Assembly (NCBI RefSeq): GCF_964355755.1
Contig: NC_092680.1
Span: 11,263,001 to 11,327,000, forward strand
Reading direction: 5' to 3'
Length of the DNA: 64,000 nt
Source of the DNA: Antedon mediterranea
Taxonomy: Eukaryota > Echinodermata > Crinoidea > Comatulida > Antedonidae
In this document: piece by piece, positions 1-64,000 of the stretch
How the letters are laid out: the number at the start of each line of letters is the position of its first letter
Position numbering within the stretch: position 1 is the first letter of the stretch
Position numbers and translations under genes: made by a program
The notes under the pieces: generated by a model
What the model was told of the DNA's origin: nothing
The model's input: the letters and a program-made list of their open reading frames with translations, nothing else
Databases searched by the model: none

Positions 1-3000
1 TTTTGTGTGAAAAGTTTTATCGAAATGCTCAAAATGGTCTAAAACGGTTTCTAATGCGATTTGAAGCTATTCTGTACACTTTGAAGTTTTTTGTGAAAAA
101 GTTTTCTCGAAATGCTCAAAATGGTCTAAAACGTTTTTATATACCATATTAAGCTATTTTGTGCACTTTTATGTTTTGTGTGAAAAAGTTTTGTTGAAAT
201 TCTCAAAATGGTCTAAAACGTTTTTAAATACGATATTAAGCTGTTTTGTGCACTTTGATGATTTGTGTGAAAAGTTTTAACGAAATGCTCAAAATGGTCA
301 AAAACGGTTTCTAATGTGATTTTAAGCACTTTGATGTTTTTGTGTAACCAAGTTTTTTCAAAAATCACAAAATGGTCTAAAACGTCTCCAAATGCGATTT
401 GAAGCTTTTCTAAGCACTTTGGTGTTTTTATGTTAACAAGTTTTTTCGAAAATCACAAAATGGTCTAAAACGTCTCCAAATGCGATTTGAAGCTATTCTG
501 TACACTTTGATGTTTTGTGTGAAAAAGTTTTGTCGAAATGCTCAAAATGGTCTAAAACATTTTTAAATACGATATTAAGCTATTTTGTGATCTTTGATGT
601 TTTTGTGTGAAAAGTTTTATCGAAATGCTCAAAATGGTCTAAAACGGTTTCTATTGTGATTTTAAGCACTTTGATGATTTTGTGTAACCAAGTTTCATCG
701 AAATGTACAAAATGGTCTAAAACGTCTCCAAATGCGATTTGAAGCTATTCTAAGTACTTTTGTGTTTTTATGTTAACAAGTTTTTTCGAAAATCACAAAA
801 TGGTCTAAAACGTCTTCAAATGCGATTTGAAGCTATTCTGTACACTTTGATGTTTTGTGTGAAAAAGTTTTGTCAAAATGCTCAAAATGGTCTAAAACGT
901 TTTTAAAACGATATTAAGCTATTTTGTGCTCTTTGATGTTTTTGTGTAACCAAGTTTCATCGAAAATCACAACATGGTATAAAACGTCTCCAAATGCGAT
1001 TTGAAGCTTTTCTAAGCACTTTGGTGTTTTTATGTTAACAAGTTTTTTCGAAAATCACAAAATGGTCTAAAACGTCTCCAAATGCGATTTGAAGCTTTTC
1101 TAAGCACTTTGGTGTTTTTATGTTAACAAGTTTTTTCAAAAATCTTGAAATGGTCTAAAATGTCTCCAAATGCGATTTGAAGATATTCTGAGCACTTTGG
1201 TGTTTTTATGTTAAAAAGTTTTTTCGAAAATCACAAAATGGTCTAAAACGTCTCCAAATGCGATTTGAAGCTCTTCTGTACACTTTGATGTTTTGTGTGA
1301 AAAAGATTTGTCGATATGCTCAAAATGGTCTAAAACGTTTTTAAATACGATATTAAGCTGTTTTGTGCACTTTAATGATTTGTGTGAAAAGTTTTACGAA
1401 ATGCTCAAAATGGTCTAAAACGGTTTCTAATGTGATTTTAAGCACTTTGATGTTTTTGTGTAACCAAGTTTTTTCGAAAATCACAAAATGGTCTAAAACG
1501 TCTCCAAATGCGATTTCAAGCTTTTCTAAGCACTTTGGTGTTTTTATGTTAACAAGTTTTTTCGAAAATCACAAAATGGTCTAAAACGTCTCCAAATGCG
1601 ATTTGAGGATATTCTTAGCACTTTGGTGTTTTTATGTTATAAAGTTTTTTCGAAAATCACAAAATGGTCTAAAACGTCTCCAAATGCGATTTGAACCTAT
1701 TCTGTACACTTTGATGTTTTGTGTGAAAAAGTTTTGTCGAAATGCTCAAAATGGTCTAAAACGTTTTTAAAACGATATTAAGCTATTTTGTGCTCTTTGA
1801 TGTTTTTGTGTAACCAAGTTTCATCGAAATCAACAAAATGGTCTAATACGTCTCCAAATGCGATTTGAAGTTTTTCCAAGCACTTTGCTGTTTTTATGTT
1901 AACAAGTTTTTTCGAAAATCACAAAATGGTCTAAAACGTCTTCAAATGCGATTTGAAGCTATTCTGTACACTTTGATGTTTTGTGTGAAAAAGTTTTGTC
2001 GAAATGCTCAAAATGGTCTAAAACGTTTTTAAATACGATATAAAGCTATTTTGTGATCTTTGATGTTTTTGTGTGAAAAGTTTTATCGAAATGCTCAAAA
2101 TGGTCTAAAACGGTTTCTAATGCGATTTGAAGCTATTCTGTACCCTTTGAAGTTTTTTGTGAAAAAGTTTTCTCGAAATGCTCAAAATGGTCTAAAAAGT
2201 TTTTATATACCATATTAAGCTATTTTGTGCACTTTGATGTTTTTTGTGAAAAGTTTTATCGAAATGCTCAAAATGGTCTAAAACGGTTTCTTTTGGGATT
2301 TTAAGCACTTTGATGATTTTGTGTAACCAAGTTTCATCGAAATGTACAAAATGGTCTAAAACGTCTCCAAATGCGATTTGAAGCTATTCTAAGTACTTTT
2401 GTGTTTTTATGTTAACAAGTTTTTTCGAAAATCACAAAATGGTCTAAAACGTCTTCAAATGCGATTTGAAGCTATTCTGTAACACTTTTATGTTTTGTGT
2501 GAAAAAGTTTTGTCGAAATTCTCAAAATGGTCTAAAACGTTTTTAAATACGATATTAAGCTGTTTTGTGCACTTTGATGATTTGTGTGAAAAGTTTTAAC
2601 GAAATGCTCAAAATGGTCAAAAACGGTTTCTAATGTGATTTTAAGCACTTTGATGTTTTTGTGTAACCAAGTTTTTTCAAAAATCACAAAATGGTCTAAA
2701 ACGTCTCCAAATGCGATTTGAAGCTTTTCTAAGCACTTTGGTGTTTTTATGTTAACAAGTTTTTTCGAAAATCACAAAATGGTCTAAAACGTCTCCAAAT
2801 GCGATTTGAAGATATTCTGAGCACTTTGGTTTTTTTATGTTAAAAAGTTTTTTCGAAAATCACAAAATAGTCTAAAACGTCTCCAAATGCGATTTGAAGC
2901 TATTCTGTACACTTTGATGTTTTGTGTGAAAAAGTTTTGTCGAAATGCTCAAAATGGTCTAAAACGTTTTTAAAATGATATTAAGCTATTTTGTGCTCTT

Positions 3001-4369
3001 TGATGTTTTTGTGTAACCAAGTTTCATCGAAAATCACAAAAAGGTCTAAAACGTCTCAAAATGCGATTTGAAGCTTTTCTAAGCACTTTGGTGTTTTTAT
3101 GTTAACAAGTTTTTTCGAAAATCACGAAATGGTCTAAAATGTCTCCAAATGCGATTTGAAGATATTCTGAGCACTTTGGTGTTTTTATGTTAAAAAGTTT
3201 TATCGAAAATCACAAAATGGTCTAAAACGTCTCCAAATGCGATTTGAAGCTCTTCTGTACACTTTGATGTTTTGTGTGAAAAAGTTTTGTCGAAATGCTC
3301 AAAATGGTCTAAAACGTTTTTAAATACGATATTAAGCTGTTTTGTGCACTTTGATGATTTGTGTGAACAGTTTTAACGAAATGCTCAAAATGGTCTAAAA
3401 CGGTTTCTAATGTGATTTTAAGCACTTTGATGTTTTTGTGTAACCAAGTTTTATCGAAAATCACAAAATAGTCTAAAACGTCTCCAAATGCGATTTGAAG
3501 CTTTTCTAAGCACTTTGGTGTTTTTATGTTAACAAGTTTTTTCGAAAATCACAAAATGGTCTAAAACGTCTCCAAATGCGATTTGAGGATATTCTGAGCA
3601 CTTTGGTGTTTTTTTGTTAAAAAGTTTTTTCGAAAATCACAAAATGGTCTAAAACGACTCCAAATGCGATTTGAAGCTATTCTGTACACTTTGATGTTTT
3701 GTGTGAAAAAGTTTTGTCGAAATGCTCAAAATGGTCTAAAACATTTTTAAATACGATATTAAGCTATTTTGTGATCTTTGATGTTTTTGTGTGAAAAGTT
3801 TTATCCAAATGCTCAAAATGGTCTAAAACGGTTTCTATTGTGATTTTAAGCACTTTGATGATTTTGTGTAACCAAGTTTCATCGAAATGTACAAAATGGT
3901 CTAAAACGTCTCCAAATGCGATTTGAAGCTATTCTAAGTACTTTTGTGTTTTTATGTTAACAAGTTTTTTCGAAAATCACAAAATGGTCTAAAACGTCTT
4001 CAAATGCGATTTGAAGCTATTCTGTACACTTTGATGTTTTGTGTGAAAAAGTTTTGTCAAAATGCTCAAAATGGTCTAAAACGTTTTTAAAATGATATTT
4101 AGCTATTTTGTGCTCTTTGATTTTTTTGTGTAACCAAGTTTCATCGAAAATCACAACATGGTCTAAAACGTCTCCAAATGCGATTTGAAGCTTTTCTAAG
4201 CACTTTGGTGTTTTTATGTTAACAAGTTTTTTCGAAAATCACAAAATGGTCTAAAACGTCTCCAAATGCGATTTGAAGCTATTCTAAGTACTTTTGTGTT
4301 TTTATGTTAACAAGTTTTTTCGAAAATCACAAAATGGTCTAAAACGTCTCCAAATGCGATTTAAAGCTC

Positions 4370-5838
4370 TTCTGTACACTTTGATGTTTTGTGTGAAAAA
4401 GTTTTGTCGAAATGCTCAAAATGGTCTAAAACGTTTTTAAATACGATATTAAGCTATTTTGTGATCTTTGATGTTTTTGTGTGAAAAGTTTTATCGAAAT
4501 GCTCAAAATGGTCTAAAACGTTTTTAAAACGATATTAAGCTATTTTGTGCTCTTTGATGTTTTTGTGTAACCAAGTTTCATCGAAAATCACAAAATGGTC
4601 TAAAACGTCGCCAAATGCGATTTGAAGCTTTTCTAAGCACTTTGGTGTTTTTATGTTAACAAGTTTTTTCGAAAATCACAAAATGGTCTAAAACGTCTCC
4701 AAATGCGATTTGAAGATATTCTGAGCTCTTTGGTGTTTTTATGTTAAAAAGTTTTTTCGAAAATCACAAAATAGTCTAAAACGTCTCCAAATGCGATTTG
4801 AAGCTATTCTGTACACTTTGATGTTTTGTGTGAAAAAGTTTTGTCGAAATGCTCAAAATGGTCTAAAACGTTTTTAAAACGATATTAAGCTATTTTGTGC
4901 TCTTTGATGTTTTTGTGTAACCAAGTTTCATCGAAAATCACAAAATGGTCTAAAACGTCTCAAAATGCGATTTGAAGCTTTTCTAAGCACTTTGGTGTTT
5001 TTATGTTAACAAGTTTTTTCGAAAATCACGAAATGGTCTAAAATGTCTCCAAATGCGATTTGAAGATATTCTGAGCACTTTGGGGTTTTTATGTTAAAAA
5101 GTTTTTTCGAAAATCACAAAATGGTCTAAAACGTCTCCAAATGCGATTTGAAGCTCTTCTGTACACTTTGATGTTTTGTGTGAAAAAGTTTTGTCGAAAT
5201 GCTCAAAATGGTCTAAAACGTTTTTAAATACGATATTAAGCTGTTTTGTGCACTTTGATGATTTGTGTGAAAAGTTTTAACGAAATGCTCAAAATGGTCT
5301 AAAACGGTTTCTAATGTGATTTTAAGCACTTTGATGTTTTTGTGTAACCAAGTTTTTTCGAAAATCACAAAATAGTCTAAAACGTCTCCAAATGCGATTT
5401 GAAGCTTTTCTAAGCACTTTGGTGTTTTTATGTTAACAAGTTTTTTCGAAAATCACAAAATGGTCTAAAACGTCTCCAAATGCGATTTGAGGATATTCTG
5501 AGCACTTTGGTGTTTTTTTGTTAAAAAGTTTGTTCGAAAATCACAAAATGGTCTAAAACGTCTCCAAATGCGATTTGAAGCTATTCTGTACACTTTGATG
5601 TTTTGTGTGAAAAAGTTTTGTCGAAATGCTCAAAATGGTCTAAAACGTTTTTAAATACGATATTAAGCTATTTTGTGATCTTTGATGTTTTTGTGTGAAA
5701 AGTTTTATCGAAATGCTCAAAATGGTCTAAAACGGTTTCTATTGTGATTTTAAGCACTTTGATGATTTTGTGTAACCAAGTTTCATCGAAATGTACAAAA
5801 TGGTCTAAAACGTCTCCAAATGCGATTTGAAGCTATTC
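4370..5838. repeat. Higher-order satellite block, copy 1 (partner at about 8330-9798)
   Basis: This stretch recurs about 3960 bp downstream with no difference that I could see over more than 1.4 kb. Shared rare variants include GCACTTTGGGGTTTTT, AAGTTTGTTCGAAAA and the GTCGCC monomer. Neighbouring monomers on both sides then differ. This fits recent segmental duplication or unequal exchange within the array. Confidence 0.85.
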
Positions 5839-8329
5839 TGTACACTTTGATGTTTTGTGTGAAAAAGTTTTGTCGAAATGCTCAAAATGGTCTAAAACGT
5901 TTTTAAATACGATATTAAGCTATTTTGTGATCTTTGATGTTTTTGTGTGAAAAGTTTTATCGAAATGCTCAAAATGGTCTAAAACGTTTTTAAAACGATA
6001 TTAAGCTATTTTGTGCTCTTTGATGTTTTTGTGTAACCAAGTTTCATCGAAAATCACAAAATGGTCTAAAACGTCGCCAAATGCGATTTGAAGCTTTTCT
6101 AAGCACTTTGGTGTTTTTATGTTAACAAGTTTTTTCGAAAATCACAAAATGGTCTAAAACGTCTCCAAATGCGATTTGAAGATATTCTGAGCACTTTGGT
6201 GTTTTTATGTTAAAAAGTTTTTTCGAAAATCACAAAATAGTCTAAAACGTCTCCAAATGCGATTTGAAGCTATTCTGTACACTTTGATGTTTTGTGTGAA
6301 AAAGTTTTGTCGAAATGCTCAAAATGGTCTAAAACGTTTTTAAAACGATATTAAGCTATTTTGTGCTCTTTGATGTTTTTGTGTAACCAAGTTTCATCGA
6401 AAATCACAAAAAGGTCTAAAACGTCTCAAAATGCGATTTGAAGCTTTTCTAAGCACTTTGGTGTTTTTATGTTAACAAGTTTTTTCGAAAATCACGAAAT
6501 GGTCTAAAATGTCTCCAAATGCGATTTGAAGATATTCTGAGCACTAAGGTGTTTTTATGTTAAAAAGTTTTATCGAAAATCACAAAATGGTCTAAAACGT
6601 CTCCAAATGCGATTTGAAGCTCTTCTGTACACTTTGATGTTTTGTGTGAAAAAGTTTTGTCGAAATGCTCAAAATGGTCTAAAACGTTTTTAAATACGAT
6701 ATTAAGCTGTTTTGTGCACTTTGATGATTTGTGTGAAAAGTTTTAACGAAATGCTCAAAATGGTCTAAAACGGTTTCTAATGTGATTTTAAGCACTTTGA
6801 TGTTTTTGTGTAACCAAGTTTTATCGAAAATCACAAAATAGTCTAAAACGTCTCCAAATGCGATTTGAAGCTTTTCTAAGCACTTTGGTGTTTTTATGTT
6901 AACAAGTTTTTTCGAAAATCACAAAATGGTCTAAAACGTCTCCAAATGCGATTTGAGGATATTCTGAGCACTTTGGTGTTTTTTTGTTAAAAAGTTTTTT
7001 CGAAAATCACAAAATGGTCTAAAACGACTCCAAATGCGATTTGAAGCTATTCTGTACACTTTGATGTTTTGTGTGAAAAAGTTTTGTCGAAATGCTCAAA
7101 ATGGTCTAAAACATTTTTAAATACGATATTAAGCTATTTTGTGATCTTTGATGTTTTTGTGTGAAAAGTTTTATCCAAATGCTCAAAATGGTCTAAAACG
7201 GTTTCTATTGTGATTTTAAGCACTTTGATGATTTTGTGTAACCAAGTTTCATCGAAATGTACAAAATGGTCTAAAACGTCTCCAAATGCGATTTGAAGCT
7301 ATTCTAAGTACTTTTGTGTTTTTATGTTAACAAGTTTTTTCGAAAATCACAAAATGGTCTAAAACGTCTTCAAATGCGATTTGAAGCTATTCTGTACACT
7401 TTGATGTTTTGTGTGAAAAAGTTTTGTCAAAATGCTCAAAATGGTCTAAAACGTTTTTAAAACGATATTTAGCTATTTTGTGCTCTTTGATGTTTTTGTG
7501 TAACCAAGTTTCATCGAAAATCACAACATGGTCTAAAACGTCTCCAAATGCGATTTGAAGCTTTTCTAAGCACTTTTGTGTTTTTATGTTAACAAGTTTT
7601 TTCGAAAATCACAAAATGGTCTAAAACGTCTCCAAATGCGATTTGAAGCTCTTCTGTACACTTTGATGTTTTGTTTGAAAAAGTTTTGTCGAAATTCTCA
7701 AAATGGTCTAAAACGTTTTTAAATACGATATTAAGCTGTTTTGTGCACTTTGATGATTTGTGTGAAAAGTTTTAACGAAATGCTCAAAATGGTCTAAAAC
7801 GGTTTCTAATGTGATTTTAAGCACTTTGATGTTTTTGTGTAACCAAGTTTTTTCGAAAATCACAAAATAGTCTAAAACGTCTCCAAATGCGATTTGAAGC
7901 TTTTCTAAGCACTTTGGTGTTTTTATGTTAACAAGTTTTTTCGAAAATCACAAAATGGTCTAAAACGTCTCCAAATGCGATTTGAAGCTATTCTAAGTAC
8001 TTTTGTGTTTTTATGTTAACAAGTTTTTTCGAAAATCACAAAATGGTCTAAAACGTCTCCAAATGCGATTTAAAGCTCTTCTGTACACTTTGATGTTTTG
8101 TGTGAAAAAGTTTTGTCGAAATGCTCAAAATGGTCTAAAACGTTTTCAAATACGATATTAAGCTGTTTTGTGCACTTTGATGATTTGTGTGAAAAGTTTT
8201 AACGAAATGCTCAAAATGGTCTAAAACGGTTTCTAATGTGATTTTAAGCACTTTGGTGTTTTTATGTTAACAAGTTTTTTCGAAAATCACAAAATGGTCT
8301 AAAACGTCTCCAAATGCGATTTGAAGCTA

Positions 8330-9798
8330 TTCTGTACACTTTGATGTTTTGTGTGAAAAAGTTTTGTCGAAATGCTCAAAATGGTCTAAAACGTTTTTAA
8401 ATACGATATTAAGCTATTTTGTGATCTTTGATGTTTTTGTGTGAAAAGTTTTATCGAAATGCTCAAAATGGTCTAAAACGTTTTTAAAACGATATTAAGC
8501 TATTTTGTGCTCTTTGATGTTTTTGTGTAACCAAGTTTCATCGAAAATCACAAAATGGTCTAAAACGTCGCCAAATGCGATTTGAAGCTTTTCTAAGCAC
8601 TTTGGTGTTTTTATGTTAACAAGTTTTTTCGAAAATCACAAAATGGTCTAAAACGTCTCCAAATGCGATTTGAAGATATTCTGAGCTCTTTGGTGTTTTT
8701 ATGTTAAAAAGTTTTTTCGAAAATCACAAAATAGTCTAAAACGTCTCCAAATGCGATTTGAAGCTATTCTGTACACTTTGATGTTTTGTGTGAAAAAGTT
8801 TTGTCGAAATGCTCAAAATGGTCTAAAACGTTTTTAAAACGATATTAAGCTATTTTGTGCTCTTTGATGTTTTTGTGTAACCAAGTTTCATCGAAAATCA
8901 CAAAATGGTCTAAAACGTCTCAAAATGCGATTTGAAGCTTTTCTAAGCACTTTGGTGTTTTTATGTTAACAAGTTTTTTCGAAAATCACGAAATGGTCTA
9001 AAATGTCTCCAAATGCGATTTGAAGATATTCTGAGCACTTTGGGGTTTTTATGTTAAAAAGTTTTTTCGAAAATCACAAAATGGTCTAAAACGTCTCCAA
9101 ATGCGATTTGAAGCTCTTCTGTACACTTTGATGTTTTGTGTGAAAAAGTTTTGTCGAAATGCTCAAAATGGTCTAAAACGTTTTTAAATACGATATTAAG
9201 CTGTTTTGTGCACTTTGATGATTTGTGTGAAAAGTTTTAACGAAATGCTCAAAATGGTCTAAAACGGTTTCTAATGTGATTTTAAGCACTTTGATGTTTT
9301 TGTGTAACCAAGTTTTTTCGAAAATCACAAAATAGTCTAAAACGTCTCCAAATGCGATTTGAAGCTTTTCTAAGCACTTTGGTGTTTTTATGTTAACAAG
9401 TTTTTTCGAAAATCACAAAATGGTCTAAAACGTCTCCAAATGCGATTTGAGGATATTCTGAGCACTTTGGTGTTTTTTTGTTAAAAAGTTTGTTCGAAAA
9501 TCACAAAATGGTCTAAAACGTCTCCAAATGCGATTTGAAGCTATTCTGTACACTTTGATGTTTTGTGTGAAAAAGTTTTGTCGAAATGCTCAAAATGGTC
9601 TAAAACGTTTTTAAATACGATATTAAGCTATTTTGTGATCTTTGATGTTTTTGTGTGAAAAGTTTTATCGAAATGCTCAAAATGGTCTAAAACGGTTTCT
9701 ATTGTGATTTTAAGCACTTTGATGATTTTGTGTAACCAAGTTTCATCGAAATGTACAAAATGGTCTAAAACGTCTCCAAATGCGATTTGAAGCTATTC
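8330..9798. repeat. Higher-order satellite block, copy 2
   Basis: Near-identical partner of 4370-5838 at an offset of 3960 bp, with the same private variants. A second pairing at a different offset (3370 bp) links about 3180-4170 with about 6550-7540. There the shared rarities are ACGACTCC, ACATTTTTAA and TTATCCAAAT. The left array therefore holds at least two overlapping generations of block duplication. Confidence 0.85.
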
Positions 9799-12324
9799 TA
9801 AGTACTTTTGTGTTTTTATGTTAACAAGTTTTTTCGAAAATCACAAAATCGTCTAAAACGTCTTCAAATGCGATTTGAAGCTATTCTGTACATTTTGATG
9901 TTTTGTGTGAAAAAGTTTTGTCAAAATGCTCAAAATGGTCTAAAACGTTTTTAAAACGATATTAAGCTATTTTGTGCTTTTTGATGTTTTTGTGTAACCA
10001 AGTTTCATCGAAAATCACAAAATGGTCTAAAACGTCTCCAAATGCGATTTGAAGCTTTTCTAAGCACTTTGGTGTTTTTATGTTAACAAGTTTTTTCGAA
10101 AATCACAAAATGGTCTAAAACGTCTCCAAATGCAATTTGAAGCTCTTCTGTACACTTTGATGTTTTGTTTGAAAAAGTTTTGTCGAAATTCTCAAAATGG
10201 TCTAAAACGTTTTTAAATACGATATTAAGCTGTTTTGTGCACTTTGACGATTTGTGTGAAAAGTTTTAACGAAATGCTCAAAATGGTCTAAAACGGTTTC
10301 TAATGTGATTTTAAGCACTTTGATGTTTTTGTGTAACCAAGTTTTATCGAAAATCACAAAATAGTCTAAAACGTCTCCAAATGCGATTTGAAGCTTTTCT
10401 AAGCACTTTGGTGTTTTTATGTTAACAAGTTTTTTCGAAAATCACAAAATGGTCTAAAACGTCTCCAAATGCGATTTGAAGCTATTCTAAGTACTTTTGT
10501 GTTTTTATGTTAACAAGTTTTTTCGAAAATCACAAAATGGTCTAAAACGTCTTCAAATGCGATTTGAAGCTATTCTGTACACTTTGATGTTTTGTGTGAA
10601 AAAGTTTTGTCAAAATGCTCAAAATGGTCTAAAACGTTTTTAAAACGATATTAAGCTATTTTGTGCTCTTTGATGTTTTTGTGTAACCAAGTTTCATCGA
10701 AAATCACAAAATGGTCTAAAACGTCTCCAAATGCGATTTGAAGCTTTTCTAAGCACTTTGGTGTTTTTATGTTAACAAGTTTTTTCGAAAATCACAAAAT
10801 GGTCTAAATCGTCTCCAAATGCGATTTGAAGCTCTACTGTACACTTTGATGTTTTGTTTGAAAAAGTTTTGTCGAAATTCTCAAAATGGTCTAAAACGTT
10901 TTTAAATACGATATTAAGCTGTTTTGTGCACTTTGATGATTTGTGTGAAAAGTTTTAACGAAATGCTCAAAATGGTCTAAAACGGTTTCTAATGTGATTT
11001 TAAGCACTTTGATGTTTTTGTGTAACCAAGTTTTTTCGAAAATCACAAAATAGTCTAAAACGTCTCCAAATGCGATTTGAAGCTTTTCTAAGCACTTTGG
11101 TGTTTTTATGTTAACAAGTTTTTTCGAAAATCACAAAATGGTCGAAAACGTCTCAAAATGCGATTTGAGGATATTCTGAGCACTTTGGTGTTTTTTTGTT
11201 AAAAAGTTTTTTCGAAAATCACAAAATGGTCTAAAACGTCTCCAAATGCGATTTGAAGCTATTCTGTACACTTTGATGTTTTGTGTGAAAAAGTTTTGTC
11301 GAAATGCTCAAAATGGTCTAAAACGTTTTTAAATACGATATTAAGCTATTTTGTGATCTTTGATGTTTTTGTGTGAAAAGTTTTATCGAAATGCTCAAAA
11401 TGGTCTAAAACGTTTTTAAAACGATATTAAGCTATTTTGTGCTCTTTGATGTTTTTGTGTAACCAAGTTTCATCGAAAATCACAAAATGGTCTAAAACGT
11501 CGCCAAATGCGATTTGAAGCTATTCTGTACACTTTGATGTTTTGTGTGAAAAAGTTTTGTCGAAATGCTCAAAATGGTCTAAAACGTTTTTAAAACGATA
11601 TTAAGCTATTTTGTGCTCTTTGATGTTTTTGTGTAACCAAGTTTCATCGAAAATCACAAAATGGTCTAAAACGTCTCCAAATGCGATTTGAAGCTTTTCT
11701 AAGCACTTTGGTGTTTTTATGTTAACAAGTTTTTTCGAAAATCACAAAATGGTCTAAAACGTCTCCAAATGCGATTTGAAGCTCTTCTGTACACTTTGAT
11801 GTTTTGTTTGAAAAAGTTTTGTCGAAATTTTCAAAATGGTCTAAAACGTTTTTAAATACGATATTAAGCTGTTTTGTGCACTTTGATGATTTGTGTGAAA
11901 AGTTTTAACGAAATGCTCAAAATGGTCAAAAACGGTTTCTAATGTGATTTTAAGCACTTTGATGTTTTTGTGTAACCAAGTTTTTTCAAAAATTTCAAAA
12001 TGGTCTAAAACGTCTCCAAATGCGATTTGAAGCTTTTCTAAGCACTTTGGTGTTTTTATGTTAACAAGTTTTTTCGAAAATCACAAAATGGTCTAAAACG
12101 TCTCCAAATGCGATTTGAAGATATTCTGAGCACTTTGGTGTTTTTATGTTAAAAAGTTTTTTCGAAAATCACAAAATAGTCTAAAACGTCTCCAAATGCG
12201 ATTTGAAGCTATTCTGTACACTTTGATGTTTTGTGTGAAAAAGTTTTGTCGAAATGCTCAAAATGGTCTAAAACGTTTTTAAAACGATATTATTAAGCTA
12301 TTTTGTGCTCTTTGATGTTTTTGT

Positions 12325-12328
12325 GTAA
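12325..12328. other. Left target-site duplication (GTAA)
   Basis: Intact monomers read GTTTTTGTGTAACCAAG. Here the satellite runs through GTGTAA and is then replaced by AACACGATTTTG. On the far side the satellite resumes with GTAACCAAG at 46985. The four bases GTAA are therefore present on both sides. A five-base TGTAA reading is also possible but makes the terminal inverted repeats less symmetrical. Confidence 0.75.
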
Positions 12329-12342
12329 AACACGATTTTGTG
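12329..12342 (+). repeat. Left terminal inverted repeat of the giant element
   Basis: AACACGATTTTGTG matches the inverted right tip AACACGTTTTATTT over the first six bases, then over TTTT after a one-base offset. It is short, as in transposons that rely on subterminal binding sites. Confidence 0.6.
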
Positions 12343-12904
12343 CCATAACGGATTTCTACAATCCGCATTATTTATAGAATTTTCCTAAAAAAAAGCTATC
12401 ATTAGAATTAAAAATATTATTTGAAAAAACAGATGTGGTTGTAAGATTTGTTTAATTATTGAGAAACATACAGTTTGATAATGTCAGCCATAATGTACAT
12501 TATGGTAAATATTTTAGACATAGAAAAAGATCAATAAAATAGATCGACAATATGCAAATCCTTGTTTATTCTATAAATTTATAATTCGCTATCCTTTTTA
12601 TAATTATAGAAAAAAACATACTAGCTTTTTTAGGTTAAAATATACTGTCCGTTTTCCAAAACAACAATAGACATTACACAATGAGTTTTGTTCGGATTAT
12701 GAGCTTCTTATTTAAACTAGGTTTAATGTGCAGAAACTACTTTATTTAATAAAAAAATAAATGGTATGGGCCAAAAAAATCTTTATAATGTCCATTTTTT
12801 TCGCGAAGTACACACAAAGCAAAGAAAACAAATTTTAATAACTGCAGAATATTTTTAATTTTTAATCATTCATTGTTTTAATACAACTTTACTATAAAGT
12901 TCAT
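12343..12904. other. Left subterminal AT-rich region without a gene
   Basis: Non-satellite, AT-rich DNA between the left tip and the palindrome array. I see no exon or ORF. It contains a perfect 18 bp palindrome, CCATAATGTACATTATGG, at 12488-12505, whose half-site (CATAA/TTATG) resembles that of the nearby array. Confidence 0.6.
12488..12505. promoter_or_regulatory. Perfect 18 bp palindrome in the left subterminal zone
   Basis: CCATAATGTACATTATGG is its own reverse complement. It lies about 160 bp from the transposon tip and could be a dimer binding site. Function is inferred from symmetry and position only. Confidence 0.4.
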
Positions 12905-13510
12905 CTACATGGTCATAAACATTATGACTACAGTATGGTTGAGCTATTGTTATAAAAACTACATGGTCATAAACTTGACTACAGTATATGGTTGAGCTAC
13001 TGTTATAAAAACTACACGGTCATAAACTTTATGACTACAGTATATGGTTGAGCTATTGTTATATAAACTACATGGTCATAAACATTATGACTACAGTATA
13101 TGGTTGAGCTATTGTTATATAAACTACATGGTCATAAACTTTATGACTACAGTATATGGTTGAGCTATTGTTATATAAACTACATGGTCATAAACTTTAT
13201 GACTACAGTATATGATTGAGCTATTGTTATACAAACTACATGGTCATAAACATTATGACTACAGTATATGGTTGAGCTATTGTTATATAAACTACATGGT
13301 CATAAACTTTATGACTACAGTATATGGTTGAGCTATTGTTATATAAACTACATGGTCATAAACTTTATGACTACAGTATATTGTTGAGCTACTGTTATAC
13401 AAACTAGATGGTCATAAACTTTATGACTACAGTATATGGTTGAGCTATTGTTATATAAACTACATGGTCATAAACTTGACTACAGTATATGGTTGAGCTA
13501 CGGTTATATA
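12905..13510. repeat. Left subterminal tandem array (56 bp unit) with palindrome GTCATAAACTTTATGAC
   Basis: About eleven tandem units of roughly 56 bp, each with the order palindrome, CTACAGTATATGGTTGAGC, TATTGTTATATAAAC. The palindrome is GTCATAAACTTTATGAC in six units and GTCATAAACATTATGAC in three; two units have lost its middle and read GTCATAAACTTGAC. The 17-mer has 8-base arms around one central base. The same motif, with a different centre, is arrayed near the opposite end of the element. Likely clustered recombinase binding sites, by analogy with subterminal repeats of known DNA transposons. Confidence 0.85.
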
Positions 13511-13622
13511 CAATTATGAAATTGGTTGAAAATTAAATAATTTTTTTAGATTCATTATACATGTAAAATTCCATTAATGTGCACCCTATTGTGACAACCA
13601 GTGAGTTGTAAAACTCCCTGCA

Positions 13623-13952
13623 TTAACTTTCATTTAAAAAGTCATCTCTTAATTCTTTTAATTTAACAATAACATTGGTAGGCAATCTACTAGTTGGTGT
13701 TAAATTAAATATACTTATCACCTCCTCCTTCGATATTATTTCTCGCCATTCTTGTCCATCTTTTTCACACAGAACAAACCGGGAAGTATACGTTCCAGTG
13801 TACCACACTACTTCTACCTCATTGTTATTTATGCTGAATATTTTGCCTATCTGAGGCCATTCTGTGGGATATCTCCTTAAAGCTGTTGCTACCATAGCAC
13901 CAACATCGAGTTGCTGTGGTGGCTTACGCTTCGAAAATTTACCAATGTGTAC
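13623..13952 (-). CDS. Exon 9 of the transposase candidate (C-terminal domain and stop)
   Basis: This exon has 110 codons including TAA, after acceptor ACTACTAG, in phase with exon 8. It encodes a basic stretch (KFSKRKPP) and then a compact domain with EWPQIGKIFSI, VEVVWYTGTYTSRF and EEVISIFNL. The Trp/Tyr spacing and alternating hydrophobics recall a small beta-barrel reader or chromo-like fold, which would suit DNA or chromatin contact. That fold is a guess from pattern, not a recognised match. Confidence 0.75.
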   Translation of the reverse strand, partial: VHIGKFSKRKPPQQLDVGAMVATALRRYPTEWPQIGKIFSINNNEVEVVWYTGTYTSRFVLCEKDGQEWREIISKEEVISIFNLTPTSRLPTNVIVKLKELRDDFLNES

Positions 13953-16900
13953 CTAGTAGTGTGGGAGAAAGCATAGAAAAGTCATAATCATTTTTCTTAC
14001 AACCCTAAAAATATAGAATTTTCGTTGATGCATTTGCTTGATGCGATTATGAGATCATATCCCAAATATAAGCACTGCTTTAAACTATGTTGCATTACAT
14101 GTTTCAAAGATGTAATTTTGAAAATCTATAATATCTTTATCATACCGGTCTTATTTCATTTTCATTATCCGAGTCACTAATGTCTGTCTCGTTTCCATCA
14201 GATTCCTCCCTCATAGGGCTTGCATTGTTGTCATTAAAAATGATGTCATGGAGCAAAAATCGCTGTTCATTTCCTTAAAAAAAAAGAGTACGTATTAGTT
14301 TTAAAAAGTAAATAATATACATTCATACAAAATATCATGATATATTTATGCTGAGGTGTTTGTTGCATAAAAGCTGGGCCAATACATTGCACACCATGCT
14401 GATTGATTGATTTTATCTTATGAATTAATCAGGAGGCATGTTTCTCCAGTGTACTCCACTAGATATCGTTCATGTTATTTGATAATTTTAGGTTCTCACA
14501 TAAAATGATCAGTGGAAGCATGCATTGGTGAATGTGACCCAACATAGTTGTGTGGAGTAAATAGTTGAATTTTGTTATAGCTGCTGAATCTATACTAAAA
14601 TCAAAATTCTCTTGTTAACCAAAAAATATATGTGTAAAATGGTGAAACATCACACATGCAATGTAGTACAGTACATACCTTCTGTGATCTCTTCTATATT
14701 ATTTAAAAATTCCTCCCACCAGTCACGTTCTTCTATTCGCAAAAAATTTGCAACAGACTTTTTAACTTTGGTATATCTGCATTACTAAAATCAGGAGTAC
14801 ACAACACTGGTATATCAGCAGGGCTTTCCTTGAGCAAATATGGAAGTGTGTCCATTTCTCTTGCACATTCACACCAAGTACAATCCGTTGACCAGTTCTT
14901 ATAGGACATGATGCATTTTCCGGTTTGAGCCAAAACAAACTTAAACTGGTGTGGTTTGCTGTGGTAACGTATGTCTTGCATGTATGGTACTAACCAGTTC
15001 TTAATGTCATGCAGATAGGAAATGATACTTGATGTAATCGGCAACTTTTTGTACGAGTTTTCAACAGCACTTCGAAGATGATCAAGTGTAGATGCTCTAT
15101 ATTTGTTCAGGTATTTGGCCACACATGAAAATAATTGGTCAATATCCTCGTGAGTGTGACCCACCATTAAAAACCCAATCTTTATCTGAAAGAGTAAAAG
15201 AAGTAATGATTTAAAATTAAAACTTTTCAAAGCAAAATAAAAAAAATACATTTTTAGTATATTTCCATTTTTTCCTCATCTAGTTAGACTAGAATGTTAT
15301 TGAATATTTTATGTCTTAATAGATAATTACCAATAGTAAATTAATTACTGTCCTATTAGGCTGGTGGAAATCACCCAACACAGGGGATATTTTGTGGTGA
15401 ACGAGAACAGGGTAAATGAATGATGAACTGGGTTCTTTAAAGTGCACTGTGTATAATGTTTTATTATTTATATATCATTTATAAATGTATAGTCATTTAC
15501 CTTTCGAAAAATCTTTAACTCTACAAGAAGAGCACATAGGGCAAAAACAAATCTGTTTTTATTATCCTTTCCGCTATTGTCCAACTGCAGATATAAGACT
15601 GGTGGTAGAGGTTGTATCTCTGACAGCACCGTCAGTATAATGTTGCAGGTTAGGTTTGAGTCATGTGGAAACTGCTTTAGGTCAATGAAGCAGTGCCCAT
15701 GTCGTCCATGTACCAGAACACCAGTTACATGTGTGGCTAGTTTCCACATCTTCGACGTTTCTTTTGATTCGCAAGCAAAAGATGGTAAATCAGTCTTGCT
15801 TTGGTCCATTCCATCGATAATTATTGACAAATACTTGTTGGGATTCTGTCTTGCTTTCTGCATATGTTTATAGTACTTTCGACGTTCAATACTGAAAAAT
15901 TAAAATCATATGTTTATAGTTTTATTTTGCATTTAATAATAAATTTTTGTTTTGTTTAGTTATATGTTATCTATTAGCCGATGACAAGATGAGACAATGC
16001 TTTACTTCTAATCTATTAAAATTATTGATTAAATAGAGGTTTTTTGTATAATAATGATTTTGTTTATCTTTTCTCTTTTTTTGTTTACAACCACTTTTAT
16101 TCATTCATTGTTCATACACAATAATTATTTTCATTTTCTACCATTTTTCCCCGTTATTTTCTGTTTTATTTCAATCACTCTTAATTTTATTAAGTTAGAA
16201 TTATTTTTAAAAACACTAATAATACTATAGAGGAGGTATACAGTGGAAGCAATAATTATTTTTCCTATCTATGGTAATACCGGGTATACAAGTTCAACAG
16301 AATTTCTTGTTGAAAGGTTTAAACTACTGGTTTTGTACACAAAATAGGTAGGCATACTTACTTTTGTTTTCGTAAATGCTTCTCTCTCTTCATCATTAGT
16401 ATTTGCCGTTTTTGCTTTTGATTTGTCTTGTGCAGCTCAAATTTAATTCTGGTGCATTTGCTGCATTTTGCAAAACGATTTTCCTATTAAAAAAAATTGA
16501 AAAAATACAGCACGTAAAAATATAAAATTAAACAAATTTTGCATTCAATATAGTGAATGTAGGGAAGGAGTTGTGAGGCCCATCATACATGCATCTGGAT
16601 TGTACAGTATGTTTTTCCAGTATTTTATTATGAATGAAAATTGAACCTACAGGACTTTCTGCATAACATTGAAGTGAATTTATAAAAATACGTTAAAAAA
16701 TACTTCAGTCAATGAAGATGACATGGATTTTGTCCATTGGTACAAACCATAATAAGTGTAAAAACGTAAACATACCTCAGGTATTACAATATGCTTGAAT
16801 TCAACACACCAAAACTTGTAGAATGTCGCTAATGCACACACATCTTCATTTCTTAGCTCAAACTCATCTTTCATATGCATGTACACATCATGTTTGGTAA

Positions 16901-19900
16901 GCGTTGATGGTAGATGATCACCGTATTCATTACAAAATTTAATAAACCAAGCCCGACACTGTTGAGTTGAATTGCTATATACCATCTTTCTGGTGAAGTT
17001 GGGTGGTAAAAGATAACAGCATCCTTCTAAAAAGAAATAAAATGTAAATTTCAAATATTAGGAATTTCAAATACTGTACTATTTTATTATTGTTTGGTTT
17101 AATCCATTGATTAATGACTTATGATCATTTTGCATTATCTTTCTAACATAGTGTTAAGCATATTAATTTTATTGTGTAAAAATAATTAAACAATAATCAA
17201 ATGCATTCTATTCATTTAAAAAAAAGTTATTCTCCACTCCTCGTCAGATCCTGCCTATGTCCCTGTATAATACGACTATAAGTATAATGGAATGTAATCT
17301 TCACACAGTCACAGTAATCTTTCCGTTTCAGCAACATTAAAACACATACATTAAAAGTAATATTAACAGCATGTAAAATTAAATAATGTAAAATGTACTG
17401 TAAAACTAAACAATTAATTACCAATAGCTTGCTTCCTTATTTTGTAAAAAGTTGACCGGCCAATACCATTTACTAACATCCATGCTTTTGCACAAACTTT
17501 GTTAGCACCAACTAGTAGACAGATTTTGGTGGCACCTCCGGATGTGCTGAGATGTTCATTGAAATATTTAAGAATCCAACAGCGTTGTTCATATTCGGTC
17601 ATTGCTTGAAAAGCTTCCCTTGTTTGTTTTATTTCTCTAAAATTTAGCATACCAATGCACATTAACGCACAACAGCAGGTCAAATACAAGTTGTGTATTG
17701 GCTGTAGGTGATTCCTTTTCCTTTTTTTTTACAGAAAGAATAAACAAAATAACAATTATATGGTACCAATTGCGGAAAATGTGATCAGTCAATACGGTTT
17801 CAGAAGTTTTGGAGGTTACGTAAAACTAGGTGACTAATTCGCATTAATATATAGATACTTTTAATTCTTTGACAAACAATTTTTTTTTCGGTTCAGATAA
17901 TTTCAATTTTCGAGTGTTCAATTACAGGTTGTGCAGGTGCCTTGTTCATTAGACAGTTGTACCTATTTACATACCATACAGACATAACATTAGAACCTGA
18001 CCATAGAATCAGACACAAATGGAAACAACCAGCAATGTCCATATCTTTTAGGTACAGCACAACCATCAACATCAAGCACTATTTAATAAAAGTAGTTTTA
18101 AAAATTAATGACATATCAAACTTACCACTACGCTTACTTGTGTGATTAGAGATTTTAATCTCATCATCACTTGATCCAGATGAATTAAGGTAATTAGTTT
18201 CTACAGTCTCTAGGCCTCCTGTATTTCTCTTGCAGGCTAAATAAAAATATAGTAGTTTAATATTTATAGCAGCCTATGCAACATACATGTACACAGTAAT
18301 TCTTCATTTGGGGTAACTGGTGATTGATAGCAGACATTTTCAAATTTTGGATAGTGGAAGATAATATTTTGATCCAGGAGCTATAGGCTTTATGGGAGGT
18401 TATTACCATTTATCCTTTTTTTTTCACCATTATTCTCATCGTTATTAATAATGAGGTTTTTGTTATTTCTGAAGAATGCACCTTTGTAATTATTAAGTAT
18501 GCTAATGATTTAAAGGTGTAGTAGGGAAGTAAATCTAAATAAATAAACTAGCCTCTATAGAGGATACTAATATCTACTAGCTAGTAGTAGTAGTAGTAGT
18601 ATTATTAGGCTGGCTGCTTAAAAGGTAATTCCCTATCCAAGCCTAGATGAAGTTTTGTATAAAGTTGGTAGGAGCCCTACTAAGAAAGGTTAGCAAAAGC
18701 TCATGGTTAATGTTATTGCTACTGACCTGCTGATATGTCATCATCGGAAGTATCGACATCGGAAGTATCGACATCTGTTGTAGAAACCTCCATGCTTTTC
18801 TCTCTGCTGCTGGAGGAACTTTGGTAGTTGTTACTAGACAAACAGAGTCTATGTTGTAATCAGAAAATGTGCAATTTAAACTATTATCATAGAAATAATT
18901 AGATACATTTATTGTTTAAAAGGGACTGCTAATTTCAATTTTTTATTTTATGATTCCAGATCAATTATTTATTTTACATATCAAAATAATTTCTTTTTTT
19001 TCCAGTCAAAAACCCCTGCCAAGGGGACATTATTTTGTTCCTGAAGCCTTAATAGGGGTTATACTGAACGTAACTAGAGGTGGTCCAGTGAAATAGAAAA
19101 CGTTAACAATGCAAACTTTTTTGTTAAGAACAATCTCAACGCACACAATTGTGTTATAAGTACGGAAAGGTAAATCAACACAAAAAAAACTATACTCAAC
19201 GATAAATGTCCCAATCGAATACGACATTGCTACCTCCCAGATCGGGCCCATAAAAACATAGGGATAGGCCTAGAGGCGGCCTCTACTCTAACCTAGTAAA
19301 TAACTACATAACATGTCATTGTATTGTTAAAGTTACTGACCTGCTGACTCTGTCGGTATGTCATCATCAGAAGTATCGACATCTGTTGTAGAAACCTCCC
19401 ATGCTTTTCTCTTTGCTGCTGGAGGAACTTCGGTAGTCGAAATCCCAGTAGGTGACCCTTCTGTATCATCAACAGCAGAACATCCATTATTGATTGATTG
19501 AATTGAACCGTTCCCACGTACAATTAGGCCTACTTCATCATCTTCACTTGAAGAATAGTAAAGCATACGCTCAGTTGGATAAGCAGTGCTGTGTGTTGTT
19601 GTTACTTGACAAACAGATTCTGTATCGTAATCAGAAAATTTGCAATTTGATTAAATTATTATCATACATAATTAATTAGATATTAAATCAAGAATGATTC
19701 CACCGAAATTTTGAGTTAAAATAACGATAGTGAAGCATATGAATAGGCAAACTGCCTAAAAATTGACATGTTTTGAGAAACTATTCTCATCTTCCACCAG
19801 AACAGAAAACAACGCCTAGGCTTAAGATTACTTATATACCAATAGGACAGGTTGTATGTAAATGAGGAAGTAATTAGCATGATAAAACAACAAGGAATGT

Positions 19901-22364
19901 AGGCAACAAACAATCATATGGCAAGCGTGACGCCTATTCATCAAATGCCTCACTATCGTTATTTTAAATAATTAATTATATGCCACACATGGTAAAATAT
20001 TATTGAAAATGTGTATGTTTGATCTCTTCTTTGGGACACCCTTTCCCACAAACAAGTGGATATAGGCCTATTAAGGGGGCCGGCACACATTTTGAGTGTA
20101 CCTGGCAAATGGTTGATTACCCCTATATTAAGTTTTTTCTATCCCAAACACAGTACAGTACTACATACTAAAATTTCCATAGGAATAGGCCTAGGCTAGA
20201 GCCTATCTCTAGCGGATTACGGTCGAAGCGGCCGCCAACCAAAGCGGCCGCTAGTTCAATAACGGTAATTTGTATGGAACGCCGTGTGCGCTTTGATTGT
20301 CGTTGTTTTGTAATTTTTGATTGTCATTGTTTCGATCCACAGGTTTTCTTTTCCTCGGACGTAAATAACAACCTACATTATTAATATTATGTAATATATT
20401 CTCTTTTTTTACAGATTGAATGTGATACGTTCTTTTAAACGAAATGGCGAATCGATGATTACTTACTTTAACTGTTCTAAATGATATATATGTTTAATAA
20501 AGTCAATAAAAAACATTCTGGTGTTTTTATTGTATAATAATATATAATAAGCCAATTATTAAGAATAATATATATATTTTTTCAATAAAGTATATCAAAA
20601 TATATATATTTGTTATTGTATATTAATATATTAGTAAAGTAACTACTGTAAGTAGTACGTGTTCGCAAACATAATTTAATGACAATAACATGATGACATC
20701 AATTTATTTATTTAATATCCTAAATTGTTTTATACCTTCAGATATATAAATATTGATCAATTTAAAATGAGTTTTAAATAATAAAATAAGATGCAAGTGT
20801 CTGTACGGTACGGTAATTAATTACGCGAATTGCGGCTAATAACTCGACTGGCGGCCGGCCGGCCAGGAATAGTGCTGTAGAAGGTCACGTTTTCGTCTTC
20901 ACGTTGCTTTATTGAAAACACAAACAATGTATTACAATGGAATAACAGTTAAATGTATAACACACCCTATTACTATTCAATAAAAACAAGTTCGATAGTA
21001 CAGTGTAAACGAGATATAAAAATTTGGCAATACCGTACGTAACTTATTATTGCAATACTGTATAAAGATTCGATGTAAATGAGATATAAAGATTCGGCAA
21101 TACCGTACGTAAATTATTAATGCAATACTGTATAAAGATTCGATTTAAATGAGATATAAATATTCGGCAATACCGTACGTAAATTATTATTGCAATACTG
21201 TATAAAGATTCGATGTAAATGAGATATAAAGATTCGGCAATACCGTACGTAAATTATTAATGCAATACTGTATAAAGACTCGATAGTATGTAAATGAGAT
21301 ATAAAGATTCGGCAATACCTTAGTACGTAAATTATTATTGCAATACTGTAAAAAGATTCTATGAGATAATTAAGGATTCAGCAATACCGTACGTAAATTA
21401 TTATTGCAATACTGTATAAGGATTCGATAGTATGTAAATGAGATATAAATATTCGGCAATACCGTGCGTAGATTATTAATGCAATACTGTATAAAGATTC
21501 GATAGGAGAGTGCTCAAGAAACGTCGGGTCAACGTAAATTATTAATGATTCGATAGTATATGTAAATATATTTAGTTAGTTAATATTAAAATACAAATAA
21601 AATATACATTGATTTATCGGCAGGCAAACTTAATTATTATAGAAATATAAAGATTCGATAGTACATGATTTGGCTTATATTTATTGGTTTGACCATACAT
21701 ACAATTACTGTAACTCAACTCGCCATAGGCCATGGCGTTGACAACGACAATCAAAGATTAAAGCGCACATGGCGTTCCATACAAATGACGATATTAAACT
21801 GGCGGCCGCTTTGGTTGGCGGCCGCTTCGACCATACTCCTCTCTAGCTAGGCTTAGTAATAAGTAATATTTACTAGGCCCAGGCCTAGGGCCTAGTACTA
21901 GTAGTAGTAAATAACTAGGCCTCTAGCTAGGCCTAGGCTAGGCCTACCTAGGTATGAACATTCATTGTTGTAGGCTAGGCTAGGCCTATATTGTATTGTT
22001 ACTCACCTGCTGCTGCTGACTCTGTCTGTATGTCATCATCAGAAGTATCGAAATCTGTTGAAGAAACCTCCCATGCTTTTCTCTTTGCTGCTGGAAGAAC
22101 TTCGGTAGTCGGAAGAACTTCGGTAGTCGAAATCCCAGTAGGCGACCCTTCTGTATCATCTACTCCTAGGACTAGGCCTATGCCTAGGCCTTCTTCATCG
22201 TCTTCACTTGAAGAATAGTATAGCATACGCTCAGCAGTTGGAACAGGGTGTTCTGTCGTGCCATCATCAGAAAATGTGATATTCATAATGTTATTATCGT
22301 AGAAATATGCATCGTCTTCGCTTGAGTATTGAAGCATTAGCTCAGAGTCGCTTATCATGTTCAT
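13623..22364 (-). CDS. DUF7869-like DDE-type transposase candidate, nine exons, about 803 aa
   Basis: Exons on the minus strand: 22007-22364, 18126-18236, 17422-17634, 16776-17026, 16362-16483, 15501-15891, 14679-15185, 14146-14273 and 13623-13952. All junctions are GT/AG and codon phase closes at each, except that exon 7 lacks one base; restoring it gives 804 codons including the stop. The N-terminus (1-156) is acidic and Ser/Asp-rich. Residues 157-311 include the segment KVCAKAWMLVNGIGRSTFYK. A CxxC lies at 318-321. The RNase H-like core has D378 (IIDGMDQ), D456 (LQLDNSGKDNKN) and E495 (VGHTHEDID), followed by a C-terminal segment with Trp-rich WYTGTY. I recognise the core from the uncharacterised DUF7869-type proteins of invertebrates; the DDE assignment is by motif spacing. 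As the only recombinase-like gene of the element, it is the candidate transposase. The frameshift means this copy may be inactive or the base call wrong. Confidence 0.78.
14146..14273 (-). CDS. Exon 8 of the transposase candidate (acidic linker)
   Basis: This exon of 128 nt lies between acceptor TTTTAAG and donor GTATGA. It reads RFLLHDIIFND, then an acidic run rich in Glu, Ser and Asp ending EIRP. It is too short to stand out as an ORF and is supported by phase closure with both neighbours. Confidence 0.7.
14679..15185 (-). CDS. Exon 7 of the transposase candidate (catalytic Glu; one-base deletion)
   Basis: It starts after acceptor CTCTTTCAG with IKIGFLMVGHTHEDIDQLF, the strongest family signature here; E495 of HTHEDID fits the third catalytic position. 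The frame runs to IPKLK and then meets a stop at 14733-14735. In the neighbouring frame the same DNA continues as SVANFLRIEERDWWEEF up to a good donor (GTATGT). The 507 nt length also breaks phase by one base. The shift falls in or next to a run of five A (TTAAAAAG), so a one-base loss there explains both facts. It may be a real mutation or a base-calling error. Confidence 0.75.
15501..15891 (-). CDS. Exon 6 of the transposase candidate (first two catalytic Asp)
   Basis: This exon of 391 nt lies between acceptor TTTTTCAG and donor GTAAAT. It carries IERRKYYKHMQKARQ, then IIIDGMDQSKTDLP (D378 and D381), HVTGVLVHGRHGHCFIDL, FPHDSNLT and LYLQLDNSGKDNKNRFVFA (D456). The order of beta-strand-like hydrophobic runs ending in Asp matches an RNase H fold. 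Conserved Lys, Asn and Arg after the second Asp are typical of this protein family as I know it. Confidence 0.82.
16362..17634 (-). CDS. Exons 3-5 of the transposase candidate (helical N-terminal region and CxxC)
   Basis: Exon 3 (17422-17634) encodes EAFQAMTEYEQRCWILKYF and KVCAKAWMLVNGIGRSTFYK. Its acceptor is taken as TTTTAGAG because only that keeps phase. Exon 4 (16776-17026) encodes CCYLLPPNFTRKMVYS, FCNEYGDHLPS and DVCALATFYKFWCVEFKHI. Exon 5 (16362-16483) begins ENRFAKCSKCTRIKFEL and ends in a basic helix, MMKREKHLRKQ. The order (DNA-binding-like helical region, Cys pair, basic helix, catalytic core) suits a transposase. Cys318 and Cys321 could bind zinc with earlier Cys or His residues. 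Confidence 0.75.
18126..18236 (-). CDS. Exon 2 of the transposase candidate
   Basis: This exon of 111 nt lies between acceptor TATTTAG and donor GTAAGT. It encodes a hydrophilic, partly acidic stretch (LETVETNYLNSSGSSDDEIK). The two bases at its 5' end join the single base left by exon 1, or by either exon-1-like copy, without breaking frame. Confidence 0.65.
18727..18890 (-). pseudogene. Partial copy of exon 1, frame-shifted
   Basis: Minus-strand similarity to exon 1: FSDYNIDSVCLVTTT, then PPAAERKAW, with the same donor context (CAGCAG|GTCAGT). One G is lost in the stretch where exon 1 reads KAWEVSSTD, which breaks the frame. The last part (GTCGATACTTC) is duplicated. It has no own ATG. Probably a decayed tandem duplicate of the first exon. 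Confidence 0.65.
19341..19640 (-). pseudogene. Second copy of exon 1 (open, no clear own start)
   Basis: The minus strand reads CKFSDYDTESVCQVTTTHS, then ERMLYYSSSEDDE, GSPTGISTTEVPPAAKRKAW and DVDTSDDDIPTES up to donor CAG|GTCAGT. It parallels exon 1 (22007-22364) almost throughout but lacks the exon 1 ATG region. A stop lies just upstream. The donor phase equals that of exon 1, so it could serve as an alternative first exon if transcription began upstream; otherwise it is a duplicate relic. Confidence 0.6.
19716..19967. mobile_element. MITE with about 30 bp inverted repeats, TTAA-flanked (piggyBac-like)
   Basis: The left end reads TTAAAATAACGATAGTGAAG, and the right end on the opposite strand reads TTAAAATAACGATAGTGAGG. 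The matches continue through GCAT..TGAATAGGC. Each tip abuts TTAA (19716-19719 and 19964-19967). The inside, about 190 bp, has no coding sequence. TTAA targets are characteristic of piggyBac-mobilised elements; the family link rests on that alone. It lies in the first intron of the transposase candidate. Confidence 0.65.
20221..21832. mobile_element. MITE-like element with GC-rich terminal inverted repeats
   Basis: The left tip GGTCGAAGCGGCCGCCAACC is mirrored at 21813-21832. The inverted match extends about 95 bp inward through TTTGTATGGAACGCC, GTGCGCTTT and GATTGTCGTTGT. Each repeat contains two GCGGCCGC-type sites, striking in this AT-rich DNA. The interior holds a 70 bp minisatellite and no coding sequence. 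A target duplication is not clear (flanks GATTAC and ATACTC), so the superfamily is unassigned. It sits inside the first intron of the transposase candidate. Confidence 0.75.
20990..21512. repeat. 70 bp minisatellite
   Basis: About seven tandem units with the order AAAGATTCGATGTAAATGAG, ATATAAAGATTCGGCAATAC, CGTACGTAAATTATTATTGC, AATACTGTAT. The central units (21071, 21141, 21211) are exactly 70 bp apart; outer ones carry small indels. It lies wholly inside the GC-tipped MITE. Confidence 0.85.
21870..21990. repeat. AGGCCTA/TAG low-complexity tract
   Basis: A run built from CTAGGC, AGGCCT and TAG units between the MITE and the donor of exon 1. Similar TAG repeats occur at about 18580-18600. 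No coding potential. Confidence 0.7.
22007..22364 (-). CDS. Exon 1 of the transposase candidate (start codon, acidic N-terminus)
   Basis: ATG at 22364; the frame is open to donor GCAG|GTGAGT. The product is acidic and low in complexity: LQYSSEDDAYFYDNN, LYYSSSEDDEEG, AAKRKAWEVSS, DTSDDDIQTES. Repeated SSEDD and TSDDD blocks could be CK2-type phosphorylation sites. This ATG is the first in the frame and is preceded by CCAAT- and CRE-like motifs. Alternative first exons exist downstream (19341-19640, 18727-18890). Confidence 0.7.
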
Positions 22365-22589
22365 GATTTAACAAATTGATAAAAGAAATGAACAATATAC
22401 GGTTTTATGTTCATTTAACCGTCATTCGCATCTAATCTTTGGAAAAAGCGCGAACGAATTTGATTGGCTGCTGCAGCTGATCAACGTTATATTATTTCAT
22501 GTGACGTCGTCAACGTCCAATGCAATTACAATACTGTACTTTATTCATTTTAAAACAAACCGAAATTGTCCACTTTTCCATTACTGAAA
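22365..22589 (-). promoter_or_regulatory. Putative promoter of the transposase candidate
   Basis: Upstream of the exon 1 ATG, the plus strand shows TTTGATTGGCTG (a CCAAT box on the minus strand) at about 22459 and GTGACGTCGTCAACG, a CRE-like TGACGTC, at about 22501. A second CCAAT, in the other orientation, follows. No TATA box is evident. The neighbouring Merlin insertion begins just beyond, so some upstream control DNA may have been displaced. Confidence 0.45.
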
Positions 22590-23301
22590 CTGATTTAGGA
22601 TCAACCTGAGTTTTCGGCATGTATTGAATATAGGACTATTCCATTATTATTTATAGGGGTGTTAGTCAATATGTTGGGTTGGGTGTGCCAGGCTTGTTGA
22701 GGCTTCTATTGTTCGTGTCATTGTGCCAATTGTTTTGTATTTCACTGTGTTTGATAAAAACAAACAAAAAACTGCTGCTATAGTTAGCCTATGTGTCTGT
22801 AAATTATATCGTATTTTACACTATATTTATATAGCCTATAGGCCCTAACATGTTTTTTACCGTCAACAGTTAAATCATATCATGTTATATTTTACATTTC
22901 ATGTAATATTATTATATGTTTTTTTTTCTCAACAGCCGAATCAAGTTATATAGCCTCTTACAAATAACAAGAAAAAATACATTCAAACGTTATTCACAAT
23001 AAGGAGAAAACATATACAACTTATTTAATTTATGTTTTAATTTATATCAATCCAAAGGAAAATTAATGAAACAACGACAATGATGTGGGTATCAGTGGCT
23101 GGATCTCAATAGAGATACAAAAAAAAGCGAAAAGCTAAATCAAAACGATAAAGTAAAACAGCCAGAAAAACAATTTATATAAATACATCCATGTTTGTTT
23201 TTTTCTCAACAGTTTATGACTTTAACAAATTCAGTACACTTAAAGGCATAAGATTAAGCAAAACATACATTGTGTAACATATTTAATTTAAGGTATATAT
23301 G

Positions 23302-24396
23302 TGTAAGGATGTGGACAACAACACAAAAGGAAAAACACGCCTTTTCTCACTTTTACCACGGTCCGGTGGTGTATTTGGTTTTAATTTGTTTTTAGCATAA
23401 CAATAGAGATCAGTATGGTCCTGAAAACCACAAAATAAATACAATGAGAAACAAAAGTAAATAATATTCTAAAATACAAGCCAATTCTTAGTAACGACCT
23501 CAACTTAACAGGCGACTCTAATAAAAAGGATTCTCTCTGAGGACTGCGACTATTACGTCAAACGGCACGTCTACCTAAACAGCCTCTGTATACTTTGTTA
23601 GAGTATACAAATACCTAATTAATTACCTACACAATTGCATCATAAGTGCCTGAATATTACTATTATATTACTAGAATAAATGCATGTTGGAATTTACTCA
23701 CACTATTTGAATACTAAACTTAGTCTATTCATTGAATCAAGGAGTTATAATCTTAGGTTTGTGTAAAATATATAAATAACAAATCCATGGGCGCAGCCAT
23801 TTTGTATGATAAATAGAGGGCGCACTACATGACGATCTATCACGAGCATGGTAGCCTCGTGTGTACAAATTAATCAAGTGTGAACTGTAGGATGAACTAT
23901 TTTATACAAACTGTTAACTAGAAACTATCTTCTATAAACTAAACATTACTAAATCTATCTAAACATATTTTGTTAATACAAAGAAGGTTTATCACAAAAG
24001 TATATATTATAACATTATATGGCATAAAATCCTAGTTCAAAGATTGTAACACAATACTATTCAATAGGCTTCCTAACTGCACATTCCATGAGTCAAGGTT
24101 AACCCAAAACAAATGTCTAGGCCTATGAATGCAATCATCTTAAAATACAACATTAATGTTTCTTAAACATAACAGAATCTTATAAATGTATAACAAAGTA
24201 ATATATGTATAAAGTAGAGTAATTACCTTTTAATCAGATCTTTAATTAAGTAAGAGACAAAACTATCTGCTTCCTTGACCGGTTCATGAATACAAAAGAA
24301 AGCAAATCATTTGAAAAAGACTGTTACAATTATAGGGGGCAGTAACACCTATAGGGGGCAGTATTTAATTATCACATGATTAGATTAATCCCCACA
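23302..24396 (-). repeat. LTR (3' LTR in element orientation)
   Basis: Bounded by TG...CA and by TATG on its outer side. Its inner edge adjoins the purine tract AGGGGAG as read on the minus strand. Confidence 0.9.
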
Positions 24397-24703
24397 CTCC
24401 CCTGTTTAAGCCGAGTTTGTCCTCAAACTTAATATTATTCACAACAAGAAGAATCTTTTCAGCATTTTCAGAGTCAATGCCAGCATCATCAGGCCAGTCA
24501 GGGTAAACGTCCCCAGTACCATCGTCTTCAACAAAGGACTCTACACATTCCCCTTCGGCTCCCACAAAGTGTCTCATCTTCTTCTCTGGGAGAACATATA
24601 CTGTGTTTCCATTACCATGGGCAGCACGCCTAGTTGCTTCTAGTTCGGCTCTTAGCTCATCAACCGTCCTCTGCACATCTCGCAACGATGCCTTGCTTGC
24701 CAT
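24380..24703 (-). CDS. Truncated gag-like ORF of the LTR retrotransposon
   Basis: ATG at 24703, about 107 codons, ending inside the 3' LTR. The N-terminus is a coiled-coil-like helix (SLRDVQRTVDELRAELEATR), followed by KKMRHFVGAEGECVESFVED, which resembles the motif opening many gypsy Gag capsid regions, and an acidic stretch with YPDWPDD. Everything after this point of a normal gag-pol is absent. A GTG codon directly precedes the ATG and was not taken as the start. Confidence 0.6.
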   Translation of the reverse strand: MASKASLRDVQRTVDELRAELEATRRAAHGNGNTVYVLPEKKMRHFVGAEGECVESFVEDDGTGDVYPDWPDDAGIDSENAEKILLVVNNIKFEDKLGLNRGVWGLI

Positions 24704-24740
24704 CACTGATCTCTAATGTTAAAGCCAAATACGATCCACG

Positions 24741-24758
24741 ATCCCACTTCTGACACCA
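24741..24758 (-). other. Primer-binding site (tRNA-Leu type)
   Basis: The minus strand reads TGGTGTCAGAAGTGGGAT three bases inside the 5' LTR. This is complementary to the 3' end of animal tRNA-Leu with its added CCA. Confidence 0.85.
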
Positions 24759-24761
24759 AAT

Positions 24762-25856
24762 TGTAAGGATGTGGACAACAACACAAAAGGAAAAACACGC
24801 CTTTTCTCACTTTTACCACGGTCCGGTGGTGTATTTGGTTTTAATTTGTTTTTAGCATAACAATAGAGATCAGTATGGTCCTGAAAACCACAAAATAAAT
24901 ACAATGAGAAACAAAAGTAAATAATATTCTAAAATACAAGCCAATTCTTAGTAACGACCTCAACTTAACAGGCGACTCTAATAAAAAGGATTCTCTCTGA
25001 GGACTGCGACTATTACGTCAAACGGCACGTCTACCTAAACAGCCTCTGTATACTTTGTTAGAGTATACAAATACCTAATTAATTACCTACACAATTGCAT
25101 CATAAGTGCCTGAATATTACTATTATATTACTAGAATAAATGCATGTTGGAATTTACTCACACTATTTGAATACTAAACTTAGTCTATTCATTGAATCAA
25201 GGAGTTATAATCTTAGGTTTGTGTAAAATATATAAATAACAAATCCATGGGCGCAGCCATTTTGTATGATAAATAGAGGGCGCACTACATGACGATCTAT
25301 CACGAGCATGGTAGCCTCGTGTGTACAAATTAATCAAGTGTGAACTGTAGGATGAACTATTTTATACAAACTGTTAACTAGAAACTATCTTCTATAAACT
25401 AAACATTACTAAATCTATCTAAACATATTTTGTTAATACAAAGAAGGTTTATCACAAAAGTATATATTATAACATTATATGGCATAAAATCCTAGTTCAA
25501 AGATTGTAACACAATACTATTCAATAGGCTTCCTAACTGCACATTCCATGAGTCAAGGTTAACCCAAAACAAATGTCTAGGCCTATGAATGCAATCATCT
25601 TAAAATACAACATTAATGTTTCTTAAACATAACAGAATCTTATAAATGTATAACAAAGTAATATATGTATAAAGTAGAGTAATTACCTTTTAATCAGATC
25701 TTTAATTAAGTAAGAGACAAAACTATCTGCTTCCTTGACCGGTTCATGAATACAAAAGAAAGCAAATCATTTGAAAAAGACTGTTACAATTATAGGGGGC
25801 AGTAACACCTATAGGGGGCAGTATTTAATTATCACATGATTAGATTAATCCCCACA
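24762..25856 (-). repeat. LTR (5' LTR in element orientation)
   Basis: Same 1095 bp sequence as 23302-24396, bounded outside by TATG. The primer-binding site adjoins its inner edge. Confidence 0.9.
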
Positions 25857-26049
25857 TATGTTTTATTTCATCGACCCAGTTTTAAGTGTTATTTATTAGT
25901 GTCATGTTTGGTTCAACTCAATGAGTTAGCAATGTTCGTGAGGTTCTCTCTCCAGCTGATCCTGACACAAAAACTAAAATAGTCAGAAATAAAATTGCAG
26001 AACTTTCTCTCATGCAACACACACTAACCCTTCCCCAGTACAGGATATA

Positions 26050-26575
26050 TAGGGCCTACACTGTTAAAAAAATTCTTATAAAAAAACTGTAAATTACTGG
26101 CAATCTGGACGCCAGTAATTTACCGTAATGTAGAATTACAGGTACTGTTGAAAATAAATTACTGTAAAACTACAGTAAATTATTGTTGGTCATAAAGTCG
26201 GTTGTCTACCGTAATGTAGAATCACAGGTACTGTTGAAAATAAATTACGGTAAAACTACAAATTACTGTTAACTTGAAAGTCGGATGTCAACTATAACGT
26301 AAAATCACAGGTACCGTTTCTAATAAATTACTACAGTATAATTACTGTTAATCTGAAAGTCTGTTAATGTCAACAATAACGTAAAATCACGGGTACCATA
26401 AAACTACGTAAAATTACTGTCGATTTCAAAGGAAGTGGTCTACCATTAATGTAGAATAATGTTGATAAATAACTGTAAAACTACATTAAAATTACTGTCG
26501 ATTTCAATGGTCAATGATAATGTAAAATCACAGGTACCGTTATTAATAAATTACTGCAAAAGATTCAGTGAATTC
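26050..26575. repeat. Degenerate tandem repeat inside the Merlin element
   Basis: Units of roughly 75-80 bp with the recurring order TACCGTAATGTAGAATCACA, GGTACTGTTGAAAATAAATT, ACTGTAAAACTAC, ATTACTGT. Copies are heavily diverged and vary in length. No coding sequence. Confidence 0.65.
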
Positions 26576-26687
26576 CAACCAAACAAAATATTACAAAAAT
26601 ATAAATACCATACAAACAAAATAAATACATGCCAATAATCTTATTTCATGCCTTATATTAAAATGACCATCAAATAAATGGAAGGTT

Positions 26688-26902
26688 TATTCCAGAGTAC
26701 ATGACCTGGATGTGGTAGATGGACACTTAACAGTAAACCACAGTAAGAATGTTGTTGATCCAATAACAGGAGTCCACACTCAAAACATAGAATCCTACTG
26801 GAATCGTGAAAAATTAAAGTTAAAAAGAATAGGTGTAAACGGGAATGGTTACCGGAATACCTTGACGAATTTATGTGGCGAGAAAGATATGGCATAATAT
26901 AA
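26688..26902 (+). pseudogene. Merlin/ISXO2-like transposase, C-terminal remnant
   Basis: One frame reads LTVNHSKNVVDPITGVHTQ then NIESYWNREKLKLKR. After a one-base shift near 26848 the next frame continues LPEYLDEFMWRERYG to a stop at 26900-26902. VNHSKNFVDP..G.HTQ.IE..W and EF.WR.R are the end of ISXO2-like DDE transposases used by Merlin elements; the Glu in NIESYW is the third catalytic residue. The first two catalytic Asp and the N-terminus are gone. Confidence 0.88.
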
Positions 26903-27500
26903 ATTAAACAGATTAAGTAAGTTAAAATAGTATATGTTCCTTGTGCCTTATTAAATAATGTTAAAGTCTTGTGCCTTATATTTGAATAAAGTTTGAAGAA
27001 TGTATCTTTCGATCTAACGATTTTTTTCTTGTCGTTTGTAGAGGCTATTTGCAACTGTTGAGAAAAAACCAAACATGGATGTATTTATATAAATTAAAAC
27101 ATAAATTGGATATTTTATATAAATTAAAACATAAATTAAATAAGATTAAAATGTATATGAATCTTTTTCTTGATCTTTTCTTGTTATTTGTAGAGGCTAC
27201 TTGATTTAACTGTTGAGTAAAAAAACATGTTAGGGCCTATAGGCTACTTTATATAGTGTAAAATACGATATAATTTACAGACACATAATAAAAGCTATAG
27301 GCTAACTACAGCAGCAGTTTTTTGTTTGTTTTTATCAAACACAGTGAAATACAAAACAATTGGCACAATGACACGAACAATAGAAGCCTCAACAAGCCTG
27401 GCACACCCAACCCAACATATTGACTAACACCCCTATAAATAATAATGGAATAGTCCTATATTCAAATACATGCCGAAAACTCGGGTTGATCCCTGATTTA

Positions 27501-27829
27501 ACCTAAAGCCATAGAAATGTAAACTAAAATATGCGTAGTGCATGAATATAGAGTAACAGTAACATTTTTAGTTTTTAATCTTTCTCAGTTTACTTTTAAT
27601 AATGCTTTGTTTTTTTACGTTTTGTTTTATATTTGAAGATATCAAATTTGTCAGTGGTTTGTCATGACAAATTATACTTTTTAAATATTTTTTTAATGGT
27701 TTTTATGTATATTTTTTTAAAAATATAATTATGTTTATTTACTCTTGTTGCACATCTCCCTCATTGAGACTGTGCCTCTGATAAAGAGATAAAAAAAATT
27801 CATAACATAATTAACTGTACGCCACATTA
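27501..27829. other. AT-rich spacer without recognised content
   Basis: Lies between the Merlin element and the inverted repeat copy. It is homopolymer-rich; I see no gene or repeat boundary. Confidence 0.5.
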
Positions 27830-29285
27830 AATCTTAAAAAAAAAGTTTATATAAACTTTAGATTCTATCATCAAAACACTTCCCCTATTATGATCAAATC
27901 ATCTTTCATGTAAACTTGGCCTATTTTTCAGAAATGAATATCCTTATAGTAATACGATGAGTGGTAAGTTCAGAGCTTGGGATTTTTTTAGGAAACAATG
28001 AGTTTGAAAGAATCCCAATTTGATTGGTCAAAATTATCGCTACTTATACGTCCGCTATAGATGGCGCTTTTTTTCATACAGATAACTACATAAACAGAAC
28101 ACAATTGTTAAAGAATAATTAATAATATTAAAGAACCAATTCTTTTAATTATTCCTTGTATAAAAATTGTCCCCATGTATGGCAAGATATTCCTAATTTT
28201 ATCGTATATCATCTTTAATTGTCTGTACACACGAACCATGTTATCTGTATATTTAAATGATTGTTCACACAATTTATTATATCTTATGTATTTTTATTGT
28301 TTTACTAAGTTTTATGATTGAAATGCAGTATAGATAACCAATTCGATAGTGCTTAGCACTCAAGAAAGGAAATTCCCAGGTTGCTTTGTTGCGTTGTTTG
28401 ACTGCGTGAAAATTTAATAAAATAATTCTGTTCGATCCTTTTCCTTCATCTATATGGCTTGTGTTTTTGTAATTTCTGTGTGCATGCTATACATGTTGGC
28501 TTCGTCTATGAATTTGTTACCGATTGGCTATTTCCTTTGATTGTTAATGCGTTGGTGGTTGGTTACAATCAGGCCTGCATATTATTTTTCAAAATTATAA
28601 CATTTTAAATTTTGTTGTAAATTGATGCTTTCAATAATGATTGTAGATCATTTTCACTATTTCCAATGAGAATTATATCGTCGGCCAAGAATGAGTCTTT
28701 TTATCAATAAAAAATATTAATCTCTTTCTCTTTGAAATCTTTTGTAAGTTCATTTATATATAATATTAACAGAATTAGAGAGAGAGAGAGACAGCCTTTG
28801 TGTGTTGAAAAAAATGGATAATTTTCAATATAAATCCAAATTACTGAAAGAAGACAATGCTGTGGGTATCAGTGTGGCTGGGGGTATCAGCGGCTTGATC
28901 TTAATAAAGATACAAAATAATATAAACAAAAAGCTAAATCTAAACGATACAATTTAAACAACTAGACAAAATTAGCAGAGCTTTCGGGCAAAACTAGCCC
29001 TTCATCAGTGTGTAGAAATCAAGCGCTGCCTGAGTGGACTGGAATAAAAGAAATAAAACAAAAGAGGCATAATGCTGGTGAAAAGAGTGAGATTAGAAAA
29101 CAATAAAGATAGCTTGGTATATATAAACAATTTAGAAATTGAATTAAAAATCAACTCAAATGGTGGTTAATATTGAAACATTAAATTTAGGTAGTCGATG
29201 GAATAATTTTACCGATCTGGGAATATGTTCCTAATGTTAAGTCAAAATATTTCGTGGTTTTAAGTAGTAATTCCAAGTGGTTTTC
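27830..29285 (-). repeat. Diverged inverted copy of the 1.76 kb repeat unit
   Basis: Read on the minus strand, landmarks follow the order of the 34-40 kb tandem unit: CACTTGGAATTACTACTTAA (near 29270), TCCACTCAGGCAG (near 29030), AGGGCTAGT (near 28990), TTCATTTCTGAAAA (near 27935), AGATGATTTGATCAT (near 27890), AAGATTTAATGTGG (near 27830). It holds about 700 bp extra between the last and first halves. Divergence is far greater than among the tandem copies. Confidence 0.7.
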
Positions 29286-29931
29286 ATGGTCTGCCCTGTC
29301 GTGAAAGAACGTCGCAATTGACACATTTTAAAAAAGCTTTTTGGGCAATTTAGGGAATGATACACCTTGTGGTGCATTCGGATTTTCAATTACTTGCAAT
29401 TATTGTTCATTCCGGATGATAACAAAAACACGTTTGGTTGATTATCTGAAAATTATGCAGTATGCAGTTGAGAGGTTATTTCATGACGGGGCAGAAATGT
29501 AGGCTAATAATAATTTGTTTTGCACAATGCATGGTTAATATTAAACATCTTTTTTATGCGAGTCTTCCTTATTACTTTCATTTAAACGAAACACAATTAA
29601 GTCACCTATGTGCGCTCACTTTGCTTTTTCACTTTGCAATGTTATCGATAACTTTAAACGAAGGGAGCCAACCGAAGCGCACCCGCATCATTTGGACGCA
29701 ATCATAATGGGTTTTTGGACCGATGTCTTATTAACGTTCCCTTTTGTAATGAAAATTATGTATAAAGGGTTTTTTTTCGGACCGACATAAAAGTAAGTCG
29801 AGATTCATGACATTTTTCGTTCTTTAATTTTTAAATGCCAAGGAGAACTAAATTTAGCAAAAGTATAGTCACGCGAGGGTTTATGAGTGCTATAGGATGC
29901 AAGTACAGCACGTTAGTAAATCAGGAAAGGT
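29286..29931. other. Spacer with no gene seen
   Basis: Two ORFs near 29462-29790 overlap in different frames and have no recognisable features. A segment near 29826-29860 (AAATGCCAAGGAGAACTAAA) recurs, diverged, near 32524. Confidence 0.5.
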
Positions 29932-30250
29932 ATGGATGATTTGTATAATGATATTGTTTGTGCTCTATCTAGTGCCTCCAAAATGTGTTTTAAAAATAAG
30001 AAAATAAAAAATGGGACCCACATTCCAGGGTGGAATGAAAATGTCGCAGAATGCCATAATGTGGCTAGAGAATCATTCCTTCTATGGGTTAATAATGGAA
30101 AGCCTAAATCTGGTTCATTATTTGAGGCGATGCGTTTTAAATGACAAGATCTCAATTTAAAATGAGTTTACGCTAGTGTAAATCAGAAGAAGAACAGCAT
30201 AGGGCTGATTCTATGGTTAAGTCTTTATTAAACAAGGCCAACAGCCATTA

Positions 30251-31006
30251 AGTCGCGTGCTACAATGCATAGTGATACCGGACCGACAGACAAACAGACC
30301 GACAGACAGACGGACCGACCGACATAGTGAACTATACTGACCGAAATTACTGAACATGTTTACAAATGTTGAAATGTTTAAAAACATTTATATTTTTTTA
30401 ATTTACACGTGCGTAGCCTGTCACTTTTGACGTGCTCGTATAACGTAATTTCGAGTTGAAAAGTAAGTCAAGAAAACAGAAATCGGGCAAAAAGAGTGCG
30501 CAATAACATTTAACGCGCAGTGCGCGCACAAAAATTTGCGCACTCATGGCAATTTTGTAAACGCTTAAAATTTCTTGAAACGTACGTCTCTTATTTCATC
30601 GAAAATAAATTTTGAAAATTTTAAGCGCGCGTACGCATGCGTTACATGCACTACGCACGTAATTGTATTGCCATATGATGATTTATGCCCTGAAATTTAT
30701 GAGTACCAAATTTTATTTAATTGTGATTTATGGTTGTTAAGATATGATTACAAACGTGATTTCGTTAAATCGTGCGTAGACCGCGTACTTTTTTATTGCG
30801 CACCGTGAAAACATAACCACATCGATTCCTGGCCATAAGGAATATTCTGTGAAAAATTGACTTAGCTAGATTAAACTGATATCAAGATAAGGTCATAAAG
30901 CGATAAAACGCATAGTGATACCGGACCGACAGACAGACCGACAGACAGACCGACAGACAGACCGACCGACCGACATAGTGAACTATAGAGTCGCTTCCAC
31001 GCGACT
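30251..31006. mobile_element. Small inverted-repeat element splitting the RT fragment
   Basis: The left edge AGTCGCGTG and right edge CACGCGACT are inverse, and the RT reading breaks exactly between them. The interior has two related tracts, each starting GCATAGTGATACCGGACCGA and running into GACCGACAGACA repeats (about 30270-30330 and 30911-30980). No coding sequence is convincing. A target duplication is unclear. Confidence 0.6.
30911..30980. repeat. GACAGACCGACA simple repeat
   Basis: Interrupted GAC(A/C) tetranucleotide runs within the small inverted-repeat element. A second tract lies at about 30284-30325. Confidence 0.8.
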
Positions 31007-31934
31007 AAAAATGATTATGCTGATTTGTGGAAAAGGTTTATAAGTCTAAATCATGTACTCCTGTTCTTACTTCTTCTTTCTTGGAAATTTAAGAAATACT
31101 TACAGAATCTTTGGATAATGTTAATGGTGAATATGATAATTATAAGTAACCACTGGGCAGCTCATTTTGAGGAGCTGTTTAATTGTGTTCATAATGATAG
31201 TAATAAGGATTATGTTCACAGTATACTTGTTAATTGTAATGATGATTGTGGTTGTGAGGTAAATGTCCAACAGGTAGCGGGCATTATTAAAGATTTATCT
31301 AGTGATAAATTGTTCCGATTTTAAAATCTAAATCAGGTGATATTACGAGTAAAAGCAATTAGGCCTATAGCTTTAGCTAGTGTGGTATCTAAGGTACTAG
31401 AATTTGTATTAATTAAATTGTCCGGAGATAGCCTTAAGTCATCTGACCATCAGTTTGCGTTTAAATCGGGTCACTCCACAGATACATGTATATTAATCTT
31501 AAAACAAGTTGTTGCATTTTATAGTCGGCAAAATAGCCCTGTATATGCTTGCTTTCTTGATGCCTCTAAGGCATATGACAGATTAAATAACTGGACTCTT
31601 TTTTTAAAAATTGTTAAACAGAAAGATGCCAACCGCAATTGTAAAATTGTTATCGTGTTGGTACTCACAGCAACAGTTTTGTATTAAATGGGGAAGATCT
31701 ATCTCCCGATAGTTCTATGTAAGAAACGGAGTGCGACAGGGTGGAATCATGTATCCGTTACTGTATAATGTTTACATTTCCCAAGAACCAGTGGGAATAT
31801 TAAAAGAAAGCCGATCACGCTTACTAACATCTTTTAAACGGAGTTTTGGACGACGATATCAAATGCCTGTTGCCACTGAATTGGACTGTGACTTTCATAT
31901 CTTGTTTTTACGTGATATTAGGATTTATTGCTAA

Positions 31935-34371
31935 AAATCATATACAGTATAACCAAAGTTAAATATAAACTATGAAATTATGAGCCTATGAAACATTTTA
32001 ATTAACGCTTGAACTTTTTTTAAATTAATGTGATTGTAAATAGGGGCCTACCTGATTTGTATTAAAATGTTTCTATAATTATCAATTATTCCTTATATTC
32101 ATCTGAATATAAAACAAAAGTCTACTTCCGAATTGGCAGGGTCGGAGTCACTATAATGTAATTAGCTACCCCATTTGGACGGAAAATAATAATAATAATA
32201 ACGTTCAAATTACTAATATAATGTTCAGATACTTTAGTCTAATACCACCTCAGCCCGACCATGGGGTTGGTTAGAGCATTTTTTAGGAATATGGACATAG
32301 CTTAGATTGCTAGCAATTCCACTATTAACTCTTGATAATATCACAGATAAGTTTAAAGTTTTAAAAAAACGCTGATTATAGTTTCAAGCAATAAATAGAT
32401 AGGACTGGACATGCCCTCTAGAGTAAAACTAGGTAAAACTATAGGAATCCATCCCAAAAACGTATTGGATTTGTTTCCGTTTAAAAAACTTTTCATTTAC
32501 AATAATTTTTAGTTCATACATTAAATGCCAAGGAAAACTAAATTTAGCAATATTATTTGTTTAGGGGTGCAAATAAAAGTGAAAACTATAGACAAGATGT
32601 AAAGTAGTCTAATGTACCGTTTCTTCGATAATCTTAATTTTACCTATACCTATACTTTTATTCAGACATTCCGGATTTTTAATCCTCTCAAAAATAATGT
32701 TAGCTAAAAGTAAGAGTGCATTGCCTGGTCTATATTCCTGAAAAAAGTTTTGTCGTCTCTCGATTTTATGATGCTGTGTCCGATTCTATAAATACGTTTT
32801 ATATTAACACTGGCAGCATTTATCTATATTAACGAACACATGCCTTTTTACTTTCCGTACTTTTGAACCTTCTGAACATAGTCTGGTTATACTGAGATTG
32901 TTTATCTAATTGAATTCGTATCATATATTACGTAATATTAGGATATATTGCTAAAAATCAAGAAGTAAATAATTGTTCGGGTTGAGTGCTATAGGATAGA
33001 ATTACAGTTATGAAAAATGTAACGAACAATACACTTTAGAAGTTGTTTGAATCCCATCTAGTCTACACACTTTAAACTATTTTAATTTGATCGTAAATAC
33101 CTATATTCGTGTCATTGATATTACACGATTGCGACATGAATTTTCATCAAAGTATCATACATTAAAAGTGATGCTGGTGATTGTAAATGAAAGCTCTTTT
33201 AAATGGCAACCATATACCATACGTTTCTTATAGACCTAATCCGTTAGAAAATTAAAATACTTTTAAAACTTTTAATTTGCATCTCCTATTTAGGCATCAA
33301 AACTTATTGTGTGTTGTCCCTTAGATGGAAACCAGGCAATCTAGCACCAAAATAATTTCGTAATTATATACTGTAGGCCTAGTGTATATATTAATAAAAA
33401 TCACTCGAATAATTACAATACAAGTTATTGCCTATTCCCTATCGAAGTTCAAAGTTCTTCTGTATGACTAAGATACAGTCACTAAAGGCAATATTGTATG
33501 TATGTTAACTATTAAATACAAGCCCGTACTTCATCATTCAACATAATTAATAATTTCGCCATGCAAACTTCGAAGTGTTTTTTTGTATACTTTACTAAGT
33601 ACTTTCCATGTATTTTAAATAGTCAATTAAGCTAAGAATATAGAGCACCGTGTTTTTTATAGGTTCAGCTTTTAAATGTGTCTCGTTGTGTGCTTTGCAT
33701 CTGTTTAAAAAAAAATCGTCACATTTGTCTTAGCTTTCGGAGTCAAAAATCTCGAATGACTTTTATGTCGGTCGAACAAATTTATTATGATGAACTCGTA
33801 TGTTGATTCTCTCTCTCGGACAACATCTTTATAAAACTGGCTAATCGTATCTCAGCGGTATCAGGTCGGCTGTCTTCGTTTTGCTTCTAGATATCGCATT
33901 AAGCTATTAGTAGGCCTACCTGATATAACCGAGCTATCAAAAAGCGAACTTCAATCACAGAGGTGACTTATTTGTCCCAAATTTAGTTGAGAATGTTTTA
34001 AGGCCTAAACGAATTATTATTACAAAATTTAGTGGGCCTATATTATAAAGTGATTAGTTTAATGAAATTAATAACAAAGACTCGAATTAAAAAGTACAGT
34101 ATAATTAATCATGCACGTTTAAAACAAATTATTATATTAGCCTATATTTTAATGCCAACACTTTTCCAATACGTGCTTAAATTGGCTTTGCTTGTTGCTT
34201 CATAGAAAATCATAACCAATTAATTGTCTAACCAAAAATGTCATTTATCTCATACACTGTAATATTTGTAGTGAGTGGTAGAAACCAAAACACTCTCCGT
34301 ATGAGAATGACACAGAGATCAGCTATAAAAAACATTAAAGTTTTTCTGTAACCGAAATGTTATTTCAACCT
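31935..34371. other. Gene-poor spacer with short duplicated fragments
   Basis: No exon or transposon terminus recognised. Two short repeats are visible: ATTAGGATTTATTGCTAAAA near 31917 recurs near 32937 with one change, and GAGTGCTATAGGAT near 29885 recurs near 32984. This suggests shuffled pieces of an unidentified element. Confidence 0.5.
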
Positions 34372-37300
34372 ACTTGCAGAAATCGCACAGGACTTTTAAT
34401 GTAGTCCTGTTGCTTTCAAAAGTCATGTCGCAATCGTTTAATATCTTATATCAATGACACGAACATATTAGGTTGTCAAATGGAGCGACAAAACTCGCAA
34501 AGACAAAAAAACACTTGGAATTACTACTTAAAGCCACAAAACTGTTTGATCTTAACATTAACATACTCCCAGATCAGTAAAATTATTCCATCGACTACCT
34601 AAGTTTAAGGTTCAATATTAACCACCATTTGAGTTGCTTTTTTTTAGATACAATCCTAATTGTTTATATCTACCAAGCTATCTTCATTGTTTTTAGCTTG
34701 TGCCTTGATCCTTTGTTTTTATTTCTTTATTCCAGTCCACTCAGGCAGTGCTTGTTTGCTTCATATTCTCAATTTTGTTCTTTCACTTATAAAGGGCTAG
34801 TGGATTTATATTTAAATGTTTTTTAATTTTCTGTTTTTTAACTCACATAATGTCTAAAAGATCGCAATAATAATGAAGCTTTTGAAATGGATGTAAAATA
34901 TTCATATTCTCAATTTTGTAAAAGCACTTCCACTGATATAGTATATTATCCTATTAATTAAATATGACAAGTTGTACAGGTAGTTTCAGTTTTTATTTTC
35001 TATTGTTTTTGTATATATTTTTTTTAAAGTAATTGTGTTGCTTAAATCATGGAGGTATAAACATATTTTGATATGCTTAAATGTTGTATGTGTGCCACTG
35101 TTAAATATGTGTTGCTCCAAATAAATATTATTATATTATTATTACAAGGTACAGTATTCATTTCTGAAAATTATATACATAAAAGATGATTTGATCATAC
35201 AGGAAATTGTTTGAAGATAGAATTTAAAGTTTAGATTTAACTTGTTTTAAAGATTTAATGTGGCTATACTTTGATATATTATAAACGAATTTAACAAAAC
35301 TCTTTGAAATTTATAATTCTATTGAGCCTATATGCGTGGTACGGTCACTGTTACTCTTTATTCATTGATTTAAAATTCAGGTTAGACTTTTAATTAGAAA
35401 GAAATAAACACACCAGGGTTAAAAGGGTTAAATGATCCATAATTAAGCGATATATCTACACTGTGAGACACAAAATGCTTTCATAAAATTACACATTTAT
35501 ACCTTTGCTTAATAATAATATTTTATAATAATTCATTTTAACGGCACTACGCCTACATGATGATCATGGGTAGCTAATGGCATGGGGCTCCGACCCTGTA
35601 TGCCACTTTTGGAAGTGTTTATATTGATGTTGCAAACAATTTCATTATCAAAATTTATATGTAGAAGACAAAACTGATTAATTAGTGTGCATGATGCATA
35701 TAAGAAGTAATTACTGAAAACTATCATTGTAGTACATTTTTTATAGTATTAGTAGTACTTTATAGTATAAAGGGTGTATAAAGTTGTGCCTTTTTCAAGC
35801 ATGATTTGAGTGATAGTTGTTTTTGGGGTTGGCAATTATTGCGACAAAATTGTAATGTCCTTGACGTTATTAATGCCTAATTTCCGTGACAGAGATAAAC
35901 CCTTATATCAATAACATATCATTGGGATTTTTTTTTATCTAATGTGATATAAAGGGATAATCGCAGAAACAGCACAGAACTCCGAATTCCTAAAAATGCT
36001 CTAAACATTAGTCCCAATCATAGTCGAGCTGACGTGGGTTTGGACTTCCAAATATACACAACCTTAAATTACCACTAAATTTCAAAAACGTTGCGCCGGT
36101 TCTGAATATTATATCTAATCTGAATGATATAGGCCTAAATGAATAATACTGATACTTGCAGAAACCGCAAAGAACGTTCAATGTATTGCATTCAAAAGAC
36201 ATGTCACATTCGTGTAATATCTTATATCAATGACACGAACATATTAGGTTGTCAAAAGACAAAAAAAACTTGGAATTACTACTTAAAGCCACAAAACTGT
36301 TTGATCTTAACATTAACATACTCCCAGATCATTAAAATTATTCCATCGACTACCTAAGTTTAAGGTTCAATATTAACCACCATTTGAGTTGCTTTTTTTT
36401 AGATGCAATCCTAATTGTTTATATCTACCAAGCTATCTTCATTGTTTTCAGCTTGTGCCTTGATCCTTTGTTTTTATTTCTTTATTCCAGTCCACTCAGG
36501 CAGTGCTTGTTTGCTTCATATTCTCAATTTTGTTCTTTCACTTATAAAGGGCTAGTGGATTTATATTTAAATGTTTTTTTAATTTTCTGTTTTTTAACTC
36601 ACATAATGTCTAAAAGATCGCAATAATAATGAAGCTTTTGAAATGGATGTAAAATATTCATATTCTCAATTTTGTAAAAGCACTTCCACTGATATAGTAT
36701 ATTATCCTATTAATTAAATATGACAAGTTGTACAGGTAGTTTCAGTTTTTATTTTCTATTGTTTCTGTATATTTTTTTTTAAAGTAATTGTGTTGCTTAA
36801 ATCATGGAGGTATAAACATATTTTGATATGCTTAAATGTTGTATGTGTGCCACTGTTAAATATGTGTTGCTCCAAATAAATATTATTATATTATTATTAC
36901 AAGGTACAGTATTCATTTCTGAAAATTATATACATAAAAGATGATTTGATCATACAGGAAATTGTTTGAAGATAGAATTTAACGTTTAGATTTAACTTGT
37001 TTTAAAGATTTAATGTGGCTATACTTTGATATATTATAAACGAATTTAACAAAACTCTTTGAAATTTATAATTCTATTGAGCCTATATGCGTGGTACGGT
37101 CACTGTTACTCTTTATTCATTGATTTAAAATTTAGGTTAGACTTTTAATTAGAAAGAAATAAACACACCAGGGTTAAAAGGGTTAAATGATCCATAATTA
37201 AGCGATATATCTACACTGTGAGACACAAAATGCTTTCATAAAATTACACATTTATACCTTTGCTTAATAATAATATTTTATAATAATTCATTTTAACGGC

Positions 37301-40300
37301 ACTACGCCTACATGATGATCATGGGTAGCTAATGGCATGAGGCTCCGACCCTGTATGCCACTTTTGGAAGTGTTTATATTGATGTTGCAAACAATTTCAT
37401 TATCAAAATTTATATGTAGAAGACAAAACTGATTAATTAGTGTGCATGATGCATATAAGAAGTAATTACTGAAAACTATCATTGTAGTACATTTTTTATA
37501 GTATTAGTAGTACTTTATAGTATAAAGGGTGTATAAAGTTGTGCCTTTTTCAAGCATGATTTGAGTGATAGTTGTTTTTGGGGTTGGCAATTATTGCGAC
37601 AAAATTGTAATGTCCTTGACGTTATTAATGCTTAATTTCCGTGACAGAGATAAACCCTTATATCAATAACATATCATTGGGGTTTTTTTTTATCTAATGT
37701 GATATAAAGGGATAATCGCAGAAACAGCACAGAACTCCGAATTCCTAAAAATGCTCTAAACATTAGTCCCAATCATAGTCGAGCTGACGTGGGTTTGGAC
37801 TTCCAAATATACACAACCTTAAATTACCACTAAATTTCAAAAACGTTGCGCCGGTTCTGAATATTATATCTAATCTGAATGATATAGGCCTAAATGAATA
37901 ATACTGATACTTGCAGAAACCGCAAAGAACGTTCAATGTATTGCATTCAAAAGACATGTCACATTCGTGTAATATCTTATATCAATGACACGAACATATT
38001 AGGTTGTCAAAAGACAAAAAAAACTTGGAATTACTACTTAAAGCCACAAAACTGTTTGATCTTAACATTAACATACTCCCAGATCAGTAAAATTATTCCA
38101 TCGACTACCTAAGTTTAAGGTTCAATATTAACCACCATTTGAGTTGCTTTTTTTTAGATGCAATCCTAATTGTTTATATCTACCAAGCTATCTTCATTGT
38201 TTTCAGCTTGTGCCTTGATCCTTTGTTTTTATTTCTTTATTCCAGTCCACTCAGGCAGTGCTTGTTTGCTTCATATTCTCAATTTTGTTCTTTCACTTAT
38301 AAAGGGCTAGTGGATTTATATTTAAATGTTTTTTTAATTTTCTGTTTTTTAACTCACATAATGTCTAAAAGATCGCAATAATAATGAAGCTTTTGAAATG
38401 GATGTAAAATATTCATATTCTCAATTTTGTAAAAGCACTTCCACTGATATAGTATATTATCCTATTAATTAAATATGACAAGTTGTACAGGTAGTTTCAG
38501 TTTTTATTTTCTATTGTTTTTGTATATTTTTTTTAAAAAGTAATTGTGTTGCTTAAATCATGGAGGTATAAACATATTTTGATATGCTTAAATGTTGTAT
38601 GTGTGCCACTGTTAAATATGTGTTGCTCCAAATAAATATTATTATATTATTATTACAAGGTACAGTATTCATTTCTGAAAATTATATACATAAAAGATGA
38701 TTTGATCATACAGGAAATTGTTTGAAGATAGAATTTAAAGTTTAGATTTAACTTGTTTTAAAGATTTAATGTGGCTATACTTTGATATATTATAAACGAA
38801 TTTAACAAAACTCTTTGAAATTTATAATTCTATTGAGCCTATATGCGTGGTACGGTCACTGTTACTCTTTATTCATTGATTTAAAATTCAGGTTAGACTT
38901 TTAATTAGAAAGAAATAAACACACCAGGGTTAAAAGGGTTAAATGATCCATAATTAAGCGATATATCTACACTGTGAGACACAAAATGCTTTCATAAAAT
39001 TACACATTTATACCTTTGCTTAATAATAATATTTTATAATAATTCATTTTAACGGCACTACGCCTACATGATGATCATGGGTAGCTAATGGCATGGGGCT
39101 CCGACCCTGTATGCCACTTTTGGAAGTGTTTATATTGATGTTGCAAACAATTTCATTATCAAAATTTATATGTAGAAGACAAAACTGATTAATTAGTGTG
39201 CATGATGCATATAAGAAGTAATTACTGAAAACTATCATTGTAGTACATTTTTTATAGTATTAGTAGTACTTTATAGTATAAAGGGTGTATAAAGTTGTGC
39301 CTTTTTCAAGCATGATTTGAGTGATAGTTGTTTTTGGGGTTGGCAATTATTGCGACAAAATTGTAATGTCCTTGACGTTATTAATGCCTAATTTCCGTGA
39401 CAGAGATAAACCCTTATATCAATAACATATCATTGGGGTTTTTTTTTTATCTAATGTGATATAAAGGGATAATCGCAGAAACAGCACAGAACTCCGAATT
39501 CCTAAAAATGCTCTAAACATTAGTCCCAATCATAGTCGAGCTGACGTGGGTTTGGACTTCCAAATATACACAACCTTAAATTACCACTAAATTTCAAAAA
39601 CGTTGCGCCGGTTCTGAATATTATATCTAATCTGAATGATATAGGCCTAAATGAATAATACTGATACTTGCAGAAACCGCAAAGAACGTTCAATGTATTG
39701 CATTCAAAAGACATGTCACATTCGTGTAATATCTTATATCAATGACACGAACATATTAGGTTGTCAAAAGACAAAAAAAACTTGGAATTACTACTTAAAG
39801 CCACAAAACTGTTTGATCTTAACATTAACATACTCCCAGATCAGTAAAATTATTCCATCGACTACCTAAGTTTAAGGTTCAATATTAACCACCATTTGAG
39901 TTGCTTTTTTTTAGATGCAATCCTAATTGTTTATATCTACCAAGCTATCTTCATTGTTTTCAGCTTGTGCCTTGATCCTTTGTTTTTATTTCTTTATTCC
40001 AGTCCACTCAGGCAGTGCTTGTTTGCTTCATATTCTCAATTTTGTTCTTTCACTTATAAAGGGCTAGTGGATTTATATTTAAATGTTTTTTTAATTTTCT
40101 GTTTTTTAACTCACATAATGTCTAAAAGATCGCAATAATAATGAAGCTTTTGAAATGGATGTAAAATATTCATATTCTCAATTTTGTAAAAGCACTTTCA
40201 CTGATATAGGGCTAGTGTTGCCCATATATTATCCTAATTAAATACGATTTAATGTGGCTTTACTTTTATATATTATAATAATATTTTATAATTATTCATT

Positions 40301-40310
40301 TTAACGGCAC
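34372..40310 (+). repeat. 1.76 kb macro-tandem repeat, about 3.3 copies
   Basis: Units start at ACTTGCAGAAA: 34372, 36154, 37909 and 39666 (lengths 1782, 1755 and 1757, then a partial). Copies 2-4 differ by only a few bases; copy 1 is more diverged at its 5' part and has about 27 extra bases. The last copy keeps its first 530 bp, then skips most of the interior and ends near TTAACGGCAC. Short ORFs recur in every copy, but only because the DNA is repeated; they show no codon pattern or domain. Likely recent unequal exchange of one dispersed repeat. Confidence 0.93.
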
Positions 40311-41768
40311 TTTGATAAAACAATGTTATATATCATACTATTGCACCTTTATTCATGGGGTGACCTACTATAACCTTACACTATTATGGAAGAAAAGAAA
40401 AAAAAAAACAAATAAGAATTGTGAAAGTTAACCCAATGTATCACGGGTGTGACTTGGGTACACAATTGAAAAATTCATTATATAATAATATCATGTGCAT
40501 GCAAAAACAAAATTGTATTATTAAATGTGCATATCATTTATTTGTCCAATATAATTTTATATATTAGTTTAATTTATTTTTCTAACGCCTAGTTTGACAG
40601 GCCAACTTTGAAATTGAAATAATCTTTTCGTTCGACACAATATTTCAGAGATACGTGAACATTTGATGATGGTCTATCCGATATGACTTTGTTTTTTTGT
40701 ACATAAAAAGTGGACAATTTTGGTTTAGATCAATGAATGCTTAAAATTGTTTTTATTTTGTGCTATATTTTTCAAGTTGATATCTGGAATACTATCAACG
40801 CTTTTATCTTATAATACACGATATATTCATATTTTTTTACAAGAAAATAAAGTATTGATCACTAGCTTGTTTTTATGTATTTAATAACTATTCTAAGTTC
40901 ATTTTAAATAGGCGTATGTTTATATTTTAATGATTCATGGTAAACAATTATAAACAGCTTCAATATTACACAGTAGGTTATTCAAAAGAGACGCACAATT
41001 TATACGGACGTGTTTTTAACGACAAAATTGACCAATCAAAATGGAAATAGTCAAAATACAATAATTTTATGTTCATTGGCTACCCCACCAACAACCTAAA
41101 CTTCAAATAATAAAACATCTCTGTAATACTGTATTTAAAAAAAAGCATATTTGCAACCGAAATTTCTTATTTTATAAATATAATATAAATTTACAATTAT
41201 ACAAAACAATATACAACTGCTTATAAAAAAGGAATTTAATTAAAGAATTTTAATTTAGTTAAAATATCAGGATTTCTTACTTCAATTTGATGTTTCCTTT
41301 AGAGGCACTAAACTTTTGAATATATGATTTATTTATTTTTTGTTATTATGTTATGTGCAAATAAAGTATTTACATAGTTGATATATATATATATATATAT
41401 TATGCAGTGTAGCATAGGTGAAATTACGGGAGCCCAATATGAATTAGTTTGAAATGGTAAAAATTATTTTACTACAGTATAAGTAGATTAAAATATATAA
41501 GTTAATCTATGAAAATGATTATATATTACTGGCAGATTTTATCGATCTCTATCGTGCAAATAATACTCGTTATCGATATGAAATACGATTTGCACTTGAG
41601 TTTTTCTTCCTGCTGATCTGTAGCTTTAGTATAAACAATGTGAACAATGCCCAAACAGGGAGTTGACTAATAACTCCCTGGCCCAAATAAAAGATCGTAA
41701 CAGTGTGAAAGTGCGTCACTCGTCGCCCAACATTGTTTGTGATCACTTCGTTATCGCATTTGATAAAA
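40311..41768. other. AT-rich region upstream of the plus-strand gene
   Basis: No coding exon recognised. It contains a short (TA)n tract at about 41381-41401. The last 130 bp before the ATG includes CAAATAAAAG near 41684, a weak TATA-like match, and may be the promoter of the plus-strand gene. Confidence 0.5.
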
Positions 41769-44700
41769 ATGGACTGGAGGTTTTGTGTAGAGGAAGACAA
41801 CATTGCTTATCTAATAATTAATAACACTAGGGCAATAAAGCATTCTGATGGTGAACAGTTAGGCAAGGTTATAAAATTTACCAAAACAACTAAAGGCAAA
41901 AACTGGCTTAAGGTAAGATTGTTGTGTTCTTCTAAATAATATAATTTTATTTTAATGTTTTTAGGGAACCATTCTTCACCAGTCTTATTACTTTATAAAG
42001 ATGTTTTATTTTCCATTTTGCAGTTTTAAAAAGTGTTTCAAGCCACGCAATTATTAGTTTTATTAGTATTTTCCCAGGGGCACAATCTTCAGCTGTTTAA
42101 TAGGCCTATTATATTTGGATTTTATAGGCTTTCTGATTATAATATATATTATGATTTATTCGATTATTTATTTCATCTAATTAATTGGAATGTTGTTTCA
42201 GGCCTAAAACTAAATTGTAATATATCTTTACTATAGGACCATTGATACTAATTTTGTTGACCATTTTTTTAACATTAAAGTTTTATATATGATTTAAAAA
42301 ATGCATTTTCATCAAGAGCACCAACACTGAATATTAGGGTGTAGTGTGTACACTTAACAACTATATAAATTTCTATGTTTAGTAGTACGCTTGCTGCAAC
42401 CAAAGTATTGTGGAGCAAATTCAAACCGGACGAAAATTGCCCATTTTGCAAATGCAAGACAATTGACGACCTTACCAAAACATTGCAAACATTACGAAAG
42501 CGAAAAGCTCAAGATGCTGAAAACGTAACTACAAAGAGAACAAGAATTAACATAAAGACAATTGACGAAACAATCAAAGAAAAGATCATTGGTTAGTATA
42601 TGAAACATTTGTTATTGAAGTTACATACTGTACCATGCCCCATGGACAAGCATAATTATTATCTGCTTTTGTTTTACTGTAGTTTACAATTAAACAAACG
42701 TTACTGTTTTATATTTTTTCAAATGTTTTGTTGAATATGTCACATAATAGCTATTCACTTTGATCTTGGATAACAAAAACTGTAATTTTAAACATAACTC
42801 ACAATAACTATAGGCCTAACCATGATTAGATTTAATGTATCTACAATTCGTTACGTTAAATTAGTATAATCTGGCTAGATAAGTAATTATACGTACTAGG
42901 CCTATTAAAATATAAAGCGGATGAACACATTTTTCGAAGATGAACGAACTAAAGATATTTTGAACACAGGTTTTAACTTCTTATAGTTACTCTATTTTCT
43001 ATTTGTTTTATTGTTATTTAAGTTTCAAACAGTTATTATAAAACGCATAAATAGATTCCGGTCATTCGATTGGACAATTTTCTTTCACATGACTACTACT
43101 AGCCTTGCAAACCCAGACCTAGCCCGGATGCTAACATACACTAGGCCTAACCTTCCTAGATATTGTGCAAAATACCTATATAAATTCAAAATTAACTAAA
43201 ATATAAAAAATAACATGTGCAGGGTGATCTCCATGCACTCAAGCAGGCAGGGGGTGATGATGTCCTGACACTACCTAGGCCTAGACTAAACGGCCTATAC
43301 TGTATGGCAACGTTAAATTTTTAGGATATATATTGTTAATAAAATAAAACTAATATTAAAATATAATTTCAATCATTTTTTGTAATTCATATAATTTAAT
43401 AATGTATCCTTTTTCTGAAAATGTCCAACTTTGTATGTAAAACAATTTTTAAAAATGTTTTTTACTGATGTCGCAACTTGCAATTACTGTGGAATTCCCC
43501 ATTTTAGTGAAAAATAAAATTGGTTTATTAAATATGAAAATCCTATCATAATAATAATACAATGACATATTTATATTAAGTTGTTTCATTATTCAATAAT
43601 ATTCAAACTGTTTTTAGAGATTATATATATTATTTTATAATTCTACCCATTCTAACTGACCCCCCGAAGCCTGACACATGCAATTTTTGCATAACACAGT
43701 AACATTGAGACTGCACTGGTTTTGTTACTGGTTTTGTTACTGTTGTTATTCTTATTATATTATTTTTTCTATGCTTTTTTTTTGTAGAAATGTGAAAAAG
43801 AAATGCTGATTTCTGATGTCATCGTAGTTGTTTGCAATGACGAGGACCTGCTATACAATATGACTATTTTAAAAGACAACGATAGAGTCATGCAAGTACA
43901 GTATTGGTACTGCGAAGAACAAGGTATACCCAGTTTGTTATTGTATTTACAAATATAGTTCAGTCATTTTTATTCAATTATAAATATAGGTCAATCATTG
44001 ATTGGCAGTCTACTAAAAAATTCACCAATTTGCAATACTAACTGCTTTTTGGTATGAGGTGGATGGTGGGGTAATGGGGTTATTTCTTCTTGTGTCTAAT
44101 AAAAGAAAAAAAAAAGAAATGTACCATTGATATTATTATTATTATATTCAAATATACAGGAAAGTTAATGTAAGTATGTAGGCCTACAGTTTAATGATGA
44201 TTCATATTTTTTTTAGACACCATTCGCACGTTATTAGTAAGCCCTCAACACGAACGCATGATGAATGGAATTGGTGGCGTCATTAAGGCTAAGTCACTAG
44301 AACTGCTAATTAAGCAACTAGTGACAAGGCATAGCAGAGAAGGTCACTTAGTTGTAAATTGCCTAGGATGGAATGGTAAATAATACATTTATACCATAAC
44401 TCATAATAATCATTCATTGATGTTAACCAAAAACATATCGCGTGACAATTGGGCATGTCGCTAAAATCCAATCAAATGGGAAAAATTCTTGTTCTTTGAG
44501 TCATTACTATTGTCGTTTGTACAAACGACATTAATGAACTAACAAACTAATTTAATATTCAATTGAAATCTATTTTATTGTTATTATAATTACAGTGTTC
44601 AAGGAAATAATTTTGCAACGGCGCAATTGTATAACCTTGCTCGAGAATGATGGAGAATCTGAATTAAGATCCAGATTAGTTCGTTTCAAAGAAGAAATTG

Positions 44701-45261
44701 AAAACAGCATTCAGCTTGAAAATGGAGCCCAATCAGATGGTAAGTTTAAGTTAAATTAACTTTATTGTTTATCTATTGTCATGGATGCTAATACGAAGAA
44801 CAATATACAAGCGATATTGTATACATTCAAGTCGCAATACAATGCTGATGATTTGATGTTTGTAGTGCAATATACTGCTACTTTTTGTTCAGGAATTTTA
44901 AAACGGCATATTAAGCTGTATTCTCATAACTTGGACGGCATACTATGCTATCTGTATTGTAAACTTGTATAAACACAGCCCATGCATTTAATTTTTAATC
45001 AATATTCAAAATACCCATAATCAATTTCTGACCCAATTTGAAACATATAGTAATACAAATTTAAAAAAAAACAAGATTCTCTATTTTAAAATTTTGTTTA
45101 CACAGAGCTTCTAAAAAAATGATACAACTATTTAGAGGTCTATTAAATAATAGGGCCTTGGTTTATTCATCATTTCAGATGAGGACGACAGTACAGATGA
45201 GGAGGTTGAAAATAATGCGGAGATGGCAAATGAGGAGGACGACTACACATTTCCGGGGTGA
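41769..45261 (+). CDS. Unknown accessory protein of the giant element, about seven exons, about 292 aa
   Basis: Exons: 41769-41912, possible micro-exon 41965-41981, 42383-42591, 43801-43923, 44217-44375, 44596-44739 and 45179-45261 (TGA). GT/AG sites are good except the weak micro-exon donor and an unusual acceptor before 43801, chosen for phase. The protein starts MDWRFCVEEDNIAYL. It has CPFCKC at 73-78, basic runs RKRK and KRTR (92-108) like a nuclear signal, then a mixed region with VIVVVCNDEDLLYN and YWYCEEQ. A compact stretch follows (SPQHERMMNGIGGVIKAKS, HLVVNCLGWNVF). It ends in an acidic tail (DEDDSTDEEVENN). I recognise no family. Transcribed divergently from the transposase candidate and ending near the right palindrome array, it looks like a second gene of the transposon; a DNA- or protein-binding helper is a guess. 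Confidence 0.68.
41965..41981 (+). CDS. Candidate 17 nt micro-exon of the plus-strand gene
   Basis: It follows a strong acceptor (AATGTTTTTAG) and is followed by a weak donor, GTCTTA. Its 17 nt turn the phase-0 end of exon 1 into the phase needed by the exon at 42383, where a direct join would hit TAG. This is the only arrangement I found that keeps the frame. Confidence 0.35.
44217..44375 (+). CDS. Central exon of the plus-strand gene
   Basis: This exon of 159 nt lies between acceptor TATTTTTTTTAG and donor GTAAAT, in phase with both neighbours. It encodes the longest ordered-looking part of the protein: TIRTLLVSPQHERMMNG, then IKAKSLELLIKQLVTRHSRE and GHLVVNCLGWN. Helix-strand alternation suggests a folded domain. 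No family recognised. Confidence 0.7.
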
Positions 45262-45328
45262 AAATAGCATTCATGATACTGGACACATGCCTTGCAGTCA
45301 CATTTTATATAACTTTTCAAATTAATTT

Positions 45329-45360
45329 ATTAAATTTATTCTGTGCCTTGTGATGTTTAT
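45329..45360 (+). terminator. Putative polyadenylation signal of the plus-strand gene
   Basis: ATTAAA at 45329-45334 lies 68 bp after the TGA and is followed by the GT-rich TGTGCCTTGTGATGTTTA, the expected downstream element. Confidence 0.5.
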
Positions 45361-45410
45361 ATATATACTGTATATACAATTGAGAGACTAGTACTGTTCC
45401 GCCGTACTAC

Positions 45411-45475
45411 GACAGTGGTCTAATGGTCATCTGCATATCAAGCAGAATGTTCCGGGTTCGGATCTTGGATTGGGC
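45411..45475 (+). ncRNA. tRNA-like sequence (possible SINE head)
   Basis: TGGTCTAATGG resembles a pol III A box, and GGTTCGGATCT, about 35 bases on, a B box. TCTGC/GCAGA form an anticodon-like stem with a 7 nt loop, and CCGGG/CTTGG a T-arm with wobble pairs. The acceptor stem pairs poorly, so this is not a working tRNA. No poly(A) or simple-repeat tail identifies a complete SINE. Confidence 0.35.
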
Positions 45476-45479
45476 ATTC

Positions 45480-45839
45480 TCACTGATTTCCTCATCTTTA
45501 TCGTTTAAAATTAAATAATTAAATTTCACTGGGCGGTTTAGAATTATTCTGTGCCTGTGAAATGTATATATCTTTTAAATATTTTCTACTACAATCACGT
45601 ATAAATAGTTAGTAATGCATACAATACTTATTTTACTAGAAGCCGAGTTTAATTCTTTCTAAATTAATAACCAGTGTTAGTGAATAAATAGTTAAAATTT
45701 ATCAGTTCTTTAATTCTTTGATGTAAGGCTGAGAAAAAACATGAGTGTATTCATGTTTTGTCATTAATAAAAAGCTTGTATAGCACACTAAAACTTTGTC
45801 TACTAATTATTTTTACAGAGAAATTCTTGTATTTCTGAA
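45480..45839. other. Spacer between the plus-strand gene and the right palindrome array
   Basis: AT-rich, no gene seen. TTCTGTGCCTGTGAAATGTATA near 45547 echoes the sequence after the polyadenylation signal near 45338, suggesting a short local duplication. Confidence 0.45.
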
Positions 45840-46216
45840 GTCATAAATTTTATGACCTAATGGCAGCTTCACAATCATGTCATAAATATTATGACTTATG
45901 TAAAAATAGTCAATACCTTGAAGCCCGGAAATCACAGCCTCATGTACTATAACCAGCGTATTCCGAGACATAACATGTAGTTTTAAATTGTCATAAATTT
46001 TATGACCTAATGACTGCTAAATTAATGTCATAAATATTATGACTTATGTGAAAATAGTCAATACTGTACCAGGAAGCCCCGAAATTAGTGCTTCCTGTAC
46101 TATACACTATAACTAGCGTATTCCGAGACTTAACATGTACCTTTAAATTGTCATAAATGTTATGACCTAATGACTGCTAAATTAATGTCATAAATATTAT
46201 GACTTATGTGAAAATA
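45840..46216. repeat. Right subterminal array with palindrome GTCATAAATTTTATGAC
   Basis: Three tandem units of about 150-160 bp. Each holds two palindromes: GTCATAAATTTTATGAC (45840, near 45989; near 46148 with a G) followed about 40 bp later by GTCATAAATATTATGAC. The units also share CCTAATG, AATAGTCAATAC and TAGCGTATTCCGAGAC. The 17-mer equals the left array's motif with a different central base, although the linkers are unrelated. Confidence 0.85.
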
Positions 46217-46970
46217 GTCAATAGGCAGCTACCATGTCGATCGAATAATACACGCTGTTATCTGCTGTATATAGCCCATAACTTTATAACTTTTTTGTTG
46301 AATCTAATATATTATTACCGAGTATAAGGTGGTTAGGAGCTAATAATACTAAGCTTTAGAGCTGAGTGGAAATGGGCCGCTACTACTAGTAATTACACCA
46401 AAGTGTTTTGTGTATGATAATCGAAGTGCAGCTAGCTCTGCCAACAAATGCATGGATTAATACATTCATTTATAAAAATAGTTTTTAACACTCAGCTAGC
46501 TTTTATCTCATTATCATAAATGAAAACAAAAAAGAATTGCCTTTTTCAACTACAAATAAAAACATATCATCCAAACTAATACACAGAAAAAAGAAACAAT
46601 TATTCAATCAATATTATAGTTTATCGTTAAAGTAAGTTGATATATTTATGTTTCATTATACATTGTATTAAACTAGTTAATGTCGATGTATACATTTATA
46701 TAAAACAAGGTTTTGTTTATTAATTTCTCAGCGTTACTAAAATCAAAATATAAAACAAAACAAATTATACGGCAAGTTTATGCAAATAAAAATAATTATA
46801 AGAGGAAATGTTTGTTATCGCTAAATTGTAGTATTTTGATAATATTGAAATCGATAAAAATCAAAATATGCATATTTTACGATTTTGTATACATTTTAGC
46901 TATGAATGGCCAAAATTAAAGTAAAGGTCGATTTTGTTGAATCTACACAGACGTATAATGTTTGTACTGA
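46217..46970. other. Right subterminal AT-rich region
   Basis: No gene seen; an AT-rich ORF near 46713-46919 has biased composition and no motif. It mirrors in size the gene-free left subterminal zone. Confidence 0.5.
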
Positions 46971-46984
46971 AAATAAAACGTGTT
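46971..46984 (-). repeat. Right terminal inverted repeat of the giant element
   Basis: The plus strand reads AAATAAAACGTGTT directly before the satellite resumes. Its reverse complement begins AACACG, as does the left tip. Confidence 0.6.
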
Positions 46985-46988
46985 GTAA
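46985..46988. other. Right target-site duplication (GTAA)
   Basis: First bases of the resumed satellite, GTAACCAAGTTTC, repeating the GTAA at 12325-12328. Confidence 0.75.
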
Positions 46989-49900
46989 CCAAGTTTCATC
47001 GAAAATCACAAAATGGTCTAAAACGTCTCAAAATGCGATTTGAAGCTTTTCTAAGCACTTTGGTGTTTTTATGTTAACAAGTTTTTTCGAAAATCACGAA
47101 ATGGTCTAAAATGTCTCCAAATGCGATTTGAAGATATTCTGAGCACTTTGGTGTTTTTATGTTAAAAAGTTTTTTCGAAAATCACAAAATGGTCTAAAAC
47201 GTCTCCAAATGCGATTTGAAGCTCTTCTGTACACTTTGATGTTTTGTGTGAAAAAGTTTTGTCGAAATGCTCAAAATGGTCTAAAACGTTTTTAAATACG
47301 ATATTAAGCTGTTTTGTGCACTTTGATGATTTGTGTGAAAAGTTTTAACGAAATGCTCAAAATGGTCTAAAACGGTTTCTAATGTGATTTTAAGCACTTT
47401 GATGTTTTTGTGTAACCAAGTTTTTTCGAAAATCACAAAATAGTCTAAAACGTCTCCAAATGCGATTTGAAGCTTTTCTAAGCACTTTGGTGTTTTTATG
47501 TTAACAAGTTTTTTCGAAAATCACAAAATGGTCTAAAACGTCTCCAAATGCGATTTGAGGATATTCTGAGCACTTTGGTGTTTTTTTGTTAAAAAGTTTT
47601 TTCGAAAATCACAAAATGGTCTAAAACGTCTCCAAATGCGATTTGAAGCTATTCTGTACACTTTGATGTTTTGTGTGAAAAAGTTTTGTCGAAATGCTCA
47701 AAATGGTCTAAAACGTTTTTAAATACGATATTAAGCTATTTTGTGATCTTTGATGTTTTTGTGTGAAAAGTTTTATCGAAATGCTCAAAATGGTCTAAAA
47801 CTGTTTCTATTGTGATTTTGAGCACTTTGATGATTTTGTGTAACCAAGTTTCATCGAAATGTACAAAATGGTCTAAAACGTCTCCAAATGCGATTTGAAG
47901 CTATTCTAAGTACTTTTGTGTTTTTATGTTAACAAGTTTTTTCGAAAATCACAAAATGGTCTAAAACGTCTCAAAATGCGATTTGAAGCTATTCTGTACA
48001 CTTTGATGTTTTGTGTGAAAAAGTTTTGTCGAAATGCTCAAAATGGTCTAAAACGTTTTTAAAACGATATTAAGCTATTTTGTGCTCTTTGATGTTTTTG
48101 TGTAACCAAGTTTCATCGAAATCAACAAAATGGTCTAATACGTCTCCAAATGCGATTTGAAGCTTTTCCAAGCTTTTTGCTGTTTTTATGTTAAGTTTTT
48201 TCGAAAATCACAAAATGGTCTAAAACGTCTTCAAATGCGATTTGAAGCTATTCTGTACACTTTTATGTTTTGTGTGAAAAAGTTTTGTCGAAATTCTCAA
48301 AATGGTCTAAAACGTTTTTAAATACGATATTAAGCTGTTTTGTGCACTTTGATGATTTGTGTGAAAAGTTTTAACGAAATGCTCAAAATGGTCTAAAACG
48401 GTTTCTAATGTGATTTTAAGCACTTTGATGTTTTTGTAAAACCAAGTTTTTTCGAAAATCACAAAATAGTCTAAAACGTCTCCAAATGCGATTTGAAGCT
48501 TTTCTAAGCACTTTGGTGTTTTTATGTTAACAAGTTTTTTCGAAAATCACAAAATGGTCTAAAACGTCTCCAAATGCGATTTGAGGATATTCTGAGCACT
48601 TTGGTGTTTTTTTGTTAAAAAGTTTTTTCGAAAATAACAAAATGGTCTAAAACGTCTCCAAATGCGATTTGAAGCTATTCTGTACACTTTGATGTTTTGT
48701 GTGAAAAAGTTTTGTCGAAATGCTCAAAATGGTCTAAAACGTTTTTAAATACGATATTAAGCTATTTTGTGATCTTTGATGTTTTTGTGTGAAAAGTTTT
48801 ATCGAAATGCTCAAAATGGTCTAAAACGGTTTCTATTGTGATTTTAAGCACTTTGATGATTTTGTGTAACCAAGTTTCATCGAAATGTACAAAATGGTCT
48901 AAAACGTCTCCAAATGCGATTTGAAGCTATTCTAAGTACTTTTGTGTTTTTATGTTAACAAGTTTTTTCGAAAATCACAAAATGGTCTAAAACGTCTTCA
49001 AATGCGATTTGAAGCTATTCTGTACACTTTGATGTTTTGTGTGAAAAAGTTTTGTCAAAATGCTCAAAATGGTCTAAAACGTTTTTAAAACGATATTAAG
49101 CTATTTTGTGCTCTTTGATGTTTTTGCGTAACCAAGTTTCATCGAAAATCACAAAATGGTCTAAAACGTCTCCAAATGCGATTTGAAGCTTTTCTAAGCA
49201 CTTTGGTGTTTTTATGTTAACAAGTTTTTTCGAAAATCACAAAATGGTCTAAAACGTCTCCAAATGCGATTTGAAGCTCTTCTGTACACTTTGATGTTCT
49301 GTGTGAAAAAGTTTTGTCGAAATTCTCAAAATGGTCTAAAAGGTTTTTAAATACGATATTAAGCTGTTTTGTGCACTTTGATGATTTGTGTGAAAAGTTT
49401 TAACGAAATGCTCAAAATGGTCTAAAACGGTTTCTAATGCGATTTGAAGCTATTCTGTACACTTTGATGTTTTGTGTGAAAAAGTTTTGTCAAAATGCTC
49501 AAAATGGTCTAAAACGTTTTTAAAACGATATTAAGCTATTTTGTGCTCTTTGATGTTTTTGTGTAACCAAGTTTCATCGAAAATCACAAAATGATCTAAA
49601 ACGTCTCCAAATGCGATTTGAAGCTTTTCTAAGCACTTTGGTGTTTTTATGTTAACAAGTTTTTTCGAAAATCACAAAATGGTCTAAAACGTCTCCAAAT
49701 GCGATTTGAAGCTCTTCTGTACACTTTGATGTTTTGTTTGAAAAAGTTTTGTCGAAATTCTCAAAATGGTCTAAAACGTTTTTAAATACGATATTAAGCT
49801 GTTTTGTGCACTTTGATGATTTGTGTGAAAAGTTTTAACGAAATGCTCAAAATGGTCTAAAACGGTTTCTAATGTGATTTTAAGCACTTTGATGTTTTTG

Positions 49901-52559
49901 TGTAACCAAGTTTTATCGAAAATCACAAAATAGTCTAAAACGTCTCCAAATGCGATTTGAAGCTTTTCTAAGCACTTTGGTGTTTTTATGTTAACAAGTT
50001 TTTTCGAAAATCACAAAATGGTCTAAAACGTCTCCAAATGCGATTTGAAGCTATTCTAAGTACTTTTGTGTTTTTATGTTAACAAGTTTTTTCGAAAATC
50101 ACAAAATGGTCTAAAACGTCTTCAAATGCGATTTGAAGCTATTCTGTACACTTTGATGTTTTGTGTGAAAAAGTTTTGTCAAAATGCTCAAAATGGTCTA
50201 AAACGTTTTTAAAACGATATTAAGCTATTTTGTGCTCTTTGATGTTTTTGTGTAACCAAGTTTCATCGAAAATCACAAAATGGTCTAAAACGTCTCCAAA
50301 TGCGATTTGAAGCTTTTCTAAGCACTTTGGTGTTTTTATGTTAACAAGTTTTTTCGAAAATCACAAAATGGTCTAAATCGTCTCCAAATGCGATTTGAAG
50401 CTCTTCTGTACACTTTGATGTTTTGTTTGAAAAAGTTTTGTCGAAATTCTCAAAATGGTCTAAAACGTTTTTAAATACGATATTAAGCTGTTTTGTGCAC
50501 TTTGATGATTTGTGTGAAAAGTTTTAACGAAATGCTCAAAATGGTCTAAAACGGTTTCTAATGTGATTTTAAGCACTTTGATGTTTTTGTGTAACCAAGT
50601 TTTTTCGAAAATCACAAAATAGTCTAAAACGTCTCCAAATGCGATTTGAAGCTTTTCTAAGCACTTTGGTGTTTTTATGTTAACAAGTTTTTTCGAAAAT
50701 CACAAAATGGTCGAAAACGTCTCAAAATGCGATTTGAGGATATTCTGAGCACTTTGGTGTTTTTTTGTTAAAAGGTTTTTTCGAAAATCACAAAATGGTC
50801 TAAAACGTCTCCAAATGCGATTTGAAGCTATTCTGTACACTTTGATGTTTTGTGTGAAAAAGTTTTGTCGAAATGCTCAAAATGGTCTAAAACGTTTTTA
50901 AATACGATATTAAGCTATTTTGTGATCTTTGATGTTTTTGTGTGAAAAGTTTTATCGAAATGCTCAAAATGGTCTAAAACGTTTTTAAAACGATATTAAG
51001 CTATTTTGTGCTCTTTGATGTTTTTGTGTAACCAAGTTTCATCGAAAATCACAAAATGGTCTAAAACGTCGCCAAATGCGATTTGAAGCTATTCTGTACA
51101 CTTTGATGTTTTGTGTGAAAAAGTTTTGTCGAAATGCTCAAAATGGTCTAAAACGTTTTTAAATACGATATTAAGCTATTTTGTGATCTTTGATGTTTTT
51201 GTGTGAAAAGTTTTATCAAAATGCTCAAAATGGTCTGAAACGGTTTCTAATGCGATTTGAAGCTATTCTGTACACTTTGAAGTTTTGTGTGAAAAAGTTT
51301 TCTCGAAATGCTCAAAATGGTCTAAAACGTTTTTATATACCATATTAAGCTATTTTGTGCACTTTGATGTTTTTTTTGAAAAGTTTTATCGAAATGCTCA
51401 AAATGGTCTAAAACGGTTTCTATTGGGATTTTAAGCACTTTGATGATTTTGTGTAACCAAGTTTCATCGAAAATCACAAAATGGTCTAAAACGTCTCCAA
51501 ATGCGATTTGAAGCTTTTCTAAGCACTTTTGTGTTTTTATGTTAACAAGTTTTTTCGAAAATCACACAATGGTCTAAAACGTCTTCAAATGCGATTTGAA
51601 GCTATTCTGTACACTTTTATGTTTTGTGTGAAAAAGTTTTGTCGAAATTCTCAAAATGGTCTAAAACGTTTTTAAATACGATATTAAGCTGTTTTGTGCA
51701 CTTTGATGATTTGTGTGAAAAGTTTTAACGAAATGCTCAAAATGGTCTAAAACGGTTTCTAATGTGATTTTAAGCACTTTGATGTTTTTGTGTAACCAAG
51801 TTTTTTCGAAAATCACAAAATAGTCTAAAACGTCTCCAAATGCGATTTGAAGCTTTTCTAAGCACTTTGGTGTTTTTATGTTAACAAGTTTTTTCGAAAA
51901 TCACAAAATGGTCTAAAACGTCTCCAAATGCGATTTGAGGATATTCTGAGCACTTTGGTGTTTTTTTGTTAAAAAGTTTTTTCGAAAATCACAAAATGGT
52001 CTAAAACGTCTCCAAATGCGATTTGAAGCTATTCAGTACACTTTGATGTTTTGTGTGAAAAAGTTTTGTCGAAATGCTCAAAATGGTCTAAAACGTTTTT
52101 AAATACGATATTAAGCTATTTTGTGATCTTTGATGTTTTTGTGTGAAAAGTTTTATCGAAATGCTCAAAATGGTCTAAAACGTTTTTAAAACGATAGTAA
52201 GCTATTTTGTGCTCTTTGATGTTTTTGTGTAACCAAGTTTCATCGAAAATCACAAAATGGTCTAAAACGTCGCCAAATGCGATTTGAAGCTTTTCTAAGC
52301 ACTTTGGTGTTTTTATGTTAACAAGTTTTTTCGAAAATCACGAAATGGTCTAAAATATCTCCAAATGCGATTTGAAGATATTCTGAGCACTTTGGTGTTT
52401 TTATGTTAAAAAGTTTTTTCGAAAATCACAAAATGGTCTAAAACGTCTCCAAACGCGATTTGAAGCTCTTCTGTACACTTTGATGTTTTGTGTGAAAAAG
52501 TTTTGTCGAAATTCTCAAAATGGTCTAAAACGTTTTTAAATACGATATTAAGCTGTTTT

Positions 52560-54120
52560 GTGCACTTTGATGATTTGTGTGAAAAGTTTTAACGAAATGC
52601 TCAAAATGGTCAAAAACGGTTTCTAATGTGATTTTAAGCACTTTGATGTTTTTGTGTAACCAAGTTTTTTCAAAAATCACAAAATGGTCTAAAACGTCTC
52701 CAAATGCGATTTGAAGCTTTTCTAAGCACTTTGGTGTTTTTATGTTAACAAGTTTTTTCGAAAATCACAAAATGGTCTAAAACGTCTCCAAATGCGATTT
52801 GAAGATATTCTGAGCACTTTGGTGTTTTTATGTTAAAAAGTTTTTTCGAAAATCACAAAATAGTCTAAAACGTCTCCAAATGCGATTTGAAGCTATTCTG
52901 TACACTTTGATGTTTTGTGTGAAAAAGTTTTGTCGAAATGCTCAAAATGGTCTAAAACGTTTTTAAAACGATATTATTAAGCTATTTTGTGCTCTTTGAT
53001 GTTTTTGTGTAACCAAGTTTCATCGAAAATCACAAAATGGTCTAAAACGTCTCAAAATGCGATTTGAAGCTTTTCTAAGCACTTTGGTGTTTTTATCTTA
53101 ACAAGTTTTTTCGAAAATCACGAAATGGTCTAAAATGTCTCCAAATGCGATTTGAAGATATTCTGAGCACTTTGGTGTTTTTATGTTAAAAAGTTTTTTC
53201 GAAAATCACAAAATGGTCTAAAACGTCTCCAAACGCGATTTGAAGCTCTTCTGTACACTTTTATGTTTTGTGTGAAAAAGTTTTGTCGAAATGCTCAAAA
53301 TGGTCTAAGACGTTTTTAAATACGATATTAGGCTGTTTTGTGCACTTTGATGATTTGTGTGAAAAGTTTTAACGAAATGCTCAAAATGGTCAAAAACGGT
53401 TTCTAATGTGATTTTAAGCACTTTGATGTTTTTGTGTAACCAAGTTTTTTCAAAAATCACAAAATGGTCTAAAACGTCTCCAAATGCGATTTGAAGCTTT
53501 TCTAAGCACTTTGGTGTTTTTATGTTAACAAGTTTTTTCGAAAATCACAAAATGGTCTAAAACGTCTCCAAATGCGATTTGAAGATATTCTGAGCACTTT
53601 GGTGTTTTTATGTTAAAAAGTTTTTTCGAAAATCACAAAATAGTCTAAAACGTCTCCAAATGCGATTTGAAGCTATTCTGTACACTTTGATGTTTTGTGT
53701 GAAAATGTTTTGTCGAAATGCTCAAAATGGTCTAAAACGTTTTTAAAACGATATTATTAAGCTATTTTGTGCTCTTTGATGTTTTTGTGTAACCAAGTTT
53801 CATCGAAAATCACAAAATGGTCTAAAACGTCTCAAAATGCGATTTGAAGCTTTTCTAAGCACTTTGGTGTTTTTATCTTAACAAGTTTTTTCGAAAATCA
53901 CGAAATGGTCTAAAATGTCTCCAAATGCGATTTGAAGATATTCTGAGCACTTTGGTGTTTTTATGTTAAAAAGTTTTTTCGAAAATCACAAAATGGTCTA
54001 AAACGTCTCCAAATGCGATTTGAAGCTCTTCTGTACACTTTTATGTTTTGTGTGAAAAAGTTTTGTCGAAATGCTCAAAATGGTCTAAAACGTTTTTAAA
54101 TACGATATTAAGCTGTTTTG
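52560..54120. repeat. 780 bp higher-order satellite repeat, two tandem copies
   Basis: 52561-53340 and 53341-54120 match with an offset of exactly 780 bp and share private marks: ATATTATTAAG, TTTTTATCTTAAC and GGTCAAAAACGG. About nine monomers per unit. A related copy recurs near 59950-60740. Confidence 0.9.
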
Positions 54121-57100
54121 TGCACTTTGATGATTTGTGTGAAAAGTTTTAACGAAATGCTCAAAATGGTCTAAAACGGTTTCTAATGTGATTTTAAGCA
54201 CTTTGATGTTTTTGTGTAACCAAGTTTTTTCGAAAATCACAAAATAGTCTAAAACGTCTCCAAATGCGATTTGAAGCTTTTCTAAGCACTTTGGTGTTTT
54301 TATGTTAACAAGTTTTTTCGAAAATCACAAAATGGTCTAAAACGTCTCCAAATGCGATTTGAGGATATTCTGAGCACTTTGGTGTTTTTTTGTTAAAAAG
54401 TTTTTTCGAAAATCACAAAATGGTCTAAAACGTCTCCAAATGCGATTTGAAGCTATTCTGTACACTTTGATGTTTTGTGTGAAAAAGTTTTGTCGAAATG
54501 CTCAAAATGGTCTAAAACGTTTTTAAATACGATATTAAGCTATTTTGTGATCTTTGATGTTTTTGTGTGAAAAGTTTTATCGAAATGCTCAAAATGGTCT
54601 AAAACGGTTTCTATTGTGATTTTAAGCACTTTGATGATTTTGTGTAACCAAGTTTCATCGAAATGTACAAAATGGTCTAAAACGTCTCCAAATGCGATTT
54701 GAAGCTATTCTAAGTACTTTTGTGTTTTTATGTTAACAAGTTTTTTCGAAAATCACAAAATGGTCTAAAACGTCTCAAAATGCGATTTGAAGCTATTCTG
54801 TACACTTTGATGTTTTGTGTGAAAAAGTTTTGTCGAAATGCTCAAAATGGTCTAAAACGTTTTTAAAACGATATTAAGCTATTTTGTGGTCTTTGATGTT
54901 TTTGTGTAACCAAGTTTCATCGAAATCAACAAAATGGTCTAATACGTCTCCAAATGCGATTTGAAGCTTTTCCAAGCTTTTTGCTGTTTTTATGTTAAGT
55001 TTTTTCGAAAATCACAAAATGGTCTAAAACGTTTTCAAATGCGATTTGAAGCTATTCTGTACACTTTGATGTTTTGTGTGAAAAAGTTTTGTCGAAATGC
55101 TCAAAATGGTCTAAAACGTTTTTAAATACGATATTAAGCTATTTTGTGATCTTTGATGTTTTTGTGTGAAAAGTTTTATCAAAATGCTCAAAATGGTCTG
55201 AAACGGTTTCTAATGCGATTTGAAGCTATTCTGTACACTTTGAAGTTTTGTGTGAAAAAGTTTTCTCGAAATGCTCAAAATGGTCTAAAACGTTTTTATA
55301 TACCATATTAAGCTATTTTGTGCACTTTGATGTTTTTTTTGAAAAGTTTTATCGAAATGCTCAAAATGGTCTAAAACGGTTTCTATTGGGATTTTAAGCA
55401 CTTTGATGATTTTGTGTAACCAAGTTTCATCGAAAATCACAAAATGGTCTAAAACGTCTCCAAATGCGATTTGAAGCTTTTCTAAGCACTTTTGTGTTTT
55501 TATGTTAACAAGTTTTTTCGAAAATCACAAAATGGTCTAAAACGTCTTCAAATGCGATTTGAAGCTATTCTGTACACTTTTATGTTTTGTGTGAAAAAGT
55601 TTTGTCGAAATTCTCAAAATGGTCTAAAACGTTTTTAAATACGATATTAAGCTGTTTTGTGCACTTTGATGATTTGTGTGAAAAGTTTTAACGAAATGCT
55701 CAAAATGGTCTAAAACGGTTTCTAATGTGATTTTAAGCACTTTGATGTTTTTGTGTAACCAAGTTTTTTCGAAAATCACAAAATAGTCTAAAACGTCTCC
55801 AAATGCGATTTGAAACTTTTCTAAGCACTTTGGTGTTTTTATGTTAACAAGTTTTTTCGAAAAACACAAAATGGTCTAAAACGTCTCCAAATGCGATTTG
55901 AGGATATTCTGAGCACTTTGGTGTTTTTTTGTTAAAAAGTTTTTTCGAAAATAACAAAATGGTCTAAAACGTCTCCAAATGCGATTTGAAGCTATTCTGT
56001 ACACTTTGATGTTTTGTGTGAAAAAGTTTTGTCGAAATGCTCAAAATGGTCTAAAACGTTTTTAAATACGATATTAAGCTATTTTGTGATCTTTGATGTT
56101 TTTGTGTGAAAAGTTTTATCGAAATGCTCAAAATGGTCTAAAACGGTTTCTATTGTGATTTTAAGCACTTTGATGATTTTGTGTAACCAAGTTTCATCGA
56201 AATGTACAAAATGGTCTAAAACGTCTCCAAATGCGATTTGAAGCTATTCTAAGTACTTTTGTGTTTTTATGTTAACAAGTTTTTTCGAAAATCACAAAAT
56301 GGTCTAAAACGTCTTCAAATGCGATTTGAAGCTATTCTGTACACTTTGATGTTTTGTGTGAAAAAGTTTTGTCAAAATGCTCAAAATGGTCTAAAACGTT
56401 TTTAAAACGATATTAAGCTATTTTGTGCTCTTTGATGTTTTTGTGTAACCAAGTTTCATCGAAAATCACAAAATGGTCTAAAACGTCTCCAAATGCGATT
56501 TGAAGCTTTTCTAAGCACTTTGGTGTTTTTATGTTAACAAGTTTTTTCGAAAATCACAAAATGGTCTAAAACGTCTCCAAATGCGATTTGAAGCTCTTCT
56601 GTACACTTTGATGTTCTGTGTGAAAAAGTTTTGTCGAAATTCTCAAAATGGTCTAAAAGGTTTTTAAATACGATATTAAGCTGTTTTGTGCACTTTGATG
56701 ATTTGTGTGAAAAGTTTTAACGAAATGCTCAAAATGGTCTAAAACGGTTTCTAATGTGATTTTAAGCACTTTGATGTTTTTGTGTAACCAAGTTTTTTCG
56801 AAAATCACAAAATGGTCTAATACGTCTCCAAATGCGATTTGAAGCTTTTCCAAGCACTTTGCTGTTTTTATGTTAAGTTTTTTCGAAAATCACAAAATGG
56901 TCTAAAACGTCTTCAAATGCGATTTGAAGCTATTCTGTACACTTTGATGTTTTGTGTGAAAAAGTTTTGTCGAAATGCTCAAAATGGTCTAAAACGTTTT
57001 TAAATACGATATTAAGCTATTTTGTTATCTTTGATGTTTTTGTGTGAAAAGTTTTATCAAAATGCTCAAAATGGTCTGAAACGGTTTCTAATGCGATTTG

Positions 57101-60100
57101 AAGCTATTCTGTACACTTTGATGTTTTGTGTGAAAAAGTTTTGTCAAAATGCTCAAAATGGTCTAAAACGTTTTTAAAACGATATTAAGCTATTTTGTGC
57201 TCTTTGATGTTTTTGTGTAACCAAGTTTCATCGAAAATCACAAAATGATCTAAAACGTCTCCAAATGCGATTTGAAGCTTTTCTAAGCACTTTGGTGTTT
57301 TTATGTTAACAAGTTTTTTCGAAAATCACAAAATGGTCTAAAACGTCTCCAAATGCGATTTGAAGCTCTTCTGTACACTTTGATGTTTTGTTTGAAAAAG
57401 TTTTGTCGAAATTCTCAAAATGGTCTAAAACGTTTTTAAATACGATATTAAGCTGTTTTGTGCACTTTGATGATTTGTGTGAAAAGTTTTAACGAAATGC
57501 TCAAAATGGTCTAAAACGGTTTCTAATGTGATTTTAAGCACTTTGATGTTTTTGTGTAACCAAGTTTTATCGAAAATCACAAAATAGTCTAAAACGTCTC
57601 CAAATGCGATTTGAAGCTTTTCTAAGCACTTTGGTGTTTTTATGTTAACAAGTTTTTTCGAAAATCACAAAATGGTCTAAAACGTCTCCAAATGCGATTT
57701 GAAGCTATTCTAAGTACTTTTGTGTTTTTATGTTAACAAGTTTTTTCGAAAATCACAAAATGGTCTAAAACGTCTTCAAATGCGATTTGAAGCTATTCTG
57801 TACACTTTGATGTTTTGTGTGAAAAAGTTTTGTCAAAATGCTCAAAATGGTCTAAAACGTTTTTAAAACGATATTAAGCTATTTTGTGCTCTTTGATGTT
57901 TTTGTGTAACCAAGTTTCATCGAAAATCACAAAATGGTCTAAAACGTCTCCAAATGCGATTTGAAGCTTTTCTAAGCACTTTGGTGTTTTTATGTTAACA
58001 AGTTTTTTCGAAAATCACAAAATGGTCTAAATCGTCTCCAAATGCGATTTGAAGCTCTTCTGTACACTTTGATGTTTTGTTTGAAAAAGTTTTGTCGAAA
58101 TTCTCAAAATGGTCTAAAACGTTTTTAAATACGATATTAAGCTGTTTTGTGCACTTTGATGATTTGTGTGAAAAGTTTTAACGAAATGCTCAAAATGGTC
58201 TAAAACGGTTTCTAATGTGATTTTAAGCACTTTGATGTTTTTGTGTAACCAAGTTTTTTCGAAAATCACAAAATAGTCTAAAACGTCTCCAAATGCGATT
58301 TGAAGCTTTTCTAAGCACTTTGGTGTTTTTATGTTAACAAGTTTTTTCGAAAATCACAAAATGGTCTAAAACGTCTCCAAATGCGATTTGAGGATATTCT
58401 GAGCACTTTGGTGTTTTTTTGTTAAAAAGTTTTTTCGAAAATCACAAAATGGTCTAAAACGTCTCCAAATGCGATTTGAAGCTATTCTGTACACTTTGAT
58501 GTTTTGTGTGAAAAAGTTTTGTCGAAATGCTCAAAATGGTCTAAAACGTTTTTAAATACGATATTAAGCTATTTTGTGATCTTTGATGTTTTTGTGTGAA
58601 AAGTTTTATCGAAATGCTCAAAATGGTCTAAAACGTTTTTAAAACGATATTAAGCTATTTTGTGCTCTTTGATGTTTTTGTGTAACCAAGTTTCATCGAA
58701 AATCACAAAATGGTCTAAAACGTCGCCAAATGCGATTTGAAGCTATTCTGTACACTTTGATGTTTTGTGTGAAAAAGTTTTGTCGAAATGCTCAAAATGG
58801 TCTAAAACGTTTTTAAAACGATATTAAGCTATTTTGTGCTCTTTGATGTTTTTGTGTAACCAAGTTTCATCGAAAATCACAAAATGGTCTAAAACGTCTC
58901 CAAATGCGATTTGAAGCTTTTCTAAGCACTTTGGTGTTTTTATGTTAACAAGTTTTTTCGAAAATCACAAAATGGTCTAAAACGTCTCCAAATGCGATTT
59001 GAAGCTCTTCTGTACACTTTGATGTTTTGTTTGAAAAAGTTTTGTCGAAATTTTCAAAATGGTCTAAAACGTTTTTAAATACGATATTAAGCTGTTTTGT
59101 GCACTTTGATGATTTGTGTGAAAAGTTTTAACGAAATGCTCAAAATGGTCTAAAACGGTTTCTAATGTGATTTTAAGCACTTTGATGTTTTTGTGTAACC
59201 AAGTTTTTTCGAAAATCACAAAATAGTCTAAAACGTCTCCAAATGCGATTTGAAGCTTTTCTAAGCACTTTGGTGTTTTTATGTTAACAAGTTTTTTCGA
59301 AAATCACAAAATGGTCTAAAACGTCTCCAAATGCGATTTGAGGATATTCTGAGCACTTTGGTGTTTTTTTGTTAAAAAGTTTTTTCGAAAATCACAAAAT
59401 GGTCTAAAACGTCTCCAAATGCGATTTGAAGCTATTCTGTACACTTTGATGTTTTGTGTGAAAAAGTTTTGTCGAAATGCTCAAAATGGTCTAAAACGTT
59501 TTTAAATACGATATTAAGCTATTTTGTGATCTTTGATGTTTTTGTGTGAAAAGTTTTATCGAAATGCTCAAAATGGTCTAAAACGTTTTTAAAACGATAT
59601 TAAGCTATTTTGTGCTCTTTGATGTTTTTGTGTAACCAAGTTTCATCGAAAATCACAAAATGGTCTAAAACGTCGCCAAATGCGATTTGAAGCTTTTCTA
59701 AGCACTTTGGTGTTTTTATGTTAACAAGTTTTTTCGAAAATCACGAAATGGTCTAAAATATCTCCAAATGCGATTTGAAGATATTCTGAGCACTTTGGTG
59801 TTTTTATGTTAAAAAGTTTTTTCGAAAATCACAAAATGGTCTAAAACGTCTCCAAACGCGATTTGAAGCTCTTCTGTACACTTTGATGTTTTGTGTGAAA
59901 AAGTTTTGTCGAAATTCTCAAAATGGTCTAAAACGTTTTTAAATACGATATTAAGCTGTTTTGTGCACTTTGATGATTTGTGTGAAAAGTTTTAACGAAA
60001 TGCTCAAAATGGTCAAAAACGGTTTCTAATGTGATTTTAAGCACTTTGATGTTTTTGTGTAACCAAGTTTTTTCAAAAATCACAAAATGGTCTAAAACGT

Positions 60101-63100
60101 CTCCAAATGCGATTTGAAGCTTTTCTAAGCACTTTGGTGTTTTTATGTTAACAAGTTTTTTCGAAAATCACAAAATGGTCTAAAACGTCTCCAAATGCGA
60201 TTTGAAGATATTCTGAGCACTTTGGTGTTTTTATGTTAAAAAGTTTTTTCGAAAATCACAAAATAGTCTAAAACGTCTCCAAATGCGATTTGAAGCTATT
60301 CTGTACACTTTGATGTTTTGTGTGAAAAAGTTTTGTCGAAATGCTCAAAATGGTCTAAAACGTTTTTAAAACGATATTATTAAGCTATTTTGTGCTCTTT
60401 GATGTTTTTGTGTAACCAAGTTTCATCGAAAATCACAAAATGGTCTAAAACGTCTCAAAATGCGATTTGAAGCTTTTCTAAGCACTTTGGTGTTTTTATC
60501 TTAACAAGTTTTTTCGAAAATCACGAAATGGTCTAAAATGTCTCCAAATGCGATTTGAAGATATTCTGAGCACTTTGGTGTTTTTATGTTAAAAAGTTTT
60601 TTCGAAAATCACAAAATGGTCTAAAACGTCTCCAAATGCGATTTGAAGCTCTTCTGTACACTTTTATGTTTTGTGTGAAAAAGTTTTGTCGAAATGCTCA
60701 AAATGGTCTAAAACGTTTTTAAATACGATATTAAGCTGTTTTGTGCACTTTGATGATTTGTGTGAAAAGTTTTAACGAAATGCTCAAAATGGTTCAAAAC
60801 GGTTTCTAATGTGATTTTAAGCACTTTGATGTTTTTGTGTAACCAAGTTTTTTCGAAAATCACAAAATAGTCTAAAACGTCTCCAAATGCGATTTGAAGC
60901 TTTTCTAAGCACTTTGGTGTTTTTATGTTAACAAGTTTTTTCGAAAATCACAAAATGGTCTAAAACGTCTCCAAATACGATTTGAGGATATTCTGAGCAC
61001 TTTGGTGTTTTTTTGTTAAAAAGTTTTTTCGAAAATCACAAAATGGTCTAAAACGTCTCCAAATGCGATTTGAAGCTATTCTGTACACTTTGATGTTTTG
61101 TGTGAAAAAGTTTTGTCGAAATGCTCAAAATGGTCTAAAACGTTTTTAAATACGATATTAAGCTATTTTGTGATCTTTGATGTTTTTGTGTGAAAAGTTT
61201 TATCGAAATGCTCAAAATGGTCTAAAACGGTTTCTATTGTGATTTTAAGCACTTTGATGATTTTGTGTAACCAAGTTTCATCGAAATGTACAAAATGGTC
61301 TAAAACGTCTCCAAATGCGATTTGAAGCTATTCTAAGTACTTTTGTGTTTTTATGTTAACAAGTTTTTTCGAAAATCACAAAATGGTCTAAAACGTCTCA
61401 AAATGCGATTTGAAGCTATTCTGTACACTTTGATGTTTTGTGTGAAAAAGTTTTGTCGAAATGCTCAAAATGGTCTAAAACGTTTTTAAAACGATATTAA
61501 GCTATTTTGTGCTCTTTGATGTTTTTGTGTAACCAAGTTTCATCGAAATCAACAAAATGGTCTAATACGTCTCCAAATGCGATTTGAAGCTTTTCCAAGC
61601 TTTTTGCTGTTTTTATGTTAAGTTTTTTCGAAAATCACAAAATGGTCTAAAACGTCTTCAAATGCGATTTGAAGCTATTCTGTACACCTTTATGTTTTGT
61701 GTGAAAAAGTTTTGTCGAAATGCTCAAAATGGTCTAAAACGTTTTTAAATACGATATTAAGCTATTTTGTGATCTTTGATGTTTTTGTGTGAAAAGTTTT
61801 ATCAAAATGCTCAAAATGGTCTGAAACGGTTTCTAATGCGATTTGAAGCTATTCTGTAATCTTTGAAGTTTTGTGTGAAAAAGTTTTCTCGAAATGCTCA
61901 AAATGGTCTAAAACGTTTTTATATACCATATTAAGCTATTTTGTGCACTTTGATGTTTTTGTGTGAAAAGTTTTATCGAAATGCTCAAAATGGTCTAAAA
62001 CGGTTTCTATTGTGATTTTAAGCACTTTGATGATTTTGTGTAACCAAGTTTCATCGAAATGTACAAAATGGTCTAAAACGTCTCCAAATGCGATTTGAAG
62101 CTATTCTAAGTACTTTTGTGTTTTTATGTTAACAAGTTTTTTCGAAAATCACAAAATGGTCTAAAACGTCTCAAAATGCGATTTGAAGCTATTCTGTACA
62201 CTTTGATGTTTTGTGTGAAAAAGTTTTGTCGAAATGCTCAAAATGGTCTAAAACGTTTTTAAAACGATATTAAGCTATTTTGTGCTCTTTGATGTTTTTG
62301 TGTAACCAAGTTTCATCGAAATCAACAAAATGGTCTAATACGTCTCCAAATGCGATTTGAAGCTTTTCCAAGCTTTTTGCTGTTTTTATGTTAAGTTTTT
62401 TCGAAAATCACAAAATGGTCTAAAACGTCTTCAAATGCGATTTGAAGCTATTCTGTACACTTTGATGTTTTGTGTGAAAAAGTTTTGTCGAAATGCTCAA
62501 AATGGTCTAAAACGTTTTTAAATACGATATAAAGCTATTTTGTGATCTTTGATGTTTTTGTGTGAAAAGTTTTATCAAAATGCTCAAAATGGTCTAAAAC
62601 GGTTTCTAATGCGATTTGAAGCTATTCTGTACCCTTTGAAGTTTTTTGTGAAAAAGTTTTCTCGAAATGCTCAAAATGGTCTAAAAAGTTTTTATATACC
62701 ATATTAAGCTATTTTGTGCACTTTGATGTTTTTTGTGAAAAGTTTTATCGAAATGCTCAAAATGGTCTAAAACGGTTTCTATTGGGATTTTAAGCACTTT
62801 GATGATTTTGTGTAACCAAGTTTCATCGAAATGTACAAAATGGTCTAAAACGTCTCCAAATGCGATTTGAAGCTATTCTAAGTACTTTTGTGTTTTTATG
62901 TTAACAAGTTTTTTCGAAAATCACAAAATGGTCTAAAACGTCTTCAAATGCGATTTGAAGCTATTCTGTACACTTTTATGTTTTGTGTGAAAAAGTTTTG
63001 TCGAAATTCTCAAAATGGTCTAAAACGTTTTTAAATACGATATTAAGCTGTTTTGTGCACTTTGATGATTTGTGTGAAAAGTTTTAACGAAATGCTCAAA

Positions 63101-64000
63101 ATGGTCAAAAACGGTTTCTAATGTGATTTTAAGCACTTTGATGTTCTTGTGTAACCAAGTTTTTTCAAAAATCACAAAATGGTCTAAAACGTCTCCAAAT
63201 GCGATTTGAAGCTTTTCTAAGCACTTTGGTGTTTTTATGTTAACAAGTTTTTTCGAAAATCACAAAATGGTCTAAAACGTCTCCAAATGCGATTTGAAGA
63301 TATTCTGAGCACTTTGGTGTTTTTATGTTAAAAAGTTTTTTCGAAAATCACAAAATAGTCTAAAACGTCTCCAAATGCGATTTGAAGCTATTCTGTACAC
63401 TTTGATGTTTTGTGTGAAAAAGTTTTGTCGAAATGCTCAAAATGGTCTAAAACGTTTTTAAAACGATATTAAGCTATTTTGTGCTCTTTGATGTTTTTGT
63501 GTAACCAAGTTTCATCGAAAATCACAAAATGGTCTAAAACGTCTCAAAATGCGATTTGAAGCTTTTCTAAGCACTTTGGTGTTTTTATGTTAACAAGTTT
63601 TTTCGAAAATCACGAAATGGTTTAAAATATCTCCAAATGCGATTTGAAGATATTCTGAGCACTTTGGTGTTTTTATGTTAAAAAGTTTTTTCGAAAATCA
63701 CAAAATGGTCTAAAACGTCTCCAAATGCGATTTGAAGCTCTTCTGTACACTTTGATGTTTTGTGTGAAAAAGTTTTGTCGAAATGCTCAAAATGGTCTAA
63801 AACGTTTTCAAATACGATATTAAGCTGTTTTGTGCACTTTGATGATTTGTGTGAAAAGTTTTAACGAAATCCTCAAAATGGTCTAAAACGGTTTCTAATG
63901 TGATTTTAAGCACTTTGATGTTTTTGTGTAACCAAGTTTTATCGAAAATCACAAAATAGTCTAAAACGTCTCCAAATGCGATTTGAAGCTTTTCTAAGCA

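Follow-up and report, generated by a model that had tools for sequence, protein, structure and literature searches.

Giant DNA transposons in algae and animals

Twenty DDD/E superfamilies are listed in PMC9587614, and giant elements have been described in both algae and animals. In Ectocarpus, a Sola1 element spans 21.5 kb and KDZ (Zisupton-like) elements reach 30.3 kb; accessory genes are reported for KDZ elements in fungi (PMC12477816). Fish Teratorn, at 41-182 kb, combines a cut-and-paste, piggyBac-like transposase with a herpesvirus (PMC6431247). Polintons (Mavericks) are animal elements with an integrase, typically of 15-25 kb and up to 40 kb (PMC6431247). Kolobok and KolobokP have DDD/E transposases; Kolobok targets TTAA, and KolobokP, found in echinoderms, makes 3-5 bp duplications and carries long terminal direct repeats (PMC9587614).

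Here we describe an element of 34.7 kb from the crinoid Antedon mediterranea that compares with each of these in part. Like Sola1-1_Ec32 of Ectocarpus, it exceeds 20 kb, has a predicted DDD/E-type transposase and carries an accessory gene on the opposite strand from it, but Sola1-1_Ec32 comes from a brown alga and its accessory protein is described as ParB-like with a DNA methyltransferase (PMC12477816), whereas we obtained no methyltransferase match. It shares with Teratorn the standing of a giant animal element with a predicted cut-and-paste transposase, but we found no piggyBac-like transposase fused to a herpesvirus, no 18-bp terminal inverted repeats (TIRs) and no viral genes of the kind reported there (PMC6431247). 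A sequence-only reading of the locus had called it very large for a non-Polinton animal DNA transposon; it is large, but Teratorn and the algal giants are comparable.

A transposon within one satellite monomer

The element lies in a 64-kb stretch of contig C11 (11,263,001-11,327,000; hereafter the window) in a genome of 354 Mb and 18 contigs, and is flanked on both sides by an 88/427-bp satellite. The satellite on the left stops at GTGTAA and that on the right restarts at GTAACCAAG; between them, the element begins with AACACG and ends with CGTGTT, perfect inverted tips of 6 bp, bordered by a duplicated GTAA (Table 1). A T precedes the right GTAA, as it does in the satellite, and thus the target-site duplication (TSD) in the window admits a 5-bp reading (TGTAA) as well. 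In the outer 580 and 780 bp of the two ends, palindromes aside, there were no longer imperfect TIRs and no common motifs above the level of shuffled sequences.

We joined the flanks, retaining a single GTAA, and compared them with three satellite paralogues in the window; the 600-bp alignments are gap-free, at 99.3-99.7% identity. Since these paralogues also share private satellite variants of the interrupted repeat, we conclude that all three are empty sites; two of them, at 52970-53050 and 53750-53830, had been proposed from the sequence, and the third lies near 60410. In a longer comparison of 2,000 bp, the top paralogue was 96.2% identical (70 mismatches, 7 gap openings). Thus, the higher-order phase of the satellite is unbroken across the gap, as the sequence-only reading had held. 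Its description of both junctions and of the inverted tips was likewise correct, and its central claim, a 34.7-kb transposon caught within one satellite monomer, is supported by the tips, the TSD, the empty sites and the copies at other loci.

Table 1. Coordinates of the element, its parts, its empty sites and the other copies with both junctions readable. Positions are those of the window unless a contig is named.
Feature	Position	Strand	Remark
Left TSD, GTAA	12325..12328		empty sites at 53007, 53787, 60410
Whole element, 34,656 bp, AACACG...CGTGTT	12329..46984	+	tips, copies elsewhere
Right TSD, GTAA	46985..46988		junction comparison
Left array, 56-bp unit, 9 copies of 17-bp palindrome GTCATAAANNTTATGAC	12905..13510		
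Gene 1, last exon, C-terminal domain	13623..13952	-	100% to P0001
Gene 1 exon, acidic linker	14146..14273	-	
Gene 1 exon with GHTHEDID	14679..15185	-	candidate catalytic E codon 15149-15147; frame broken near 3' end
Gene 1 exon with IIDGMDQ, LQLDN	15501..15891	-	candidate catalytic D codons 15815-15813, 15581-15579
Gene 1 exon, CxxC motif	16362..16483	-	
Gene 1 exon	16776..17026	-	in-frame deletion of 8 residues vs P0001
Gene 1 exon, N-terminal region	17422..17728	-	matched to P0012
Gene 1 upstream acidic exons	18082..22367	-	18121-18237, 18787-18849, 19342-19566; paralogous exon 22014-22226
Nested Merlin-like element, TIR GGATCAACC	22598..27492		perfect 8-bp TSD CTGATTTA; transposase remnant 26667-26894
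LTR retroelement, 2,555 bp, two identical 1,095-bp LTRs	23302..25856	-	TSD TATG; missing in C2 copy
Reverse transcriptase fragment	31325..31684	+	RVT_1, 29.5 bits against a cut-off of 29.6
Tandem repeat, unit 1,755 bp, ~3.3 units	34410..40290		unit number varies among copies
Gene 2 remnants	42396..45261	+	42396-42593, 43788-43955, 44312-44374, 44595-44738, 45178-45261; middle exons absent
Right array, 6 copies of palindrome GTCATAAANNTTATGAC	45840..46203		
Empty site 1	52713..53312		99.3% to joined flanks
Empty site 2	53493..54092		99.5% to joined flanks
Empty site 3, best match	60116..60715		99.7% to joined flanks
Copy, 26,311 bp	C11:12304920-12331230		TSD TTGA
Copy, 33,209 bp	C11:10838021-10871229		TSD AATAC
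Copy, 29,381 bp	C1:24476292-24505672		TSD AATA
Copy, 8,434 bp	C4:14118957-14127390		TSD CAAA
Copy, 32,979 bp	C8:1440096-1473074		TSD ATTA

The same tips recur in different flanks

We searched the genome with both ends of the element. A 574-bp left-end query matched at 30 places, and 12 of these matches, the window among them, were nearly full length; a 763-bp right-end query matched at 17, again with 12 nearly full length. AACACG starts all 13 left ends that were read, and CGTGTT is exact at 9 of 11 readable right ends. Among the first 10 left ends there were nine distinct flanks, with one flank common to two ends on C9; in the stretches read, the match of these two C9 copies to the window ends after window position 33677. 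Sizes of the other copies range from 8.4 to 39.2 kb, with the same tips and differing flanks, and their identity to the window copy is 97.3-99.9% in the segments compared.

Duplications, with lengths counted from the AACACG/CGTGTT tips, were found in each of the six copies in which both junctions could be read, the window copy included; five are 4 bp and one is 5 bp. When we re-paired the flanks in all 265 ways that leave no true pair, there was never more than one match of six. These six were counted apart from a C4 copy of ~39.2 kb (in a simple-repeat setting, with a shortened right tip), a C2 copy (the final bases of its right tip are N), the left ends on C9 (two), C5, C4 at 22.18 Mb and C3 at 29.59 Mb, and the right ends on C3 (four). 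The sequence-only reading had predicted that a search with both ends would find AACACG-ended copies in new flanks with 4-bp duplications; tips, flanks and five of six duplications bear this out, and the 5-bp duplication departs from it.

Two further arrangements were seen among the end matches. At C4:12777520-12814757, three left-end fragments lie on one strand at ~18.37-kb spacing, perhaps from a tandem amplification that included a piece of the element. At C3:13838606-13883406, two right ends lie in opposite orientation 44 kb apart, and their first 50 flanking bases are identical, which suggests an inverted duplication.

Size of the moved unit

The copy on C2, of ~34.8 kb, lies in different flanking DNA and has a single mismatch to the window copy in 9,017 bases (seven segments, read outside positions 30759544-30764999, 5.5 kb). 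Thus, a block of such size has moved, in agreement with the earlier proposal that the whole block travelled as one unit, with one correction. The C2 copy holds an uninterrupted GGTATATATGTTTTAT, the empty site of the LTR retroelement, where the window copy has that retroelement. The LTR element therefore arrived later, in the window lineage, and the older unit was ~32.1 kb. The C2 copy also has ~82 bases fewer near 29140-29221 and extra tandem units relative to the window copy.

The LTR retroelement sits inside the Merlin-like element, whose transposase remnant matched DDE_Tnp_IS1595 below the cut-off (E 0.009). The Merlin-like guest recurs in other copies, one C11 copy retaining just 0.6 kb of it. 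The 1,755-bp tandem repeat and the right half of the element are also present in copies at other loci. The guest and the repeat have travelled along with the element, as reported for the Ectocarpus giants, in whose families nested insertions are described as generally fixed among copies (PMC12477816).

Genes and palindrome arrays between the tips

The top protein match of a gene 1 query is from Antedon mediterranea, with 98% identity over 81% of the query and several exons at 100%. DUF7869, a family that databases list without any assigned function, is the sole significant Pfam match of the gene 1 protein, with no KDZ domain assigned, and its predicted fold resembles those of DDE transposases and retroviral integrases in a re-examination of the top 50 candidates returned by Foldseek itself. 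We located a candidate catalytic triad by topology rather than residue alignment: D145 is conserved in 67/67 proteins, D223 in 64/66 and E262 in 64/64, and D148 and D265 are as conserved as these three. We took matches of the gene 1 profile in PDB to Nipped-B (E 4.6e-11, profile positions 604-702) and to xylanases (E ~0.7) as composition or chance. By protein search, DUF7869 proteins occur in sea urchins, brittle stars, mussels, oysters, corals, sponges, amphioxus and acorn worms; a pattern search of IMG/VR for relatives gave 34 stretches that fit the pattern, none of which was confirmed. The term 'DUF7869' was absent from the literature searched, and for the DUF7869 motif there was no relevant paper among the first 20 of 36 matches. 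The acidic exons near 18.8, 19.4 and 22.1 kb are related to one another, which suggests that the N-terminal exon of gene 1 has been duplicated more than once.

In the window copy, gene 1 and gene 2 are both damaged. In the C8 copy, every tested exon of both genes is open (those of gene 1 tested from P0012 residue 154 onward), and 2,467 extra bases lie between the positions equal to 43593 and 43638; this copy carries the middle exons of gene 2 between both tips, and one exon is partly repeated. Like the window copy, the C2 copy and one C11 copy lack the 2,467-bp stretch; both run straight through.

The 17-bp palindrome GTCATAAANNTTATGAC occurs at 15 places in the window, nine in 12912-13427 and six in 45840-46203, and nowhere else in the 64 kb even with two mismatches allowed; counted on two strands, this is 30 matches compared to 0.38 expected. 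The palindromes are also present in other copies: we counted 5 to 10 at the left ends of six of them, and 6 at each right end of the C1, C2 and both C11 copies. They are likely to be binding sites that aid pairing of the ends.

A giant transposon family and the alternatives

We conclude, with a probability of roughly 0.88, that the block is a copy of a giant Antedon DNA transposon family and that it was probably mobilised not long ago, in a cut-and-paste reaction, by the family's own DUF7869 protein, a predicted DDE-type transposase. The observations behind this reading are the shared tips in different flanks, the 4-5 bp duplications, the near-identical copy, the palindrome arrays and the presence of two genes between the tips. 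In the mechanism that we propose, the DUF7869 protein would cut at the AACACG tips by means of its D-D-E triad and would join them to the target with a 4-bp stagger, sometimes 5; either this protein or that of gene 2 would bind the 17-bp palindromes, bringing the distant ends together. The window copy, with its damaged genes, would have relied on proteins supplied in trans by other copies, unless the damage came after its arrival. As a complete element, with tips, duplication, empty site and copies, it links Pfam DUF7869 to DNA transposition, and it documents natural movement of units of ~26-35 kb in an animal, one of them apparently very recent.

We considered that a small transposon might have swelled in place by nested insertions, such that no 30-kb unit ever moved, as the Merlin-like and LTR elements, the reverse transcriptase fragment and the 1.755-kb repeat do occupy much of the middle. 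We regard this as very improbable: copies at different loci share the right half, the repeat and the Merlin-like insert, whole or as a remnant, and the C2 copy is ~34.8 kb and almost identical even without the LTR element, which contradicts growth in place for all but that element. Slightly less credible still is that the block came to lie in the satellite by segmental duplication or through an assembly error. Satellites are hard to assemble, and the common flank of the C9 left-end pair indicates that some copies arose by duplication, but the exact duplication at the breakpoint, the empty paralogues, and the same tips in different flanks with duplications in all six resolved copies rule this out except for those two C9 ends. 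Least probable of all, with next to no weight in our view, is a Polinton, virus or virus-fused element. The size would fit the range given for Polintons (PMC6431247), but polymerase B, capsid and packaging ATPase were not found by Pfam in 140 open frames of 50 aa or more (the frames from 45 aa upwards number 193), a scan that split or shorter exons could escape; its matches were DUF7869, the reverse transcriptase fragment, and weak ones to TMEM101 and DDE_Tnp_IS1595 (E 0.007-0.009).

A transposon of a giant Antedon family might still belong to a named superfamily. The duplication made by Zisupton is 8 bp. Those seen here are 4-5 bp, and Pfam assigns DUF7869 and not a KDZ domain; in being giant and having an accessory gene, the element resembles Zisupton/KDZ. 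The TTAA target of Kolobok and piggyBac occurs in none of the six duplications, and we saw no long terminal direct repeats like those of KolobokP. TTAA-specific Kolobok, piggyBac, 8-bp Zisupton and Polinton do not fit the element. Sola is the most likely named superfamily, with DUF7869 as Pfam's name for its transposase, and we consider this a serious candidate at somewhat less than even odds. Its large two-gene layout fits; Sola1 and Sola2 are reported in bivalves (PMC10294476), where DUF7869 proteins are numerous too; and Sola2-type elements give AT-rich 4-bp TSDs (PMC3627910), the length found in five of six copies. However, the TIRs of those Sola2 elements are 12-13 bp long, compared to tips of 6 bp here, and their AWWT duplications appear in none of our six; these features describe three slime-mould families rather than a general rule (PMC3627910), and our comparison with Sola is of element features.

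A possible ParB-like partner encoded by gene 2

Relatives of gene 2 were found by protein search only in Antedon and in the crinoid Anneissia japonica, and searches of Pfam, PHROGs and NCBIfam gave no family for the shared part of the protein. The structure model was unusable (pLDDT 46.5), and among matches to PDB sequences there was no ParB or Srx, the best profile match being OT3 (E 0.008). By eye, the conserved stretch LGGNHLRxAL...LRVASRHN resembles ParB/Srx. We treat a ParB-like nature of this protein as a lead only, of interest since the 21.5-kb Ectocarpus Sola1 element has an accessory gene, on the strand opposite the transposase, that is described as ParB-like (PMC12477816). A bolder extension, which we think unlikely although worth stating, is that DUF7869 defines an undescribed, animal-wide DDE superfamily that in crinoids drives giant two-gene transposons, and that the second protein acts as a ParB-like clamp on the palindrome arrays, bridging tips more than 30 kb apart. 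If true, such a clamp would account for the transposition of so long a unit.

We also note that one Anneissia japonica relative of gene 2 (P0123) has an integrase H2C2 finger at its start, outside the shared part, perhaps from a mis-joined retroelement exon.
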